Below are positions 1-64,000 of a DNA stretch of 64,000 nt, piece by piece. The stretch is from positions 387,153 to 451,152 of the forward strand of contig NZ_LMSA01000003.1 of assembly GCF_001427985.1 (NCBI RefSeq), written 5' to 3'. The translations under genes and the position numbers were made by a program. Source of the DNA: Knoellia sp. Soil729. Its GTDB lineage: Bacteria; Actinomycetota; Actinomycetes; Actinomycetales; Dermatophilaceae. The notes below the pieces were generated by a model. That model was not told the DNA's origin and made no database searches. It saw only the letters and a list, made by a program, of their open reading frames with translations. Position 1 is the stretch's first letter; every line of letters begins with the position of its first letter.

Positions 1-257
1 CCGTGGGCACACCTGTGGTGAGCCTCTTCTCGCCGGTGGTCCCCGTCGAGCGGTGGCGACCGTGGGGCGTCCCCCACGTCGTGCTGGGGGACCGGGCTGC
101 GGCATGCCGTGGCACCCGGGCGACTGCATGCCCCGTCCCGGGCCACCCGTGCCTCAACGGTGTCGACCCGACAGTGGTGACGGGCGCGGTCGGCCAGCTG
201 GCCGGCATACCCAGGGCGGTTGCTGCTGACGGGACGGCAAGGGGAGGTGTGGGATGA
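1..257 (+). CDS. Glycosyltransferase family 9 (heptosyltransferase-like), C-terminal fragment
   Basis: Only the last 84 or so codons are present; the gene begins upstream of the window. The visible part reads GTPVVSLFSPVVPVERW and then has cysteine-bearing segments ending in HPCLNGVDP, the usual C-terminal pattern of ADP-heptose:LPS heptosyltransferase-like GT9 proteins (the nucleotide-sugar site followed by a Cys-containing tail). Its stop codon overlaps the start of the next gene in an ATGA junction, so it belongs to the heptose glycan operon that follows. The acceptor is unknown; in a monoderm it would be a cell-wall or secreted glycan, not LPS. The GTG at base 3 is internal, not the start. 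Confidence 0.75.
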   Translation, partial: VGTPVVSLFSPVVPVERWRPWGVPHVVLGDRAAACRGTRATACPVPGHPCLNGVDPTVVTGAVGQLAGIPRAVAADGTARGGVG

Positions 258-1234
258 AGGTGCTCCTGTGGCACGTCCACGGCTCCTGGACGACGAGCTT
301 CGTCGCGGGCGAGCACCAGTACGTGCTGCCCGTCAACGACGAGCGCGACGCGGACGGGCGCGGACGGGCGCAGTCCTGGGACTGGCCTGCGTCGGCGCGC
401 GAGGTGGCCCTGTCGCGACTCGGTGACGAGGACATCGACGTCGTGGTCCTCCAACGGCCCCACGAGTCGCGGCTCCTCCGTGAGCTCACCGGCCTCCGGG
501 TCGGGGTCGACGTCGCAGCGGTCTACGTCGAGCACAACGCGCCCACCGGCCACGCCGTGTCGACCCGGCACCCCGTGGCCGACTGCGAGGAGCTCGTCGG
601 CCTGAGCGTCGTCCACGTCACCCGGTTCAACGCGATGGCGTGGGACTGCGGAGCCGCGCGCACCACGGTCGTGGAACACGGCATACCGGACCCGGGTGCG
701 CACTACACCGGAGAGGACCCGAGCGCCGCCGTGGTGGTCAACGAGCCGGTCCGACGCTGGCGGGTGGCCGGCACCGACCTGGTGATCGACCTGGCCCGGC
801 GTGTGCCGGTGCACGTCTACGGCATCGACACGGCGCTTCTCCAGGCCGCGAGCAGGGAGGTCGGCGGGCCCGACCTGACCGGGCGCCTGCACGACCTGCC
901 GCAGTCGGAGCTGCACCGTGCCCTCGGCCATCACCGCCTGTACTTCCACCCCTACCGGTGGACCAGCCTGGGGCTGTCACTGCTCGAGGCGATGACTCTC
1001 GGGATGCCGGTGCTGGCGTTGTCCACGACCGAGGCGCCCTATGCCGTGCCGGCATCCGCGGGCCTGGTGAGCAACGACCTCGGCGAGCTGCGGCAGGCCG
1101 CGATGCGGTGGCTGGCAGACCCAGCCGGTGCGCGCGAGTGCGGCGTCGCCGCGAGAGAGCACGCTCTTGCCCACTACGGGCTCCCCCGGTTCCTGACCGA
1201 CTGGGACAGCATCCTCAAGGAGGTAGCACGGTGA
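254..1234 (+). CDS. Glycosyltransferase family 4 protein
   Basis: 326 residues. The C-terminal half carries the GT4 donor-site pattern: YFHPYRWTSLGLSLLEAM followed by GMPVLALSTTEAPYA, at about residues 232-268. The N-terminal half is poorly conserved, as is normal where the acceptor binds. The ATG overlaps the previous stop (ATGA) and follows a GGTGTGGG purine-rich stretch. The last codons overlap the next gene through GTGA, so it is translationally coupled inside the heptose cluster. The protein probably adds one sugar to a cell-surface glycan; donor and acceptor cannot be read from the sequence. The motif CGGCATAC at 679 creates a Gly-Ile with the rare ATA codon. Confidence 0.85.
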   Translation: MKVLLWHVHGSWTTSFVAGEHQYVLPVNDERDADGRGRAQSWDWPASAREVALSRLGDEDIDVVVLQRPHESRLLRELTGLRVGVDVAAVYVEHNAPTGHAVSTRHPVADCEELVGLSVVHVTRFNAMAWDCGAARTTVVEHGIPDPGAHYTGEDPSAAVVVNEPVRRWRVAGTDLVIDLARRVPVHVYGIDTALLQAASREVGGPDLTGRLHDLPQSELHRALGHHRLYFHPYRWTSLGLSLLEAMTLGMPVLALSTTEAPYAVPASAGLVSNDLGELRQAAMRWLADPAGARECGVAAREHALAHYGLPRFLTDWDSILKEVAR

Positions 1235-3105
1235 AGATCGCGATGATCTCGGAGCACGCCAGTCCACTGGCCGTCCTGGGCGGTGTGGATGCCGGCGGGC
1301 AGAACGTCCACGTCGACGCCCTGGCCCGCGGGCTCGCCCGTCGGGGCCACGTCGTCGAGGTGTTCACGAGACGGGACGACCTCCACCAGCCGGAGTGCGT
1401 GCCGCTCGCGCCGGGCGTCACGGTCGTCCACGTGCCGGTCGGCCCGGCGAGAGCCGTGCCCAAGGACGACCTGTACCCCCTGATGGACCAGTTCGCTGAC
1501 TGGGTCCAGGACCACTGGAGCCGGCATGGTGACCCCGACGTGGTGCACGCGCACTTCTGGATGTCCGGACTCGCTGCCGTCCGCGCAGGACGGGCTCGAG
1601 GCGTGCCCGTGGTGCAGACCTTCCATGCCCTCGGCAGCGTCAAGCGGCGCTTCCAGGGTGCCGCCGACACCAGTCCCCCGGAGCGGCTCGCCCGCGAGCA
1701 CGAGCTCGCCGCCGAGGTGGACGTGGTGGTGGCGACGTGTGCCGACGAGGTGGCCGAGCTCGCGCGCACCGGCGTCGACACGGCGCACGTGCGAGTGGTG
1801 CCGTGCGGCGTCGACACCACCCACTTCACCCCGGTGCCGGCGGCGGACGAGGCGGGGGCCGGCCCGGCGCAGCGGGCTCCCGGTCGCCAGCGACTGCTCC
1901 TCGTCGGCCGCATGGTGGAGCGCAAGGGCTTCGACGTGGCGATCCGGGCTCTGGCGGATCTCCCCGAGTCCGTCGAGCTGGTCATCGCCGGCGGTCCGGC
2001 CGCCGACCAGCTCGACGCGGAGCCGGAGGTCATGCGCCTGCGACGGGTGGCCCGTGAGGTGGGGGTCTTCGACAGGGTGAGGATGCTGGGCCAGCTCACC
2101 CACTCCGAGATGCCGTCGCTCTACCGCTCGGCCGACGTCGTCCTGGCCACGCCATGGTACGAACCCTTCGGCATCACCCCGCTCGAGGCAGCCGCCTGCG
2201 GTCGACCGGTCGTCGGCAGTGCTGTGGGAGGTCTGCTCGACAGCGTTGTCGACGGGGAGACCGGCCGGCTCGTGCCGCCGCGCGACCCGCTGGCCCTGGC
2301 CCGTGCCGTGGAGGACCTGCTGGCCGACCCTGCGACCTCTGAACGCTGGGGCACGGCCGCTCGCGCGCGCGCGGTCACGCTCTATGACTGGAGCATCGTG
2401 ACGGAGAGGACCGAGCAGGCGCTGGTCGAGGCGGTGAGCCGACACGCGTCGACGGTGGGAGCCGCTCTCGCAAGGAGCGCCGCGGACGAAGACGCAACGC
2501 TGAGCTGGCTGCAGGACCACGCGGCCGAGGTCGAGGAGGGGGCCGCCTCGCTCATGGAGCAGTACGCCCTCATCCGCCAGTGGGGTGAGCAGCTGGCCAC
2601 GTCGCTCGTCGGTGGCGCCCGGCTGCTCGCGGCCGGGAACGGCGGGAGCGCGGCCGAGGCCCAGCACCTGACGGCCGAGCTCGTCGGCCGCTTCCGTGGG
2701 GAGCGCCGGCCGCTGTCGGCGATCTCGCTGTGTGCCGAGAGCTCGAGCGTGACGGCGATCCTCAACGACTACGGTCCCGACGAGGTCTTCGCCCGACAGG
2801 TGGAGGCGCACGGCCGGGCGGGCGACATCCTGGTCCTGCTGTCCACGAGCGGCACGAGCAGCAACATCGTGCACGCCGCCAAGCGCGGACGCGAGCTGGG
2901 CCTGCAGGTGTGGGCGCTGACGGGGCCCGGGCCGAACCCCCTGGCGGCGCTCTCGGACCACGCTCTCACCATCTCGGCGGGGTCGACGGCGGCGGTGCAG
3001 GAGCTGCACCTCACGGCCGTCCACGCGATGTGCGCGGCACTCGACCACACCCTGCGTCGGCGCGGCGAGCTGCTCGTGCGGTCACACGCGGCGGTCAGCG
3101 CATGA
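1231..3105 (+). CDS. Fusion: GT4 glycosyltransferase + GmhA-type sedoheptulose-7-phosphate isomerase
   Basis: 624 residues from a GTG preceded by AAGGAGG at 1216-1222; a longer upstream frame exists but has no such signal. Residues 1-405 are a GT4/GT-B glycosyltransferase, with GGVDAGGQNVHV near the N-terminus (as in sucrose-synthase-like and MshA-like enzymes) and WYEPFGITPLEAAACGRPV near residue 310. Residues about 425-615 are a SIS domain of GmhA type: AAGNGGSAAEAQHLTAEL near 469 and LLSTSGTSSN near 535. GmhA converts sedoheptulose 7-phosphate to D-glycero-D-manno-heptose 7-phosphate, the first committed step of ADP-heptose synthesis. Fusion of the isomerase to a transferase is unusual. 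HldE follows with an ATGA overlap, supporting a heptose role. Confidence 0.9.
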   Translation: MKIAMISEHASPLAVLGGVDAGGQNVHVDALARGLARRGHVVEVFTRRDDLHQPECVPLAPGVTVVHVPVGPARAVPKDDLYPLMDQFADWVQDHWSRHGDPDVVHAHFWMSGLAAVRAGRARGVPVVQTFHALGSVKRRFQGAADTSPPERLAREHELAAEVDVVVATCADEVAELARTGVDTAHVRVVPCGVDTTHFTPVPAADEAGAGPAQRAPGRQRLLLVGRMVERKGFDVAIRALADLPESVELVIAGGPAADQLDAEPEVMRLRRVAREVGVFDRVRMLGQLTHSEMPSLYRSADVVLATPWYEPFGITPLEAAACGRPVVGSAVGGLLDSVVDGETGRLVPPRDPLALARAVEDLLADPATSERWGTAARARAVTLYDWSIVTERTEQALVEAVSRHASTVGAALARSAADEDATLSWLQDHAAEVEEGAASLMEQYALIRQWGEQLATSLVGGARLLAAGNGGSAAEAQHLTAELVGRFRGERRPLSAISLCAESSSVTAILNDYGPDEVFARQVEAHGRAGDILVLLSTSGTSSNIVHAAKRGRELGLQVWALTGPGPNPLAALSDHALTISAGSTAAVQELHLTAVHAMCAALDHTLRRRGELLVRSHAAVSA

Positions 3106-4559
3106 GGGCGCGGCGCCGCACGGTCGTCGTGGTCGGTGACGTCGTCCTCGACCGTGACCTCGTGGGCCGGGTCGAGAGGGTGTGCCCCGACGCCCCCGTG
3201 CCGGTGGTGGACGTCGTCGCCGAGTCCTACGGTCCGGGCGCAGCGGCACTCACGGCGTTGCTGTGCGCGGGACCGGGCGTCGAGGTGACCCTGGTGGCCC
3301 CGGTGGGACGGGACTCCGCTGGCGCACTGGTTCGAGAGTCGCTGGAGCGTGGTGCCGTCCGCCTCGTGGCGCTGCAGCAGTCCGGGCCGACACGTCGCAA
3401 GACCAGGGTGCGCAGCCAGGGGCAGTCACTGCTGAGGATCGACGACGGGGGCCCGAGCGCTCCGGACGGGCCCCTCCCCCGTGAGGCTGCACGTGCCCTC
3501 GAGGAGGCCGACGTGGTCGTCGTCTCCTGCTACGGGGCAGGCACGAGCAGTCTCCCCGAGCTGCGAGAACTGCTGGCGCAGCGGGCAACCCGTGGCCCGG
3601 TGGTCTGGGACCCCCACCCGCGCGGCGCCGACCCCGTCCCCGGATGCACCCTGGTGACACCGAACCTCGCCGAGGCGCACGCTGCTTCCGGTATGCCGGG
3701 TGCTCACGGCGACGACCTGGCCCGCCATCTCGTCTCGGCCTGGTCCGCGCGCGGAGTCTGTGTGACGGCGGGTCGATCCGGCGCGTGGTTGGCGACGAGC
3801 ACCGGTGAGCCGGTGCACTTCCCGACCACCGCAGTCCCGGGTGACAGCTGTGGCGCCGGGGACGCGTTCGTCGCCGCCGCGGCGACGGCCATGGCACGAG
3901 GGTGCACCACGAGCGAGTCCGTTGCCCATGCCGTGTCGGCGGCGCGCGAGTGGGTCGTCGGCGGTGGCACCTCCGGCTACCGGGATCGCGCGGCCGGTGC
4001 AGGAGCGGCCACGGGCGCGGCCGCGGGCGCGGCCGCGGCTGGCCGCATGGTGGCTGCCGGCCCGGAGAAGCCTTCTGCACTGGACGTGGCCCGACGGGTG
4101 GCGGCTCAGTCCGGCACCCTCGTGGCGACCGGCGGGTGCTTCGACATCCTCCACGCTGGCCACATCGCCTCGCTCGAGGCCGCTCGCGGGCTCGGGGACG
4201 CCCTCGTGGTGCTCCTCAACTCTGACGAGTCCGTGCGCAGGCTCAAGGGAGCCGGGCGCCCCGCGCAGAACGCAGCCGACCGGGCCCGGGTGCTCCTGGG
4301 TCTGTCGTGCGTCGACGCGGTCATGACCTTCGGCGAGCAGGGTCCGGACGCGGCCCTCGAGGTGCTGCGTCCGGACGTGTGGGTCAAGGGGGGCGACTAC
4401 GAGGGCACGGAGCTGCCCGAGGCGGCACTCGTGCGCAGCTGGGGTGGACGGGTCGTCCTCATTCCCTACCAGCCGGGCTACTCGACCACGGCGATCCTGG
4501 CCGACACGGCGGACACGGACGGCACGTCCAACCGGGTCGGCGTGGGCGCCGAGCCGTGA
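3102..4559 (+). CDS. hldE: Bifunctional heptose 7-phosphate kinase / heptose 1-phosphate adenylyltransferase
   Basis: 485 residues, close to the family length of about 475. The N-terminal PfkB-type kinase domain starts VVVGDVVLDRDLVGR and has the catalytic PGDSCGAGDAF motif near residue 245. The C-terminal cytidylyltransferase-like domain carries TGGCFDILHAGH near 345 and VKGGDY near 428. In HldE these domains phosphorylate heptose 7-phosphate at C1 and then transfer AMP to give ADP-heptose. A Gly/Ala-rich linker (about residues 296-314) joins them. The usual GGAANVA substrate loop reads GPGAAALTA, so it is a divergent member. ATGA overlap with the GT4-GmhA gene. The intermediate phosphatase GmhB is not visible and may lie upstream of the window. 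Confidence 0.9.
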   Translation: MRARRRTVVVVGDVVLDRDLVGRVERVCPDAPVPVVDVVAESYGPGAAALTALLCAGPGVEVTLVAPVGRDSAGALVRESLERGAVRLVALQQSGPTRRKTRVRSQGQSLLRIDDGGPSAPDGPLPREAARALEEADVVVVSCYGAGTSSLPELRELLAQRATRGPVVWDPHPRGADPVPGCTLVTPNLAEAHAASGMPGAHGDDLARHLVSAWSARGVCVTAGRSGAWLATSTGEPVHFPTTAVPGDSCGAGDAFVAAAATAMARGCTTSESVAHAVSAAREWVVGGGTSGYRDRAAGAGAATGAAAGAAAAGRMVAAGPEKPSALDVARRVAAQSGTLVATGGCFDILHAGHIASLEAARGLGDALVVLLNSDESVRRLKGAGRPAQNAADRARVLLGLSCVDAVMTFGEQGPDAALEVLRPDVWVKGGDYEGTELPEAALVRSWGGRVVLIPYQPGYSTTAILADTADTDGTSNRVGVGAEP

Positions 4560-4614
4560 GCCGCCGTCACCCCTGCCCGCTGCCGTCCCGAGAACGCATC
4601 ACCGAAGGAGAGTC

Positions 4615-5322
4615 ATGACCTACGACAACCGTCCCCGCGAGCTTGGCGTCACCTATGTCACGGGAGGCTCCAGTGGTCTCGGTGCGGCCCTCGTCGACGC
4701 CGTCGCCAAGGCCGGTGGCGTGCCCGCCGTGATCGATCGCGTGCCGCCACCGGACCCGAGCACGCCCCACACCGTCGTCGACCTGGCCGACAGCCAGGCT
4801 GCCGCGGCGGCCGTGTCCGAGCTCGTCTCCACGGTGGGGCCTCCCCAGGCGCTCGTCACGGCGGCCGGAACCGACGCCTGTGGTCCGCTGGACCAGGTGT
4901 CGGTGGCCGACTGGGAGAACGTGGTACGCGTCAACCTGCTGGGCACGGTCTCGGTGGTCCGGGCGTGCCTGCCGCACCTCGTGGCGGTCCACGGCACCGT
5001 GGTGACCGTCGCCTCGACCCTCGGCCTGCGTCCGGCCGGTGACGCCACGGCATACTGCGCCTCGAAGTTCGGCGTCGTCGGGTTCACGAGGGCTCTCGCC
5101 ATGGAGCTGGCGGGCCGGGTGGGTGTCACGCTGCTCGTGCCGGGAGGCATGCGCACGCGGTTCTTCGACGGACGCACCGAGCAGTACCGGCCGGGTCCCG
5201 ACGCCGACCTCAGCGATCCGGCCGACGTCGCCAACGCCGTCATCACTGCCCTGTGCAGCCCTCGCGGCGTCGAGCTGCGCGAGCTCGTCGTGGCCACCTC
5301 GACGGAGCCCTCCTGGCCGTGA
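4615..5322 (+). CDS. Short-chain dehydrogenase/reductase (SDR)
   Basis: 235 residues. Classical SDR: NAD(P)-binding TGGSSGLG at residues 15-22 and the catalytic YCASK near 145. The ATG at 4615 has GAAGGAG eight bases or so upstream (4604-4610). It sits between hldE and a GT9 gene, overlapping the latter by GTGA, so it probably oxidises, reduces or epimerises an intermediate of the same glycan. The substrate cannot be told from the sequence. Confidence 0.85.
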   Translation: MTYDNRPRELGVTYVTGGSSGLGAALVDAVAKAGGVPAVIDRVPPPDPSTPHTVVDLADSQAAAAAVSELVSTVGPPQALVTAAGTDACGPLDQVSVADWENVVRVNLLGTVSVVRACLPHLVAVHGTVVTVASTLGLRPAGDATAYCASKFGVVGFTRALAMELAGRVGVTLLVPGGMRTRFFDGRTEQYRPGPDADLSDPADVANAVITALCSPRGVELRELVVATSTEPSWP

Positions 5323-6275
5323 GCGCACCCACCATCCTCGTGCTGCGCGCCCTCGGGCTGGGGGACCTCCTCACCGGGGTGCCGGCGCTCCGGGGGCTGC
5401 GTCGCGGCCATCCCGGAGCGAAGCTCGTCCTCGCTGCACCTGCGCCGCTGGCCTCATGGCTCCAGGGTCTGGGGATCGTGGACGAGGTGCTGGCGACCCG
5501 GGGGTTGGCCCCCCTCTCATGGCCGGGCGACGCACCGGACGTCGCGGTGAACCTGCACGGTTCCGGCCCCCAGAGCCATGCCGTGCTCCGGGACGTGGAG
5601 CCCGGTCGCCTTCTCGCCTTTGCCGAACCCCACGCCCGACCCGAGGAGGGCCGGCAGGCTCCGCCGTGGCCGGCGGACGTCCACGAGGTGGAGCGCTGGT
5701 GCTCGCTCGTGCGGCGAGACGGTGGCCCCTGTGACGCCGAGGACCTCAGACTTCCCACGGCCGGGCCGCGCCGGTCGCACGTGGTCCTGCACCCCGGGGC
5801 GGCCTCGGGCGCGCGTCGCTGGCCGGTCGCACGGTGGCGTGCGGTCGCCGCCTCGTTGTCATCGGCCGGGCACCGTGTGGTGGTCACCGGCACGTCCGGT
5901 GAGTCGGGCCTGTGCTCCACCGTGGCGGCGGCGCAACCCCAGGTCATCGACGCCTGCGGACGCCTTGAACTGCCCGAGCTCTCACAGCTGGTCGCCACCG
6001 CCGCTCTCGTCGTCAGCGGCGACACCGGAGTGGCCCACCTCGCCACCGCCCACGGCACGCCGTCGGTCGTGCTCTTCGGTCCCACGCCACCCGCGTTGTG
6101 GGGGCCGGCCATCGACCACGAACGCCACATCGTGATCTGGCACCCCAGCAATGGTGATCCGAGGGGCGACCCGCACGGCACGGACCTCGACCTGCGCCTG
6201 GCCCGCGTGCAGGTGGATGAGGTCGTGGATGCCGCGAGCCTGCTGCTCAGCCGGCCTCGAGCTCAACCTGCCTGA
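5319..6275 (+). CDS. Glycosyltransferase family 9 (heptosyltransferase-like)
   Basis: 318 residues. The N-terminus ILVLRALGLGDLLTGVPALR is the GT9 start pattern. HPGAASGARRWPVARW near residue 157 and SGDTGVAHLATAHGTPSV near 232, followed by LFGPT, are the ADP-heptose-binding blocks of WaaC/WaaF-like enzymes. The GTG at 5319 is chosen because it overlaps the SDR stop (GTGA) and gives the canonical start; an upstream frame extension looks unrelated. This is the second GT9 of the cluster. Its 3' end overlaps the convergent epimerase/decarboxylase gene by 29 bases. Confidence 0.9.
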   Translation: MSAPTILVLRALGLGDLLTGVPALRGLRRGHPGAKLVLAAPAPLASWLQGLGIVDEVLATRGLAPLSWPGDAPDVAVNLHGSGPQSHAVLRDVEPGRLLAFAEPHARPEEGRQAPPWPADVHEVERWCSLVRRDGGPCDAEDLRLPTAGPRRSHVVLHPGAASGARRWPVARWRAVAASLSSAGHRVVVTGTSGESGLCSTVAAAQPQVIDACGRLELPELSQLVATAALVVSGDTGVAHLATAHGTPSVVLFGPTPPALWGPAIDHERHIVIWHPSNGDPRGDPHGTDLDLRLARVQVDEVVDAASLLLSRPRAQPA

Positions 6276-7188
6276 ACCAGGCGACCGTCCGGTCCAGCCC
6301 CTCATGCCAGGACATCCGGGGCTGCCAGCCCAGGACCTCACGGGCCAGCGTCGTGTCCGGCCGTCGCACCTGCGGGTCGTCCACGGGGAGATCGACGAAC
6401 GTGAGCTGCGAGCTCGAGCCGGTGGCGGTGATGACGTCCTCGGCGATGGACCGCACGGACATCTCATCCGGGTTGCCGAGGTTCATCGGGCCAGGGTGAT
6501 TCGAGCCGGCAAAGGCCACGATCCCGGCGACGAGGTCGTCGACGTGGCAGACGGAGCGGGTCTGCGTGCCGTTGCCGGCCACCGTGAGCGGCTCCCCGAG
6601 CAGCGCTTGGCGGATGAACGTCGGGATGGCGCGGCCGTCGTGCGGTCGCATCCGTGGCCCATAGGTGTTGAAGATCCGCACGATCGCGGCGTCGACGCCC
6701 TCGCTGTTGCGGTATGCCGTCACCATCGCTTCGCCGTAGCGCTTGCCCTCGTCGTAGACCCCCCGTGGACCCACGGGGTTGACGTGACCCCAGTAGCTCT
6801 CGGGCTGCGGGTGGACCTGGGGGTCGCCATAGACCTCGGACGTCGAGGCGAGCACCAACCGTGCCCCCTTCTCCTTCGCCAGACCGAGGGCGTGCCAGGT
6901 GCCGATGGCACCCACCTTGAGGGTGTCGATGGGGAAGCGCAGGTAGTCCGAGGGCGATGCCGGTGAAGCGAAGTGCAGGACGAGGTCGACACTTCCGGGC
7001 ACGTGGACGAACTCGGTGATGTCGCAGTGCACCAGGCGGAAGGAACGGTCTGTGCGCAGGTGGGCCACGTTGGCCGGCGACCCGGTGAGGAAGTTGTCCA
7101 GGCAGAGCACCTCGGCGCCCTCTGCCAGCATGGCCTCGCACAGGTGACTGCCGAGGAAGCCGGCGCCGCCGGTGACTACTACACGCAC
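6247..7188 (-). CDS. NAD-dependent sugar epimerase/dehydratase, UDP-glucuronate decarboxylase-like
   Basis: 313 residues. Extended SDR: VVVTGGAGFLGSHL binds NAD at the N-terminus, STSEVYGDP is at about 115-123 and the catalytic pair is in YDEGK (Y145, K149). The pattern HFASPASPSDYLRFPIDTL and the RPHDGRAIPTFIRQAL segment are those of UDP-glucuronic acid decarboxylases (UXS), which make UDP-xylose; related 4,6-dehydratases cannot be excluded. AAGGAG lies just upstream of the ATG. It converges on the heptose operon and probably supplies a nucleotide sugar to the same glycan. Confidence 0.85.
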   Translation of the reverse strand: MRVVVTGGAGFLGSHLCEAMLAEGAEVLCLDNFLTGSPANVAHLRTDRSFRLVHCDITEFVHVPGSVDLVLHFASPASPSDYLRFPIDTLKVGAIGTWHALGLAKEKGARLVLASTSEVYGDPQVHPQPESYWGHVNPVGPRGVYDEGKRYGEAMVTAYRNSEGVDAAIVRIFNTYGPRMRPHDGRAIPTFIRQALLGEPLTVAGNGTQTRSVCHVDDLVAGIVAFAGSNHPGPMNLGNPDEMSVRSIAEDVITATGSSSQLTFVDLPVDDPQVRRPDTTLAREVLGWQPRMSWHEGLDRTVAWFRQVELEAG

Positions 7189-7348
7189 GTGACCGTCTCC
7201 TTGAGGGAATCATCGCTCTGCCCATGCCGCGTTGCTGGATCGGTACCCCCGCTCCTTCCCCCTAAACCACCGGCCTGGAAGCCACGTGCGCCAGGGCGGT
7301 TCCGAACTCGACAGCACAGGCATCCCGACCCCGCTGCCGGCCACTGGG

Positions 7349-7354
7349 TAATGT
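7349..7354 (+). promoter_or_regulatory. Candidate -10 of a leaderless promoter
   Basis: TAATGT ends six bases before the ATG at 7361. There is no Shine-Dalgarno sequence, so the transcript probably begins at or next to the start codon. No clear -35 is seen. Confidence 0.4.
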
Positions 7355-7360
7355 CAGGTG

Positions 7361-7861
7361 ATGGAGCACGACCAGCCCGGCAACGACCGACACGAGACCG
7401 CCACCGAGCGCCTCGACCGCAACTGGGACGAGCTCCTGCAGGAGCTGCGGGTGACCCAGACCGGCGTCCAGCTCCTCGCCGGCTTCCTGTTGACCCTGCC
7501 CTTCCAGCAGCGCTTCGGCGAGATCACCCAGCAGCAGCGGGTCGCCTACCTCATCGCCCTCGGGTCGGCGATCGTCGCGACAACCCTGCTGGTCGCGCCG
7601 GTGAGTGCCCACCGGTTGCTCTTCCGCCGGCACGCCAAGGCGCAGCTGGTGGGGCTGGCGGACCTCTCCGCCCGAGCGGGCCTGGCCACCCTTGCGGTCA
7701 GCGTCGCGTCGGCGACGTTCCTGATCTTCGACGTCGTCCTGGGACGCGGAGCCGCAGTGACCGCTGCGGTCGTCGCGGTGGTCATCTTCACGGCGAACTG
7801 GCTGGTGGTCCCGCTCGTCGTCCGGGCGCACCTGGGTCGCGAGGCAGCACCGCCGAGATAG
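7361..7861 (+). CDS. DUF6328 family integral membrane protein
   Basis: 166 residues. After a charged N-terminus with TERLDRNWDELLQELRVTQ, four hydrophobic segments follow: GVQLLAGFLLTLPF, a segment around IALGSAIVATTLLVAPV, one around LAVSVASATFLIFDVVLG and a last one before the RAHLGREA tail. This is the pattern of the actinobacterial DUF6328 family; function unknown. A GTG three bases upstream is an alternative start, but the ATG fits the leaderless -10 spacing. It stands before the DoxX gene and opens the stress-gene block. Confidence 0.75.
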   Translation: MEHDQPGNDRHETATERLDRNWDELLQELRVTQTGVQLLAGFLLTLPFQQRFGEITQQQRVAYLIALGSAIVATTLLVAPVSAHRLLFRRHAKAQLVGLADLSARAGLATLAVSVASATFLIFDVVLGRGAAVTAAVVAVVIFTANWLVVPLVVRAHLGREAAPPR

Positions 7862-7872
7862 CCCACGAAGTC

Positions 7873-7887
7873 AGGCCCTTGGTCCCT
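7873..7887. promoter_or_regulatory. DevR/DosR-like box upstream of the DoxX gene
   Basis: AGGCCCTTGGTCCCT, whose reverse complement is AGGGACCAAGGGCCT. It is a near-palindrome of the same form as sites at 8620, 14453 and 31145 and resembles the mycobacterial DosR consensus core GGGACT-N2-AGTCCC. It lies about 75 bases before the ATG at 7960. Confidence 0.55.
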
Positions 7888-7959
7888 GTGAGCGAGGCAT
7901 CCGCAGCGCCACAGTGGTGTTGTCAGCCAATCCGCTGGCCACACCAAGGAGGCACTTCG

Positions 7960-8553
7960 ATGAGCACCATCACCCACCCCCGACCCACCGCCGGAGCCAC
8001 CCCGGCCACCCCCGTGGCCACGGACACGACCGGCAACAAGGTCTTCCGCTACGCGGCCGGCGCAACGCGCCTCGCGCTGGGCTGGATCTTCCTCTGGGCG
8101 TTCCTCGACAAGCTGTTCGCCCTGGGCTTCTCCACCGGCCGCGACCCCAAGACCGGTGTCGTCGACACCTTCGGCCCCCAGGCCTGGATCCACGACGGCT
8201 CCCCCACCCTGGGCTTCCTCAAGTTCGGGACCAAGGGCCCCCTCGCGGAGTTCTACCAAGGCTTCGCCGGGGCGTCGTGGGCCAACTGGCTCTTCATGCT
8301 CGGCCTCGCGGCCATCGGCACCGCCCTCATGCTCGGCGTGGCCACCCGCCTCGCGACCGGAGCCGGCGTCCTCATGCTCGTCATGATGTGGAGCGCGGTC
8401 CTGGCCCCCGAGAACAACCCCTTCATGGACGACCACATCGTCTACGCCCTGGTCCTGGTCATGCTGGCCGCAGTGGGCGCCGGCCGGTTCCTCGGTCTCG
8501 GCGGATGGTGGGAGCGTCTCACCATCGTCCAGCAGCACCCCATCCTCAAGTAG
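7960..8553 (+). CDS. DoxX-family membrane protein
   Basis: 197 residues, start set by AAGGAGG at 7945-7951. A Pro/Thr-rich cytoplasmic N-terminus is followed by ATRLALGWIFLWAFLDKLF, which is the DoxX family start, then three more membrane segments (WANWLFMLGLAAIGTALMLG, GVLMLVMMWSAVLAP and IVYALVLVMLAAVGAGRFLG). The insert with SPTLGFLKFGTKGPLAEFYQ matches the long form often annotated as thiosulfate:quinone dehydrogenase large-subunit-like. The role is probably in membrane redox or stress; the exact reaction is unknown. A DevR-like box lies upstream. Confidence 0.8.
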   Translation: MSTITHPRPTAGATPATPVATDTTGNKVFRYAAGATRLALGWIFLWAFLDKLFALGFSTGRDPKTGVVDTFGPQAWIHDGSPTLGFLKFGTKGPLAEFYQGFAGASWANWLFMLGLAAIGTALMLGVATRLATGAGVLMLVMMWSAVLAPENNPFMDDHIVYALVLVMLAAVGAGRFLGLGGWWERLTIVQQHPILK

Positions 8554-8619
8554 TCCTCACACCAGAGCGGCCTGCACCTTCCTCGGGAGGAGCGGGCCGC
8601 TTCGTCGTGTCCTCGAGTC

Positions 8620-8634
8620 AGGACCTTTGGCCCT
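8620..8634. promoter_or_regulatory. DevR/DosR-like box upstream of the flavin-binding protein gene
   Basis: AGGACCTTTGGCCCT, centred 42 bases before the ATG at 8669. It has the same 15-base form as the other three boxes. Any start codon within it can be discarded, which supports the start at 8669. Confidence 0.55.
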
Positions 8635-8668
8635 CCCCGGTCGCCGGCCCAAGAAGCAGCATGGGGAC

Positions 8669-9124
8669 ATGGAAACGACAACATCGCACCCGTCCCCGGC
8701 CGCAGCCACGCAGGAGGGGACACGGGAGTGCTCGCACCAGGAGGCGTGGGAGCTGTTGCGCGGGGGGATCATCGGCCGTCTGGCCGTGATCCTCGAGGGA
8801 GCGCCGGACATCTTCCCCGTCAACTACGTCGTCGACCACGGGACGGTCGTCATCCGCACCAACGGCGGCACCAAGCACCAGGCGGCTCGCAACCAGGTCG
8901 TGGCCTTCGAGGTGGACGGCTACGACGTCGACGCCGGCGAGGCCTGGAGCGCCGTGCTCAAGGGCCGGGTGACCGAGATCCGGGGCGTCGACGAGGTCAT
9001 CGAGGTGATGGCCCTGCCGCTCGACCCCTGGCAGGGCGGGGCCAAGCCGCACTTCCTGCGGATCACCCCCGGCACGCTCACCGCGCGGCGGTTCCGCGTC
9101 CGCGGAGGCGCGCGTCGTCCGTGA
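8669..9124 (+). CDS. Pyridoxamine 5'-phosphate oxidase-like flavin-binding protein
   Basis: 151 residues. After a variable 20-residue N-terminus it shows the split-barrel pattern of the PNPOx-like/'pyridoxamine 5'-phosphate oxidase family' proteins: LLRGGIIGRLAV, DIFPVNYVVDHGTVVIRT, GGTKHQAARNQVVAFEVDGYD and WSAVLKGRVTEI. These bind FMN, F420 or haem-type cofactors; several members belong to the DosR regulon in mycobacteria. The start at 8669 is the first ATG after the DevR-like box. Its stop overlaps the GTG of the CoA-transferase gene (GTGA), so the two are co-transcribed. Confidence 0.8.
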   Translation: METTTSHPSPAAATQEGTRECSHQEAWELLRGGIIGRLAVILEGAPDIFPVNYVVDHGTVVIRTNGGTKHQAARNQVVAFEVDGYDVDAGEAWSAVLKGRVTEIRGVDEVIEVMALPLDPWQGGAKPHFLRITPGTLTARRFRVRGGARRP

Positions 9125-10359
9125 CGACCTCCGACTCGCTCTCCCGCGCCCTGCGGGGTCTGGCTGCACGGCGCGACCGACCGCTGCGCGTCGTGGCGAG
9201 CGGCAACGCCGCGGTCCCCTGGGCCCTGCTCGAGCTCCTCGACGCCTCCGTGTCCCGCTACGAGCTGTTCATCCTCAACGCTCCACACGGCATACCCTTC
9301 CGTCCCGGAGTGGCGCACGTGACGCCGTTCGTCGGACCGGGGATGCGAGCCACGCCGGGACTGTCGTACCTTCCGGCACGCCTGTCGCACGTCCCGCACA
9401 TGTTCACCACCCACTTCGTGCCGGACGTCGTCCTCGTCACGACCTCCGAGAAGGTTGGCGACCGATGGTCCCTGGGTGCGGAGGTCAACATCCTGCCCGC
9501 CGCGATCGCCTCCTGCCAGGCTGCTGACGGACTGGTGCTGGCCGAGTCGCGAGCCGACGTCCCATACACCTACGGGGATGGCGACCTGCTCCCCGAGGAC
9601 CTCGACGGTGTCCTCGTCGCACCTCCCCACCACGGGCGGCACACCCATGCGGCCCTGCCCCCGACCGCGGAGGTCGGGCGCATCGGTGACCTCGTCGCCG
9701 CTCGGGTCCCTTCGGGCGCCACCCTGCAGCTGGGCATCGGTGCCATTCCCGACGCGGTGGTGCCGCACCTGACCCAGCGGCGCCGGCTCGGGCTGTGGAG
9801 CGAGATGATCGCCGACGGGATCCTCAGCCTGCACGAGGCCGGGGCGCTCGACCGCAACCGCGAGCTGGTGGCTTCCTTCGCCGTCGGTCGACCGGCTCTC
9901 ATGTCCTGGCTGCACCTCAACCCACAGGTGCGGATGCTGCGCACGGAGACCGTGAACAACCCCGGCCGGATCGCCGCCAACCCCCGGATGACGAGCGTCA
10001 ACACCGCTCTGACGGTGGACCTGTTCGACCAGGCCAACGGCAGCCACGTCGGCTCGCGCCTGCACTCCGGTCTCGGCGGTCAGTGCGACTTCGTCGTCGG
10101 TGCCATGGACTCCGCTGGCGGCCAGGCCATCATGGCGCTGCGCTCGTGGCACCCCAAGGCAGACGTGTCGACGATCGTGGGTCTGCTCGAGGGCCCGGTC
10201 ACGTCGTTCCAGCACAGTGCGGTCGTCACCGAGCACGGAACCGCCGAGATCATCGGATGGGACTCACGGTCCCAGGCGAGGCACCTCATCGAGACCGCCG
10301 CCCATCCGTCGGTGCGTCGAGACCTCTGGGAGGACGCCACGGAGCTGGGGCTGGCCTGA
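9121..10359 (+). CDS. Acetyl-CoA hydrolase/transferase (family I CoA-transferase-like)
   Basis: 412 residues from a GTG overlapping the previous stop. VASGNAAVPWALLELL opens the first domain; the second has the LQLGIGAIPDAVVPHL signature, then LGLWSEMIADGILSLHEAGAL, where the catalytic Glu of the 4-hydroxybutyrate/acetate CoA-transferase family is expected, and HSGLGGQCDFVVGAMDSAGG. The enzyme would move CoA between acetate or another short acid and an acyl-CoA. Coupling to a flavin-binding protein under a DevR-like box suggests a role in low-oxygen acyl-CoA or acetate metabolism; this is inference. Confidence 0.85.
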   Translation: MTTSDSLSRALRGLAARRDRPLRVVASGNAAVPWALLELLDASVSRYELFILNAPHGIPFRPGVAHVTPFVGPGMRATPGLSYLPARLSHVPHMFTTHFVPDVVLVTTSEKVGDRWSLGAEVNILPAAIASCQAADGLVLAESRADVPYTYGDGDLLPEDLDGVLVAPPHHGRHTHAALPPTAEVGRIGDLVAARVPSGATLQLGIGAIPDAVVPHLTQRRRLGLWSEMIADGILSLHEAGALDRNRELVASFAVGRPALMSWLHLNPQVRMLRTETVNNPGRIAANPRMTSVNTALTVDLFDQANGSHVGSRLHSGLGGQCDFVVGAMDSAGGQAIMALRSWHPKADVSTIVGLLEGPVTSFQHSAVVTEHGTAEIIGWDSRSQARHLIETAAHPSVRRDLWEDATELGLA

Positions 10360-10451
10360 GTGCAGGCACGATCGGACGTTCACAACCCTGTATGCCGGGT
10401 GCTTGCCGGAGCAGCATGGGTGCAGCAGACGAGATGAAGGGCTGGAGAAGC

Positions 10452-11036
10452 ATGTTGGTGGTTGAGGTCATGACGGCGCCCGCAGTGAGCGTGCGTGCGG
10501 AGGCACCGGTCGAGGATGCGGTGGCCCTGCTCGGTGCACGACGGATCAGCGCCGTGCCGGTCGTCGATGCGGATGAACGCGTCATCGGGATCCTGTCGGA
10601 GGCCGACGTGCTGCGGCAGCCCCTGCAGGGTGACCCGCGAGCGCAGCTGCGCCCCACGGTGATCGTGGACGCACCGCAGCGCAGGGTGCGGGACGCGATG
10701 TCCCCGGACCCGACCTGCACGTCCCCACACGCGGACTGCGCCGAGGTGGCACGCACGATGGTCGCGGCCGGCTGGAAGAGCCTGCCCGTCGTCGACGACG
10801 GCGGCCGACTGGTGGGAGTGGTCAGCCGCAGTGACATCATCCGCTCGATGACACACACCGACCAGGACCTGCAGGAGGCCGTTGCACACGCGTTCGCGCA
10901 GGCCGGGCACCCGGAGTGGACCGCCAGCGTGAGCTCGGGCCACGTCACCATCGCCGCTGCGGAGGGGCCGGTTGACGCGGCCGTTGCCGTCGCAGCAACG
11001 GTCGAGGGTGTGAGGGGCGTGCGGGTCGGACGCTGA
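10452..11036 (+). CDS. CBS-domain pair protein with C-terminal BON-like domain
   Basis: 194 residues. Two CBS domains follow the start MLVVEVMTAPAVSVRAEAPV: the first runs to about residue 60 and the second covers VRDAMSPDPTCTSPHADCA to SRSDIIRSM (about 76-135). The remainder, DLQEAVAHAF to GVRGVRVGR, fits a BON domain. The ATG at 10452 has GGAG at 10444-10447; ATGs at 10416 and 10434 are in frame but give non-conserved N-termini. CBS-BON proteins are stress-related and the CBS part resembles hypoxic response protein 1, a DosR target in mycobacteria. No DevR-like box is seen directly upstream. Confidence 0.85.
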   Translation: MLVVEVMTAPAVSVRAEAPVEDAVALLGARRISAVPVVDADERVIGILSEADVLRQPLQGDPRAQLRPTVIVDAPQRRVRDAMSPDPTCTSPHADCAEVARTMVAAGWKSLPVVDDGGRLVGVVSRSDIIRSMTHTDQDLQEAVAHAFAQAGHPEWTASVSSGHVTIAAAEGPVDAAVAVAATVEGVRGVRVGR

Positions 11037-11090
11037 GTCGTCCTCGGGCCGGTTGCCGGGCTGGTGAGGTGCTGCCTGCCAGGACCGACG

Positions 11091-11738
11091 TCAGGTGCCG
11101 CTGCGGTCCTGCCGGGGCGTGGTGGTCGCGACATAGACAGCCGCCTGGGTGCGCCGCTCCATGCCCATCTTCGCCAGCACCGAGGTCACGTAGTTCTTGA
11201 CGGTCTTCTCGGCCAGGAACATGGACTCGCCGATCTGCCGGTTCGTCAGGCCCTCGGCGATGTGCGTGAGGATCCGCCGCTCCTGCGGTGAGAGCTGGGC
11301 CAGTCGGGGGTCGTCGTCGGAGTGCCCCCAGTCGGCGCGCAACCTCGACACGACCTCGGCGTCGAGGAGGCTCTCGCCGGCCGCGACCCGCCGGATGGAG
11401 TTGACGAGGTCGGTGCCCCGGACATCCTTGAGGAGGTATCCGGCCGCCCCGGCCATGACGGCCGCCCTCAGGGCGTCATCGTCGTCGTAGGACGTGAGGA
11501 TGAGGCCGGCGATCGACGGGTCGACGGAGCGGACGTCGCGACAGACGTCGATTCCTGAGCCATCGGGCAGGCGCGCGTCGAGGACCATGACGTCCGGGCG
11601 CAGGGCGGGGATCCGCCTCGTGGCCTCACCAGCCGTGCCCGACTCCCCCACCACCTCGATGTCGCTCTCCAGCTCGAGCAGCTCGCGCAGCCCTCGCCGC
11701 ACCACCTCGTGGTCGTCCAACAGGTAGACCCGAACCAT
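11091..11738 (-). CDS. devR: Two-component response regulator, NarL/LuxR (DevR) type
   Basis: 215 residues. Receiver domain with acidic pair D8-D9, phospho-acceptor D54 in VLDARLPDGSG and K104 in GYLLKDV. The C-terminal LuxR helix-turn-helix is LSPQERRILTHIAEGLTNRQI and onward (about 148-190), ending in AEKTVKNYVTSVLAKM, the recognition-helix pattern of DevR/DosR. It lies 60 bases after devS on the same strand and is probably co-transcribed with it and the upstream USP gene. It is the likely binder of the four AGGGMC-type boxes in this window. Confidence 0.92.
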   Translation of the reverse strand: MVRVYLLDDHEVVRRGLRELLELESDIEVVGESGTAGEATRRIPALRPDVMVLDARLPDGSGIDVCRDVRSVDPSIAGLILTSYDDDDALRAAVMAGAAGYLLKDVRGTDLVNSIRRVAAGESLLDAEVVSRLRADWGHSDDDPRLAQLSPQERRILTHIAEGLTNRQIGESMFLAEKTVKNYVTSVLAKMGMERRTQAAVYVATTTPRQDRSGT

Positions 11739-11798
11739 GGGACCCTCGCTCTCGTCGTCCAGCTGCTGTGCGGCCGATCCAGTACGGGCCGCGGTTCG

Positions 11799-13487
<1,689 letters not shown>

Positions 13488-14384
13488 CTAGACCGCGGCT
13501 GCGACCGGCGACCACGCGAGGGTCCGGGCGCACGGTGGCACGACCAGCACGTCGCACACGCCGGCGTCGAGAACTGCGCGTGCGACGGACCCGGCCACGA
13601 GGCCGGACAGCCGCGTCAGGCCACGCGTCCCGACGACGAGCAGGTCATCCCGTGCGCACTCCGTCGTCAGCACCGCGAGCGCGTCGCCCACACCGACCAC
13701 CACCCGCGAGGACACCGCACCGGTGTGCTCGGCGTGACGCACCGCCATCCAGGTCTCGTCCCACACGTCCGGACGGGCGATGCCGCCACCGACCTCGCTC
13801 GGGCGGACGGCTCGCACGATGACGAGGTCGCGTCCGCGAACCATCGCCTCGGCCGCCGCGATGCTGATGAGCTCCTCCTCCCCTCCGCGTCCGTCCACCC
13901 CCACGACCACACGGCGCTGGCGGGGCATGCGCGGATGGGAGACGCCTCGTTCGCGGGGAACCAGGACAGGGCACCCCAGCCTGCGCACCATCGCCGGGCC
14001 GGGCGAGCTCATCGACATGGCGCGCTGCCCCTCGCTTCCCTGCGAGCCGAGGACGAGGACGGCGGCCCGGGCAGCGAGCTCAGGGAGGGCCGTTCCGTCG
14101 AGGTCGCCGACCATGTGCTCCACCGCGACCCGAGGTGCCTGCATCACCGCCCTCTCCTGCGCGAGCTGTGCCGTCTCGTGGGCTCTCCCCCATGCCGCCG
14201 CCTCCTCCTCGAGGTGACCCCGCAGGGACCTGTCGACCGGTGCGCTGTGGCTCGGCACGACCAGCAGGGTCAGGCCATGCCCCCGATCGGCCGCCAGGCG
14301 CGCGGCGACGTCCACCGCGTGGTTGCTGTGCCACGACCCGTCACACCCGACGACGACGGTGTCGCGCTGTTGACTGGTGACCAC
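13488..14384 (-). CDS. Universal stress protein, tandem UspA domains
   Basis: 298 residues. Two UspA-like domains: the first starts DTVVVGCDGSWHSNHAVD, the second RRVVVGVDGRGGEEELIS at about 160. The second keeps the ATP-binding G-x2-G-x9-G-S pattern in VVGTRGLTRLSGLVAGSV; the first has a degenerate one (GSQGSEGQRAM). The GTG at 14384 is chosen because AGGAG stands seven bases upstream; an upstream ATG lacks a site and would add unrelated sequence. A DevR-like box lies 69 bases upstream, and devS follows closely downstream, so the operon is probably autoregulated as in mycobacteria. Confidence 0.87.
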   Translation of the reverse strand: MVTSQQRDTVVVGCDGSWHSNHAVDVAARLAADRGHGLTLLVVPSHSAPVDRSLRGHLEEEAAAWGRAHETAQLAQERAVMQAPRVAVEHMVGDLDGTALPELAARAAVLVLGSQGSEGQRAMSMSSPGPAMVRRLGCPVLVPRERGVSHPRMPRQRRVVVGVDGRGGEEELISIAAAEAMVRGRDLVIVRAVRPSEVGGGIARPDVWDETWMAVRHAEHTGAVSSRVVVGVGDALAVLTTECARDDLLVVGTRGLTRLSGLVAGSVARAVLDAGVCDVLVVPPCARTLAWSPVAAAV

Positions 14385-14452
14385 GACTGCGCTCCTGTGT
14401 GCTCGGAAGTTCTCCACACAGCCAGCGTCACCCCTGGTCGAGGGCTGGGGAT

Positions 14453-14467
14453 GGGCCCTTGGTCCCT
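14453..14467. promoter_or_regulatory. DevR/DosR-like box upstream of the USP-devS-devR operon
   Basis: GGGCCCTTGGTCCCT; on the minus strand it reads AGGGACCAAGGGCCC. It lies 69 bases before the USP GTG at 14384 and touches the 3' end of the preceding gene. Same 15-base form as the other boxes. Confidence 0.55.
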
Positions 14468-14844
14468 CATCTCGGCACCGAACGGCCACGGATGGCCGTC
14501 ACGGCGCTGGCTCCGCCCAGAGCCACAGCAGCAGTCACCAACGCCGGACGACGACGCGGCGGGTCGAGCACGGCCAAGCCCACCATGGTGGCCGCGTGGA
14601 GGAGGTCGACGGCAATCTCCACGCGCTGGAGCCGGGCCGGGAAGAGCACCTGCGTCACGCCGGTGGCGACGTGGCGCGCTCCGAGGAACCGGACCGCGAT
14701 CTCGTCGACCTCGCTGGGTGCGTGACCTGTCAGGCGACGCCAGACCGGTGACCCCGCGACGAGGAGGACCGTCCCCCACCCGATGCCGGCGGCTCCCACC
14801 GCGCCCATCAGGCGCCCGGTATCACCGTCGCGGGAACCGCTCAC
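14467..14844 (-). CDS. Small hypothetical membrane protein
   Basis: 125 residues. The GTG at 14844 overlaps the stop of the upstream SDR gene (GTGA). Hydrophobic stretches are RLMGAVGAAGIGWGTVLLVAG, then VDLLHAATMVGLAVL and ALVTAAVALGGASAVTAI, with a conserved-looking RFLGARHVATGVTQ between them. The pattern (a loop with GARH and a following hydrophobic pair) resembles small actinobacterial membrane proteins of unknown function. Coupling to the SDR suggests a shared task, but none can be named. Confidence 0.65.
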   Translation of the reverse strand: MSGSRDGDTGRLMGAVGAAGIGWGTVLLVAGSPVWRRLTGHAPSEVDEIAVRFLGARHVATGVTQVLFPARLQRVEIAVDLLHAATMVGLAVLDPPRRRPALVTAAVALGGASAVTAIRGRSVPR

Positions 14845-15848
14845 CTGCGCCGCCCCACTGCGGCGGCGATGCCGGCGGCAGCGCCGACCAGCCCGGCGGC
14901 GACGCCGAGCTGGGGATAGCGGTGTGACACCCACTGCTGCGGACTGCTGTTCTTGGCCTTGTCGTCGAACACGCCGTGCGCGCCGAAGTCGCGGCCCCCC
15001 TCACCGTCGGCCGGCTCCCACAGGTTGGCGATGTCGCTCTCGGACTTGAGCTCGGCGTTCTGCTGGGAGGCGAAGCCGGTCCTTCCCAGGTAGCGGTCCA
15101 ACAGGCCCGGGGCGACCGCGTTGGCCAGCAGGGTGCCCACGGTGCTCGCCCCCACCCAGTACTCGCGCCGTCTGGGGTGGTCGGCGGCGAAGACCACCGC
15201 GCGAGCGGCGACTTCCGGCTGGTAGATGGGAGGCACGGGCTGCGGGTGCTTCGGCAGTCGGGAGAGCACCCAGGAGAACTGCGGGGTGTTGACAGCCGGC
15301 ATCTGCACCATGGTCACGTGCACGTTGCTGTGCTCGTGCAGCAGCTCGCAGCGCAGCGCCTCGTGGAAGCCCTGGATCGCATGCTTGGCACCGCAGTAGG
15401 CCGTCTGCAGGGGGATCCCGCGATAGGCCAAGGCCGAGCCGACGTGCACGATCGTGCCCCGGTTGCGAGCCTTCATCCGGGGCAGCACCGCCATCGTCGC
15501 GTAGACGTAGCCGAGGTAGCTCACCTCCGTGACCCTGCGGAACTCCTCCGGCGCGATGTCGTCGAACTGGGCGAAGACCGAGGTGAACGCCACGTTGACC
15601 CAGACGTCGATCGGCCCGAGCTCCTCCTCGATGTGCTCGACGGCGGCCGCGACGGCCTGCGCATCCGAGACGTCCAGCGGCACCGTCAGGGCTCTCGCAC
15701 CCAGCTCTCGGCAGTGGGCCGCCGCCGCGTCCAGCCCGGTCTGGCCGCGGGCGATCAGCGCCACTCGGTCCCCGCGACGCGCGAACTCCGTGACGGTTGC
15801 CCTCCCGATGCCTCCACTGGCCCCGGTCACTACGACGGTGCGTGACAT
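14841..15848 (-). CDS. SDR family oxidoreductase with C-terminal extension
   Basis: 335 residues. NAD(P)-binding VVTGASGGIGRATV at the N-terminus and catalytic YCGAKHAIQGFHEALR near residue 150. About 100 extra residues follow the Rossmann core, ending in a hydrophobic GVAAGLVGAAAGIAAAVG stretch that could be a membrane anchor. This long form of SDR is common in soil actinobacteria and usually unassigned. GTGA overlap with the next small membrane protein gene. The TGTCACGCACC start region has a GAAGGAG-type site upstream. Confidence 0.85.
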   Translation of the reverse strand: MSRTVVVTGASGGIGRATVTEFARRGDRVALIARGQTGLDAAAAHCRELGARALTVPLDVSDAQAVAAAVEHIEEELGPIDVWVNVAFTSVFAQFDDIAPEEFRRVTEVSYLGYVYATMAVLPRMKARNRGTIVHVGSALAYRGIPLQTAYCGAKHAIQGFHEALRCELLHEHSNVHVTMVQMPAVNTPQFSWVLSRLPKHPQPVPPIYQPEVAARAVVFAADHPRRREYWVGASTVGTLLANAVAPGLLDRYLGRTGFASQQNAELKSESDIANLWEPADGEGGRDFGAHGVFDDKAKNSSPQQWVSHRYPQLGVAAGLVGAAAGIAAAVGRRR

Positions 15849-15894
15849 GTCTGCTCCTTCACTGTTGTTCGCCCGCTCGGGCTGCTGGGGTGGT

Positions 15895-17037
15895 TCATCG
15901 GCCTGAGCCGCTGCGCTGGTCCTGTTCTGTGACGGTCACGCCCCAGCTCGCGGCAAAGGTCTCGCCGGGTTCGAGCCGAACGAGTCCGTCCCCGCTCTGC
16001 AGCGCGTTGGGTGCGCCGGTCATGGGCTCGGCGCCGAGTCCGCGGCGCCGCCGGTCGGGCGCCAGGGTGTCACCGGTGTAGATCTCCACGAAGGGGTAGG
16101 CCTCGTCCACCCACAGGCCGATTCCCCGGCCATCGCCGCGGGCGAGTCGCACCCACGCACGGCCGTCGGAGTCGCGGGTCAGGTCGGTGAAGGCGTCATC
16201 GATGGCGAGTGTGCCGATCTTCCTGCCGTGCCGGAAGTCGAAGCGTGTTCCGTCCACGGGCTCCGTGCCGGTCGGCAGCTGGCGTTGTGGGTCGGTCAGG
16301 ATCCGCGTCTCTGCCTGCAGCTGCAGGATGCAGTCGTCGACCACGCCCTGCGCCGGGGAGAGATAGGGATGCTGCCCACAGGCATAGGGCGCGGCCTTGT
16401 CGCCGATGTTGGTCGCTGTGGTCGTCACTCGCAGGCCGTTGTCGTCCAAGTGGTATTCGACCCGCACGGCCAGGGTGAACGGGTAGCCCTGCAGCGGGAA
16501 GAGGGTGGTGGTCATCACCACGCGGTTGTCGAGGTGCTCGATGCAACGCCAGGACCGCCAGCGCAGGAAGCCGTGAATGGCGTTGTTCTTCTCCGGCTCG
16601 GTCAGCGCGACCTGGTGGTCCACGCCGTCGAAGTGGTAGCGGCCGTCGGCGAGCCGGTTGGGCCACGGGACCAGCGGCGCACCGTGCGCCCCGTCGCACA
16701 TCTGGTCGAGGGCGTACGGCTGCAGCACCTGGTCGTCGCCGACGTCGTAGCAGCGGATGCCTCCACCGACCTCAACGATCGTCGCACGCTGGTCACCGTG
16801 CGCGATCTCGAACTGCTCCCCGGACGGAGCGTGGCTCCGGCCTGCGTGCTCCATCGGCGCTGGCTTCGCGCTGAGCCAAGGGTTGTCCCGCGTGTGACGG
16901 GCGACCTCCTGGTCGGAGGCACCCGGTCCCCGGCCCTCGAGCAGGGCGGCCCGCAGCTCGGCCACGCGCTCGGCGGACGAGCCCGCATCGGGGCTCGTGC
17001 GACGTTCGGAGTCTGCATCGTTGGTGGAGTTCACCAC
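15895..17037 (-). CDS. Aldose 1-epimerase family protein
   Basis: About 380 residues. A disordered N-terminus of 70 residues precedes the galactose-mutarotase core: GGGIRCYDVGDDQVLQPYA, LVPWPNRLADGRYHFDG, NAIHGFLRW, the catalytic His in ACGQHPYL and the Glu late in GLGAEPMTGAPNALQSGDG or FVEIYTGD. Members interconvert anomers of aldoses. GTG at 17037 is preferred (GGGAG six bases upstream); ATG at 17052 is an in-frame alternative. It diverges from the cytochrome b-molybdopterin gene, with a MarR-type operator candidate at 17055-17072 immediately upstream, linking it to the sugar-oxidation operon at 19375. Confidence 0.83.
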   Translation of the reverse strand: MVNSTNDADSERRTSPDAGSSAERVAELRAALLEGRGPGASDQEVARHTRDNPWLSAKPAPMEHAGRSHAPSGEQFEIAHGDQRATIVEVGGGIRCYDVGDDQVLQPYALDQMCDGAHGAPLVPWPNRLADGRYHFDGVDHQVALTEPEKNNAIHGFLRWRSWRCIEHLDNRVVMTTTLFPLQGYPFTLAVRVEYHLDDNGLRVTTTATNIGDKAAPYACGQHPYLSPAQGVVDDCILQLQAETRILTDPQRQLPTGTEPVDGTRFDFRHGRKIGTLAIDDAFTDLTRDSDGRAWVRLARGDGRGIGLWVDEAYPFVEIYTGDTLAPDRRRRGLGAEPMTGAPNALQSGDGLVRLEPGETFAASWGVTVTEQDQRSGSGR

Positions 17038-17054
17038 ATCACTCTCCCACATAC

Positions 17055-17072
17055 TCTTGCGCTGTCGCAACC
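17055..17072. promoter_or_regulatory. Candidate MarR operator, site 1
   Basis: On the minus strand this reads GGTTGC-GACAGC-GCAAGA, a TTGC-N6-GCAA inverted repeat. It is matched by two sites next to the marR gene (19256 and 19284). It lies 18 bases before the epimerase start and about 107 before the divergent GTG at 17179. A further TTGC half-site follows three bases after the GCAA on the + strand, as at 19284. Confidence 0.55.
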
Positions 17073-17178
17073 GTTGCGCCTACGCTACAAATGGATGCAC
17101 AGGTCGAGACGACGCTCGCCGGAACCGTCGACCACATGTGAGCAGTGTCCGCCAAAGCCGTGCCAAGGAGCAGATCTG

Positions 17179-18669
17179 GTGCCCGACTTCTTCCCGATGT
17201 GGGTCGTCATCACCCACTTCCTCAACCTCTTCTTCATGCTGCTGTTGTTCCGCTCGGGTTTCGAGGTGCTCTCGGCCTTCCCGAAGCTGTACTGGAACGA
17301 CGACAGCTCCCCGGGCCGCGAGTGGCTACGGCTGTCGAGGACCGTCCACGGCGCAGACTCACGCAAGCCATGGTCCTCCTCGGCCGAAGAGGAGGCGTGG
17401 TCACCGCTGGTCGCGCTCCCGGGCAGGAAGAACCTGGGCCTGGGCCGGCACTGGCACTTCCTCAGCATCCAGTTCTGGATTCTCACCGGCGCGGTCTACA
17501 TCGTCATGGTCGTCGTCACCGGGTACTGGCACTACCTCGTGCCCCAGCACTGGTCACTGTTTCCGGACGCCATCAGGTCGATCGGGACCTACCTCCAGTT
17601 CCAGATCCCGGCCAAGATCCCCGGCGAGGCCTTCGAACCGGCGCAGAAGCTGGCCTACTTCGTCGTCATCTTCGTCATGGCTCCACTGCAGATCGCCTCG
17701 GGTGCCGCCATGTCACCCACGGTCCTCGCCCGCTTCCCTTGGTACGGCCGGCTGTTCGGGGGCAAACAGGGCGCCCGAAGCGTGCACTTCGTGCTCATGT
17801 GCGCCTTCGCCGCCTTCACCGTCCTGCACACCGCGCTGGTCGTCGTCCACGGCTTGCCGCACGAGCTGGCCCTCATTGTGCTCGGCGACCCCGACGGCAA
17901 CCGCAGGTTGGCCATCGGCCTTGGCGTGGCCGGCGTCGTGATGATTCTGACCCTCCACGTCATCATCACCTGGTTCTCGTTGCGCCACCGCCGACGTACC
18001 CAGCGCCTGCTGGGCCTCATGGTGGACCCTTTCGAACGAGCCGTGTCCCGGACCTTCACGTCCACCCAGCAGTTCGCTCCCGAGGACATCTCCCCGTACT
18101 TCCGGGTCAACGGCTTCCCACCCCCGGGGGATGACTACCGCAGGCTGGCGGAGGACAACTTCCGCGACTACCGCCTGAGCGTCGCTGGCCTCGTGGAACG
18201 CCCCCTGGAGCTCTCCCTCGGCCAGCTGCGGACACTGGGCGAGCAGTCGCAGATCACCAAGCACAACTGCATCCAGGGCTGGACGGCGGTCGCCCAGTGG
18301 GCAGGGGTGCCGCTCGCGCGACTCATGGAGGAGGTGCGCCCACGCCCCGAGGCCCGGCACGTCGTCTTCTACGCCATGGACGACAAGGGTCTGACCGAAG
18401 GCGAAGGTCGCTACGGCTACTACTACGGCACCATCCCGATCCACCTGGCGGACGACCCCCAGACCATCCTCGCGCTCGAGATGAACGGCGCGCCCCTCCC
18501 GGTGGAGCACGGAGCGCCCGTGCGCCTCAGGGTGGAGACCCAGCTCGGCTTCAAGATGGTCAAGTGGGTCACGGGCATCGAGCTCGTCGCCGACCTCACC
18601 GACATCGGCGCAGGCATGGGCGGGTGGCGCGAGGACCAGCAGTTCTATGCCCGGGGCGCAGGGATCTGA
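17179..18669 (+). CDS. Fusion: cytochrome b-like membrane domain + sulfite-oxidase-type molybdopterin domain
   Basis: 496 residues; GTG with AAGGAG eight bases upstream (17165-17170). Residues 1-285 hold about five membrane segments with histidines placed to bind b haems: VVITHFLNLFFMLLLF, RHWHFLSIQFWILTGAVYIV, SVHFVLMCAFAAFTVLHTAL and ILTLHVIITWFSL. Residues 310-496 are an oxidoreductase molybdopterin-binding domain with the Mo-ligand Cys in TKHNCIQGWTAVAQWAGV and ETQLGFKMVKWVTGIEL near the end. This looks like MsrP and MsrQ (or YedY and YedZ) functions in one chain: a Moco reductase fed by a quinol-linked haem domain, with the catalytic domain on one face of the membrane. Substrate unknown. 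Confidence 0.85.
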   Translation: MPDFFPMWVVITHFLNLFFMLLLFRSGFEVLSAFPKLYWNDDSSPGREWLRLSRTVHGADSRKPWSSSAEEEAWSPLVALPGRKNLGLGRHWHFLSIQFWILTGAVYIVMVVVTGYWHYLVPQHWSLFPDAIRSIGTYLQFQIPAKIPGEAFEPAQKLAYFVVIFVMAPLQIASGAAMSPTVLARFPWYGRLFGGKQGARSVHFVLMCAFAAFTVLHTALVVVHGLPHELALIVLGDPDGNRRLAIGLGVAGVVMILTLHVIITWFSLRHRRRTQRLLGLMVDPFERAVSRTFTSTQQFAPEDISPYFRVNGFPPPGDDYRRLAEDNFRDYRLSVAGLVERPLELSLGQLRTLGEQSQITKHNCIQGWTAVAQWAGVPLARLMEEVRPRPEARHVVFYAMDDKGLTEGEGRYGYYYGTIPIHLADDPQTILALEMNGAPLPVEHGAPVRLRVETQLGFKMVKWVTGIELVADLTDIGAGMGGWREDQQFYARGAGI

Positions 18670-18688
18670 CGCCGCGATCTGACGCCGC
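18663..18688 (+). repeat. 13-bp exact tandem duplication at a stop codon
   Basis: GATCTGACGCCGC occurs twice without a gap (18663-18675 and 18676-18688). The TGA inside the first copy is the stop codon of the molybdopterin fusion gene, so the second copy supplies a second in-phase-like stop region. It is probably a slippage duplication. Confidence 0.8.
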
Positions 18689-18709
18689 GCCGGCATCCCG
18701 GCGATCCGG

Positions 18710-19264
18710 TCAGCTCTGAGCGCTGGGCCTGCGCGAGCTGGCCCTGGGCCAGCCGAGCTTCCACGCCGAGTCGCCGTGCGTCTCCCCTGCCGCCTCGGCG
18801 AAGGCGAGCATCGCGTTGGCAAGCGTGCGGCGGCGTGACTGCGGCACGTCCTCGAGGATGGCGGCGATGGCGCGACGGCGACGAGTGATGAGCTCGTCGA
18901 CTAGCGCCTGCCCGTCAGCGGTCAGCTCCAGGGTCAGGTTGCGCCGGTCGAGCGCCGACTCGGTGCGCGCCAACAGTCCCGCGTCGACGAGCCGGTCGCA
19001 GGCCCGGCTGGCGTTGGAGGGGTGCACCCCCATCGACTGGGCCAGGGCCCCCAGGTTCAGCCCGCCACGCGTTGCGACCAGCATGAGCACGCGCAGCTGC
19101 GGAAGCGTCACCCGGTCCCCCACCTCCGAGACCCCTTGCGCGGCAATGCCGACCAGTGCCTGCGCGGCGACCATCACCGCGTACACCTCAGCGTCCGTGC
19201 CCGCTGAACCTTCCACCCCGCCCTGCTTCGTTGCCATGCCTTCAGTATGCCGGATGGTTGCCAT
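18710..19264 (-). CDS. MarR-family transcriptional regulator
   Basis: 184 residues. Winged helix: LPQLRVLMLVATRGGLNLGA, then LAQSMGVHPSNASRACDRLV as the recognition helix and ARTESALDRRNLTLELT as the wing, flanked by the dimerisation helices typical of MarR. The ATG at 19264 has GAGGGA ten bases upstream; ATG at 19237 is an alternative. It is divergent from the dehydrogenase operon at 19375, with two TTGC-N6-GCAA sites in or near its start, and a third before the epimerase gene. It is the likely local repressor, possibly released by a sugar acid or phenolic ligand (inference). Confidence 0.88.
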   Translation of the reverse strand: MATIRHTEGMATKQGGVEGSAGTDAEVYAVMVAAQALVGIAAQGVSEVGDRVTLPQLRVLMLVATRGGLNLGALAQSMGVHPSNASRACDRLVDAGLLARTESALDRRNLTLELTADGQALVDELITRRRRAIAAILEDVPQSRRRTLANAMLAFAEAAGETHGDSAWKLGWPRASSRRPSAQS

Positions 19265-19273
19265 ACCGCAAGC
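19256..19273. promoter_or_regulatory. Candidate MarR operator, site 2
   Basis: GGTTGC-CATACC-GCAAGC. It overlaps the first codons or leader of marR, so binding would block its own expression. Its centre is 28 bases from that of site 3. Confidence 0.55.
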
Positions 19274-19283
19274 ATCCCTCTAT

Positions 19284-19301
19284 GCTTGCTGTTACGCAAC
19301 C
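19284..19301. promoter_or_regulatory. Candidate MarR operator, site 3
   Basis: On the minus strand GGTTGC-GTAACA-GCAAGC. On the + strand it continues into CATTGC, giving TTGC-N6-GCAA-CCA-TTGC, the same extended form as site 1 (TTGC-N6-GCAA-CCG-TTGC). It lies about 75 bases before the dehydrogenase operon start. Confidence 0.55.
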
Positions 19302-19374
19302 ATTGCTCGTCGACCGTGTCGTGCCTGTGAGTTTTCAGGCCAGCACTCGGCCGCGAGGACCGAGAGGATGACAG

Positions 19375-19845
19375 ATGGCAGCAACATCAGGTTCCGCAGC
19401 GGTGAGCGCGCCGGCTCTGCACGGCATAGACCGGATGGTCCGCAACATCGAGACCGGACGGTTCGAGCGCAGCCTGTCCGCCCTGACCGCCGTCGGCGCG
19501 GTGGTCACGGCCACGGAGATCTTCTTCGAGCACGACTCCGCCAGCTTCGGCAACAAGCTGATGTGGCTCCCGGTCGCGATGGGCCCGATCGGCGCTGCGG
19601 CCGGCATTGCCGGAGCGGTGAACCACCGGATGGCCAAGACCTTCCTTCCGATCGCGTCACTGACGATCATCGCCAACGGTCTGCAGGGCACCTACCTGCA
19701 CGCCCGCGGCATCGGCCAGAAGCCCGGCGGGTGGCGCAACGCGAGGTACAACATGGAGATGGGGCCACCGTTGCTGGCACCGCTCCTCGTGACGATGGTG
19801 GGCGGCATGGGCCTGCTCGCGGCGATCCTCCGGCGCGAGAAGTGA
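19375..19845 (+). CDS. Hypothetical four-helix membrane protein of the dehydrogenase operon
   Basis: 156 residues, start supported by GAGAGGA at 19362-19368. After a polar N-terminus the hydrophobic segments are SLSALTAVGAVVTATEIFF, LMWLPVAMGPIGAAAGIAGA, TFLPIASLTIIANGLQGTYL and LAPLLVTMVGGMGLLAAIL. No characterised family is recognised. Its stop overlaps the start of the subunit-3 gene (GTGA), so it is coupled to the flavin dehydrogenase; a plausible role is a membrane anchor or electron acceptor for it, which is inference from position only. Confidence 0.7.
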   Translation: MAATSGSAAVSAPALHGIDRMVRNIETGRFERSLSALTAVGAVVTATEIFFEHDSASFGNKLMWLPVAMGPIGAAAGIAGAVNHRMAKTFLPIASLTIIANGLQGTYLHARGIGQKPGGWRNARYNMEMGPPLLAPLLVTMVGGMGLLAAILRREK

Positions 19846-20516
19846 GGCTCCCCAGGCGCGGTGCCGAGCCGGGCGCTCCACCGGCCGGGCAGCCGTGGTC
19901 CGGTCGCTTCCCCGGTTTCGACGTGCTCGACCAGAGCAGCCACTGGGACCCCGCGACCACCGGAGTGGTCCTTGCGCGTGTCGGGATGGCCCCCGACATC
20001 CGGTTCTTCACTCCCGACGAGGAGGCGGTCGCCACGGCGCTGTGCGACCAGCTCCTGGCCCAGGACGACGCCACCGAGCCGCAGGCACGGGTCGCGGTCG
20101 TCAACATGATCGACGCCCGCCTGGCGGAGCGGCAGACCGACGGATGGCGCTATGACGACATGCCCGATGACGGCCAGGCGTGGCGAGAGAGCCTTGCGTG
20201 GCTCGATGCAGACGCGAACGAGCAGTTCGGCTGCGACTTCGCGGCATGCTCCCGTGCACAGCAGGGCAGCCTGATCCACTCCGTCCAGAACCGGGGATCG
20301 GACACGTGGCACGGCCTGTGTGCCGAGCGGGTGTGGAGCCTGTGGACCCGCTACGCCTGCACTGCCTTCTACTCGCATCCCTTCGCCTGGAACGAGATGG
20401 GCTTCTCCGGCCCTGCCTACCCGCGCGGTTACAAGAATGCCGGTATCGACCGTCTGGAGCCCTTCGAGGTCCGCGATGCCAGACCAGGGGACGACCCGCT
20501 CAGGAGACGCGCATGA
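19842..20516 (+). CDS. Gluconate 2-dehydrogenase subunit 3 family protein
   Basis: 224 residues; GTG overlaps the previous stop. IRFFTPDEEAVATALCDQLL is the family opening, followed by VVNMIDARLAERQTDGWRY and, near the C-terminus, YACTAFYSHPFAWNEMGFSGPAYPRGY cut by this entry at two natural pieces: FYSHPFAWNEMGFSG and PAYPRGYKN. The family is the small (gamma) subunit of FAD-linked sugar and sugar-acid dehydrogenases. Those subunits normally carry a Tat signal; none is evident here. ATGA overlap with the GMC oxidoreductase gene confirms pairing with the catalytic subunit. Confidence 0.83.
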   Translation: MRLPRRGAEPGAPPAGQPWSGRFPGFDVLDQSSHWDPATTGVVLARVGMAPDIRFFTPDEEAVATALCDQLLAQDDATEPQARVAVVNMIDARLAERQTDGWRYDDMPDDGQAWRESLAWLDADANEQFGCDFAACSRAQQGSLIHSVQNRGSDTWHGLCAERVWSLWTRYACTAFYSHPFAWNEMGFSGPAYPRGYKNAGIDRLEPFEVRDARPGDDPLRRRA

Positions 20517-22159
20517 GCAACGTGCGCGAGCGCAACGAGTCGGCCTGGTTGCTGCCCCCTGACGGCAAGCGGGTCAACCACCAGCTGCGTCAGGACATGC
20601 GCCGGTTCGAGGACAACGACGAGGTCGACCTGCTCGTCGTCGGGTGTGGCGCCGGCGGGTCCACCATGCTTCAGCGCCTTGCCCGCGCGGGTTGGAAGGT
20701 GCTGGCGCTCGATGCCGGCCCCTTCTGGGACCCGGACACCGACTGGGTCAGCGACGAGGCGGGGTCACACCATCTCTACTGGACCGAGCCACGGGTCATC
20801 TCCGGGTCCGACCCTGTGCCTCTGGGGTCCAACAACTCCGGCCGTGGCGTCGGAGGCTCGATGGTGCACTACGCCGGCTACACGCCGCGCTTCCACCCCA
20901 GCGACTTCCGTACCCGGACGACGGATGGCGTCGGAGCGGACTGGCCCATCGACTACTCCGACGTCCAGCCCTACTACGAGGCGATCGAGGAGGAGCTGCC
21001 CGTTGCCGGTGAGAAGTGGCCGTGGGGTGACCCCCACTCCTACCCCTACCGCCCCCACCCCGTCAGCGGCAACGGCGACATCTTCCTGCGCGGTGCCGAG
21101 CGACTGGGACTCGTGGCCAAGGTCGGCCCCGTCGCCATCGTCAACGGGCGCTTCGGCAACCGGGCCCACTGCATCTATCGCGGCTTCTGCCTGCAGGGCT
21201 GCAAGGTCAACGCGAAGGCCTCACCACTGATCACCCACATCCCTGACGCCCTCGCCCACGGCGCAGAGGTCCGGTCCAACTGCATGGTCACGAGGATCGA
21301 GGTGGACGAGCGGACCGGCCGTGCCACCGGCGTGCACTACGTCCACGAGGGGGTGTCGCGGTTCCAGCGAGCCAACGTGGTGGTCGTCGCGGGCTACTCC
21401 ATCGAGACGCCCCGCCTGCTCCTCAACTCCGCCGATGCCCGGTTCCCCGAGGGGCTGTGCAACGACTTCGACCAGGTGGGCCGCTACCTCATGGTGCAGG
21501 GAGCGCCACAGACGGCGGGACGGTTCGACGAGGAGGTGCGCATGTACAAGGCACCGCCACCCGAGGTCAGCACCGAGGCGTTCTACGAGACCGATCCCAC
21601 CAAGCCCTACAAGCGTGGGTTCTCCATCCAGACCGTCTCTCCCCTGCCGATCACCTGGGCCGAGCACGTCACCGCGCAGGGGTACTGGGGCGCCGACCTG
21701 CGCGCCTACATGAGCGACTACGTGCACTGGTCGTGCCTGGGGGCTCTGTGCGAGTTCCTCCCCCAGCCGGACAACCGGGTCACGCTCGCCGACGAGAAGG
21801 ATCGCCACGGACTACCCGTCGCGCACTTCTCGTACTCACAGTGCGACAACGACGGCGCCCTGATGCGGGCGGCCCAGGAGGTCATGGAGGACATCCTGCG
21901 GGCTGCGGGCGCGGACGAGGTGATCACCATCGACCGCTTCGCCCACCTCGTCGGCGGGGCACGGATGGCTGTCGACGAGCAGCATGGCGTCGTCGACTCG
22001 AACTGCCGAACCTTCGCCGTGCCCAACCTCTACATCACCGACGGGAGCGTGCTGCCCACCCAGGGAAGCGCCAACCCTGCCCTGACCATCATGGCCGTTG
22101 CGGCACGCGCGGCCGACCGGCTCGTCGCGGCCTCCCGTCGGGGCAAGGAGCAGCCATGA
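20513..22159 (+). CDS. GMC family FAD-dependent oxidoreductase (dehydrogenase catalytic subunit)
   Basis: 548 residues, AGGAG upstream at 20502-20506. FAD-binding VVGCGAGGSTMLQRLARAG near residue 42; RGVGGSMVHYAGYTPRF near 118; C-terminal GMC block ITDGSVLPTQGSANPALTIM near 505. With the subunit-3 partner it resembles gluconate 2-dehydrogenase, FAD-glucose dehydrogenase and related alcohol/sugar dehydrogenases, which oxidise a sugar or sugar acid and pass electrons to a haem or quinone. No cytochrome c subunit is present, so the acceptor is unclear. It is followed by an acid-sugar dehydratase with an ATGA overlap. Confidence 0.88.
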   Translation: MSNVRERNESAWLLPPDGKRVNHQLRQDMRRFEDNDEVDLLVVGCGAGGSTMLQRLARAGWKVLALDAGPFWDPDTDWVSDEAGSHHLYWTEPRVISGSDPVPLGSNNSGRGVGGSMVHYAGYTPRFHPSDFRTRTTDGVGADWPIDYSDVQPYYEAIEEELPVAGEKWPWGDPHSYPYRPHPVSGNGDIFLRGAERLGLVAKVGPVAIVNGRFGNRAHCIYRGFCLQGCKVNAKASPLITHIPDALAHGAEVRSNCMVTRIEVDERTGRATGVHYVHEGVSRFQRANVVVVAGYSIETPRLLLNSADARFPEGLCNDFDQVGRYLMVQGAPQTAGRFDEEVRMYKAPPPEVSTEAFYETDPTKPYKRGFSIQTVSPLPITWAEHVTAQGYWGADLRAYMSDYVHWSCLGALCEFLPQPDNRVTLADEKDRHGLPVAHFSYSQCDNDGALMRAAQEVMEDILRAAGADEVITIDRFAHLVGGARMAVDEQHGVVDSNCRTFAVPNLYITDGSVLPTQGSANPALTIMAVAARAADRLVAASRRGKEQP

Positions 22160-23283
22160 GTGACACCGTGACCGACCCGGTTGCCGGGTCGAGCATCGAC
22201 AGCGTCGAGGTCAGCGCCTTCACGGTGCCGACCGATGCGCCCGAGGCGGACGGCACCATCAGCTGGGACTCCACCACCATGGTCCTGGTCCGCGCCCGTT
22301 CCGGGGACGTCGAGGGCATCGGGTGGACCTACGGCCCGACCGCGTGTGCCACCGTGGTCCGTGCCGAGCTCGCCGACCTCGTGGTGGGACGCAACGCCAT
22401 GGACGTCGCCGGCTCCTTCCAGGCCATGGTCAGGTCGGTGCGCAACGCGGGTCGCGGGGGCATCGCGGGCTATGCCATCTCGGCGGTCGACGTCGCCCTG
22501 TGGGACCTCAAGGCCCGGCTGCTCGGCCTCCCGCTGCACCACCTCCTCGGCGCCGTCTCCGCCACGGTCCCGGTCTACGGAAGCGGCGGGTTCACGACCT
22601 ATGACGAGCAGCAGCTGCGCCACCAGCTGGGTGACTGGGTGCTCGAACAACGGATTCCGCGGGTGAAGATCAAGATCGGGGAGTCCTGGGGAACCACGCC
22701 GGAACGCGACCTTGCGCGGATGCGACAGGCCAGGGATGTCATCGGCGAGAGCACCGAGCTGTTCGTCGACGCCAACGGCGGCTACACGCGCAAGGAAGCG
22801 ATCCGGGTCATGTCCGCGGCGACCGACCTGGACGTGCACTGGTTCGAGGAACCGGTCTCCTCCGACGACCTCGCGGGCCTGCACGAGGTCCGGGACAACG
22901 TGGCCGCCGACGTCGCTGCCGGTGAGTACGGCGACGACCTCCACTACTTCCGGCGGATGTGCGCTGCCGGGGCGGTCGACTGCCTCCAGGCCGACGCCTC
23001 GCGCTGCGGCGGCATCACCGAGTTCGTCCGGGTCGCCGCCGTGGCCGCATCCTTCGGACTCGAGGTCTCGGGTCACTGCGCGCCGCACCTGCATGCCCAC
23101 GTCGCCGCCGCAACGCCGAACCTGCGCCACCTCGAGTGGTTCCACGACCACGTCCGCGTCGAGTCGTTGTTCTTCGACGGCACCCTCGACCCCACGGGAG
23201 GCACCATCACCCCGGATCCCGAGACACCCGGTCACGGCCTGACCCTGCGGGTCGCCGATGCCGAACGCTACCGAGTCGCATAG
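22156..23283 (+). CDS. Enolase-superfamily mandelate racemase/acid-sugar dehydratase
   Basis: 375 residues; AAGGAG at 22145-22150 before the ATG. Capping domain to about 120, then a TIM barrel with PRVKIKIGESWG (KxK general base near 171), metal ligands in LFVDANGGYTR (D, near 203), HWFEEPVSSDD (E, near 229) and DVAAGEYGDD (E, near 254), LQADASRCGGITEF, and the His of the mandelate-racemase subgroup in VSGHCAPHLHAHVA. Acid-sugar dehydratases of this type turn an aldonate into 2-keto-3-deoxyaldonate. Position directly after the GMC dehydrogenase fits an oxidation-then-dehydration pathway. Exact substrate unknown. Confidence 0.87.
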   Translation: MSDTVTDPVAGSSIDSVEVSAFTVPTDAPEADGTISWDSTTMVLVRARSGDVEGIGWTYGPTACATVVRAELADLVVGRNAMDVAGSFQAMVRSVRNAGRGGIAGYAISAVDVALWDLKARLLGLPLHHLLGAVSATVPVYGSGGFTTYDEQQLRHQLGDWVLEQRIPRVKIKIGESWGTTPERDLARMRQARDVIGESTELFVDANGGYTRKEAIRVMSAATDLDVHWFEEPVSSDDLAGLHEVRDNVAADVAAGEYGDDLHYFRRMCAAGAVDCLQADASRCGGITEFVRVAAVAASFGLEVSGHCAPHLHAHVAAATPNLRHLEWFHDHVRVESLFFDGTLDPTGGTITPDPETPGHGLTLRVADAERYRVA

Positions 23284-23406
23284 CCGAGCGCACGACACAA
23301 GACGGGCGTTACGGCATACCGGCGTGGCGCACCATGGAAGAGAGCTTGCCGCACGACAACAACGCCGCTGCGGTGCTCGTGAAGGTTCGCCAGAAGGAGA
23401 AGCACC

Positions 23407-25236
23407 ATGGCCAATGTCAGCGATTTCGTCATCCAACGGATCCGCGAGTGGGGGGTGAGCCGGGTCTTCGCCTTCCCCGGGGACGGCATCGGCGAGTTCG
23501 ACGGCGCCCTCGGAGCGGCGCAGCGCGAAGGCGACGGTCTGGACTACATCCGGCCCACGCACGAGGAGATCTGTGCGCTGATGGCCACGGCCCATGCCAA
23601 GTTCACCGGAGAGGTCGGTGTCTGCGTGGCCACCTCCTCGCCGGGCGCGTTCCACATGCTCAACGGGCTGTACGACGCGAAGAGCGACAACCAGCCCGTC
23701 GTCGCCATCGTGGGCCAGCAGGCCACCAGCTCGTTGGGGACCTTCGAGCAGCAGGAGGACAACATCGAGCGCACGATGGAGGACGTCGCCGTCTACGTGC
23801 AGACGGTCGTCACTCCGCAGCAGGCCCAGGCCGTGGTCGACACGGCCTTCCGGATGGCGCGGGTGCGACTGGGCCCTGCTGTCGTCGTGCTGCCTCACGA
23901 CGTGCAGGGCATGGAGATGCCGGAGCTGGAGCCGGCCAACGGCGTGTCCCGCTCCAGTGCGGTGGCACCGTCCACCTCCGTCAGCCCGGCCCAGGGCGAG
24001 ATCGAGAAGGCCGCTGAGATTCTCAACGCCGGATCCAAGGTCACCTTCCTGGTCGGACACGGGTCCAACGGCGCCACGGACGAGGTTCTGGAGGCAGCCA
24101 GGCTCTGCGGTGCAGGGATCATCACCGCCTTGCGCGCCAAGCAGGTGGTTCCCTCCGACGTCCCCTTCCACACCCAGCAGCTGGGTTTGCTCGGCACGCG
24201 CGCCAGCCAGCACCAGATGGAGGGCTGCGACACGCTGGTGCTGCTGGGCACCAACTATCCGTACTCGCAGTTCCTGCCCGAGAGCGGTCAGGCGCGCGCG
24301 ATCCAGGTCGACCTCAAGCCGGAGCAGATGGGCCTGCGCTACCCGACCGAGCTGAACATCTGGGGGGACGTCAAGCAGACCTTGCTCGCGCTGATCCCGC
24401 ACCTCCGGGCCAAGGACGACCTGTCCTGGCAGGAGTCCGTCGCCAAGGACATGGTCGAGTGGGAGAACGAGGTGCGCGCCCAGGCGATGCTGCACTACTC
24501 CGACGGCGTCAACCCGCGCCGCGTCTTCCACGAGCTGAACCAGCGGCTGCCTGACCGGGCCATCGTCACCTGCGACGCCGGATCCACGGCGGACTGGTAC
24601 GGACACCACATCCGCCTGCGCGACGGCATGATGGGTGACCTCTCGGGCAGGCTGGCGAGCATGGCGGCCGCGATGCCCTACGCGACTGCGGCGAAGTTCG
24701 CGTTCTCCGACCGCTGCGTCGTGTGCACCATCGGTGACGGGGCCTTCCAGATGCTGGGCATGAACGAGCTCATCACCGTCAAGAAGTACCTGAGCAAGTG
24801 GGAGAACCCGCAGTTCATCGTCATGGTGCTGCACAACAACGACCTGACCCAGGTCTCATGGGAGATGCGTACCGAGGACGCCAACCCCGTCTGGTCCACC
24901 TCGCAGGACGTCGAGTCCGTGGACTACGCAGGCTGGGCAGAGCTCCTCGGGTTCAAGGGCATCCGGGTCACCGACGACGACGACGTGGCCGCCGCTTGGG
25001 ATGAGGCGTTCGCGCACCAGGGAGTCACGCTCATCGACGCGCACACCAGCAAGAACGTGCCGCCGTTGCCGCCCAAGATCACGGCGAAGTACGCCATGAA
25101 CACCGCCAAGGCCCTGCTGCACGGCGACCCCGACGAGGCCGGTGTCATCCGCGACTCGGCCAAGGCGGTCGCCTCCGAGGGGGTCGAGCGGCTCAAGGGC
25201 AAGCTCAACATCGGCCAGCACGAGGACGAGCAGTGA
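23407..25236 (+). CDS. Thiamine diphosphate-dependent enzyme (pyruvate oxidase/acetolactate synthase-like)
   Basis: 609 residues, AAGGAGAAG upstream. N-terminal ThDP PYR domain: VFAFPGDGIGEFDGAL and the catalytic Glu in IRPTHEEICALMATAHAKFT near residue 50. The central domain carries LVLLGTNYPYSQFLP. The C-terminal PP domain has CTIGDGAFQMLGMNELITV near 443 and VMVLHNNDLTQVSWEM, the Mg-ThDP motif. It is closest in look to pyruvate dehydrogenase (quinone)/pyruvate oxidase types, but 2-keto acid decarboxylases and carboligases share the frame. Being 123 bases after the dehydratase, it may decarboxylate the keto acid made there (inference). Confidence 0.87.
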   Translation: MANVSDFVIQRIREWGVSRVFAFPGDGIGEFDGALGAAQREGDGLDYIRPTHEEICALMATAHAKFTGEVGVCVATSSPGAFHMLNGLYDAKSDNQPVVAIVGQQATSSLGTFEQQEDNIERTMEDVAVYVQTVVTPQQAQAVVDTAFRMARVRLGPAVVVLPHDVQGMEMPELEPANGVSRSSAVAPSTSVSPAQGEIEKAAEILNAGSKVTFLVGHGSNGATDEVLEAARLCGAGIITALRAKQVVPSDVPFHTQQLGLLGTRASQHQMEGCDTLVLLGTNYPYSQFLPESGQARAIQVDLKPEQMGLRYPTELNIWGDVKQTLLALIPHLRAKDDLSWQESVAKDMVEWENEVRAQAMLHYSDGVNPRRVFHELNQRLPDRAIVTCDAGSTADWYGHHIRLRDGMMGDLSGRLASMAAAMPYATAAKFAFSDRCVVCTIGDGAFQMLGMNELITVKKYLSKWENPQFIVMVLHNNDLTQVSWEMRTEDANPVWSTSQDVESVDYAGWAELLGFKGIRVTDDDDVAAAWDEAFAHQGVTLIDAHTSKNVPPLPPKITAKYAMNTAKALLHGDPDEAGVIRDSAKAVASEGVERLKGKLNIGQHEDEQ

Positions 25237-25239
25237 GAA

Positions 25240-25285
25240 CTTCTTGAGCAGTGAGGACTCGTGAGCAGTGAGGACTCTCAAGAAG
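25240..25285 (+). terminator. Stem-loop with internal duplication after the ThDP enzyme gene
   Basis: CTTCTTGAG at 25240-25248 pairs perfectly with CTCAAGAAG at 25277-25285. The loop holds a near-tandem repeat: GAGCAGTGAGRAC starts at 25228, 25246 and 25263, so the sequence around the stop codon appears three times. There is no T-run, so termination strength is uncertain. Confidence 0.45.
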
Positions 25286-25303
25286 CGCTCAGCCTTGGGC
25301 GCC

Positions 25304-25309
25304 TAGCGT
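25304..25309 (+). promoter_or_regulatory. Candidate -10 of a leaderless promoter
   Basis: TAGCGT ends seven bases before the GTG at 25317, and no Shine-Dalgarno site is present. The same TAGCGT hexamer at matching distance precedes the genes at 32691 (minus) and 32806. Confidence 0.45.
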
Positions 25310-25316
25310 GGGCTCT

Positions 25317-26165
25317 GTGGAGGCAAGCCCCGACCCCGGCATCGAACGCACCCGATCCGGACCCACTCGGCGGGTGGTGTTGGGCGCAGCCCTGACCGGT
25401 GCCTCCGGCGCCCTCGCGAGCTGCAGCCAGCCTTCCGGTCGGGCCGAGCCGACCCCAGCCTCCGCCACACCGGCCAGCGCGTCGCCGTCATCGTCGCCGT
25501 CATCGTCCGTGAACGAGACGACACCGCCACCCCCGGGAGCACCGCGCGTCGCCCTGACGTCGGGCCCGGACATCACGCACGGGCCGGCCTCAGGCCATCA
25601 GGTTGCCCTGACCTTCCACGGCCAGGGGCCCGTGCACCTGGCCGAGGAGATCATGGCGGCGTGCGCCACGGCGGAGGCGGGGATCACGGTCTTCGCGGTC
25701 GGTACTTGGTTGGTACAGAACCCGCGCATCGGCCGGCAGCTGGTGGCGGCCGGACACGAGGTCGGCAACCACACCTGGAGCCACCAGCAGATGAAGCAGC
25801 TCAGCGCGGCCCAGGCCGTCGACGAAGCCGTGCGTGGTGCTGCAGCCCTCACGGCAGCCATCGGCACCAGTGGTTGGTGGTTCCGTCCGTCCGGGACCCA
25901 GCGGAGCACTGCTGTCATCCGTGCCGCCGCGCTCGAGGCGGGCTACCACCGATGCATCTCCTACGACGTGGACCCTCAGGACTTCCTCGACCCCGGCGCA
26001 CGGGCAGTGCGCCAGAGGACCCTTCAGGCAGTGAGGGGAGGTTCGATCGTCAGTCTCCACTTCGGCCACCAGGGCACGGTCGAGGCGCTTCCCCACGTTC
26101 TCGAGGGCCTGCACGCGAAAGGACTTCAGCCCGTCACGTTGTCCACTATGCTCCGGGACGCATGA
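25317..26165 (+). CDS. Polysaccharide deacetylase-family lipoprotein with altered metal motif
   Basis: 282 residues. RRVVLGAALTGASGALASCSQ is a lipoprotein signal with a Cys after ALAS, with twin Arg before it; a Ser/Pro-rich linker follows. The NodB-type domain keeps GHEVGNHTWSHQQMKQLS (metal-binding H-x3-H) and WFRPSGTQRS, but the usual TFDDGP at the start is VALTFHGQGP, so both Asp residues of the first motif are replaced. GTG at 25317 fits the -10 spacing; GTG at 25308 lies inside the -10 and is rejected. ATGA overlap with the beta-propeller lipoprotein gene. It is either a variant deacetylase or a binding protein at the outer face of the membrane. Confidence 0.8.
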   Translation: MEASPDPGIERTRSGPTRRVVLGAALTGASGALASCSQPSGRAEPTPASATPASASPSSSPSSSVNETTPPPPGAPRVALTSGPDITHGPASGHQVALTFHGQGPVHLAEEIMAACATAEAGITVFAVGTWLVQNPRIGRQLVAAGHEVGNHTWSHQQMKQLSAAQAVDEAVRGAAALTAAIGTSGWWFRPSGTQRSTAVIRAAALEAGYHRCISYDVDPQDFLDPGARAVRQRTLQAVRGGSIVSLHFGHQGTVEALPHVLEGLHAKGLQPVTLSTMLRDA

Positions 26166-27463
26166 GAGCAGGGTCCGGGTCCTCCCCCGCGGCAGACGCG
26201 AGCCCGTCCGTGTCGAGGCATGGTGGACGCCTCCACAGGCTCGTCCTCATCACCCTCATGGTGCTGGCGGGCGCGACAGGGTGCGCGGCCGTCAAGGAGC
26301 CCGCTCCGGCGAGGTCGACGGTTCCTGCGACCTCACCGGCTCCCAGCTCGGGGGCTTCCAGCACCAGCGGCCCGCCAGCTGGTACTGCGCTCAACGTGTA
26401 TGCCGCCGCCGGTGCGGGCGACCTCAGCGAGGGCGCCCGCAGCGCGCGGCCCATGGTCTACGTCCCGAACACCCTGAGCAACACCGTGCAGCTCATCGAC
26501 CCTCGCACCTACAAGGTGGTTGGACGCTTCCGCACCGGCCAGGAACCTCAGCACGTCGTCCCCTCGTGGGACCTCAAGACCTTGTGGGTCAACGCGGACC
26601 AGGGGAACAGCCTCACCCCGATCGACCCCACGACGGGCAGGGCCGAGCGACCCGTGGACGTCGCTGACCCCTACAACCTGTACTTCACCCCGGATGGCAA
26701 GCACGCCCTCGTCATGGCGGAGCGCCTGCGTCGCATCGACATCCGTGACGCCCGGCACCTGAAGCTGGAGCGTTCCCTGCCGGTCCCGTGCAGCGGGATC
26801 AACCATGCGGACTACTCCGCCGACCTCTCGATCTTGCTGGTCAGCTGCGAGTTCAGCGGCAAGCTCCTCGTCATCGACAAGGGCGTGACCAAGGTCCGCA
26901 AGGTGATCGACCTCAACGCGGTGAAGACGCCCGGTGCCACCTCGCCGCATGAGGCGATGGCCATGCCGGGAAGTCCGAAGAACGGCCTCGAGCGCGGCGC
27001 CAGCTCGATGCCCCAGGACGTCAGACTCGCCCCTGATGGCAAGCACTTCCTCGTGGCTGACATGCTGCGCAACGGTGTCTGGGTGGTCGATGCCCACGCT
27101 CTCACCGTGACGACGTTCGTCCACACCGGGCTCGGGGCGCACGGCCTCTACCCGTCACGCGACGGAGAGCGGGTGTTCGTGTCCAACCGCGACCAGGGCA
27201 CGATCTCCGTGCTCGATGCCACGACCCTCACCCAGACCGGGCGCTGGACGATTCCCGGCGGCGGATCCCCTGACATGGGTGGAGTCACCACCGACGGCCG
27301 TGAGCTCTGGCTGGCCGGGCGTTATGACGCAGTCGTCTACGTGTTCGACACCACCACCGGCCGACTCCTTCACAAGATCCGCGTCGACTCGGGTCCCCAC
27401 GGCCTCTGCGTCTGGCCCCAGCCCGGAAGGTTCAGCCTCGGCCACACCGGCAACATGCGCTAG
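26162..27463 (+). CDS. YncE-like beta-propeller lipoprotein
   Basis: 433 residues. Signal sequence LVLITLMVLAGATGCAAVKE with a lipobox Cys near residue 41, then a Ser/Pro-rich linker. The rest is a repeat protein of the YVTN/YncE type: MVYVPNTLSNTVQLIDPRTY, KTLWVNADQGNSLTPIDPTT, RVFVSNRDQGTISVLDATTL and DAVVYVFDTTTGRLLHKIRV show the strand pattern of a seven-bladed propeller. It should sit on the outer face of the membrane and bind a ligand or partner; no catalytic residues can be named. Coupled by ATGA to the deacetylase-like gene. GTATGCCG at 26398 encodes part of the linker. Confidence 0.8.
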   Translation: MRAGSGSSPAADASPSVSRHGGRLHRLVLITLMVLAGATGCAAVKEPAPARSTVPATSPAPSSGASSTSGPPAGTALNVYAAAGAGDLSEGARSARPMVYVPNTLSNTVQLIDPRTYKVVGRFRTGQEPQHVVPSWDLKTLWVNADQGNSLTPIDPTTGRAERPVDVADPYNLYFTPDGKHALVMAERLRRIDIRDARHLKLERSLPVPCSGINHADYSADLSILLVSCEFSGKLLVIDKGVTKVRKVIDLNAVKTPGATSPHEAMAMPGSPKNGLERGASSMPQDVRLAPDGKHFLVADMLRNGVWVVDAHALTVTTFVHTGLGAHGLYPSRDGERVFVSNRDQGTISVLDATTLTQTGRWTIPGGGSPDMGGVTTDGRELWLAGRYDAVVYVFDTTTGRLLHKIRVDSGPHGLCVWPQPGRFSLGHTGNMR

Positions 27464-27476
27464 TCCCACGGTCCTC

Positions 27477-27495
27477 GCCGGGCTTCAGTCCCGGC
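27477..27495 (+). terminator. Short GC hairpin after the beta-propeller gene
   Basis: GCCGGG-N7-CCCGGC, 14 bases after the stop at 27463 and upstream of the -10 candidate at 27511. No T-tract; weak terminator candidate. Confidence 0.3.
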
Positions 27496-27522
27496 TCAGG
27501 GTCTCACTCGCAGACTGTCGTC

Positions 27523-28776
27523 GTGACCCTCGCTCCGGGACCCCGATCGGCGCGGCACGCTGAGTGGCCTCCCCCGACGCCATCACGTCGGCTGGTGGCC
27601 TCCCTCGCGCTTGGCCTGTGGGCGGTCGCGTGGACCGTCTACCTGACCCATCACGGCGGAGGTTCGTGGCACTTCTTCAGCACCGGCGGTCAGGTCCTCG
27701 CCGACCTGGACGACGGTACGAGGGCCGGACTCCATGTCTACGCCGAGCACCCGGTCCTGCAGATCGGGCCGGTGGCGTTGGGCATCGCCTGGGGGTTGGG
27801 CCAGGTCTCCGGCGGCAACGGACTGGTGGCCGCCGAGGTCACCGGCCTCCTCGCCGGCGCCCTGGTGGCGCTGCTGGGAGTCCGTCTCCACACGCGGCTG
27901 CAGCGTGCTCGAGGCGCCTCCGCTTCCCCTCACAGCGATCTGTTGGTCCTCATGGCGATCGCGTGCTTCACCCCGGTCTGGTTGTACGCCGCCATCAGCG
28001 CTGCCCACCTGGACGACATCTTGGCGCTCACCTTCTGCGTCGTCGGCGTGGTGCTCGTCGTCGAGGACCGCCCTGTGTGGGCCGGGCTCGCCCTCGCCCT
28101 CGCGACCGACTGCAAGCCCTGGGCGCTGCCCCTCGTCGTGGTGCTCCTCGCGCTTTCATCCAGGCGCGACCGGGCTACGGCCCTCGTCACCGCCGCCCTG
28201 GGGATCGCCGCAGGCTGGCTACCGTTCTTCGTCGCCGACCCCCACACGGTCCGGGCCCTGCACTACACGATCGTGAGCTCGCCATTGTCCGGACTGCACC
28301 TGTTCGACCCGGGGGCGCTGCGAACTCCCACGTGGGACCGACCGCTCCAGACGGTCCTCGGTGCCGGGCTCGCCGGTGCCGCCGTGTGGCGCAGACGTCC
28401 CACCGGCGCTGTGCTGCTGGTCATGGCGAGTCGGCTGGCTCTCGATCCCGGCGCACACCGCTACTACACGGCTGGCCTTGCTGCGGGCGCCCTCCTCTGG
28501 GACCTCACGGGCCCGCAGCACAGCTGGCCGCGATGGAGCCTCGCCGTCCTGGTGGGCCTGCACTATGCGCGCTGGGTTCCGGCGCTCAACCCGCTCCACG
28601 CCCCAGCCCTGGTGGTCTTCGCGGTTCTGGCGGTCGTCGCGGTCCTTGGTCCATCACGGGGCGCCACCCTCGTGCGAGATCAGCTGCGGCCACTCGTCGC
28701 TCGGTTCAGGGCGAGGCAGGTCACGAGGTCGTGGAACCGGCTCCCGTCGCGAACACGGCCCGACCGCCATACGTGA
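27523..28776 (+). CDS. Polytopic membrane glycosyltransferase-like protein (GT87/DUF2029-like)
   Basis: 417 residues with about nine hydrophobic helices. Landmarks are LGLWAVAWTVYLTHHGGGSW, HVYAEHPVLQIGPVALGIAW, ISAAHLDDILALTFCVVGVV and ATDCKPWALPLVVVLLALS, the last two lying where lipid-linked mannosyltransferases of the GT87 (DUF2029) group have conserved Asp and Lys-Pro residues. Such enzymes use polyprenyl-phosphate sugars outside the membrane. GTG start with CAGACT six bases upstream (27511-27516) and no ribosome-binding site, suggesting a leaderless mRNA. It follows the two envelope lipoprotein genes. Confidence 0.7.
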   Translation: MTLAPGPRSARHAEWPPPTPSRRLVASLALGLWAVAWTVYLTHHGGGSWHFFSTGGQVLADLDDGTRAGLHVYAEHPVLQIGPVALGIAWGLGQVSGGNGLVAAEVTGLLAGALVALLGVRLHTRLQRARGASASPHSDLLVLMAIACFTPVWLYAAISAAHLDDILALTFCVVGVVLVVEDRPVWAGLALALATDCKPWALPLVVVLLALSSRRDRATALVTAALGIAAGWLPFFVADPHTVRALHYTIVSSPLSGLHLFDPGALRTPTWDRPLQTVLGAGLAGAAVWRRRPTGAVLLVMASRLALDPGAHRYYTAGLAAGALLWDLTGPQHSWPRWSLAVLVGLHYARWVPALNPLHAPALVVFAVLAVVAVLGPSRGATLVRDQLRPLVARFRARQVTRSWNRLPSRTRPDRHT

Positions 28777-28891
28777 AACGCCGCGGCCAGGACGACTGCC
28801 CACGTCACACCTTCGACGTGACCGGGCAACCACGTGCCCGGACGAGCCTGCGGTCCCCACCTTGGCACCGTGGCCGACAGGAGTTGCCAGT

Positions 28892-29308
28892 TCAGGTCAG
28901 TCTGGACACGGGGACACCGAACCGTGCGAGGCGTACCAGGTCGCGCCGCCACCTCGACGTCCGGCGGGTGTCCGCAATCGCCAGAAGGATCTCGTCGACC
29001 GGCTCGCTCAGCACGGATTCCTCGATGGCTTCAGCCGGGTCATGTCGCACGGATACGGAGCCGATGACCGTGGTGCCCGCAGCCTGCTCCAGCTGAGGAA
29101 CGGTCTCGAGCAGGATGCACTCGGCCTCGAAGGCGAGGTCGTGGCGTTCGGGGTGGAGCAGGTGCAGCTCCGCCCGCGCGGGGTTGAGCACGACGAGCCG
29201 GAACTGGACCTCGGGGCGGGTCGCCCGCTCGGCCACGAAGCGCAGCAGCGCAGGTGAGGGGCTGGCGGTGTCCGTCATCACCAGCACCCTCGTCCTGCGT
29301 TGCGCCAC
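28892..29308 (-). CDS. Universal-stress-like small protein
   Basis: 138 residues. RRTRVLVMTDTASPSPALLR at the N-terminus and SVRHDPAEAIEESVLSEPVDEILL near the end fit a UspA/alpha-beta nucleotide-binding fold, but the ATP-binding glycine motif is replaced by AIADTRRTSRW. It is three bases after the COG4705-like gene and closes the minus-strand operon that starts at 31110 behind a DevR-like box. The likely role is a stress-related regulator or partner. Confidence 0.65.
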   Translation of the reverse strand: MAQRRTRVLVMTDTASPSPALLRFVAERATRPEVQFRLVVLNPARAELHLLHPERHDLAFEAECILLETVPQLEQAAGTTVIGSVSVRHDPAEAIEESVLSEPVDEILLAIADTRRTSRWRRDLVRLARFGVPVSRLT

Positions 29309-29311
29309 GGG

Positions 29312-30130
29312 TCAGAACTCGTGATGGCCCACCGCGTCCAGCTCTCGCGAGCGGATGGCGGCGCGTTCCGTGCGGTCCTTGTGGGTCACGCTGAGGTGGA
29401 CCACCACAACGAGGATCGTCGAGAGGAACAGGATGCTGGTGCCCAGGGTCCCGAGGCCTGCGCCGCCCTCGTCCCGAGAGGAGGCGAGGAAGTCACCGAT
29501 GTTGGCGCCGAGGGGTCGGGTGAGGATGTACGCGAGCCAGAAGCAGAGCACCGGGCCGGCGCCCAGCTTCCACGCGGCGAAGACGCCGGCGATGAGGGCG
29601 AGCGGCAACAGGACCGAGGCGCCGGCCGACCACCCGGTGAGCTCGAGCGTCCAGTCACCGACGGCCGTGCCCAGGGCAAAGGTCACCAGCACGGTGAGCC
29701 AGTAGAACGCCTCACGAGGAGTGGTGACGATGGAGTGGATCGACAAGGTCTGCTCGCGCACGTACCAGACACTGAAGACCGCTGCCAGGGCCACGGCGAA
29801 GACCGCGCTGCTCACCCAGAGCGGTATCCCGATGCCGTCGGTGAGGTTGTCGGTGAGAAGTGTCCCCACCACGCTGATCAGCACGACGGCCAGCCAGTAG
29901 ACGGACGGAACGTACTGCTTCAGCCTGAACTGCACGACCAGCACCAGGACCAGGGCCAAGGAGAAGACGAGGGTGGTGTTTCCCAGCCCGAAACCCAACG
30001 TCTCGTTGACGTAGTCCGCGAAGCTCTCGCCGACGGTGGTGCAGAGGACTTTGATGACCCAGAAGTACACCGTGACCTCTGGGACCTTGTTGAGCATGGT
30101 GCGGCGTTGTTCAATGGCTTTCGTCGTCAT
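29312..30130 (-). CDS. COG4705-like membrane protein
   Basis: 272 residues. NKVPEVTVYFWVIKVLCTTVGE at the start, cut here as NKVPEVTVYFWVIKVL and CTTVGESFADYVNETLGFG, together with FYWLTVLVTFALGTAVGD and LAYILTRPLGANIGDFLA, are the two repeated halves typical of the uncharacterised COG4705 membrane proteins. About eight helices. The ATG at 30130 is the first in frame with this motif. Members often occur with stress genes; transport of a small molecule has been suggested by topology only. Middle gene of the 31110-28892 operon. Confidence 0.75.
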   Translation of the reverse strand: MTTKAIEQRRTMLNKVPEVTVYFWVIKVLCTTVGESFADYVNETLGFGLGNTTLVFSLALVLVLVVQFRLKQYVPSVYWLAVVLISVVGTLLTDNLTDGIGIPLWVSSAVFAVALAAVFSVWYVREQTLSIHSIVTTPREAFYWLTVLVTFALGTAVGDWTLELTGWSAGASVLLPLALIAGVFAAWKLGAGPVLCFWLAYILTRPLGANIGDFLASSRDEGGAGLGTLGTSILFLSTILVVVVHLSVTHKDRTERAAIRSRELDAVGHHEF

Positions 30131-30180
30131 GGGGCGCGACGATGCCAGCGCACCACTGAGCCGACCCTGAGCACGCGACG

Positions 30181-31110
30181 TCAGCGGACCCGGCCGGCAC
30201 CCCTCAGCAACCTGGCGAGCGCCACGACGAGCAGCAGGAACAGGAGGCCGATGGGTAGCGCCACGAAGCCGTCGGTGTCGTGTCCGCGGAGGCTGGACAC
30301 GAGGGGCGTGACGAGGATGGGCAGACAGGTGAGGGCCAGCCAGACCAGCTGACCTGCTGCGGTCGCGTACCCAAGCGGGCGCCTTCGGCGCAGGAGCACG
30401 CCGCTCGAGATGGCTGCCGGCAGGAAGAAAGCCAGGTCCAGCACGTGTACGGGATTCGTGGGGACGTTCCATGCGGTGGCACTGCGTGACGGTCCGCCGG
30501 ACAGCAGGTCGGGCACGATCTCGGCCAACCAGAGGAGGACGAAGAAGGCGGGCACGACGATGAGGACCCAGGCGGGGCCCGGCAACCTCTGCGTGGCAAA
30601 GCGCTGCGTGACCGCGGGCCGGTCCACCGTGGCGACGACGCCGATGAGAGCGAAGATCGACAACCCGAGCACTGCGACCCAGACCAGGAACAGGGGCCCG
30701 AAGTTGATGGACAGGCTGTAGATCGCGTAGTTGTACACCGTGAAGGCCAGGACGCCCGGCAGACACAGGAGCGCCGGGAGGGAGCCCCTTCGGGCACGCA
30801 GAGCGAGCGACGCCAGCAGGGGCACCACGACGACCAGCGTCACGACGTCCTGGGCCGTGGCTGCGTCGAACAGCTCACGGGTCTCCCGCCCGTAGACCCG
30901 GTGGGCTGCGATCAGGCCCACAGCGCTTGCCACCGTCGCGAGAAGGGTCACTCCCGACGTCAGCCACGACCACGGCCGCGGCAGGGTCAGTGGCTGTGGC
31001 TGTGGCTGTGGCTGTGGCACGGCAGTGGGATCGCCCGCGACCCGCAGGGCGGACCCCGACGTCTCCAGGGTGCTGGGCACCATCGGACTGCCTGACCTGG
31101 TCCTGTCCAT
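30181..31110 (-). CDS. Hypothetical polytopic membrane protein with Pro-Gln repeat
   Basis: 309 residues. An N-terminal polar region with a PQPQPQPQP run (from a hexanucleotide repeat) is followed by eight or so hydrophobic helices: LLATVASAVGLIAAHRVY, DVVTLVVVVPLLASLAL, LPALLCLPGVLAFTVYNYA, and the C-terminal IGLLFLLLVVALARLL. No named family is recognised. A second ATG nine codons in is an alternative start. A DevR-like box at 31145-31159 lies 35 bases upstream, making this the first gene of a stress-linked operon with the COG4705-like and USP-like genes. Confidence 0.7.
   Translation of the reverse strand: MDRTRSGSPMVPSTLETSGSALRVAGDPTAVPQPQPQPQPLTLPRPWSWLTSGVTLLATVASAVGLIAAHRVYGRETRELFDAATAQDVVTLVVVVPLLASLALRARRGSLPALLCLPGVLAFTVYNYAIYSLSINFGPLFLVWVAVLGLSIFALIGVVATVDRPAVTQRFATQRLPGPAWVLIVVPAFFVLLWLAEIVPDLLSGGPSRSATAWNVPTNPVHVLDLAFFLPAAISSGVLLRRRRPLGYATAAGQLVWLALTCLPILVTPLVSSLRGHDTDGFVALPIGLLFLLLVVALARLLRGAGRVR
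30990..31018. repeat. Hexanucleotide microsatellite (GTGGCT)4.8
   Basis: Four full copies of GTGGCT and a partial fifth. On the minus strand it encodes the Pro-Gln run near residue 33 of the membrane protein. The unit is a multiple of three, so length changes would keep the frame. Confidence 0.9.
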
Positions 31111-31144
31111 GGTCCAAGCGTCACGCCGCCCAGGAGGCGTCGGC

Positions 31145-31159
31145 AGGGCCGAAAGTCCT
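31145..31159. promoter_or_regulatory. DevR/DosR-like box upstream of the 31110-28892 operon
   Basis: AGGGCCGAAAGTCCT, the fourth copy of the 15-base near-palindrome. Its end is 35 bases from the start at 31110, a distance typical of activator sites overlapping a -35 region. Confidence 0.55.
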
Positions 31160-31179
31160 CACCTGCTCGGGAGAAGAAG

Positions 31180-31212
31180 CAGCCCCTGACCGCGGCTCGC
31201 GGTCAGGGGCTG
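31180..31212 (-). terminator. Terminator hairpin of the tRNA operon
   Basis: A perfect 14-bp stem (31180-31193 with 31199-31212) around a five-base loop, just past the 3' end of tRNA-Val. On the minus strand it is followed by CTTCTTCTC, a weak pyrimidine tail. Confidence 0.8.
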
Positions 31213-31220
31213 TCTCGAAC

Positions 31221-31295
31221 TGGTGGGCGATACTGGGTTTGAACCAGTGACCTCTTCCGTGTCAGGGAAGCGCGCTACCACTGCGCCAATCGCCC
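31221..31295 (-). tRNA. tRNA-Val (GAC)
   Basis: Cloverleaf on the minus strand: acceptor GGGCGAT/ATCGCCC, anticodon stem CTTCC/GGAAG with loop CTGACAC, T-arm ACTGG-TTCAAAC-CCAGT, and an encoded CCA end (31221-31223). Last of three tRNAs in one transcript. Confidence 0.95.
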
Positions 31296-31312
31296 GTGAG
31301 GGGTACTACTTG

Positions 31313-31383
31313 AGGTGGAGACGGGATTTGAACCCGTGTAAACGGCTTTGCAGGCCGCTGCCTCGCCTCTCGGCCACTCCACC
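31313..31383 (-). tRNA. tRNA-Cys (GCA)
   Basis: Acceptor GGTGGAG/CTCCACC, anticodon stem GCGGC/GCCGT with loop CTGCAAA, T-loop GGTTCAAAT region. CCA is not encoded; U discriminator as expected for Cys. Confidence 0.95.
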
Positions 31384-31406
31384 ATTGAGGGGTGGCTAAC
31401 CCTCCG

Positions 31407-31479
31407 AGCGGATGACCGGGTTCGAACCGGCGACCTCAACCTTGGCAAGGTTGCGCTCTACCAACTGAGCTACATCCGC
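31407..31479 (-). tRNA. tRNA-Gly (GCC)
   Basis: Acceptor GCGGATG/CATCCGC, D-arm TAGCTCAGTTGGTAGAGC, anticodon stem CAACC/GGTTG with loop TTGCCAA, T-loop GTTCGAAC. First tRNA of the Gly-Cys-Val operon, an order common in actinobacteria. The upstream 80 bases are AT-richer than the surroundings and hold a possible -10 (TATTGT on the minus strand near 31522). Confidence 0.95.
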
Positions 31480-31560
31480 GAATTTCACTCACGAAGTTTC
31501 CTTCTGTGCGTGCGGAGAGACAATAACTGACGCGTGACGCGAACTCCAAACCCGCCCCTG

Positions 31561-32691
31561 TCAGCGACCGGATCCCACCCGGATCCGGGGGATCACAAGG
31601 GTCTCCTCCTCGTTGATCGGGGTGAGCGGACGGCTCGCTGCGTCGCGGATTCCCTGCAGGTCGAGGTCGTCGTCGGAGGAACTGTCGTCGTCGTCCTCCG
31701 GGCCGTCAGGTGCCACCCGCGCGCCGCCGTCACGCGGGCCTGAGGCGCCGCTCGCGTCCGGCTGCGCCCGGACGAAGGCCGCCAGCCGGGTGCGCAGGCC
31801 GCGCTGCTCCCCCGACGGCCAGAGGTTGCGGATGGCGGCGTTGAGCGCGGCACCGATGAGCACCGCGATGGCGAGCATGTACAGCCAGATGAGCAGCACG
31901 ATCGGGGCGCTGAGCGGCCCGTAGATCGATGTCCCGCCCAGCGATGCGGCGATGGAGCCACGCACCGCGAAGGAGGCCACCACCCAGATCAGCAAGGTGA
32001 GCACGGCACCGGGGATGTCCCGCGTCCAGGGGCTCCGAAGCGGCGTGGACACGTGGTACAGGCTGGTGAACGCCGCGATGACGAGCAGCGAGACCACGGG
32101 CCAGTAGAGCAACGTCAGGAAGCCCCAGCCCTGCGGCAGGAAGTCCCCGAGCAAGGTCGGTCCGATGAGCACCAACGGGATGGTCACGACCCCGACGAGC
32201 AGGGCCACGACATAGAGCGAGAAGCTCAGCGCCCGCGTCGGCACGATCCCGCGCACCCCCGACTGCCCGTACATGATCGAGACCGTGTCGACGAGCACGT
32301 TGAGGGCGCGCGACCCCGACCACAGCGAGAGGACAAAACCGACCGAGATCAGGTCGAAGCGCCCGTCCTGGAAGACGTCGTCGACGGTCGGCGCCAACGT
32401 CCTCGAGATGATGTCGTCGGTGAGGAAGCGCGAGGCGTACTGGTCGATCCCCACCCGCACGGTCTCGACGGTGTCCTCGCCGAGCCACCGCCCGACGTAG
32501 CCGACGCCGCCGAAGAGCCCCAGGACGAGTGGGGGCAGTGAGAGCAACGCGAAGAAGCCGGCCTCGGAGGCCAGCCCGGTCACCCGGTAGCGCAGGCAGA
32601 TGCGGATGGTCTCGACCGTGAGGCGCGCCAGCGACTCCAGCGCGGGGAACCGCGCCAGCCATCGCCGCAGGCGTCGCTTCGCGTCTGTCAC
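31561..32691 (-). CDS. YihY/BrkB family membrane protein
   Basis: 376 residues. The BrkB core is clear: TVETIRICLRYRVTGLASEA, FFALLSLPPLVLGLFGGVGY, VLSLWSGSRALNVLVDTVS, SPWTRDIPGAVLTLLIWV, and GPLSAPIVLLIWLYMLAIAV, giving six helices, followed by an acidic disordered tail (DDDDSSSDDDLDL). The second of two tandem GTGs is chosen because TAGCGT on the minus strand (32698-32703) ends six bases before it. Members were once called ribonuclease BN; the molecular role is unknown. Divergent from the acyl-CoA dehydrogenase gene. Confidence 0.87.
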   Translation of the reverse strand: MTDAKRRLRRWLARFPALESLARLTVETIRICLRYRVTGLASEAGFFALLSLPPLVLGLFGGVGYVGRWLGEDTVETVRVGIDQYASRFLTDDIISRTLAPTVDDVFQDGRFDLISVGFVLSLWSGSRALNVLVDTVSIMYGQSGVRGIVPTRALSFSLYVVALLVGVVTIPLVLIGPTLLGDFLPQGWGFLTLLYWPVVSLLVIAAFTSLYHVSTPLRSPWTRDIPGAVLTLLIWVVASFAVRGSIAASLGGTSIYGPLSAPIVLLIWLYMLAIAVLIGAALNAAIRNLWPSGEQRGLRTRLAAFVRAQPDASGASGPRDGGARVAPDGPEDDDDSSSDDDLDLQGIRDAASRPLTPINEEETLVIPRIRVGSGR

Positions 32692-32697
32692 CACGTC

Positions 32698-32703
32698 ACG
32701 CTA
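32698..32703 (-). promoter_or_regulatory. Candidate -10 of a leaderless promoter (YihY gene)
   Basis: TAGCGT on the minus strand, six bases before the GTG at 32691. No ribosome-binding site is visible. Confidence 0.4.
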
Positions 32704-32792
32704 TCGGGCGGCCCCGCCCACGAGGCCGCGGGACACGTCCGCGGACGACACGAGCCGGTCACAACTGTGGTCAGCGCGGCGAGGCGCCGGGT

Positions 32793-32798
32793 TAGCGT
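32793..32798 (+). promoter_or_regulatory. Candidate -10 of a leaderless promoter (acyl-CoA dehydrogenase gene)
   Basis: TAGCGT, seven bases before the GTG at 32806 with no ribosome-binding site between them. Confidence 0.4.
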
Positions 32799-32805
32799 TT
32801 CGCCC

Positions 32806-34449
32806 GTGCAGACCCACGACGTCGTGAACCAGGTGCCGGACCTTGTCGGGCACAACCTCTTTGCCACCGATGCCGTCGCCGTCGAGGCGATGGACCGGTG
32901 GGGCCGACCCGAGGACCGGGCCGAGCTCGTGTCGCTCGGTGCGCTGGCCGGCAGCCCCGAGGCGCAGGCGTGGGCCGACGACGCCCATCGCAACCCGCCA
33001 CGCCTGCTCACGCACGACCGGGTCGGGCACCGCGTGGACGAGGTGGCCTACGACCGCAGCTACCACGACCTGATGCGCACGGCCGTGGGTCACGGGCTCA
33101 CGGCCGAGCCGTGGACCCGCCCCGCCGCCACCGGCGCTCACCTGCGGCGCGCCGCAGGCTTCGTCACGTGGTCGCGTGCCGAGGCGGGTCACCTGTGTCC
33201 GATCTCCATGACGTATGCCGCAGCGCCCGCCCTGCGGTCCTCTCCCACCCTCGCCGACCGCTGGCTCCCCAGGCTCGCCTCCCGGGACTACGACCCGGGG
33301 CTGAAGCCGTTCTCGGACAAGGCATCCGCGATCGCCGGCATGGGCATGACCGAGAAACAGGGCGGTTCGGACGTGCGCGCCAACGTCACCTCTGCCGTCG
33401 CGTCCCCTGGCGGCCCGATCGAGGGCGGCGAGACCTACCGCCTCACGGGTCACAAGTGGTTCTTCTCCGCGCCCATGAGCGACGTCTTCCTGGTCCTGGC
33501 GACGACGGAGGCCGGCATCACCTGCTTCCTCGTGCCCAGGGTGCTCGACGACGGCAGTCGCAACGCCCTGCGGCTGCAGCGCCTCAAGGACAAGCTCGGC
33601 AACAGGTCGAACGCCTCCTCGGAGGTCGAGTTCGAGCAGGCCTGGGCGGTGCGCGTGGGGGACGACGGCCGCGGCATACGCACCATCCTCGAGATGGTCT
33701 CCTCGACCCGTCTCGACTGCATCCTCGGCTCCTCGGCAACGATGCGCGAGGCCCTCACGCGGGCCGTGCACCATGCCCGCCACCGTTCCGCCTTCGGTGC
33801 CAAGCTCGTCGACCAGCCCCTCATGCGCAACGTCCTCGCCGACCTCGCCCTCGAGGCCGAGGCAGCCGAGCTGCTGGGGTTCCGGCTGGCCCACGCGGTC
33901 GATGCCGGCGAGAGCGAGCTGGCACGGCTCGGGGTGGCGCTGGGCAAGTTCTGGGTGTGCAAGCGCACCTCGCCGATGGTCGCCGAGGCCCTCGAGTGCC
34001 TCGGCGGCGCCGGCTACATCGAGGACAACGGCCTCGCCCGCCTCTATCGCGAGGCTCCGCTCAACTCGATCTGGGAGGGCTCGGGCAATGTCGGGGCCCT
34101 CGACGTGCTGCGCGCCATGACCCGGGAGCCGGCGAGCGTGGCAGCGCTCGACAAGGAGCTCTCGCTGGCTCGGGGGCACGACCAACGCCTGGACCGCGCG
34201 ATCGACGCCGTCCCGGGGCTCGTGGCCTCCGCCGGTGCCGACGACGGCCAGTGGCAGGCCCGCCGCATCGTGGAGCACCTCGCCGTCACCCTCCAGGCCG
34301 CCCTGCTGACACAGCACGCGCCCAGCTCCGTGTCCGAGGCGTTTGTCGCCGGCCGGCTGGGGACTGGGGGCCACGGCGCCACCTTCGGCACGCTCGACAG
34401 CCTCGGGGCGGGCGAGGTCACCGAGATCCTCGACCGCGCCTTCGCCTGA
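32806..34449 (+). CDS. Acyl-CoA dehydrogenase family protein, AidB-like
   Basis: 547 residues, the long length of AidB-type members (ordinary acyl-CoA dehydrogenases are about 380). AGMGMTEKQGGSDVRANVT binds FAD, GHKWFFSAPMSDVFLVLA follows, and the C-terminal part has ALECLGGAGYIEDNGLARLYR and APLNSIWEGSGNVGALDVLR, the AidB-specific block. E. coli AidB binds DNA and is induced by alkylation; in actinobacteria these proteins may be true acyl-CoA dehydrogenases. GTG at 32806 is chosen on the -10 spacing. Monocistronic; its 3' end meets ppk2 five bases away. Confidence 0.88.
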   Translation: MQTHDVVNQVPDLVGHNLFATDAVAVEAMDRWGRPEDRAELVSLGALAGSPEAQAWADDAHRNPPRLLTHDRVGHRVDEVAYDRSYHDLMRTAVGHGLTAEPWTRPAATGAHLRRAAGFVTWSRAEAGHLCPISMTYAAAPALRSSPTLADRWLPRLASRDYDPGLKPFSDKASAIAGMGMTEKQGGSDVRANVTSAVASPGGPIEGGETYRLTGHKWFFSAPMSDVFLVLATTEAGITCFLVPRVLDDGSRNALRLQRLKDKLGNRSNASSEVEFEQAWAVRVGDDGRGIRTILEMVSSTRLDCILGSSATMREALTRAVHHARHRSAFGAKLVDQPLMRNVLADLALEAEAAELLGFRLAHAVDAGESELARLGVALGKFWVCKRTSPMVAEALECLGGAGYIEDNGLARLYREAPLNSIWEGSGNVGALDVLRAMTREPASVAALDKELSLARGHDQRLDRAIDAVPGLVASAGADDGQWQARRIVEHLAVTLQAALLTQHAPSSVSEAFVAGRLGTGGHGATFGTLDSLGAGEVTEILDRAFA

Positions 34450-34454
34450 TCAGC

Positions 34455-35378
34455 TCACGGCATCGCGGCGAGCCGCTTCTTGGCGGCCTCGACGTCGAAG
34501 TCGGCCTCCGGCCACTGGGGGTCGAGCTGCTTCAGGTGCTCGAGGACCAGCTCGGTCACGGCGAGGCGTGCGTACCACTTGCGGTCGGCGGGGACGACGA
34601 ACCACGGGGCCACGTCGGTCGAGCACTTCTCGATGGCCACCTGGTAGGCCTCCTGGTAGTCCGCCCAGTGCGTACGCTCGTCGAGATCTCCGGTGTTGAA
34701 CTTCCAGTGCTTGTCCGGTCGGTCGAGGCGCTCGGTCAACCGCTCCTTCTGCTCGTCGCTCGAGATGTGGAGCATGACCTTGACGATCGTCGTGCCTGAC
34801 TGCGCGACCTCCTTCTCGAAGGCGTTGATCTGGGCATAGCGACGTGACCACTGAGCGCGGGGCACGAGGTCGTGGACCCGCACGATGAGCACGTCCTCGT
34901 ACTGCGAGCGGTCGAAGACGCCGATCTGGCCCGGCTGCGGGACTGCCTTGCGGATGCGCCAGAGGAAGGGGTGCTTGAGCTCCTCCGGTGTGGGCGCCTT
35001 GAACGACGTGATGTCCACACCCTGCGGGTCGAACGCGCCGACCACGTGACGCATGATGCCGCCCTTGCCCGACGTGTCGGTGCCTTGGATGATCAGCAGC
35101 AGCGACCGCGTGCCACCCGCCTTGGACTCGGCATAGAGCCGCTCCTGCAGCTCGGCCAAGTGGGGTGCCAGCTCGGCGAGTGCGGCCTCGCCGTCGGCCT
35201 TGTCGCCGTCGAAGCCGGGTGTGGAACGGGGGTCGAGGGAGGCGAGCTCGAAGTCGTCTCCGGCTCGCAGTGTCTCCGTGAAGGAGACCGCCTCTGCGCC
35301 CTTGCCCTTCGTGCCCTTGTCCTTGCTGCCCTTGCTGCCCTTGCTGCGCTTGCTTTCCTTGCCACTCTTCTTCGCCAT
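34455..35378 (-). CDS. ppk2: Polyphosphate kinase 2 family protein
   Basis: 307 residues. Lys/Ser/Gly-rich low-complexity N-terminus (about 28 residues), then the PPK2 core: Walker A QGTDTSGKGGIMRHVV (GTDTSGKGG at 99-107), Walker B GVFDRSQYEDVLIVRVHD (D156), and DRKWYARLAVTELVLEHL near the end. The Asp pair and single-domain length fit class I PPK2 or the AMP/ADP phosphotransferase classes; class cannot be settled by eye. Uses polyphosphate to phosphorylate nucleotides in the cytoplasm. Convergent with the acyl-CoA dehydrogenase gene. Confidence 0.92.
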   Translation of the reverse strand: MAKKSGKESKRSKGSKGSKDKGTKGKGAEAVSFTETLRAGDDFELASLDPRSTPGFDGDKADGEAALAELAPHLAELQERLYAESKAGGTRSLLLIIQGTDTSGKGGIMRHVVGAFDPQGVDITSFKAPTPEELKHPFLWRIRKAVPQPGQIGVFDRSQYEDVLIVRVHDLVPRAQWSRRYAQINAFEKEVAQSGTTIVKVMLHISSDEQKERLTERLDRPDKHWKFNTGDLDERTHWADYQEAYQVAIEKCSTDVAPWFVVPADRKWYARLAVTELVLEHLKQLDPQWPEADFDVEAAKKRLAAMP

Positions 35379-35428
35379 TCGGGCATCCTGTCAGGCAATC
35401 CGGGGCGTGTGGGTGTCAGACTTCCGGC

Positions 35429-36115
35429 GTGCGACTCCTCCTCGACGGCTCCTCCCGACTGTCCCCCGTCACATCGCTCGGCGAGGACGACTTGGCGCGG
35501 CTGTATGCCTGGCCACAGGGAGGCGGGGTGCGGGCCAACTTCGTGAGCACCCTCGACGGGTCGGCCGTGGGTGGCGACGGCCGCAGCGGCTCCATCAACA
35601 CCGAGGCCGATGGACGTATCTTCCACCTGCAGCGTGAGCTGGCCGACTGCGTCCTCGTCGGAGCCGGGACGGCTCGCACAGAGGGCTACCGGCGGGGGAA
35701 GCGACCGATCGTGGTGGTGAGCAACAGCGGCAACCTCCCCCAGTCGCTCGCCGAGGGAGAGGGCCATGTCATCCTCGCCACCTGCGCCTCCTCGGGCCGC
35801 TCGGAGGACGACGGCGTGTGGATCGAGGGTGACGACGCCGTCGACCTCCACGCGCTCGTGGCGCGGCTGCAGCAGTCGGGTATGCCGCGGGTGCTGGCCG
35901 AGGGGGGTCCCCACCTCTTCCACAGCCTGCTCGACGCGGGGCTCGTCGACGAGTTCGCCCTCACGCTGTCGCCACGGATCGTCGGCGGGGACCATGTGCG
36001 CGTCGTCGACGGCGACCCCCTCGGAGGGGACGGTGGTCTGCGCACCGAGATCGCCCACCTGCTCGAGGAGGACGGCTCGATCCTCGGTCTCTGGCGCGTC
36101 CTCCCCAACCCCTGA
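35429..36115 (+). CDS. RibD C-terminal domain (pyrimidine reductase-like) protein
   Basis: 228 residues. RANFVSTLDGSAVGGDGRSG opens the fold, QRELADCVLVGAGTARTEGY follows, and MPRVLAEGGPHLFHSLLDAG is the NADPH/substrate block of the RibD_C/dihydrofolate-reductase-like family. Stand-alone members in actinobacteria are annotated as pyrimidine reductase family proteins and need not act in riboflavin synthesis. GTG start; CAGACT lies six bases upstream (35417-35422), suggesting a leaderless transcript. Divergent from ppk2. It ends before a long palindrome. Confidence 0.83.
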   Translation: MRLLLDGSSRLSPVTSLGEDDLARLYAWPQGGGVRANFVSTLDGSAVGGDGRSGSINTEADGRIFHLQRELADCVLVGAGTARTEGYRRGKRPIVVVSNSGNLPQSLAEGEGHVILATCASSGRSEDDGVWIEGDDAVDLHALVARLQQSGMPRVLAEGGPHLFHSLLDAGLVDEFALTLSPRIVGGDHVRVVDGDPLGGDGGLRTEIAHLLEEDGSILGLWRVLPNP

Positions 36116-36143
36116 CAGCCATGGCCATCCGGCGCGCCGTGCT

Positions 36144-36208
36144 TTTCTCACCAATTCCCCCGATATGCACACGGCGTGTCCGTGCATTTTGGGGGAATTG
36201 GTGAGAAA
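36144..36208. repeat. Long imperfect palindrome between convergent genes
   Basis: 27-base arms (36144-36170 and 36182-36208) match at 25 positions around an 11-base loop. The outer arm reads TTTCTCACCAATTCCCCC and is AT-richer than its surroundings. It lies between convergent genes ending at 36115 and 36229, so it may terminate both; the T-rich end on each strand (TTTCTCACC outward) fits poorly with a classic tail. Confidence 0.85.
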
Positions 36209-36228
36209 GGTACGCGGGTGGGCGGGTC

Positions 36229-37224
36229 TCAGGTGGAGGCGAGGAGCTCCAGCGCGCGGAGCCGGTTGTCGAGGCCGGGAGCAGCGTTGTTCACCATGAG
36301 CTCGTCGGCCCGGGCCAGCTCGGCAAACTGGTCGAGGTAGTCGCGTACCGACCCGACGTCCCCGACCGCGGTGTAGGTCATCATGTGGCGCGCCTGGGCG
36401 CCTACGGGTGAGTCCATCAGGGCGTCGACGGTCGCATCGTCGAGCTGGCCGGCATACGCCGGGACTCGGGAGGCGAGCGAACGCACCCGTGAGCGCAGGA
36501 CGGAGGCGGCCATCGCCTCGGCGTGCTCCTGCTCGTCCGCCACGACCACGTTGAGCGCGGCGATGACGTGGGGGTTCTGGAGCTGGTCCGAGGGCCGGAA
36601 CTCGCGGCGGTAGACCTCGACCGCCTGACGCAGCGCATCGGGCGCGAAGTGGCTCGCGAACGCGTAGGGCAGGCCGAAGCGCGCCGCCAGCTGGGCCCCG
36701 AACAGCGAGCTGCCCAAGATGTAGAGCGGCACCTTGGTGCCACGACCGGGGACCGCGTTGATCGTGGGCACGAGGCTCTCGTCGGACAGGTAGCCCTGGA
36801 GCTCGAGCACGTCATCCGGGAAGCGCTCGGACGCCCGCGGGTCCACCCTGAGCGCGCGGCTCGTCACCTGGTCGGTGCCCGGCGCCCGCCCCAGCCCGAG
36901 GTCAATACGTCCTGGGTGCAGCTCGGCCAGCGTGCCGAACTGTTCCGCGATGACCAGCGGTGAGTGGTTGGGCAGCATGACGCCGCCCGAACCGACGCGG
37001 ATGCGCTCGGTCCGGGCCGCCACGTGCGCGAGCAGGACCGCGGTGGCCGCGGACGCGATGGAGGGCATGTTGTGGTGCTCGGCGAACCACAAGCGCTCGA
37101 ACGTGCCGAGCTCGTCCGCCTTCTGCGCCAACGTCACGCTGGTCTCGAGGGCCTCGCCGATGGACTGGTCACTGCCCACCGTGGCGAGGTCGAGCAGCGA
37201 GAGCCGCGGTCCTGCCGGGGTCAT
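36229..37224 (-). CDS. LLM class flavin-dependent oxidoreductase
   Basis: 331 residues. Bacterial-luciferase-like barrel: [20 protein letters not shown] at the start, [20 protein letters not shown] near residue 42, [20 protein letters not shown] near 75, and [17 protein letters not shown] near 109. This is the MsnO8/'LLM class' group without an assigned substrate; FMN is the likely cofactor. It overlaps the upstream symporter gene by four bases (ATGA), so flavin chemistry on an imported dicarboxylate or amino acid is conceivable, though unproven. Confidence 0.88.
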
Positions 37225-38642
37225 GCCGGGACCGCCACGCGGGTCTCGTCGTGCGCCGGTGCCGGGACCGAGGTCTCGTCCTCATCGAGCTGGAGGCGGA
37301 CATCGGCACCCCCGAACGTGTTGGAGTCGTAGGTCGCCTCGTCCAGCAACCCGTTGCGCTTGGCGACGATCGTCGGCACGAGCGCCTGGCCGGCCACGTT
37401 GGTGGCGGTGCGGATCATGTCGATGATCGGGTCGATCGCGAGGAGCAGCCCGACACCCTCGAGCGGGAGGCCGAGAGTCGACAGCGTGAGGGTGAGCATG
37501 ACGATCGCGCCGGTGAGGCCCGCGGTCGCCGCGGAACCCACGATGGAGACGAAGGCGATGAGCAGGTAGTCGGTGAGGCCCAGGTCCACTCCGAACAGCT
37601 GGGCCACGGTGATGGCGGCGAGTGCGGGGTAGATCGCGGCGCAGCCGTCCATCTTGGTGGTCGCACCGATCGGCACGGCGAACGAGGCGTAGTCACGCGA
37701 GACACCCAGGTTGTGCGTCACGACCCGCTGGGTCAGCGGCAGCGTGCCGATCGAGCTGCGCGAGACGAAGGCGAACTGGATCGCCGGCCATGCTCCGGCG
37801 TAGAACTTCGCGATGCTCAGGCCGTTGGCACGAGCCACGATCGGATAGATGACGAGAAGGACGATGAAGCAGCCGATGTAGACGTCAGCAGTGAAGATCG
37901 CGAGCGGGGCGAGCAGGTCCCACCCGTAGTTGGCCACGGCCGAACCGATGAGCGCGGCCGTGCCGAGCGGTGAGAGCTTGATGACCCACCACACGAGCTT
38001 GCTGAAGACCTCGAGTGCGCTGCGCGTGAGGTTGACGAACGGCTCGGCCTTGGCGCCCACGGACAGGGCCGCGGCACCGATGGCCAGGCCGAGGACGACG
38101 AGCTGCAGGATGTTGAAGTCGGGGCTCGAGCTGAGCGCCCCGGCCTCGTCGGCCGACGTCGAGACCTCGAGGCCGAGGAAGTTGCCGGGCACGATCGAGG
38201 TGAGGAAGTCGAGCCAGCTGCCGGTGTGGCCGGGCGCCTTGCCGGCACTGGTGTCGAGCGTGGCATGCGCGCCGGGGTTCGTGATGAGACCGAGGGTGAT
38301 GCCGACGACGACCGAGGCGGCGGCGGTGATGGCGAACCACACCAGCGTCTCGCCGGCGAGGCGGGCGGCGTTGGTCACCTGCCGCAGGTTGGCGATGGAG
38401 ACGATGATCGCGGTGAGGACCAGCGGGACGACGATGACCTTGAGCAGCTGGACGAAGATCCCGCCGACGGTCTTGAGCGTCTCGGCAAGCCAGGTCTGCT
38501 CGAACTGCCGGGCCACGAACCCGAGGACGACGCCGACGGCGAGGCCGATGAAAACCTGCGCCCAGAAGGGCACTCCGGAACGGGTGGGCTTGGGTGGTGC
38601 GGTCGACGCGGGCGCAGCGGCGTCGGGCGTGGTGCTGGACAT
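37221..38642 (-). CDS. Dicarboxylate/amino acid:cation symporter (DAACS family)
   Basis: 473 residues, AGGAG upstream of the ATG on the minus strand. GltP/DctA fold: [32 protein letters not shown] (the serine-rich hairpin), [20 protein letters not shown] (the NMDGT-like motif reads KMDGC) and [20 protein letters not shown] near the C-terminus, with the ion- and substrate-binding Asp and Asn. Eight helices plus two hairpins. Imports C4-dicarboxylates or acidic amino acids with H+ or Na+. First gene of a two-gene unit with the LLM oxidoreductase. Confidence 0.92.
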
Positions 38643-38816
38643 GACAGAGCTCCTGAAAAAGGGGTGGGACGACGGTGGAGGGGCGACGGGTCGGAGGCGG
38701 TCAGCGCCGACAGCGGTCGCTGGCGTCCAGCCTCAGGTCCACGTGCAGCCGCCGCCACAGGGCAGGGGTCGTCGTCAGGGTGCACACATCAGGCCCCAAC
38801 CTCGTGCGCCGCAGGA

Positions 38817-40043
38817 CTATTCCCCCGTGTCGGCCGTGTCCGCCGTGTCCGCCGTGTCCGCCGTGTCGCCCTGACGGGCGAACTCGGTGACGAGGCGTTC
38901 CCACCGTTCTGGGTCGGTGTTCCACTCCTTGCAGTGCCGTGCGACGCGCCACTCCTCGTAGGTCACGAGATCGGGCCGGTGCTGGGCGAGCCGACGCGAG
39001 GGTCCGACGGGGACGAACTCGTCGTCGGCCGAGTGGATGAGCAGCATCGGGTGCCGTAGCTCGTCGGCGCGCCGAACCCAGTCGGTCTGGGCCACGTCGA
39101 CCGACTCGTGCACGCCGACGAGGCGCTTGCCCCAGCGTCGCCCCATCATCGTGCGGGAGAGCGCACCGACCACCTTGGGCACGCGGTGCATGCGCGCGTG
39201 GTGCTCGAGCACGTCCCCCCAGTCGATGACCGGGCCGTCGAGCACGACGCGCGTCACGAGGTCGGCCAGCGGGGAGCGGTCGAGGAACTGCAGGGTGATG
39301 GCCCCACCCATCGACCACCCGAGGAGGAGCACCTCGTCGGCGCCGGCCTCCACCGCGTGCTCCACGGCCGACTCGATGTCGCGCCATTCCGACAGGCCGA
39401 GGTTGTAGCGGCCATCGGGCCCTGCGGGAACGTCCTCGTCGTTGCGATAGGTGGGGACCATCGACGTCCACCCTGCCCGGTGCAGCGCCGCAAGAGCACG
39501 CAACGCCTCGTCGCGCACCGCCCCACGGCCGTGGACGAGCACGGCCCACCGCGAGCCCCGACCTCCGGGTGCGGGGACGACCCAGGCTGGCAGGCGGCCC
39601 AGCTCACCCTCGACCTCGACGTGTTCGGTGGGCAGCCCCAGCGCGGTGTCCGGGGTGCCGGAGTAGTAGTAGCCGTTGAAGCGCGCGCCACCGGGACGGA
39701 GCACGCCGGCGTCGACGCCGAGGACCTCGCGCTCCACGGTTCCCTCGGCGACATCTCTGCCGGTGAGGTTCCCGATCCGGACGTGACCGCGACCGCCGTC
39801 CAGCCACAGGCCGTAGCGGCCCGGCACGACCGTCTCGGCGGTGGCGGACAACAGGACCCGGTCGCCGCGCACGTCCAGGATCTCGAGGTCGTCGGGGCGC
39901 TTCCTCTCGGGGGTGAGGACTCGACGGGCGAAGTATGCCGCGGCCGCCAGCGAGCCCGCGGCGCTCGCCACCGTGGTGGTCGCACCCACGGCCACGGCGG
40001 CACGCACGACGCGGCCGGTGCCCGCGCCTGCGCACCTAGGCAT
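38817..40043 (-). CDS. Alpha/beta hydrolase fold protein
   Basis: 408 residues. RVVRAAVAVGATTTVASAAG, with SLAAAAYFARRV following, forms an N-terminal hydrophobic segment that may anchor it. The hydrolase core has the nucleophile elbow LLGWSMGGAI, an Asp in HSADDEFVPVG and an apparent His in VARHCKEWN. RWAVLVHGRGAVRDEALR holds the HG oxyanion region. The ATG at 40043 lies inside the last codons of the ligase gene (8-base overlap), so the two are coupled. The C-terminus ends in a TAD repeat from a 9-bp tandem repeat. Substrate unknown. Confidence 0.8.
   Translation of the reverse strand: MPRCAGAGTGRVVRAAVAVGATTTVASAAGSLAAAAYFARRVLTPERKRPDDLEILDVRGDRVLLSATAETVVPGRYGLWLDGGRGHVRIGNLTGRDVAEGTVEREVLGVDAGVLRPGGARFNGYYYSGTPDTALGLPTEHVEVEGELGRLPAWVVPAPGGRGSRWAVLVHGRGAVRDEALRALAALHRAGWTSMVPTYRNDEDVPAGPDGRYNLGLSEWRDIESAVEHAVEAGADEVLLLGWSMGGAITLQFLDRSPLADLVTRVVLDGPVIDWGDVLEHHARMHRVPKVVGALSRTMMGRRWGKRLVGVHESVDVAQTDWVRRADELRHPMLLIHSADDEFVPVGPSRRLAQHRPDLVTYEEWRVARHCKEWNTDPERWERLVTEFARQGDTADTADTADTADTGE
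38826..38870. repeat. 9-bp tandem repeat coding for a Thr-Ala-Asp tail
   Basis: Five units of CGTGTCCGC (first and last differ by one or two bases). On the minus strand they encode GDTADTADTADTADTG at the end of the hydrolase. The unit length keeps the frame, so copy number can vary without truncation. Confidence 0.9.
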
Positions 40044-42177
40044 CGAGGACGTCGGCGAGGTCGTACGACACGGGCTCCTCGAGCTGGGCATAGGTGCAGG
40101 ACTCGGGGTCCCGGTCGGTGCGCCACCGCACGAACTGGGCGGTGTGCCGGAAGCGCACGCCCTCCATGTGGTCGTAGCGGACCTCGACGACCCGCTCGGG
40201 CCGAAGCGGCGTGAACGACAGGTCCTTGCCCGCGGCCCAGCGGGAACCGGCCGAGTTCTGTGGCGTCCGCTTGCCCTCCACCTGCTTGGCCCACGCCCAC
40301 GGGTGGTCATCGAAGTCGGTCACCAGTGGCTGCAGCTCCTCGAAGAGCTCCTTGCGCCGCGCCATGGGGAAGGCGCCGATGACACCGACGCTGGCCAGGG
40401 TCCCCTCGTCGTCGTAGAGCCCGAGCAGCAGTGAGCCGATGAGGTCGTCCCCGCTCTTGTGGGTGCGGTAGCCCGCGACGACGCAGTCGGCAGTGCGCTC
40501 GTGCTTGAACTTGTGCATGGTCCGCTTGTCGGGCTCGTAGGTGCCCTCGAGGGGCTTGACCATCACCCCGTCGAGGCCGGCTCCCTCGAACTGCTCGAAC
40601 CACTGCCTGGCCACCGAGGGGTCCTGGGTCGCCCGCGTCAGGTGGATCGGCGCCTCCACACCCGCGAAGGCCCGCTCGAGCTCGGCACGACGCACCGAGA
40701 ACGGCTCACCCATGAGGTCGCGCTCCCCCAGAGCCAGCAGGTCGAACGCCACGAAGCTCGCGGGCGTCTCGGCAGCGAGCTTGGTGACCCGGCTGGCCGC
40801 CGGATGGATGCGCTGCTGGAGCAGGTCGAAGTCGAGCCGGTCCTCGCCGGGACGCACGAGGATGATCTCGCCGTCGACGACGCACTTGTCCGGGAAGTTG
40901 GCCAGCACCGCCTCCACGACGTCGGGGAAGTAGCGCGTCATCGGCTTCTCGTTGCGGCTGCCGATCTCGACCCGGTCCCGGGAGCGGTAGATGATCGAGC
41001 GGAAGCCGTCCCACTTGGGCTCATAGCTCACGTCCCCCTCGACGAGCTTCTTGGACGGCTTGGCGAGCATGGGGGCGATCGGCGGCACGACCGGCATACC
41101 CCACTGCTCGTGCAGGTCGGCATCGCGCTCGGCCTTGGGCTTCATGTAGTCCTCGTCGGCCCGGTCGGTGCGGCGCTTGCTCGGCTGCACGCGCGGCGGC
41201 TCCCCCGGCATCTTGGGGTAGTCCGGGGGGAAGTTCAGCTCGCCGAGGCCACGCTCGACGTCGCCGTCCCACAGGGCGAGCGCCGGGGCGACGTCGCCAA
41301 CACTCTCCCCCACGGCCTCCCAGGCGTCACCGCGGTCGGCGACGATCTCCGGAACGGTGAGGACGGTGAAGTCGCCCGGCGCGATCGTGGTCAGCTCCTC
41401 CCAGGACACGGGCATCGACACCGGCGCCCCGACGAGCGGGCGCGGGCTGTAGGCGGAGGCGATCGTCCGGTCCCGGCACGCCTGGTTGAAGTCCACGAAG
41501 ACGCGTTCGCCGCGCTCCTCCTTCCACCACGACGTCGTCACCAGGTCGGGGAGGCGCCGCTCCAGCTCGCGGGCGATGCCGATGACCCCGTGGCGTACGT
41601 CGAGGAACTCGTGGGTCGGCCTGATCCGCGCGAAGACGTGCACCCCCCGGTTGCCCGACGTCTTCGCCCAGCCGGTGAGCCCCAGCTCGGCAAGCAGCTC
41701 TCGCAGCGCGAGGGCGGCCTCGACGGAGTCGCCGAACGTGCGCCCGGGCTGCGGGTCGAGGTCGATGCGCAGCTCGTCCGGGTTGTCATTGTCGGCCGTG
41801 CGCACCGGCCACGGGTGGAAGGTCACGGTGTTCATCTGGACGGCCCACACGGCGGCGGCCACCTCGTCGACGACGAGCTGCGCGTGGCGCCGGCCCGACG
41901 GGTAGCGGCACGACACCGTCCGGATCCAGTCGGGCATGCCCTTGGGCGGGTTCTTCTGGTAGAACTCCTCGCCCTCGATGCCCTCGGGGAACCGTTGCAG
42001 GGTGACCGGCCGGTCACCGATCGCGCGCACGAGTGGCTCACCGACAGAGACCATGTATGCCGCGAGGTCACCCTTCGTGATCCCGTCACCCGGCCACATG
42101 AGCCGGTCAGGACTGGACACCCTGACCTCGCGGGTTCCGTCAGGGCCGTCGATCTCCATCGTCAGGGGGGACGCCAT
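40036..42177 (-). CDS. ligD: LigD-type protein: primase-polymerase domain + ATP-dependent DNA ligase, no phosphoesterase domain
   Basis: 713 residues. Residues 1-290 are a LigD polymerase domain: SSPDRLMWPGDGITKGDLAA, catalytic Asp pair in LRIDLDPQPGRTFGD (D139, D141) and AKTSGNRGVHVFARI near 172. Residues about 365-710 are an ATP-dependent ligase with adenylation Lys in SYEPKWDGFRSII (K388), CVVDGEIILVRPG, DGVMVKPLEGTYEPDK and a C-terminal OB domain (AAGKDLSFTPLRPERVVEVR). The mycobacterial Pol-nuclease-ligase order lacks its middle module here. The start is the ATG at 42177; earlier in-frame codons give no conserved sequence. Acts in Ku-dependent end joining; no ku gene is in this window. 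Confidence 0.92.
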   Translation of the reverse strand: MASPLTMEIDGPDGTREVRVSSPDRLMWPGDGITKGDLAAYMVSVGEPLVRAIGDRPVTLQRFPEGIEGEEFYQKNPPKGMPDWIRTVSCRYPSGRRHAQLVVDEVAAAVWAVQMNTVTFHPWPVRTADNDNPDELRIDLDPQPGRTFGDSVEAALALRELLAELGLTGWAKTSGNRGVHVFARIRPTHEFLDVRHGVIGIARELERRLPDLVTTSWWKEERGERVFVDFNQACRDRTIASAYSPRPLVGAPVSMPVSWEELTTIAPGDFTVLTVPEIVADRGDAWEAVGESVGDVAPALALWDGDVERGLGELNFPPDYPKMPGEPPRVQPSKRRTDRADEDYMKPKAERDADLHEQWGMPVVPPIAPMLAKPSKKLVEGDVSYEPKWDGFRSIIYRSRDRVEIGSRNEKPMTRYFPDVVEAVLANFPDKCVVDGEIILVRPGEDRLDFDLLQQRIHPAASRVTKLAAETPASFVAFDLLALGERDLMGEPFSVRRAELERAFAGVEAPIHLTRATQDPSVARQWFEQFEGAGLDGVMVKPLEGTYEPDKRTMHKFKHERTADCVVAGYRTHKSGDDLIGSLLLGLYDDEGTLASVGVIGAFPMARRKELFEELQPLVTDFDDHPWAWAKQVEGKRTPQNSAGSRWAAGKDLSFTPLRPERVVEVRYDHMEGVRFRHTAQFVRWRTDRDPESCTYAQLEEPVSYDLADVLDA

Positions 42178-42343
42178 GTGCCGCAGCCTAGCCACGGGGG
42201 CCGACGCCGCGGCCCGGACGCGGGCGTCTCGAGGATGCCACCAAGACTTTGCCGAGTGCTTACCCAAGGACTACAGACAAAGTTGTGCGAACGGCATACG
42301 GTCTGGAGACTTCCTCCCCGCTCACTCCCGAAGGACTCGACCC

Positions 42344-44764
42344 ATGTCCGCTTTCTCCCGTCGAGCGTGCGCCGTTGCCGCGGCGCCCCTCGTTGCCCTA
42401 CCGCTGGCCGGGGCGACCGCCCTGCTGACGGCCGGCCCGGCTCAGGCCGTCTCCACCACCGTCGTCATCTCCGAGGTCTATGGAGGCGGCGGCAACGCCA
42501 ACGCACAGTTCGCGAATGACTTCATCGAGCTCGGCAACCGGTCGTCGAGCGCGATCAGCCTCGCCGGGTGGAAGGTGCAATACTTCTCGGCCTCCGGAGG
42601 CAGCGGTGGCTCCACCACGCTGACCGGCAGCATTCCTGCAGGGAAGACCTTCCTCGTCCAAGAGGGCTCCGGAGGCGCCAACGGCTCCGCCCTGCCCGAA
42701 CCGGACGCCACGGGCGGCCTGAGCATGAGCGCCGCCAACGGCCGCGTCGACCTGTACGACGCCTCTGGCGCGCTCGTGGACCGGATCGGCTTCGGTACCG
42801 CCAACCTCTTCGAGGGCCAGGCGACCAGGTCCCTCTCGAACACCACCTCGGCGGCGCGCAACGCCGCGTTTGCCGACACCGACAACAACGCCGCGGACTT
42901 CACGGTCGGCGCACCGACCCCGGCCGCGTCAGGTCAGACGGGCGGGGGCGGAACGGACCCCGAGCCCGAGCCGGCTGCCATCGCGGTCACGATCGCCGAG
43001 ATCCAGGGCCGGGGCGCGACCTCCCCCATGGTCGGCACGAAGATCGTCACCAAGGGTGTCGTCACCGCGGTCTACCCCGACGGCGGCTTCAACGGCTTCT
43101 ACGTGCAGACCCCGGGCACCGGCGGCGCGACCGACGCGACCCCCGGCGCCTCCGACGGAGTCTTCGTCTTCGGCAACACCTCCCCGGCAGTGGGCGACTG
43201 CGTCACCGTCACGGCGACCGTGGACGAGTACAACGGCCTCACCGAGCTCACCAAGGCCGACGTGGCCACGGCCTCTGAGTGCGCGGCTGTCACGGAGACG
43301 CCGCTGGCCACCCTCCCGGTGACCGACGCCGAGAAGGAGCAGTACGAGGGCATGCTCGTGAGGCCCCAGGGCTCCTACACGATCACGAACAACTACGACC
43401 TGAACCGGTTCGGCCAGGTCGGGCTCGCCGTCGGCGAGAAGCCGCTCTACACCGCCACGGACGTCGTCCTCCCCGGAGCCGCAGCCACGGCATACGAGGC
43501 CGAGAACGCGAAGAAGTACATCACCCTCGACGATGGGTCGAGCTGGGACTACACGCGGAACACCACGGCGCAGAATTCACCGCTGCCCTACCTGTCGCAG
43601 GCCGAGCCGATGCGCGCAGGGTCGCACGTCACCTTCGCCAAGCCCGTCATCCTCGACTACCGGTTCCAGTGGAACTACCAGCCGACCGGCCAGGTCGTCG
43701 GCCCCACCGACGCCGACGACCCGGTGGTGAGCGAGAACGACCGTGAGACCGCTCCGCCCGCCGTGGGTGGCGACATCCGGCTCGCGACGTTCAACGTCCT
43801 CAACTACTTCACCGACCTCGGTGAGACCGAGGACACCTACAAGAACTGCCCGTTCTTCGCCGACCGCGCGGGCACGCCGGTCACGACGAACTTCTGCGAG
43901 GTCCGCGGCGCCTGGACCCCCAAGGCGTTCAGCGACCAGCAGACCAAGATCACCACCGCGATCAACGGCCTCGCTGCCGACGTCGTCTCGCTCGAGGAGA
44001 TCGAGAACTCGTCGGGCATCAGCTACCTCCCGGGACAGCCGCGCGACAAGGCGCTCGCCACCCTCGTGACGGCCCTCAACGCCGACGGCGGGCAGTGGGC
44101 CTACGTCCAGTCGCCGACCGTCACCCCGGCCAGCGAGGACATCATCCGCACGGCGTTCATCTACAGGAAGGACTTGATCCAGGCGCTCGATGCGTCGCAG
44201 ATCCTGCTCGACCCGGCCTTCGCCAACGCCCGCTACCCGCTGGCGCAGAAGTTCAAGGCCAAGAACGCCGGTTCACCGTTCGTCGTCATCGCCAACCACT
44301 TCAAGTCCAAGGGCTCGGGCTTTGACGACGGCACCGGGCAGGGCAACTCCAACCCCTCGCGCGTTGCGCAGGCCAAGGCCGTGAGCACGTGGGCCAACAC
44401 CGTGTTCGCCGACGAGGCCGTCTTCATGGTCGGTGACTTCAACGCCTACGCGATGGAGGACCCGGTACGCGAGATCGAGGCCCGCGGGTTCACCAACCTC
44501 GGCAAGACGTTCGAGCCGACGTCCGCGAGCTACCAGTTCGACGGGCGCGTCGGCTCCCTCGACCACGGCTTCGCCAACGCCAAGGCGCTCACGATGGTCA
44601 CCGGCGCCGGCGTGTGGGACATCAACGCGGACGAGTCCGTCGCGATGCAGTACTCGCGTCGCAACTACAACGTGACGGACTTCTTCGCCGCCACGCCGTA
44701 CTCGTCCTCGGACCACGACCCGCTGGTCATCGGCCTCGCCGTCAAGGGCCGCGGTCCGCGCTGA
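42344..44764 (+). CDS. Secreted ExeM/NucH-family endonuclease with lamin-tail domain
   Basis: 806 residues. Signal peptide AVAAAPLVALPLAGATALLT cleaved near AQA at about 36. An LTD (lamin-tail) domain follows: VVISEVYGGGGNANAQFAND to about 170. An OB-fold-like part with VTIAEIQGRGATSPMVG spans about 205-360. The endonuclease/exonuclease/phosphatase domain starts IRLATFNVLNYFTDLGET near 480; it has DVVSLEEIENSSGIS, VVIANHFKSKGS, MVGDFNAYAMEDPV and the terminal SSDHDPLVIGL. Such enzymes degrade extracellular DNA for nutrients or biofilm turnover. GAAGGA upstream of the ATG. Divergent from ligD; followed by a strong terminator. Confidence 0.9.
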   Translation: MSAFSRRACAVAAAPLVALPLAGATALLTAGPAQAVSTTVVISEVYGGGGNANAQFANDFIELGNRSSSAISLAGWKVQYFSASGGSGGSTTLTGSIPAGKTFLVQEGSGGANGSALPEPDATGGLSMSAANGRVDLYDASGALVDRIGFGTANLFEGQATRSLSNTTSAARNAAFADTDNNAADFTVGAPTPAASGQTGGGGTDPEPEPAAIAVTIAEIQGRGATSPMVGTKIVTKGVVTAVYPDGGFNGFYVQTPGTGGATDATPGASDGVFVFGNTSPAVGDCVTVTATVDEYNGLTELTKADVATASECAAVTETPLATLPVTDAEKEQYEGMLVRPQGSYTITNNYDLNRFGQVGLAVGEKPLYTATDVVLPGAAATAYEAENAKKYITLDDGSSWDYTRNTTAQNSPLPYLSQAEPMRAGSHVTFAKPVILDYRFQWNYQPTGQVVGPTDADDPVVSENDRETAPPAVGGDIRLATFNVLNYFTDLGETEDTYKNCPFFADRAGTPVTTNFCEVRGAWTPKAFSDQQTKITTAINGLAADVVSLEEIENSSGISYLPGQPRDKALATLVTALNADGGQWAYVQSPTVTPASEDIIRTAFIYRKDLIQALDASQILLDPAFANARYPLAQKFKAKNAGSPFVVIANHFKSKGSGFDDGTGQGNSNPSRVAQAKAVSTWANTVFADEAVFMVGDFNAYAMEDPVREIEARGFTNLGKTFEPTSASYQFDGRVGSLDHGFANAKALTMVTGAGVWDINADESVAMQYSRRNYNVTDFFAATPYSSSDHDPLVIGLAVKGRGPR

Positions 44765-44794
44765 GGCCAGGGCTGAACCGCTGACCGACTGAGA

Positions 44795-44832
44795 CCACGA
44801 GGCCCCCGGGAACGTTTCCGGGGGCCTCGTGG
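44795..44832 (+). terminator. Rho-independent terminator of the nuclease gene
   Basis: An 18-bp stem with one mismatch (44795-44812 with 44815-44832) and a two-base loop, followed on the + strand by TTTCCTCTT. It ends 13 bases before the msrB ATG, so msrB must have its own promoter or read-through. Confidence 0.85.
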
Positions 44833-44844
44833 TTTCCTCTTGTC

Positions 44845-45279
44845 ATGGAGCCCACGAACCGCACGTATGCCGTCACCAAGACCGATGAGGAGTGGAAGGC
44901 CGAGCTCAGCCCGCAGGAGTACGCCGTCCTGCGCCAGGCGGGCACGGAGGCCCCCGGGGTGGGTGAGTACACCGACACCAAGACCGAGGGCGTCTATGCC
45001 TGTCGCGCCTGTGGGTCGGAGCTGTTCACGTCGGAGACGAAGTTCGAGAGCCACTGCGGCTGGCCCTCGTTCTACAGCCCGCTCGCCGGTGACTCGGTCG
45101 AGTTCCTCGAGGACTCCTCCCTTCCCGGCCGCCCCCGGGTCGAGGTCCGCTGCGCCAGCTGCGGCAGCCACCTCGGGCACGTCTTCGAGGGTGAGGGCTA
45201 CGACACCCCCACCGACCAGCGGTTCTGCATGAACAGCATCGCCATGACCCTGCGCCCCGCCGACAGCGCCACCGCCTGA
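44845..45279 (+). CDS. msrB: Peptide-methionine (R)-S-oxide reductase MsrB
   Basis: 144 residues, full family length. Zinc Cys pairs C53/C56 (YACRACGSE) and C103/C106 (VRCASCGSH), ESHCGWPSFYSPL, and the catalytic Cys C128 in DQRFCMNSIAM. The enzyme reduces methionine-R-sulfoxide in proteins in the cytoplasm, using thioredoxin. The resolving Cys near position 63 of the classical enzyme is not obvious. GTATGCCG at 44865 lies in codons 7-9. Confidence 0.95.
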   Translation: MEPTNRTYAVTKTDEEWKAELSPQEYAVLRQAGTEAPGVGEYTDTKTEGVYACRACGSELFTSETKFESHCGWPSFYSPLAGDSVEFLEDSSLPGRPRVEVRCASCGSHLGHVFEGEGYDTPTDQRFCMNSIAMTLRPADSATA

Positions 45280-45329
45280 CCCGCCCCCCGACCCGCCCCC
45301 CGCCCCGCCCCACCCACCTCCCCTTTTAC

Positions 45330-45399
45330 GGCTGATCACGGAAGCGGAGCGTTCAGCCCGGAACCGTTCCCGGCCGAACGCTCCACTTCCGGGCTGATC
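45330..45399. repeat. Palindromic element, copy 1, with 8-bp flanking direct repeats
   Basis: 26-base arms (45339-45364 and 45366-45391) differ at three positions and meet at a one-base loop (GGAAC-C-GTTCC). GGCTGATC occurs directly on both sides (45330-45337 and 45392-45399). The end of the AbiEi/DUF559-like gene is encoded within it. A related copy is at 46435-46503. Confidence 0.8.
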
Positions 45400-46325
45400 C
45401 GCCCCCCTGAGGCGGTGTGGGGCAGCGCGCGCCGGACCATGGCTGAGGCCCTGCCTGGCGTCTCCAGGTGCGACCAGGTCACCCGCACGAAGAGGTGACC
45501 GAGGGAGCGCATCTCGTCCACACGGCGCTTCTCGGCCCAGAGGACCTCACCGTCACCGTCGGCATACTTCATCTTCCCGTCGACCTCGATGATGACGTTG
45601 GTGCCCTTGACCCGGAAGTCGGCGCGTCCGACGACCTTGCCGTCGGCCCGCCGGATGACGACCTGCGACTCGACCTGTATGCCGTGTGTCACGAACTCGA
45701 CGCGGGCTCGGCTTTCCGCGACGGACTCGCAGGCCGGGTCGACGAGGTCCCGCATGGCCCGCGCACGGCTCGAGCGGGGCCACGTCGCCACCCGCTCGAC
45801 CGCAGCCTCGAGCTCCGCCATGGAGACCTGACCACTGTGCAGTGCGGCATCCGCGGACACGACGCCCTGGACTATCCCGTGGTCCATCGCCAGCTGCACC
45901 AACGCGTCTGCGAGCGGCACGGTCGGACCGTAGGGCGACTCAACCGACGTTGACACCCCGCCGCCCGGACGAACCCTGAACGGCTTGACCCCCACCTGGT
46001 GGGTGATCGGTCGTCGCAGCTCGGGCCGGTCGAGCCGGCAGTTCCACACGGGCACCCCGTGGGCCAGCACGGCCGTGACACCGGTCAGCTGTGCGTCCTC
46101 GTACAGAAGGTGCGCTCCACGCGCGAGAGTCAGGTGCCACGCAAGGGGACGTGTGTCGACGAGCGAGGCCACGGCATACAGGCCTCGCGTCGGGTGGAGC
46201 ACGGTCCGGCCACGGACGAGCTCACGCAACCACGTGCGCGACAGGCCGAATTGATGTGCCTGGGCGGTGGTGAAGAGGCCACCCTGCTCTTGGGCGAGTG
46301 CGACGAGGTGTGGGTCGAGGTCCAT
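45336..46325 (-). CDS. AbiEi-antitoxin-domain and DUF559-like protein
   Basis: 329 residues. N-terminal winged-helix segment LVALAQEQGGLFTTAQAHQF and SRTWLRELVRGRTVLHPTRG resembles the AbiEi_4 antitoxin domain. The C-terminal part has GRADFRVKGTNVIIEVDGKM and the Lys/Arg-rich KRRVDEMRSLGHLFVRVTWS, the core of DUF559/Vsr-like nuclease folds (acidic residue, E-x-D-G). Solitary proteins of this build are common in actinobacteria and have no known partner. Start at 46325 is preferred over an in-frame codon at 46349. It is bracketed by two related palindromic elements, and no toxin gene lies next to it. Confidence 0.75.
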   Translation of the reverse strand: MDLDPHLVALAQEQGGLFTTAQAHQFGLSRTWLRELVRGRTVLHPTRGLYAVASLVDTRPLAWHLTLARGAHLLYEDAQLTGVTAVLAHGVPVWNCRLDRPELRRPITHQVGVKPFRVRPGGGVSTSVESPYGPTVPLADALVQLAMDHGIVQGVVSADAALHSGQVSMAELEAAVERVATWPRSSRARAMRDLVDPACESVAESRARVEFVTHGIQVESQVVIRRADGKVVGRADFRVKGTNVIIEVDGKMKYADGDGEVLWAEKRRVDEMRSLGHLFVRVTWSHLETPGRASAMVRRALPHTASGGRISPEVERSAGNGSGLNAPLP

Positions 46326-46434
46326 GACCGTCACCGTGGGCCACCGCACCGGCGAGCGCCACAGCCCCCGCGGAGTCTGTGGATGACGTCGCAGGGGGGC
46401 GAGCCCTGTGGACAGGAGAGCGAACGACGAGCTT

Positions 46435-46503
46435 CAGCCGGGAAACGGAGTGTTCAGCCGCACACAGTTCCGGGCCGAACACTCCTCTTCTGTGACCAGC
46501 CGG
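46435..46503. repeat. Palindromic element, copy 2
   Basis: Related to copy 1: CGGAGTGTTCAGCC ... GGGCCGAACACTCC compared with CGGAGCGTTCAGCC ... CGGCCGAACGCTCC, in the same orientation. CAGCCGG occurs directly on both sides (46435-46441 and 46497-46503). It is between the hemQ 3' end (46524) and the DUF559-like gene start. Confidence 0.75.
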
Positions 46504-46523
46504 AAAAGGTGAGGTGGGTGGGG

Positions 46524-47252
46524 TCAGCGCTGGGCGTTGATGAGGTCCGCAATGGAGACGCGGGGGCCGGTGAAGAACGGCACCTCTTCGCGCACGTGCA
46601 TCCGCGCCCGCGACGCCCGCAGCTCGCGCATGAGGTCGACGATGCGGTGCAGCTCCTGCGCCTCGAAGGCGAGGATCCACTCGTAGTCCCCCAGCGCGAA
46701 CGACGAGATCGTGTTGGCGCGCACGTCGGGGTAGTCCCGCGCCTGCTGGCCGTGCTCGCGCAGCATGTCGCGGCGCTCGGAGTCCTCCAGGAGGTACCAG
46801 TCGTAGGACCGCACGAACGGGTAGACGCACACGTAGGCGCCGGGCTCCTCGTCGGCGAGGAACGCCGGGATGTGGCTCTTGTTGAACTCGGCCGGGCGGT
46901 GCAGCGCCGCGTTGGACCAGACCGACGAGAGGTGCTCGCCGAAGTCGGTGCGCAGCAGCCGGTGGTAGGCGTCCTGGAGGTCCTCGATGCGCTCGGCGTG
47001 CCACCACACCATGAGGTCGGCGTCGCCCCGCAGCCCGGCGACGTCATAGAAGCCGCGCACCACGACGTCACCCGACTCCAGATCGGCGACGAGCTCCTCG
47101 ACCTCGGCCACCATCGCCGCGCGGTCCGCGTCACCGATCCCCTCGGTGACCTCGAAGACGGACCACATCGTGTAGCGAATCGTCTCGTTGATCTCGCGCA
47201 TCCGCGCGGGGGTGGGCTTCCTGGTGGCGGGTCGACCGGTCGGGGTGCTCAT
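46524..47252 (-). CDS. hemQ: Coproheme decarboxylase HemQ (chlorite dismutase-like)
   Basis: 242 residues. Chlorite-dismutase-type fold: [54 protein letters not shown] (cut as [13 protein letters not shown] and [11 protein letters not shown]), and [20 protein letters not shown] with the Tyr essential for coproheme decarboxylation. It removes two propionates from Fe-coproporphyrin III to make haem b in the coproporphyrin-dependent pathway of actinobacteria. Four bases separate its ATG from the hemY stop, so they are co-transcribed. GGGAG upstream. Confidence 0.93.
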
Positions 47253-47256
47253 GCGC

Positions 47257-48678
47257 TCATTCTCCCGCGCCCGGTCCGGCGCTCGTCAGGTGGGTCACCG
47301 TCGCGCGGGCGGCCGCATGCGCCGAGGCGATGACGGCCGGGATTCCGATGCCCTGGTAGGCGGCACCTGCCACCTCGAGACCGGGCACCCGCGCCACTGC
47401 TTGGCCCACGCGCTCCATCCGGTCGACATGCCCCACGGTGTACTGCGCCAGTCCTCCGCCCCATCGCCGGACGTGGCTGTCAACGAGCGTGAGCGGCGGG
47501 GCACCCACCGCCTCGGCGATCTCGCGGCGCGCCAGGTCGACGAGCTCGGCGTCGTCGCGCTGCAGCGTCGCCGTCTCCCCCGCCCGTCCCACGGACGCAC
47601 GCACGTATGCCGTGTCGCCACCTTCTGCAGCCAGCCACCCCCACTTGGCTGAGCTGAACGTGCTCGCCTTGATGCCGCGGTCGTCCACCGGCGGCACGAG
47701 GAAGCCGGAGCCCTCCCACGACGCGACCTCGGCCCTCGGGACGGCGAGCGTGATGACCGCCACCGAGGCCATCTCGACGTCGGCCAGCGCAGCGGCGGCA
47801 TCGGGGGCGACCGCGCCGAGGAGCCGGGACGCCGGCGGCGGTGGCACCGCGACGATCACGGCGTCGAACTCCTGTCGGCGTGGCTGGGTCGTCGGGCCGC
47901 TGAGTACCGACCAGCCGCTGGCCGTCCGCTCGAGGCCGCGCACGATCGTGCGCGACTCGATCACTGCACCGCGTCCTTCGACGTCGGCCGCGAGGAGCTC
48001 GGCCAACCTGCCCACGCCACCAACGAGGCCGATGAAGGGCGGACGTGCGGTGCCGGCCTGCGGGTCGACGACCGGGGGCGCGAGCAACGACCCCCGGTCC
48101 CTGGCGATGGCCCAGACCGCAGGCATGGTGGCGCGCAGGGACAGGTCGCGGGAGTGGCCGGCATACACACCGCCGAGGAGCGGCTCCACGAGCCGTTCGA
48201 CGACAGCGGCACCCAGCCGCGCACCGACGTAGTCGCCGACGCTCACGTCGTCCCCCACTTCTGGGGCGGGGGACTCGGCTCGCATGCGCGACTCCTCGTC
48301 CGCGGTGAGAAGCCGGCCGATGACCGAGTCGGCGAACGGCACGCCAATCCGGGTGCGCGGCAATGGATGCAGCTCACCGCGCGACCACACCCGGGCGGAG
48401 GTCGTCGTGGGCGTGACGATGTCTGTCGTCTCGGCGAGCTCGCCGACGAGGTCGATGGCCTCCGGTCGCACGGCCAGCATCGCCTCTGCCCCGACGTCGA
48501 CGAGGTGCCCACCGATCTCCTCCCGGCGCACCTTGCCACCCACGCGGTCGGAGGCGTCGAGCATGACGACCTGCGCGTCCGGCAGGGCGACCAAGACGTC
48601 ACGCGCGGCGGTGAGTCCGGCCACTCCCCCACCGATGACGGCGACGGACGGGCGGGGCTTTGGTGCGGCGTGGCTCAC
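47257..48678 (-). CDS. hemY: Protoporphyrinogen/coproporphyrinogen III oxidase
   Basis: 473 residues. FAD-binding [20 protein letters not shown] at the N-terminus; [20 protein letters not shown] near 180; C-terminal [17 protein letters not shown] and [20 protein letters not shown]. In actinobacteria the HemY/CgoX enzyme oxidises coproporphyrinogen III to coproporphyrin III, feeding CpfC and HemQ. It is followed by hemQ and divergent from the DUF4349 gene. The GTG at 48678 follows GAGGAG closely; no better start is seen. GTATGCCG at 47605 and CGGCATAC at 48159 are inside. Confidence 0.92.
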
Positions 48679-48810
48679 CTCCTCACTCTCTCACCGGCCG
48701 TCACCAACTCGTGACCCGGACCGAGGGAACCAACGCGTGGCACGGAGGAGTCTCATCACCAACAGCACCCGCCGACGCCGCGGGCCGAGCCCGAAGAAGT
48801 GGAGAGCACC

Positions 48811-49785
48811 ATGAGCAACCAGGTTCTTCGCCCCATCGCACCGTGGCGACGCCGCATGGCGGGCAGCGCGCTCGCCGGCCTCCTCGCGATCACCGCTCTG
48901 AGCGCCTGCGGTGGTGGCGGCAGTGGCGGAAGTGGTGACTCGGGCAGCAGCGTGACGGGCTTCTCGCAGTCCGACGCGGCAGCCAAGTCCGGCCCGGAGG
49001 CACAACCCGCGGCGGGTGCCGGGGATCCCAGCGCCGTCTCGCCCGAGTCGGCCCGCGCCGGCGTCGGCCAGAAGCTCGTGCGACGCGCCAACCTCAACCT
49101 CAAGGTCGACACGTTGACCACGGCAGCGCAACGGATCCGCGCGATCGCCACCCAGCAGAGCGGGGCCGTGGTCTCCGAGGAGCTCTACACCAGCGAGCAG
49201 GGGCGCGACACCTCCGGCTCGATCACGATCAGCGTTCCCGCGTCGTCACTGGACGCGACGATCGCGCTCATCGAGAAGGTCGGCGACGTGCAGTTCCGCA
49301 ACACCTCGAGCGAGGACGTGACGGGCACCTACGTCGACACCGAGGCGCGGGTGGAGTCGCTGACGGCGAGCGTCGCCCGCATGCGCGAGCTCATCAGCAA
49401 GGCGTCCACGGTGGCGGACCTCGTGGCGCTCGAGAACGAGCTGTCGAAGCGTGAGGCCGACCTCGACGCGCTCACGGCACAGCTCAACAGCCTCAAGGAC
49501 CAGGTGGCCCAGTCGCCGATCGCGATCTCGCTGTCCACCAACGACTTCCAGTCGGTGAGCGCCGGTGGGTTCCTCTCCGGGCTGAAGTCCGGATGGTCGG
49601 CGTTCCTGACCTCCGTGTCGGTGCTTGTCACCGTCGTCGGCGCGGTCCTCCCGTTCGCTGTCGTGATCGGCGTGGTCGCGGTACCCGTCGTGTGGTGGCT
49701 GCGACGGCGCCGGGCCGGACGGCTGCCCCTCGTGGCACCGGCGCCCCAGACTGCGGGGCCGATGACCCCGCCCTCAGCGGGCTGA
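48811..49785 (+). CDS. DUF4349 domain lipoprotein
   Basis: 324 residues; GGAGAG upstream of the ATG. AGSALAGLLAITALSACGG is a lipoprotein signal with the lipobox Cys at 33. DUF4349 follows: KLVRRANLNLKVDTLTTAA, SGAVVSEELYTSEQG, an alpha-helical coiled segment (LISKASTVADLVALENELSK) and the FVTDFQ-like SLSTNDFQSVSA. A C-terminal helix (LVTVVGAVLPFAVVIGVVAV) ends in RRRRAGR, placing most of the protein outside. Function unknown. Its 3' end overlaps the convergent hemE by 12 bases. Confidence 0.87.
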   Translation: MSNQVLRPIAPWRRRMAGSALAGLLAITALSACGGGGSGGSGDSGSSVTGFSQSDAAAKSGPEAQPAAGAGDPSAVSPESARAGVGQKLVRRANLNLKVDTLTTAAQRIRAIATQQSGAVVSEELYTSEQGRDTSGSITISVPASSLDATIALIEKVGDVQFRNTSSEDVTGTYVDTEARVESLTASVARMRELISKASTVADLVALENELSKREADLDALTAQLNSLKDQVAQSPIAISLSTNDFQSVSAGGFLSGLKSGWSAFLTSVSVLVTVVGAVLPFAVVIGVVAVPVVWWLRRRRAGRLPLVAPAPQTAGPMTPPSAG

Positions 49786-50802
49786 GTGCTCGTGCACGAC
49801 CTCGACGATCCTCGTGAGGACGTCGGGGTCGGCGTTCGGCGGCACGCCGTGACCCAGGTTGAAGATGTGGCCCGGAGCCGCGCGGCCCTCGTCGACGATT
49901 GCACGAACGCGCTTCTCGAGAACGTCCCACGGGGCACCCAGCAGAGCCGGGTCCAGGTTGCCCTGCACGGCATACGAGTCCCCGAGTCGCGCAACGGCAT
50001 CGGTGAGGGACAGGCGGTAGTCGACCCCGACGACCTCCGCCCCCGCCTCGCCCATCAGGGCGAGCAGCTCGCCGGTGCCGACGCCGAAGTGGATGCGCGG
50101 GACACCGAGGTCGGCGACCGCGGCCAGCGCTGTGGCCGAGTGCTTCTGCACGTATGCCGTGTAGTCGGCTCGCGAGAGAGCGCCCACCCAGGAGTCGAAC
50201 AGCTGGACGGCGCTGGCCCCGGCCTCGACCTGGACGCGCAGGAAGGCGCCGGAGATCTGGGCGAGGCGCTCGCAGAGGTCGTTCCACAGCTGCGGGTCAC
50301 CGTGCATGAGCGCCTTGGTGTGCTCGTGCGTCTTGGACGGACCGCCCTCGACGAGGTAGGACGCGAGGGTGAAGGGAGCCCCCGCGAAGCCGATGAGCGG
50401 GGTGCTGCCGAGCTCGGCGACGAGGCGCTGCACCGACTCCGTGATGTCGGGAATCGCATCCGGCGTGAGGGCGGGCAGGCGGTCGAGGTCAGTCCGCGTC
50501 CGGATCGGCTGGGCAACGACCGGGCCGGTGCCGGGCACGATGTCGAGGTCCACCCCGACGGCGGCGAGGGGGACGACGATGTCGGAGAAGAAGATCGCCG
50601 CGTCGACCTTGTGACGCCGCACCGGCTGCAGCGTGATCTCGGTGACGAGGTCCGGTGTGCGACAGGCCTCGAGCATGGCCGTGCCCTCGCGCAGCTCGCG
50701 GTACTCGGGCAGCGAGCGGCCGGCCTGCCGCATGAACCACACGGGGGTGTGCGGGACGGGCTGGCGGGTGGCGGCGAGGACGAGTGGGCTGTCAGCAATC
50801 AC
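49774..50802 (-). CDS. hemE: Uroporphyrinogen decarboxylase
   Basis: 342 residues. PVWFMRQAGRSLPEYRELR with the substrate-binding Arg pair at the start, IFFSDIVVPLAAVGVDLDIV, GFAGAPFTLASYLVEGG, and the C-terminal IFNLGHGVPPNADPD. Converts uroporphyrinogen III to coproporphyrinogen III, the substrate of HemY. The GTG at 50802 starts the conserved sequence; a longer frame reading into the 33-bp repeat region would add repeated RCHRPNGQSVV peptides and is rejected. GAGGAT seven bases upstream could be a leaderless -10. Confidence 0.94.
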   Translation of the reverse strand: MIADSPLVLAATRQPVPHTPVWFMRQAGRSLPEYRELREGTAMLEACRTPDLVTEITLQPVRRHKVDAAIFFSDIVVPLAAVGVDLDIVPGTGPVVAQPIRTRTDLDRLPALTPDAIPDITESVQRLVAELGSTPLIGFAGAPFTLASYLVEGGPSKTHEHTKALMHGDPQLWNDLCERLAQISGAFLRVQVEAGASAVQLFDSWVGALSRADYTAYVQKHSATALAAVADLGVPRIHFGVGTGELLALMGEAGAEVVGVDYRLSLTDAVARLGDSYAVQGNLDPALLGAPWDVLEKRVRAIVDEGRAAPGHIFNLGHGVPPNADPDVLTRIVEVVHEHSAR

Positions 50803-50833
50803 GCCGCTGATCCTCTCATCCCGCCAAAACACC

Positions 50834-51047
50834 ACTGATTGCCCGTTCGGACAGTGGCACTGCACGACTGATTGCCCGTTCGGCCGGTGGCACCGCACGA
50901 CTGATTGCCCGTTGGGCCGGTGGCACCGCGCCACTGATTGCCCGTTCGGCCGGTGGCACCGCACGACTGATTGCCCGTTGGGCTACCGCCCAACGGGAAT
51001 CAGTGGCGCAGGGGCTGGTCCGAACTGGCCGAACGGGCAATCAGTGG
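50834..51047. repeat. 33-bp tandem repeat (about five copies) plus two inverted copies
   Basis: Units start at 50834, 50867, 50900, 50933 and 50966 with an exact 33-base period; all share ACTGATTGCCCGTT and most share GGTGGCACCGC. Two copies of the core appear inverted (around 50991-51006 and 51031-51047), so the block can fold on itself. It fills most of the hemE upstream gap. Unit identity is high and there are no spacers. Confidence 0.93.
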
Positions 51048-51059
51048 AACGGGGGTGGG

Positions 51060-51893
51060 TCAGAGGGAGATGATCGCGGCGCCGGCCAGCGCGAAGCCGA
51101 CGCCCACCTGCTGCACCAGCCGCAGCCGCTCCTTGATCAGCACCCGGGCGAGCAGGATCGTCGCGACGGGGTACAGCGACCCCAGGACGGCGGCGATGCT
51201 CACCTGACCGCGGGAGGAGGCGGTCGCGAAGAGGGCGTTGGCCAGCAGGTCGGCCGAGCCGATGAGCGCGAGCGGGACGAGGTCAGTGCGGGAGGCACCG
51301 CCCACCGAGCGCAACATGATGGCCGCGATCGCAAACAGGCTGACCGAGGTGAGCCGCATCCCCCACAGCGTCATCAGCAGCGACTCGCGCGAGCCGCGGT
51401 CGATCGAGAAGAGCGCCAGCCCGAAGCAGATCGCCGCTACCCCCGCCAGCACCACCGGACGTGGCGACACGGCCCCTGTCACCTCTGGTCCGGAGGCGAG
51501 GACGATGCCGAGGACCGCGACCGCGATGCCCACCCACACCCATGACGACGGCGTCTCACCCGAGGCGACGCCGAGCCCGACCGGCACGAGCACTCCCATG
51601 GAAGCGATGGGGGCCACGACGCCCATGGTGCCGCTCGCCAGCGCGGTGTAGAAGGCGACGAGCCCGCTGGCCCCGCAGAGGCCGGCCACGACAGCCCACG
51701 GCACCCAGGGCCCCCACTCGACCGGGTGCCCCGTCGTGACTCGCACGAGCACCACGCAGCAGAGCAGGAGGAACGCCAGTCCCTGGGTGAGGCCCACGAC
51801 CGCGACGGCGGGCAGCCGCTTGGTCATGGTGCCGCCGAAGTAGTCGGACGTCCCCCACACGGCCGAGGAGGCGAGGGCGAGGAGGGAGAGCAC
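51060..51893 (-). CDS. EamA/DMT-family transporter
   Basis: 277 residues in ten helices, two EamA repeats. WGTSDYFGGTMTKRLPAVA at the first loop, ASGTMGVVAPIASMGVLVPV in helix 4 and SSRGQVSIAAVLGSLYPVAT in the second repeat carry the EamA pattern. Members export or import small metabolites; substrate unknown. GTG start. Its stop is just beyond the 33-bp repeat block. Confidence 0.85.
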   Translation of the reverse strand: MLSLLALASSAVWGTSDYFGGTMTKRLPAVAVVGLTQGLAFLLLCCVVLVRVTTGHPVEWGPWVPWAVVAGLCGASGLVAFYTALASGTMGVVAPIASMGVLVPVGLGVASGETPSSWVWVGIAVAVLGIVLASGPEVTGAVSPRPVVLAGVAAICFGLALFSIDRGSRESLLMTLWGMRLTSVSLFAIAAIMLRSVGGASRTDLVPLALIGSADLLANALFATASSRGQVSIAAVLGSLYPVATILLARVLIKERLRLVQQVGVGFALAGAAIISL

Positions 51894-51978
51894 GCCCGCA
51901 GCCTAGGGGTGCACCGGGCCGGCGAACCCTCGGCGTGGCCTCACTCCCGAAACCAGCGCACCGGCATACCCTCAGTAG

Positions 51979-52563
51979 GTGGCAACACGCTCCCTTCCCG
52001 GCCGCGAGTCCCCGGAGTTCACCGAGGCTCTCGAGGCCCTCCGGCACGCTCGGTTGCGCCCCGAGGTGCGCATCACCGAGGTGCCCGCCCCGCAGCGGAT
52101 CGCTCCCTACGCCGTGGCGCTCACCGCGGACGTCCTCGGCGCGGCCGACGACGAGGATGAGCTGGCCTCCGGGCGTTTCGTGCTGCTCCACGACCCCTCG
52201 GCTCCCGAACCCTGGGGTGGCGAGTGGCGGGCCGTCACCTTTGCCCGCGCCGAGCTCGAGCCCGAGCTGGCCTCCGACCCGCTGCTGGGCGAAGTGGGCT
52301 GGTCCTGGCTCGTCGACGCCCTGGGCAACCGTGGCGTGAACGCCATCGCCGAGGCCGGCACCGTGACCCGCGTCGTGAGCCAGAGCTTCGCCGGACTCGC
52401 CGACCGCCCCGCGAGCGTCGAGATGGAGGTGCGCGCGTCGTGGACGCCCGTGGGTCCCGACGCCGGTCTGCACCTTCTCGCCTGGTCCGACCTGCTGTGC
52501 ACCATCGCTGGGCTGCCTCCCCTGCCCGAGGGCGTCGTCGCCCTCCCCGGGCCTCGCCGCTGA
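51979..52563 (+). CDS. DUF3000 family protein
   Basis: 194 residues. FTEALEALRHARLRPEVRIT, PAPQRIAPYAVALTADVLG, GRFVLLHDPSAPEPWGGEWR and VGWSWLVDALGNRGV are the actinobacterial DUF3000 pattern; function unknown. It is one base from the RNase D gene, as in many actinobacteria. GTG at 51979 with TACCCT six bases before it (51967-51972, partly from a CGGCATAC copy), suggesting a leaderless transcript. Confidence 0.88.
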   Translation: MATRSLPGRESPEFTEALEALRHARLRPEVRITEVPAPQRIAPYAVALTADVLGAADDEDELASGRFVLLHDPSAPEPWGGEWRAVTFARAELEPELASDPLLGEVGWSWLVDALGNRGVNAIAEAGTVTRVVSQSFAGLADRPASVEMEVRASWTPVGPDAGLHLLAWSDLLCTIAGLPPLPEGVVALPGPRR

Positions 52564-52564
52564 C

Positions 52565-53854
52565 ATGACCGACACCACCTCCGCCTCGACCGAGGACGCA
52601 GCGATCGAAGACTCCGCGACCGAGGACGCCGCACCCGCCGCCGTCGAGGAGCCGACCCTCCCCCCGCCGACCCCGCTCAACGAGCCGGCCGACGGAACCC
52701 CCGACGTCGTCGAGACCGAGCGCGGCCTCACCGAGGCCGCCCAGGCCATCGCCGCCGGTGAGGGACCGGTCGCCGTGGACGCCGAGCGAGCCTCGGGCTA
52801 CCGCTACGGCCAGCGCGCCTACCTCATCCAGGTGCGCCGCGAAGGCTCAGGCACGTGGCTCATCGACCCGATCGCCTGCCCCGACCTCACGCCCCTCAAC
52901 GACGCCATCGGTCGCGCCGAGTGGATCCTGCACGCCGCCACCCAGGACCTCGCCTGCCTCGCCGAGGTCGGTCTGCGCCCCCGCCAGCTCTTCGACACCG
53001 AGCTCGGCGCCCGCCTGCTCGGGCTGCCTCGCGTGGGGCTGGCCGCCGTGGTCGAGCACTACCTCGGTCTCGCGCTGGCCAAGGAGCACTCGGCGGTCGA
53101 CTGGTCGACCCGGCCGCTGCCCGAGCCGTGGCTGCGCTACGCCGCCCTCGACGTCGAGGTGCTCACCGAGCTGCGCAACCTCATGGGCGTCGACCTCGCC
53201 CGCCAACAGAAGTCCGAGTGGGCCCGCCAGGAGTTCGACGCGCTGCTCGACTGGGCGCCCACCGAGCGGGTGGACCCCTGGCGTCGCACCAGCGGGCTCA
53301 ACACCATCCGCAGCCGCCGCGGCGTCGCGGTCCTGCGTGAGCTCTGGTACGCCCGCGACGACATCGCCCGCGACCGTGACACCTCGCCCGGGCGCATCCT
53401 GCCCGACGCCTCCCTCGTCGCCATCGCGACCGAGGCGCCGACATCACCGGGCGACCTCCCGAGCGGCCACCGGGCCATCACGCGCTACGGCCGCCAGTGG
53501 ATGGCGGCAGTCAAGCGCGCCAACGCCATCGACGAGGCTGACCTCCCGCCCCGCACCATCCGCTCCGACGGGCCCCCGCCCGCGCGGTCCTGGGCAGACA
53601 AGGACCCCGTCGCCGCTGCCCGGCTGAACGACACGCGGGCCGAGCTCGCGACCTTCGCCGAGGAACGCTCCATCCCCCTCGAGAACGTCGTCTCCCCCGA
53701 CCCGCTGCGCCGCGTCGTCTGGCGCCCGCCGGTCACACGCGACGAGGACGGTTTCATCGAGGCGCTGCGCGGCCATGGGGTGCGCCGTTGGCAGGCCGAG
53801 ATCGTCGCCCCGATGCTCGTGCGGGCCTTCGAGACCCACCCCGACGCCGACTGA
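52565..53854 (+). CDS. rnd: Ribonuclease D-like 3'-5' exonuclease with HRDC domain
   Basis: 429 residues. Acidic N-terminal tail, then DEDD exonuclease: AVDAERASGYRYGQRAYLIQ (first Asp, Glu), HAATQDLACLAEVGL, and YAALDVEVLTELRNLMG with the last Asp and Tyr (DEDDy). The HRDC domain follows: LRELWYARDDIARDRDTSPG and LPDASLVAIATEAPTSPGDL. It trims tRNA or other RNA 3' ends. Coupled to DUF3000 with a one-base gap. Confidence 0.93.
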   Translation: MTDTTSASTEDAAIEDSATEDAAPAAVEEPTLPPPTPLNEPADGTPDVVETERGLTEAAQAIAAGEGPVAVDAERASGYRYGQRAYLIQVRREGSGTWLIDPIACPDLTPLNDAIGRAEWILHAATQDLACLAEVGLRPRQLFDTELGARLLGLPRVGLAAVVEHYLGLALAKEHSAVDWSTRPLPEPWLRYAALDVEVLTELRNLMGVDLARQQKSEWARQEFDALLDWAPTERVDPWRRTSGLNTIRSRRGVAVLRELWYARDDIARDRDTSPGRILPDASLVAIATEAPTSPGDLPSGHRAITRYGRQWMAAVKRANAIDEADLPPRTIRSDGPPPARSWADKDPVAAARLNDTRAELATFAEERSIPLENVVSPDPLRRVVWRPPVTRDEDGFIEALRGHGVRRWQAEIVAPMLVRAFETHPDAD

Positions 53855-53917
53855 CACCAGCGGGGCACACAGCACACGCCGGTATGCCGTCCGCACGCTG
53901 TGCGTCGACGCTCTGGC

Positions 53918-53945
53918 TTGCGTTATCTCATATCTGACATATTCT
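53918..53945 (+). promoter_or_regulatory. Promoter of the XRE-MurA fusion gene, leaderless
   Basis: TTGCGT at 53918-53923, a 16-base spacer, and TATTCT at 53940-53945, seven bases before the ATG at 53953. There is no ribosome-binding site. The region is AT-rich (ATATCTGACATAT at 53930-53942) and the inverted ATAT halves may be an operator for the gene's own HTH domain. Confidence 0.55.
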
Positions 53946-53952
53946 GGATTCC

Positions 53953-55488
53953 ATGACTGAGTCCAGCTACCTCACCCGGATCGGCACCCTCATCAGGGAC
54001 GCACGACGCCACCACGGCCTCACCCAGAGCGAGCTCGCCGACAAGCTCGGCACCAGCCAGAGCGCCGTCGCGCGCATCGAGCAGGGCCGTCAGAACCTCA
54101 GCCTCGAGATGCTCGCCCGCGTCGGCGAGACCCTCGGCAGCGAGTTCGTCTCCCTCGGCCACAGCGGCCCCCAGCACCTGCGGATCGTCGGCGGCGCCAA
54201 GCTGTCCGGCTCGATCCCCGTCAAGACCTCCAAGAACGCGGCCGTCGGCCTGCTCTGCGCCGCCCTGCTCAACAAGGGCCGCACCACCTTGCGCAACCTG
54301 GCCCGCATCGAGGAGGTCAACCGGATCATCGAGGTGCTCACCTCGATGGGTGTCAAGGTGCGCTGGCTCCCCGACAGCAGCGACCTCGAGATCATCCCGC
54401 CGGCCACGCTCGACCTCGACTCGATCGACATCGCGGCTGCTCGGCGCACCCGCACCGTGATCATGTTCCTCGGCCCACTGCTGCACCAGTTCGACACGTT
54501 CTCGCTCCCCTACGCCGGCGGCTGCGACCTCGGCACGCGCACCGTCGAGCCGCACCTCGCCACCCTCAAGTCGTTCGGCCTGGACGTCGCGGCCACCCAC
54601 GGCTCCTACGAGGCCAAGGTCGACAAGACGACGCGCCCCGAGAAGCCCATCGTCCTCACGGAGCGTGGCGACACCGTCACCGAGAACGTCCTCTTCGCCG
54701 CTGCCCTGCACCCGGGAACGACCGTCATCCGCAACGCGTCCTCGAACTACATGGTCCAGGACGTCTGCTTCTTCCTCGAGCGCCTCGGCGTCCAGATCGA
54801 GGGCATCGGCACGACGACCCTCACCGTCACCGGGTGCGAGAGCATCGACATCGACGTCGACTACTCCCCCAGCGAGGACCCGATCGAGGCCATGAGCCTC
54901 ATCGCCGCCGCCGTCGTCACCGAGTCCTCGATCACCATCGAGCGCGCCCCGATCGAGTTCCTCGAGATCGAGCTCGCCACCCTCGAGGGCATGGGTCTGC
55001 AGTACGAGATTACCGAGGAGTACCTCGCCAAGAACGGCCACACGCGCCTCGCCGACATCACGATCCTCCCGAGCAGGCTCACGGCCCCGATCGACAAGAT
55101 CGCGCCGATGCCCTTCCCCGGCCTCAACATCGACAACCTGCCGTTCTTCGCGCTCATCGCCGCGTGCGCCGAGGGCACGACGATGATCCATGACTGGGTC
55201 TACGAGAACCGCGCCATCTATCTCACCGAGCTGACCAAGGTCGGAGCCCAGGTGCAGCTGCTCGACCCGCACCGCGTGATGATCACCGGCAAGACGCCCA
55301 AGTGGCGCCCGGCCGAGGTCATGTGCCCGCCGGCACTGCGACCCGGTGTGGTCGTGCTGCTCGCGATGCTCGCCGCCAACGGCACCTCCGTGCTGCGCAA
55401 CGTCTATGTCATCAACCGCGGCTACGAGGACCTCGCCGAGCGGCTCAACGCTCTCGGCGCCACCATCGAGATCTTCCGCGACATCTGA
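53953..55488 (+). CDS. XRE helix-turn-helix fused to a MurA-like enolpyruvyl transferase
   Basis: 511 residues. Residues 6-66 are an XRE/Cro-type HTH: LIRDARRHHGLTQSELADKL and SQSAVARIEQGRQNLSLEML. Residues 75-505 are an EPSP-synthase/MurA fold: IVGGAKLSGSIPVKTSKNAA (the UDP-GlcNAc-binding K94/N95), SLPYAGGCDLGTRTVEPH with a Cys (C191) where MurA has its PEP-binding Cys, and PFPGLNIDNLPFFALIAACA where MurA has PTDMQ. MurA transfers enolpyruvate from PEP to UDP-GlcNAc. Catalytic Cys and Lys-Asn are kept but flanking blocks diverge, so it could be a working MurA, a paralogue with another sugar, or a regulator that senses cell-wall precursors. Confidence 0.88.
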   Translation: MTESSYLTRIGTLIRDARRHHGLTQSELADKLGTSQSAVARIEQGRQNLSLEMLARVGETLGSEFVSLGHSGPQHLRIVGGAKLSGSIPVKTSKNAAVGLLCAALLNKGRTTLRNLARIEEVNRIIEVLTSMGVKVRWLPDSSDLEIIPPATLDLDSIDIAAARRTRTVIMFLGPLLHQFDTFSLPYAGGCDLGTRTVEPHLATLKSFGLDVAATHGSYEAKVDKTTRPEKPIVLTERGDTVTENVLFAAALHPGTTVIRNASSNYMVQDVCFFLERLGVQIEGIGTTTLTVTGCESIDIDVDYSPSEDPIEAMSLIAAAVVTESSITIERAPIEFLEIELATLEGMGLQYEITEEYLAKNGHTRLADITILPSRLTAPIDKIAPMPFPGLNIDNLPFFALIAACAEGTTMIHDWVYENRAIYLTELTKVGAQVQLLDPHRVMITGKTPKWRPAEVMCPPALRPGVVVLLAMLAANGTSVLRNVYVINRGYEDLAERLNALGATIEIFRDI

Positions 55489-55494
55489 GCATTG

Positions 55495-56604
55495 GTGACC
55501 GACTGGAGCGACCTGCGCCGCTGGCCCGACGTCGAGGCCTCCAACCTCCAGGCCTGGGACGCCAGTGACTCGCTGATCCTCGACGAGGCCGGGGAGCTGC
55601 CGGACGATGTCGTCGTCATCGGCGACCGCCACGGTGCCCTGACCCTCGGAGCTCTCGAGGCAGGGGCATCGCGGGTGCGCGTGCACCAGGACGGCATCCT
55701 CGGTGAGCGCGCGCTGCTCGCGAATGCCGCCCGCCGGGGGCTCGAACCATCCGGTATGCCGTTCGCCCACCACCCGCTCGACGCGTCACTTGTCGACGGG
55801 GCGCGACTCGTGCTGCTCCAGCTGCCCCGATCGCTGGACGAGCTCGACGAGATCGCCCAGCTGGTCGCCGCACATGCCCACCCCGAGGTTCGGGTCGTCG
55901 CCGGAGGCCGCGTCAAGCACATGTCACGCTCGATGAACGACGTTCTTGCACAGTCGTTCTCACACGTCCAGGCGAGTCTGGCCAAGCAGAAGTCACGGGT
56001 CCTCCACGCGGCCCAGCCGCGCGGTGGGATCACGTCGACATGGCCGCACGAGCAGCGGCACGACGACGTGGGCCTCACCATCGCGGCGCACGGCGGGGTC
56101 TTCGCCGGCTCAGGCATCGACATCGGCACCCGGCTCCTGCTCGACCACATCCCCAACATGCGGGCCGCCGAGCAGGCCATCGACCTCGCCTCGGGCAACG
56201 GCGTCGTCGCTGCGGCCCTCGCCCTCGCCCGCCCCGACCTGCGGGTCCTTGCCACCGACCAGTCAGCCGCAGCCGTCGCCTCGACCAAGGCAACAGCCGC
56301 AGCCAACGGCGTGAGCGACCGCATCGACGTCGTGCGCGCCGACGGGCTCGAGACCGTCGACACTGCGACGGCCCAGCTCGTCGTGCTCAACCCGCCCTTC
56401 CACGTCGGTGCCGCAGTCCACACCGGCCTGGCCGAACGCCTCTTCGCCGACGCTGCGCGCGCACTGGAACCCGGCGGCGAACTCTGGGTCGTGTGGAACA
56501 CCCCCCTGAACTACCGCCCGATCCTCGACAAGCTCATCGGCTCCACCAAACAAGTCCAACGCACGACCAAGTTCACCGTCACCAGCAGCCGCAAGCGCAC
56601 CTGA
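55495..56604 (+). CDS. Class I SAM-dependent methyltransferase, RsmC/RlmG-like
   Basis: 369 residues. The N-terminal half lacks the SAM motif but has the RsmC/RlmG pseudo-methyltransferase fold (VVIGDRHGALTLGALEAGAS). The C-terminal half has AIDLASGNGVVAAALALARP as the SAM-binding glycine motif and AQLVVLNPPFHVGAAVHTGL with the NPPF catalytic motif of N2-guanine rRNA methyltransferases. GTG at 55495 is chosen over a TTG at 55492. It starts six bases after the XRE-MurA stop without an SD site. Confidence 0.85.
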   Translation: MTDWSDLRRWPDVEASNLQAWDASDSLILDEAGELPDDVVVIGDRHGALTLGALEAGASRVRVHQDGILGERALLANAARRGLEPSGMPFAHHPLDASLVDGARLVLLQLPRSLDELDEIAQLVAAHAHPEVRVVAGGRVKHMSRSMNDVLAQSFSHVQASLAKQKSRVLHAAQPRGGITSTWPHEQRHDDVGLTIAAHGGVFAGSGIDIGTRLLLDHIPNMRAAEQAIDLASGNGVVAAALALARPDLRVLATDQSAAAVASTKATAAANGVSDRIDVVRADGLETVDTATAQLVVLNPPFHVGAAVHTGLAERLFADAARALEPGGELWVVWNTPLNYRPILDKLIGSTKQVQRTTKFTVTSSRKRT

Positions 56605-56648
56605 CGAGGGGCAGGAAGCGGGAGGCGGTCCGTCAGAGCACGCGTGTG

Positions 56649-56729
56649 TCGATTCGCCGCTGGCTGGGCCTGGCGGGAGCCGTGAGCGCGCCCAGCGCGC
56701 GAGCGGCGGATGGAACTGCGGCGAATCGA
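56649..56729. repeat. Long stem-loop between convergent genes
   Basis: TCGATTCGCCGC at 56649-56660 pairs with GCGGCGAATCGA at 56718-56729; an inner GCTGGGC/GCCCAGC pair strengthens it. It lies between the methyltransferase 3' end (56604) and the SDR 3' end (56777), so it may act as a shared terminator; T-tracts are absent. Confidence 0.7.
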
Positions 56730-56776
56730 TGCACGTGTGCGACGCGTCCTGCGGGCGACGACCAGCAAGAGAGGAC

Positions 56777-57526
56777 TCAGTGAGCGGTCCACCCACCATC
56801 CATCGTGAACGACGAGCCGGTGATGGAGTTCGACGAGGGGCCGCACAGGAAGGCGACGAGGTCCGCGACCTCGGGTGGCTCAATGAGCCGTTTGATGGCG
56901 ACCGGGGTCAGCATCACCTTCTCGAGGACGTCGGACTCCGCTATGCCGTGGGCGTGCGCCTGGTCGGCGATCTGCTTCTCCACCAGCGGAGTTCGCACAT
57001 AGGCCGGGTTGATGCAGTTGCTCGTCACGCCCTTGTCGCCGGCCTCGAGGGCGACGACCTTGCTCAGCCCCTCGAGCCCGTGCTTGGCCGAGACATAGGC
57101 CGACTTGAACTCGCTGGCCCGTAGGCCGTGCACGGACGAGACGTTGACCACGCGACCCCACCCGGCGGCATACATGTGGGGAAGGCAGGCACGCACGAGC
57201 CGGAACGGCGAGAGCAGCATGATCCGGTGGATGCGTTCGAACTGCTCCACGGGGAAGTCCTGGACCGGCGCGACGTGCTGGATGCCCGCGTTGTTGACGA
57301 GGATGTCGACGTCCCTGGGCAGGGAGGCATGGGCGTCGAGGTCCGACAGGTCCATCACCCAGGGAGTCACACGCTCGGCACCCAAGCGCTCGACCAGCGT
57401 GGCCAGCGCATCGCCGTCGATGTCGACAGCGTGGACGTGCGCACCCTCTGCCGCCAGGCGGTCGACGACAGCGGCTCCGATCCCGCTGGCGGCCCCCGTC
57501 ACCAGCGCGGTACGGCCCTCAAGCAT
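56777..57526 (-). CDS. 3-hydroxybutyrate dehydrogenase-like SDR
   Basis: 249 residues. TALVTGAASGIGAAVVDRLA at the start, VNNAGIQHVAPVQDFPVEQF and NVSSVHGLRASEFKSAYVSA (catalytic Ser and Tyr; K three residues on) match 3-hydroxybutyrate dehydrogenases, with the FTMDGGWTAH end typical of the PhbDH group. It overlaps livM by eight bases (start 57526; GTG at 57535 is an alternative), so it is the last gene of the ABC transporter operon. Oxidises (R)-3-hydroxybutyrate or a related hydroxy acid with NAD, possibly the imported compound. Confidence 0.87.
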   Translation of the reverse strand: MLEGRTALVTGAASGIGAAVVDRLAAEGAHVHAVDIDGDALATLVERLGAERVTPWVMDLSDLDAHASLPRDVDILVNNAGIQHVAPVQDFPVEQFERIHRIMLLSPFRLVRACLPHMYAAGWGRVVNVSSVHGLRASEFKSAYVSAKHGLEGLSKVVALEAGDKGVTSNCINPAYVRTPLVEKQIADQAHAHGIAESDVLEKVMLTPVAIKRLIEPPEVADLVAFLCGPSSNSITGSSFTMDGGWTAH

Positions 57527-58538
57527 TGCGCCCACCCCGGCTGCGAAGTCGGGTCACGAGGTCGGCGACCGTGCCCCAGATGCCCTTGCGGAAGAGCAGG
57601 ACGATGAGGATGAAGATCGACCCGGTGATGATGCCGATGCCCTCGAAGCCCGAGGACGCGAGCTGGTCCTCCAGCAGCACGACGACCGCGGCGCCGAGCG
57701 GACCACCCCACAGGGTGCCGATGCCGCCGAGGACGGTGATGAGGACGACCTTCCCCGAGGTCTGCCAGGCGAGCTCCTGCAGCGAGGCGAACCCGTGGCT
57801 CACCGAGAAGACTCCCCCGGCGAGGCCGGCGATACCGGCGGAGATCACGAAGACCATGATCTTGTAGCGCTCGACGTCGTAGCCGAGCGCCCGGGCGCGA
57901 GCAGGGTTGTCGCGGATCGCGAGGAGGACCCGGCCGAAGGGCGAGGACACGGTCCGCCACGCGATGAAGGCCCCGAGCAGGATGAGCGGCAGTGCGGCGT
58001 AGTAGAAGTAGAACGAGTCGGTCTCCACCTGGTCGATCCCGAAGAAGGTCTTGGGGATGCCCTGGAGTCCGTTCTCACCGCCGGTGATGGCGCTGGCCTG
58101 GTTGGCGATGAAGTAGAGCATCTGCGCGAAGGCGAGAGTCACCATGGCGAAGTAGATGCCAGTCCGGCGCACCGCCAGATACCCCGTGGGGACGGCGATC
58201 ACCATGGCGGCCACCGCTCCACCGAGGACCGCGACGTAGAACGGCACGCCGGCTTGGGTCGCGATGTAGCCGGTGGTGTAGGCGGACATGCCCCAGAAGG
58301 CGGCGTGGCCGAAGCTCAGCAGCCCGGTGAAGCCCAGGAGGAGGTCCACCGAGATGGCGAACAGGCCCCAGGCGAGGATGTCCATCGCCACCGGCGGGTA
58401 GATGTACCACGGCAGGGCGAGGACGACGAGGAGGGCGAGCAGCAGGAGGCCGGCGCGGAGGAACGGGTTGACCCGGCGCTCCGGGCCGGATGAGGCTGCC
58501 GTCTGGACGCGCGCGGTGTCCGTGAGCTGGGCGCTCAT
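57519..58538 (-). CDS. livM: Branched-chain amino acid-type ABC transporter permease LivM
   Basis: 339 residues, about nine helices. GLFAISVDLLLGFTGLLSFG near 60, GKVVLITVLGGIGTLWGGPL near 270 and VRRTGIYFAMVTLAFAQML are LivM blocks. A long frame continues upstream, but the ATG at 58538 starts the conserved part and overlaps livH by four bases (ATGA). It forms the channel with LivH. Confidence 0.92.
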   Translation of the reverse strand: MSAQLTDTARVQTAASSGPERRVNPFLRAGLLLLALLVVLALPWYIYPPVAMDILAWGLFAISVDLLLGFTGLLSFGHAAFWGMSAYTTGYIATQAGVPFYVAVLGGAVAAMVIAVPTGYLAVRRTGIYFAMVTLAFAQMLYFIANQASAITGGENGLQGIPKTFFGIDQVETDSFYFYYAALPLILLGAFIAWRTVSSPFGRVLLAIRDNPARARALGYDVERYKIMVFVISAGIAGLAGGVFSVSHGFASLQELAWQTSGKVVLITVLGGIGTLWGGPLGAAVVVLLEDQLASSGFEGIGIITGSIFILIVLLFRKGIWGTVADLVTRLRSRGGRNA

Positions 58539-59404
58539 GCGGCTTCCTCCCTTCCGAAGAGTCCGGCCGGGCGGATGAGAACGACCGCAGCCATGAGAAC
58601 GAAGATGAGGACCTGGGACAGCTGCCCGTAGTAGCCCTGGCCGTAGGCCTCCACGAGGCCCACGAGGAACCCGGCGACGACCGCGCCGAGGATCGACCCG
58701 AGGCCGCCGATGACGACGATCGCGAACAGGATGATGATGAAGTTGGTCCCCATGTCGGCGTTGATCGCGCGGTAGGGGGCCGCCAGCACACCGGACAGTC
58801 CGGCCAGCGCGATCCCGAAGCCGAAGACCGGCGTCACCCAGCGGGCGACGTTGATGCCGAGGGCGCGGGAGCGCTCCGGGTCCTCCGTGGCCGCCCGGAC
58901 GATCATGCCGACGCGGGTCTTGGTGAGGATCATCCACACGGCGAGGCAGACGAGGACCGCGAACGCCGCAGCAAACATCTGGTAGACCGAGAGGTCGACG
59001 GAGCCGAACGAGACGCGACCGGTCAGGCCTGCCGGCACCTCGTACTTGAGCGACGAGACGCCGAACTGGCGCTTCATGATGTCGACGGTGAGCAGCGTGA
59101 GCCCGAAGGTCAGCAGGAAGTTGTAGAGCGGGTCGAGCTTGAGCAGCCACTGCACGAGCAGCCGTTCGACGAGGACACCGATGACGAACATGATCACGGG
59201 GACGATCACGAGCGCGGGCCAGAAGCCCAGGCCGAAGTGCTGCAGGAGCAGGGCGGAGATCATCGCGCCGAGCATGTAGCAGGCACCGTGGCTGAAGTTC
59301 ACCACGCCGAGCACGCCGAAGATCACCGCCAGCCCGAGCGCTGCGAGCGCGTAGAACCCTCCGGCCGCGAGGCCTTGAAGGGTGTACTGCAGGAACTGGG
59401 TCAC
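58535..59404 (-). CDS. livH: Branched-chain amino acid-type ABC transporter permease LivH
   Basis: 289 residues, about eight helices. MTQFLQYTLQGLAAGGFYAL opens it; GVLGVVNFSHGACYMLGAM and ATEDPERSRALGINVARW (the loop touching the ATPases) are LivH blocks. Preceded by a 123-base gap from livK that contains two hairpins, so expression of the permeases may be tuned down relative to the binding protein. Confidence 0.92.
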   Translation of the reverse strand: MTQFLQYTLQGLAAGGFYALAALGLAVIFGVLGVVNFSHGACYMLGAMISALLLQHFGLGFWPALVIVPVIMFVIGVLVERLLVQWLLKLDPLYNFLLTFGLTLLTVDIMKRQFGVSSLKYEVPAGLTGRVSFGSVDLSVYQMFAAAFAVLVCLAVWMILTKTRVGMIVRAATEDPERSRALGINVARWVTPVFGFGIALAGLSGVLAAPYRAINADMGTNFIIILFAIVVIGGLGSILGAVVAGFLVGLVEAYGQGYYGQLSQVLIFVLMAAVVLIRPAGLFGREEAA

Positions 59405-59445
59405 CGGTCGTCCCTCTCTCGTTTCGTTCGGTGGCTCACCCGGTC

Positions 59446-59484
59446 CCGTATGCCGTCCGCCCAGGGCGCGCGGACGGCATACGG
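59446..59484. terminator. Hairpin formed by an inverted CGGCATAC pair (livK-livH gap)
   Basis: Perfect 15-bp stem: 59446-59460 with 59470-59484, nine-base loop. The stem contains GTATGCCG (59448) and CGGCATAC (59475), the genome-motif octamer in inverted orientation. No T-tract; likely to attenuate or stabilise rather than end transcription. Confidence 0.65.
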
Positions 59485-59495
59485 TCGGGTTGTGG

Positions 59496-59523
59496 GTCGC
59501 CGACGGACTACCCCGTCGGCGAC
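59496..59523 (-). terminator. Hairpin directly after the livK stop
   Basis: A perfect 11-bp stem (GTCGCCGACGG with CCGTCGGCGAC) with a six-base loop, five bases after the livK stop on the minus strand and just before the second hairpin. A stable 3' end here would favour more binding protein than permease. Confidence 0.65.
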
Positions 59524-59527
59524 GAGG

Positions 59528-60778
59528 TCACATCGTGCAGGTGCCGCTCGGGGCTGCGTAGGCGTTGGCGGCCGGGATCGTCTTGACGATCTTTTCGTAG
59601 TCCCAGTCCTCCTTGACCTCTGCCTTGCTCTTGACCTCTGCCAGGTAGACGTCGTGGGTGACGTTGTGGTCGGCCGCCCGGACCTCGCCGTTGCGCAGGA
59701 AGACGTCGTTGATCTTCTTGCCCTCGAGCTCCTTGACGACGGCGTCGGCGTCATCGGTGCCGGCCGCCTGGATCGCCTCGAGGTAGTTGAGCGCTGCGGA
59801 GTAGTTGCCCGCGTGCGCGAAGCTCGGGCGGGTCTGGGTCTTCTCCTGGAAGCGGTCGGCCCACTTGCGGTTCTGGTCGTCGAAGTTCCAGTACCAGGCG
59901 TCGGTGAACTGGGTGCCCTGGAACTGGTCGACACCCAGGGAGTGGATGTCGGTGATGAACATCAGCCCAACGGCCAGCTGCGTCTTGCCCTGCAGCCCGG
60001 CCTGGTTGAACTGCTTGACGAAGTTCACGAGGTCGCCACCGGCGGCCATGATGCCCATGACGTCGGGCTTGCTCGACTCCGCCTTGGTGATGAACGTCGC
60101 GAAGTTGTCGTTGGGGAACGGCGTCGCGATCGACTGCTGCACCTTGCCGTCGGCCTTCTCGACGGCCGCCGTGAACGACTTGTTCATGTCCTGGCCGAAG
60201 GCGTAGTCCGGGTAGACGATCGACCAGTTCTTGCCGCCGCCCTCCACGATGCCCCCGGCCGTACCTGCCGCCAGCATGGCGGTGTCGTAGGCCCAGTGGA
60301 ACGTGTACTTGTTGCACTGTGCGCCGGTCAGGGCCGTCGTGCCGGCACCGATGTTGATGTAGACCTTCTTCTTCGCCTTGGCCTGGGTGGCGACGGCGAG
60401 ACCCGCGGAGGACGTGGGCACGTCGAGGATGATGTCGGCCTTGTCGCGGTCGTACATCTCCTGCGCCTTGGAGTTGGCGATGTCCGGCTTGTTCTGGTGG
60501 TCGGCCATGACGATCTCGATCTTCTTGGCCACCGCCTTGTCGCCGTACTTGGCCTTGTAGTCGTCGATGGCCATCTGGATGGCGACCTTCGAGTTGGGGC
60601 CGGACAGGTCCTTGTAGACGCCGGACTGGTCGTTGAGCAGCCCCAGGACGACCTTGTCGTCGCTGATCTTGCCGCCGTCGGACGACGGTCCTCCGCCGGC
60701 GGAGCTGCCGCACGCGCTGAGAACGAGCCCTGAGCTGGCGACCAAGGCCGCCAGGCTGATCATCTTGGTGTGTCGCAT
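59528..60778 (-). CDS. livK: ABC transporter substrate-binding lipoprotein LivK-like
   Basis: 416 residues; AGGAGG just upstream of the ATG at 60778, which fixes the start (a longer frame is unrelated). MISLAALVASSGLVLSACGS is a lipoprotein signal with the lipobox Cys near 23. Periplasmic-binding fold type I: VVLGLLNDQSGVYKDLSGP, AIQMAIDDYKAKYGDKA, AIDDY and IVYPDYAFGQDMNKSF. Closest in look to binding proteins for branched-chain amino acids, amides or urea; with a 3-hydroxybutyrate-type SDR in the operon the ligand may be a small carboxylic or hydroxy acid. Confidence 0.9.
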   Translation of the reverse strand: MRHTKMISLAALVASSGLVLSACGSSAGGGPSSDGGKISDDKVVLGLLNDQSGVYKDLSGPNSKVAIQMAIDDYKAKYGDKAVAKKIEIVMADHQNKPDIANSKAQEMYDRDKADIILDVPTSSAGLAVATQAKAKKKVYINIGAGTTALTGAQCNKYTFHWAYDTAMLAAGTAGGIVEGGGKNWSIVYPDYAFGQDMNKSFTAAVEKADGKVQQSIATPFPNDNFATFITKAESSKPDVMGIMAAGGDLVNFVKQFNQAGLQGKTQLAVGLMFITDIHSLGVDQFQGTQFTDAWYWNFDDQNRKWADRFQEKTQTRPSFAHAGNYSAALNYLEAIQAAGTDDADAVVKELEGKKINDVFLRNGEVRAADHNVTHDVYLAEVKSKAEVKEDWDYEKIVKTIPAANAYAAPSGTCTM

Positions 60779-60903
60779 GTCCCCTCCTGGGGTGTGTATG
60801 CCGTGCCCGGCGGATCGATGTTCCGGTGAAGTGTTCGTGTGGTCGTGCGTGCTGGGAAGTGCTTCTTGGGGGTGCTGCTTCGGGGACGTGGCCAGGGATG
60901 CGG

Positions 60904-61611
60904 TCACATGCCGAGGTGCTCGAGCAGGTCCGTTGTGCGGGTCTGGAACTCGGCGTTGTCGAGGCTCTCGACGACCTCGCCCTGGGCGAGGAGGTTGTGG
61001 CGGTCGGCGACCGTCGACGCGAACTTCACGTTCTGCTCGACGAGCAGGACGGCGACACCCTGCGCCTTGATGTCGCGGATGATCTGGCCGATCTGGTTGA
61101 CGATGACCGGCGCCAGGCCCTCACTGGGTTCGTCGAGGAGCAGCAGGCGTGAGCCGGCGCGCAGCGGACGAGCCATGGCGAGCATCTGCTGTTCTCCGCC
61201 GGACAGCTTGGTCCCGGGGAAGTCGCGTCGCTCGTGCAGCACCGGGAACTGCTCGTAGATCTGCTCCAGGCTCCATGCCGCAGCCTTGTCGACGACCGGC
61301 GGGAGGGCGAGGTTCTCGGCGACCGTGAGGGTGGCATAGATGCCGCGGTCGTCGGGCACCCAACCGAGACCGAGGCGAGCCCGCTTGTCCGCGGACTTCC
61401 CGTCCAGGCTGGTTCCGTCCAGCGTCACGGATCCCCGAGTTCCCTTGTGCAGGCCCATGATCGAGCGCAGCAGGGTGGTCTTGCCGGCTCCGTTGCGACC
61501 GACGAGGGTGACGACCTCGCCGGCGGCGACGTCGAGCGAGACATCGCGCAGGGCCTGCGCCTCACCGTAGAACGCCGACAGAGAGTCGACCGTGAGCAGT
61601 GCGTCACTCAT
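60904..61611 (-). CDS. livF: ABC transporter ATP-binding protein LivF
   Basis: 235 residues. Walker A VGRNGAGKTTLLRSI near 38, Q-loop area WVPDDRGIYATLTVAENLAL, signature LSGGEQQMLAMARPLRAGS near 138, Walker B LLLLDEPSEGLAPVIV near 158. The family-typical DDR and AEN stretches confirm LivF. It overlaps livG by eight bases. Confidence 0.93.
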   Translation of the reverse strand: MSDALLTVDSLSAFYGEAQALRDVSLDVAAGEVVTLVGRNGAGKTTLLRSIMGLHKGTRGSVTLDGTSLDGKSADKRARLGLGWVPDDRGIYATLTVAENLALPPVVDKAAAWSLEQIYEQFPVLHERRDFPGTKLSGGEQQMLAMARPLRAGSRLLLLDEPSEGLAPVIVNQIGQIIRDIKAQGVAVLLVEQNVKFASTVADRHNLLAQGEVVESLDNAEFQTRTTDLLEHLGM

Positions 61612-62413
61612 GCGTGTCTCCGGTCTCTCCGAGGTATGCCGTGATGACCTTCTCGTCCTTCCTCACCTCGTCGTACGTGCCCTCCGCGAGGACCTCACCC
61701 GACTGCAGGACCGTCACCCGGTCGGCGAGTGAGCCGACGACGTGCATGTTGTGGTCGACGAAGACGACCGAGCGGCCATCGGAGACCTGCTTGACGAGGT
61801 CGATGGTGCGGTCGACGTCCTCCAGGCCCATGCCGGCCGTGGGCTCGTCGAGCAGCAGCAGCTCGGGGTCGTTGGCGATGGCCAGGGCGATCTCGAGGGC
61901 CCGCTTCTGTCCGTAGGCCAGCGACCCTGCGGTGACGCCCGCACGGTCGGCCAGGCCGACCTGTGACAGCAGCTCCATGGCGCGGGCCTTGAACTGGCCG
62001 AGCCGCTTGCGCGAGCTCCAGAACCGGTAGCCCAGTCCCGTGGGTGAGGCCAGGGCGAGCTCGAGGTGCTCGATGAGCGTCATCTGCTCGAAGAGGCTCG
62101 TGATCTGGAACGAGCGCGCCACCCCCAGGTGCGCGATCTGCTCCGGCTGCTGGCCCGCGATGTCCTTGCCGCGCAGGAGGATCTGTCCCGATGTCGGGGT
62201 GAGGAACCCGGTGAGCAGGTTGAAGAGCGTGGTCTTGCCGGCCCCGTTGGGTCCGACGAGTGCATGGACCGTTCCCTGCGCCACGTCGAGGTTCACGGCG
62301 TTGACGGCGGTGAACCCCCGGAAGTCCTTGGTCAGGTCGACGGTTCGCAGGGCGGACGTCGCCGCTGCCGCCGACGCGGACGCGGATTGCGTCGTCGATG
62401 GGCTAGGGCTCAC
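61604..62413 (-). CDS. livG: ABC transporter ATP-binding protein LivG
   Basis: 269 residues. Start GTG at 62413, five bases after GAGGAGG (62419-62425); upstream ATGs at 62446 and 62470 extend the frame but lack such a site. Walker A VGPNGAGKTTLFNLL near 51, VARSFQITSLFEQMTLIEH, signature-type LAYGQKRALEIALAIANDPE near 155, Walker B LLLLDEPTAGMGLEDVD. A Ser/Ala-rich N-terminal extension of about 20 residues precedes the core. First gene of the transporter operon, divergent from a PucR-type regulator. Confidence 0.92.
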   Translation of the reverse strand: MSPSPSTTQSASASAAAATSALRTVDLTKDFRGFTAVNAVNLDVAQGTVHALVGPNGAGKTTLFNLLTGFLTPTSGQILLRGKDIAGQQPEQIAHLGVARSFQITSLFEQMTLIEHLELALASPTGLGYRFWSSRKRLGQFKARAMELLSQVGLADRAGVTAGSLAYGQKRALEIALAIANDPELLLLDEPTAGMGLEDVDRTIDLVKQVSDGRSVVFVDHNMHVVGSLADRVTVLQSGEVLAEGTYDEVRKDEKVITAYLGETGDTHE

Positions 62414-62517
62414 CAGCACCTCCTCGTGCTCCGCGGTGCAGGACATCTGCACGCGGTGAAGCCTCACCATAGGACGAGCCCTGCGAGGCCCACATGGTGT
62501 GGTGCCCCATGGTCTGG

Positions 62518-62536
62518 TTGCGCTCATGGTGCGCAA
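62518..62536. promoter_or_regulatory. Inverted repeat in the livG-PucR divergent region
   Basis: TTGCGC-N7-GCGCAA, perfect 6-base arms, 41 bases before the regulator ATG at 62577 and about 105 before livG. A regulator-site candidate; the centre TCATGGT and nearby CATGG repeats (62490-62520) may extend it. Confidence 0.4.
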
Positions 62537-62563
62537 GGACATGCCCCCCGCGCTGTGCGCGCC

Positions 62564-62569
62564 TAGGAT
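62564..62569 (+). promoter_or_regulatory. Candidate -10 of the PucR-type regulator gene
   Basis: TAGGAT, seven bases before the ATG at 62577, the same spacing as in other leaderless candidates here; AGGA within it could alternatively be a ribosome-binding site. Confidence 0.35.
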
Positions 62570-62576
62570 CGGCCTC

Positions 62577-64000
62577 ATGCACGATGACGTGGACGCGGGT
62601 ACCCGCCTGCTCGAGCTGCTCGCCTCCGGCGCGTCGGCCGCCGATCTCGCCGCGCTCGACGTCGACCCCCATGCTCGCGACCTGGCCATCCGGATCAGTG
62701 GTGCTTTCGACGTGCAGCGTCGGCGCGAGCAGCAGCTGGCGGCGCTCGTCGACACCGCCGGCGAGCTGGCCTCCATGAGCGACCCGTCGGTCGTGCTCGA
62801 CGCGATCGTCCGACGCGCCCGGGCGCTCATGGGCACGGACGTCGCCTACCTCACCCTGTTCGACCACGACCGCGGCGACACCTACATGCGGGCGACCGCC
62901 GGCTCGGTCTCTGCCCAGTTCCAGGTCGTCCGCCTCGCCTTCGGAGCGGGGCTCGGTGGGCTGGTCGCGCAGTCGCACAAGCCCTACTGGACGGCCGACT
63001 ACTTCGCCGACGCGCGCTTCCGGCACACCCACCTGATCGACGGAGCCGTGGGTGACGAGGGCCTCGTCGCGATCTGTGGCACTCCCCTCATCGTCAAGGA
63101 CGAGTTCGTCGGGGTGCTGTTCGCGTCCAACCGCACGCCTCGCCCGTTCACCCACGACGAGGTGGCGCTCCTGGGCTCGCTCGCCGCCCTGGCGGCCGTC
63201 ACCATCGTGCAGGTGCGTGCGGTGGAGGAGTCGTCGCGCACGCTGGCCGCGCTCTCCGAGGCCACAGAGCGCGCCAGCCAGTACGCCGCCGGTATCGAAC
63301 GCGCCGCCGCGGCGCACGACCGCTTCGCAGAGATCGTCCTCGAGGGCGGTGGTGTCGACGACCTCACCGAGGCTCTCATCCAGCTCCTCGGCGGATGGGC
63401 CCTGCTGTTGGACCCCGACGGTGCGCCGCGGAGCATCGCCGGCGAGGCGCCGCCCACCGGCGACAGGTTGCTCGAGCTCCAGAGGCGCGTCGAGGGCGGC
63501 GTCGACGGCAGGCGCCTCTCCCGCATCGGCGACGCCTGGGTCATCGGCATCGCCGCTGCCGGCGAGCCGATCGGGTGCCTCGTCATCGGGGACGTCTCGG
63601 CGATGGACGACTCCGACGAGCGGACCGTCGAGCGGGCGGCCGTGGTCACCGCCCTGGTCCTCCTCGGCGAACGCAACCGCGCGGAGGCACGCCAGCAGCA
63701 GCGCACCGACCTCGTCTCCGGGCTGGTGAGCGGACACGCCGACCTCGGACTCCTCCTGCCCGCCGCGCGCTCGCTCGGGCTCGACCTGCGTGAGCCCACC
63801 TGCCTGCTCGCCGTCGTCGGCGCCGACACGGCCACACCCCGCTCGCTGGTGCTCGCCGTCAACGCCGCACTCGGTGGACAGGGTCTCGTCGGAGAGGTGG
63901 AGGGCCATGTGGTCGCGCTGGTCCCCGGAGGTGAAGCCGGTTCTGCCGCAGGCGATCTGGCGCATCGACTCTCTCGGAGTCACTGCGTGACGGTCGGGGC
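62577..64000 (+). CDS. PucR/CdaR-type regulator with GAF domain, C-terminus beyond window
   Basis: 474 codons are present and the frame is still open at the window end. MHDDVDAGTRLLELLASGAS starts it. A GAF domain follows (AIVRRARALMGTDVAYLTLF to the FAGGLGGLVAQSHKPYWTAD-type block, cut as AFGAGLGGLVAQ and SHKPYWTADYF), then CdaR/PucR-like sequence (RTDLVSGLVSGHADLGLLLP and RSLGLDLREPTCLLAVVG). The C-terminal HTH_30 should lie just outside. Divergent from livGFKHM-SDR, it is the likely regulator of that operon. Confidence 0.85.
   Translation, partial: MHDDVDAGTRLLELLASGASAADLAALDVDPHARDLAIRISGAFDVQRRREQQLAALVDTAGELASMSDPSVVLDAIVRRARALMGTDVAYLTLFDHDRGDTYMRATAGSVSAQFQVVRLAFGAGLGGLVAQSHKPYWTADYFADARFRHTHLIDGAVGDEGLVAICGTPLIVKDEFVGVLFASNRTPRPFTHDEVALLGSLAALAAVTIVQVRAVEESSRTLAALSEATERASQYAAGIERAAAAHDRFAEIVLEGGGVDDLTEALIQLLGGWALLLDPDGAPRSIAGEAPPTGDRLLELQRRVEGGVDGRRLSRIGDAWVIGIAAAGEPIGCLVIGDVSAMDDSDERTVERAAVVTALVLLGERNRAEARQQQRTDLVSGLVSGHADLGLLLPAARSLGLDLREPTCLLAVVGADTATPRSLVLAVNAALGGQGLVGEVEGHVVALVPGGEAGSAAGDLAHRLSRSHCVTVG

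Follow-up and report, generated by a model that had tools for sequence, protein, structure and literature searches.

The octamer GTATGCCG in the window and its genome

The window, the whole stretch of 64,000 nucleotides that was analysed (69.9% GC), contains 37 copies of the octamer GTATGCCG, dispersed from position 203 to 61641, with 18 copies on the plus and 19 on the minus strand. Both the count and the strand split reproduce those of a first-pass annotation. As its letters show, the word is non-palindromic. Genes were called with a simple purpose-written script. The copies are listed below with strand, placement and the aligned congeners in which the word is intact.

203..210, minus: not in predicted genes; no congener alignment
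679..686, minus: genic; no congener alignment
3691..3698, plus: genic; no congener alignment
5048..5055, minus: genic; no congener alignment
6712..6719, plus: genic; no congener alignment
9288..9295, minus: genic; intact in 3/3 aligned
10390..10397, plus: intergenic, ~30 bp past gene end; 0/2 aligned
13387..13394, plus: intergenic, convergent pair with 13461; no congener alignment
13461..13468, minus: intergenic, convergent pair with 13387; no congener alignment
19245..19252, plus: intergenic; no congener alignment
23312..23319, minus: intergenic, ~30 bp past gene end; no congener alignment
26398..26405, plus: predicted gene start; no congener alignment
33213..33220, plus: genic; 6/6
33672..33679, minus: genic; 1/6
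35880..35887, plus: genic; 5/6
36450..36457, minus: genic; 5/6
39933..39940, plus: genic; 5/6
41092..41099, minus: genic; 3/6
42055..42062, plus: genic; 6/6
42292..42299, minus: intergenic; 4/4 aligned
43488..43495, minus: genic; 1/4
44865..44872, plus: genic; 4/6
45560..45567, minus: genic; 1/3
45677..45684, plus: genic; 3/3
46172..46179, minus: genic; 3/3
47605..47612, plus: genic; 6/6
48159..48166, minus: genic; 4/5
49968..49975, minus: genic; 4/5
50152..50159, plus: genic; 5/5
51962..51969, minus: intergenic; 4/5
53882..53889, plus: intergenic, ~30 bp past gene end; 3/3
55754..55761, plus: genic; 3/5 (gapped in 2)
57166..57173, minus: genic; 5/5
59448..59482, no strand: inverted pair, 59448-59455 plus (2/2 aligned) and 59475-59482 minus (1/2 aligned), together forming one hairpin in a spacer
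60796..60803, plus: intergenic; 5/5
61634..61641, plus: genic; 5/5

The region from 13.9 to 27.6 kb is mostly without a long DNA match in the congeners.

In 100 dinucleotide shuffles of the window, the octamer occurred 0.87 times on average (sd 0.95, maximum 5), and an order-3 Markov model predicted 1.52 copies. A 464 kb sample, made up of the window and 20 stretches of 20 kb from the same genome, held 277 copies versus 11.5 expected under the order-3 model, or 2.76 when the copies were masked before training, an excess of about 100-fold. The entire genome (G000, 3.6 Mb) contained 2138 copies, or 593 per Mb, of which 1055 were forward and 1083 reverse; the reversed word, as control, occurred 89 times. 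The longer word GTATGCCGTG, described in the first-pass annotation as a frequent extension of the octamer, occurred 577 times genome-wide versus 6 times in reversed form. The dispersed, over-represented octamer is thus real, its counts in the window and genome-wide being far above the Markov model, and its assignment to the dispersed, highly iterated, strand-symmetric class of HIP1 and uptake sequences was right. The absence of the word from 26.4 to 33.2 kb, also singled out earlier, is to be expected if copies are placed at random (P=0.47); it is not a notable feature, and its interpretation as an island was rejected.

KOPS and Chi are over-represented words of about the size of GTATGCCG, and they are oriented along the replichore. 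In contrast, plus and minus copies of GTATGCCG were mixed in all 20 sampled 20-kb stretches, without local strand skew. Replichore polarity was therefore rejected, the KOPS-type skew considered earlier did not appear, and neither KOPS nor Chi is supported as an explanation.

Placement and conservation of the copies

By number, the word lies mostly inside genes, as had been claimed (25 of the window's 37 copies and 213 of the 277 from the 464 kb sample). Per base, however, it is denser outside them: 64 of the 277 copies (23%) fall in the 10.8% of the sampled DNA that is non-coding. Among four further genomes checked, this intergenic enrichment was present in G039 (17/67 copies) and G041 (23/40), and absent in two, G114 (7/54 copies in 11.1% non-coding DNA) and, for the word CGAAGGGG, G052 (6/59 copies in 18%). 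Copies lean toward gene 3' ends (25/35). Genic copies comprised 118 in sense and 95 in antisense orientation. Sense copies leaned to the 5' part of genes (KS P=0.011), antisense copies showed no lean (P=0.80), and the positions of the two sets did not differ from each other (P=0.20); an intragenic bias as in PMC2346458 (excerpt) was rejected. Neighbouring copies less than 100 bp apart were inverted in 15 cases versus direct in 2, and some inverted pairs form strong predicted hairpins. The pair at 59448..59482 has a predicted folding energy of -35.7 kcal/mol (z -2.6) on one strand and -42.7 kcal/mol (z -6.2) on the other. The excess of inverted copies within 48 nt is only twofold (8 versus a Poisson expectation of 4.0).

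The commonest codon frame of genic copies was G TAT GCC G (Tyr-Ala, 99/213), followed by CG GCA TAC (Ala-Tyr, 69/213). ATA codons for isoleucine, emphasized in the first-pass annotation, are indeed brought in by the word, but this Gly-Ile frame is minor (23/213). With 168 of 213 genic copies in two frames, Tyr-Ala or Ala-Tyr, one might suspect an artefact of codon pairs or codon usage. Codon-pair bias (Gly-Ile, Tyr-Ala) as the sole cause is contradicted, because 23% of the copies are non-genic and TAT and GCA are kept only within the word: TAT was retained in 35/39 cases inside it versus 45/103 elsewhere, and GCA in 28/32 versus 63/457. For ATA (7/12 versus 3/8) the codons were few and no clear difference was seen. 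A mobile repeat fits as poorly, since copies in G000 have no common flank except a preference for T or G 3' of the word. We consider both origins, codon artefact and mobile repeat, extremely improbable.

In alignments with congeners, the window's copies were intact in 97 of 123 comparisons, whereas the proportion for all octamers was 0.248-0.282; because of this difference, we conclude that GTATGCCG is maintained within the genus. Per-site retention was 0.775 versus 0.244, a value reached by none of 20,000 random draws. Conservation was weaker between some genera than within the window's genus: none of 5 copies of GTATGCCG was kept between two Ornithinimicrobium, and 1 of 8 copies of CGAAGGGG in one g35-g27 comparison. 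Depletion from accessory DNA was not significant in the window (24 copies in the 34.6 kb that aligned versus 13 in the other 29.4 kb, P=0.19). In 49 kb of a phage from a family host, which itself may or may not be word-rich, the word occurred twice, compared to 0.62 expected copies. For DNA uptake sequences (DUS), flanks that diverge more than the average have been reported; this was rejected as a feature of GTATGCCG, the result being mixed (30-bp flank identity 0.77-0.84 versus an alignment average of 0.81-0.82).

Retention could also result from pure drive, that is, from a mutational or gene-conversion bias without function that makes the word perpetuate itself, and one-mismatch versions are mildly elevated in G000 (290 versus 214.5 expected). 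Such a process would have to recognise at least 8 bp, however, and predicts neither the intergenic nor the hairpin placement seen in G000. We regard it as quite improbable.

Lineage-specific words and uptake genes

Among 186 family genomes, 103 were rich in GTATGCCG, versus none of 272 order-mates outside the family; within the genomes sampled, richness in this word is restricted to the family. Nineteen other family genomes (g27, Janibacter-like, and g35) had 797-1939 copies of CGAAGGGGG instead and only 1-8 copies of GTATGCCGT, and no genome was rich in both GTATGCCG and CGAAGGGGG. A ~20-bp GTATGCCGCTG form of the word was found in G041, one genome of another genus, and GAATGCCG occurred alongside GTATGCCG in one MAG. 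CGAAGGGG exceeded the masked model only 6.5-fold (120 kb). On a ComEC tree of 35 loci with word states assigned by hand, the CGAA group was a single clade in 99% of bootstrap trees, and word states changed 6 times in all compared to a shuffled mean of 12.6. Word dialects follow phylogeny, and we infer that the different words serve one common function.

The on/off pattern across the family resembles that of modification genes, and HIP1 and its substitutes in cyanobacteria are associated with methyltransferases (PMC4390886, excerpt), so a HIP1-like word might be retained because it is linked to a DNA methyltransferase or a restriction system. But GTATGCCG is non-palindromic, and its 8 bp are fixed and contiguous; G041 has ~20 conserved bp and another clade a different word, which is not the pattern that a methylation site predicts. 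We regard this explanation as unlikely.

The window's genome carries comEA-comEC. ComEC was present in 180 and T2SSF proteins in 183 of the 186 family genomes, the window's genome included in both cases, and the T2SSF genes here are probably Tad. Neither gene contrasted between word-rich and word-poor genomes among these 186, and word-free relatives have both; competence genes were therefore rejected as discriminator of word-rich genomes. Type IVa pilus machinery is typical of known DUS and USS cases. Its marker PilM was not found in the window's genome and occurred in only 7 of the 186, which led us to reject a type IVa pilus link. The ComEA helix-hairpin-helix, being alike across words (18/20 loci), was rejected as specificity element, and examination of this domain, ComEC and T2SSF nominated no word receptor. 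Among the matches listed from the open-licence PMC literature (mostly titles), none concerned natural transformation in the family, an uptake sequence in Actinobacteria or a sequence-specific process for the family, and those for GTATGCCG/CGGCATAC were only unrelated titles.

Uptake genes in word-free genomes leave room for the word to act inside the cell, as a non-polar binding site for a protein of chromosome organisation, replication or repair, kept by ordinary selection. Such a site would also account for the even spacing, the symmetry between strands, the strong conservation and the words specific to lineages, and the lack of intergenic enrichment seen for G052 and G114 is consistent with it. 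Yet to change its word, a genome would have to rewrite about a thousand sites or more, polarity of the Chi or KOPS type is absent, and neither the inverted hairpin pairs nor the ~20-bp form in G041 is predicted. We consider this reading conceivable but doubtful.

A putative uptake tag compared with known systems

We favour, with a probability of roughly 55%, the interpretation of GTATGCCG as a putative DNA-uptake self-tag with lineage dialects. The first-pass annotation had offered a methylation site and a packaging or uptake tag as guesses; the latter is the better supported, by dialects, conservation, inverted hairpin pairs and the intergenic enrichment in G000, and stands in part. Counting against it are the intergenic enrichment lacking in G114 and G052, the g35-g27 comparison with 1 of 8 copies kept, and the lean to gene 3' ends, which published uptake sequences do not share (PMC1939737, excerpt). 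A surface or envelope DNA-binding protein would bind the word on double-stranded DNA outside the cell. Word-bearing fragments might then be imported by a Tad/Flp-type pilus together with ComEA and ComEC, similar to Micrococcus luteus, and would be integrated into the chromosome by recombination. Alleles with the word would gain entry more frequently than others, so that the word would accumulate, be retained through molecular drive and/or selection, and come to lie where it is tolerated by proteins and transcripts, namely in Tyr-Ala codons, spacers and hairpins. A shift in receptor preference could cause a genome to drift to a new word, giving rise to the dialects (GTATGCCG, the ~20-bp GTATGCCGCTG, GAATGCCG and CGAAGGGGG).

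To our knowledge, uptake self-tags are established only in two Gram-negative families, and PMC1939737 (excerpt) names the same two. If our interpretation is true, DNA self-tagging for uptake extends beyond them to actinobacteria, and dozens of species with known word or dialect would allow co-change of the receptor and ~2000 sites to be tested. It would further predict transformable members and suitable DNA, and the word would mark native versus foreign DNA. Even if it is no uptake tag, an octamer that is so strongly retained, and in whose place a sister clade has another word, requires some sequence-specific process.

Like GTATGCCG, HIP1 is a lineage-confined, highly iterated octamer, and some non-carriers have other over-represented words (PMC4390886, excerpt); HIP1 is, however, palindromic and tied to methyltransferases, while GTATGCCG is non-palindromic. 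M. luteus, which belongs to the same order, uses comEA, comEC and tad genes for transformation (PMC4322843, excerpt), and this Tad/Flp-pilus competence resembles the situation here, where comEA, comEC and T2SSF genes are present. The excerpted text of that paper contains no mention of an uptake sequence, a specific sequence or sequence-specific uptake. The uptake signal sequence (USS) of Pasteurellaceae has its core inside a 29-bp consensus with weaker conserved flanks (PMC1939737, excerpt), which recalls the long form in G041; the only flanking signal in G000, by contrast, is a preference for T and G 3' of the core.

The DUS of Neisseriaceae is a different word, and the ATGCCGT common to GTATGCCG and the extended DUS consensus (PMC1939737, excerpt) is probably due to chance. 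Unlike DUS hosts, the host of GTATGCCG is Gram-positive and lacks PilM, and, unlike among DUS dialects, the word of one family clade bears no visible likeness to the other. Published uptake sequences show no preference for positions downstream of genes, whereas GTATGCCG leans to gene 3' ends; they are non-palindromic and unoriented, with ~10% inverted repeats and a non-coding density above expectation (PMC1939737, excerpt). They often serve as terminators, and their conservation across the core genome is high (PMC2397512, excerpt). The meningococcal 10-mer DUS occurs in ~1900 copies (PMC3630211, excerpt). DUS and GTATGCCG are both short, unoriented, highly conserved non-palindromes of ~2000 copies (PMC3630211, PMC2397512, PMC1939737, excerpts). 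Like DUS, GTATGCCG has inverted pairs as hairpins and, in G000, is denser between genes, and DUS and the family's words alike vary between lineages as dialects, with cases of two dialects in a single genome.

Abundance and distribution of the octamer

The window contains 37 copies of the non-palindromic octamer GTATGCCG/CGGCATAC (positions 203 to 61641), 18 on the plus and 19 on the minus strand. One hundred dinucleotide shuffles of the window gave a mean of 0.87 copies and never more than 5. The strong, nearly strand-even excess of about 37 copies noticed in the first-pass annotation is thus confirmed. The window (G000:C3:387153-451152) belongs to a genome of 3,605,744 bases in 8 contigs, which contains 1055 and 1083 copies by strand (593 per Mb) versus 38 and 51 of the reversed word. 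For GTATGCCGT the counts were 496/498 (reversed control 10/13), for GTATGCCGTG 293/284 (2/4).

Within a 464-kb sample, made up of the window plus twenty 20-kb stretches (~13% of the genome), we found 277 copies versus 2.76 expected under an order-3 Markov model trained after masking the copies. A genome-level count near the Markov expectation had been named earlier as a refutation; the count lies far above it. The 24 one-mismatch words pooled reached just 290 versus 214.5 expected; the word is therefore sharp, with eight fixed bases. In this sample T was preferred after the word (45%), then G (53%).

Each 20-kb stretch held 8 to 17 copies, and both orientations occurred in all 20, which speaks against a KOPS-type strand skew. 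The word-free interval at 26.4-33.2 kb had been singled out, but a maximum spacing of 6815 bases, as found in the window, is usual for 37 random points (P=0.47). The region at 13.9-27.6 kb, mostly without long DNA matches in eight congeners and possibly accessory DNA, carries 3 copies.

Conservation of the words

The window was aligned to stretches from six congeners at 81-82% identity; 27 of the 37 sites were alignable to at least one congener and 10 had no alignment. The octamer was intact in 97 of 123 comparisons, versus a background of 25-28% across all octamers of these alignments. Because congeners share history these comparisons are non-independent, and the fairer by-site test gave a mean of 0.775 intact versus 0.244, a value never reached when 27 positions were drawn at random 20,000 times. 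One-mismatch words were intact in 15/74 comparisons, and same-composition words with TA or AT in 1571/4724. TAT codons were kept in 35 of 39 comparisons within the word versus 45 of 103 outside, and GCA codons in 28 of 32 versus 63 of 457, while for ATA codons (7/12 versus 3/8) the difference was not clear. For GTATGCCG loci around comEC, the comparison covered 14 ordered pairs.

Word copies kept between paired loci
GTATGCCG around comEC (background 15-37%)
Knoellia-type: 3/6, 4/8, 3/6, 5/7, 3/4
Phycicoccus group: 6/9, 6/10
Humibacillus, Terrabacter, G169: 4/6, 4/5, 6/6, 6/9
Two Tetrasphaera-like MAGs: 2/7, 2/6
Two Ornithinimicrobium: 0/5
CGAAGGGG
Janibacter-type pairs: 4/7, 4/6, 5/7, 4/5, 4/4 (background 25-47%)
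g35 versus g27: 1/8 (background 19%)

Genes, spacers and hairpins

Genes were called with a simple caller written for this analysis. Most copies in the 464-kb sample are genic (213/277), as had been stated from the sequence, but the other 64 fall in only 10.8% of the DNA. ATA (Ile) carriage, also pointed out earlier, does occur in the Gly-Ile frame C-GGC-ATA-C (23 of 213 genic copies); the Tyr-Ala frame G-TAT-GCC-G (99) and the Ala-Tyr frame CG-GCA-TAC (69) are commoner, and the remaining frames account for 22. Outside genes, we found 17/67 copies in G039 (non-coding 10.9%) and 23/40 in G041 (15%), versus just 7/54 in G114 (11.1%) and, for CGAAGGGG, 6/59 in G052 (18%). Intergenic enrichment, present in two of these four other genomes, is therefore not general. 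In G041, TATGCCG extends to TATGCCGCT in 36/42 copies, 22 of these 36 being intergenic, with a ~20 bp consensus CCGTATGCCGCTGRGCTSGC.

In same-direction gene spacers of the window's genome, 25 of 35 copies lie closer to the upstream gene's end. Neighbouring copies less than 100 bp apart were inverted relative to each other in 15 cases and direct in two; for 8 copies an inverted partner began within 48 nt, versus ~4 by Poisson placement. Some form long hairpins.

Long hairpins at word copies
Window 59448-59482, from inverted copies
L024 12858, continuing from copies
L022 19419, continuing from copies
L055 15091, continuing from copies, other genus
L059 7513, continuing from copies, other genus

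Other features of the window
40036-44764: LigD-type DNA ligase adjoining a large ExeM/NucH-type extracellular nuclease; word copies in both
45308-45397 and 46434-46523: two copies, in opposite orientation, of an internally palindromic, MITE- or ERIC-like repeat of ~90 nt that recurs at about 17 other genomic places
50830-50983: a 33-bp unit with ACTGATTGCCCGTT, arrayed 4.7 times in a spacer between two minus-strand genes; inverted copy at 51032; 6 further occurrences of its 14-mer in the remaining 400 kb of the sample
53953-55488: MurA-type protein (residues 74-507) preceded at its N-terminus by a HipB/Xre-like helix-turn-helix (residues 9-64)

Taxonomic range and relation to known systems

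With a threshold of at least 150 copies of GTATGCCGT per genome, set in this analysis, 103 of 186 Dermatophilaceae genomes are rich, including 9/9 of the window's genus (885-1469 copies). All 272 non-family members of the order sample (297 genomes) had at most 44 copies of GTATGCCGT, and the 288 of the class sample (296 genomes) at most about 52 GTATGCCG per Mb. One of the latter, G710, had 170 GTATGCCG versus 27 reversed words, its g165 siblings about 9-47 among the matches listed.

Organism names of loci were assigned from ComEC, the nearest to that of the window's genome being from Knoellia remsis; the window's genus is probably Knoellia. Rich loci, with 7-22 copies in 14-22 kb, came from Phycicoccus elongatus, Intrasporangium oryzae, Humibacillus, Terrabacter, three Ornithinimicrobium and Tetrasphaera-type MAGs; Ornithinimicrobium CNJ-824 had 3 in 13 kb. 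The loci of Intrasporangium flavum, Dermacoccus abyssi and an uncultured Phycicoccus lacked the word. A Phycicoccus MAG carried GAATGCCG 14 times in 22 kb (0.89 expected) alongside 8 GTATGCCG.

Near-absence was also seen within otherwise rich genera (G083 versus G084/G085; G113 versus most other g41; G008 versus other g4), and such members offer ready-made comparisons for tracing the gene responsible. G083, G113, G183 and G008 had no comparable word in 60-120 kb each; G119 had a weak one only.

Sixteen g27 (Janibacter-like) and 3 g35 genomes hold 797-1939 copies of CGAAGGGGG, the word of G052 and G090, versus 11-80 in the other 167, and only 1-8 of GTATGCCGT. In 120 kb of G052 the excess was milder (CGAAGGGG, 59 versus 9.06 masked expectation). 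Altogether 122/186 genomes reach high counts of one or the other word; no genome does so for both. In a midpoint-rooted tree of 35 ComEC loci, with word states assigned from our counts, the CGAAGGGGG bearers, including Janibacter indicus, form one clade within a group with GTATGCCG bearers; this nesting in a single-gene tree suggests a replacement.

In the window's genome comEC adjoins comEA (L123), whose product has a helix-hairpin-helix. ComEC is present in 180/186 family genomes, T2SSF proteins, probably Tad-type, in 183 and PilM in 7. Micrococcus luteus, of the same order, is described as using comEA, comEC and tad genes for transformation (in part of PMC4322843). Neither ComEC, T2SSF nor PilM genes separated word-rich from word-poor family genomes; the competence genes therefore permit an uptake reading and add no further support. 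We found no receptor for the word.

Known uptake sequences are described, in passages of PMC1939737, as lacking both palindromy and a preferred orientation, as more densely spaced in non-coding DNA and as lying partly in inverted repeats, with no bias to the downstream side of genes. Passages of PMC2397512 add that they frequently serve as terminators, show high conservation in the core genome and are missing from recently acquired DNA, and part of PMC3630211 that they form lineage dialects, two of which may share one genome. In the window's genome the word resembles them in those features that could be tested, with two exceptions, and HIP1, KOPS and Chi each differ from the word in some feature. 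From the packaging or uptake tag guessed in the first-pass annotation we therefore retain an uptake tag as the most likely mechanism (probability roughly 0.55), the link to uptake itself being our inference. The main rival, that the word is the site of an intracellular binding protein, is less likely. The lean to gene 3' ends is not expected of uptake sequences; word depletion in unaligned (accessory) relative to aligned window DNA was not significant (P=0.19). As for the uptake tag in other genomes, the intergenic enrichment of known uptake sequences recurred in two of four.
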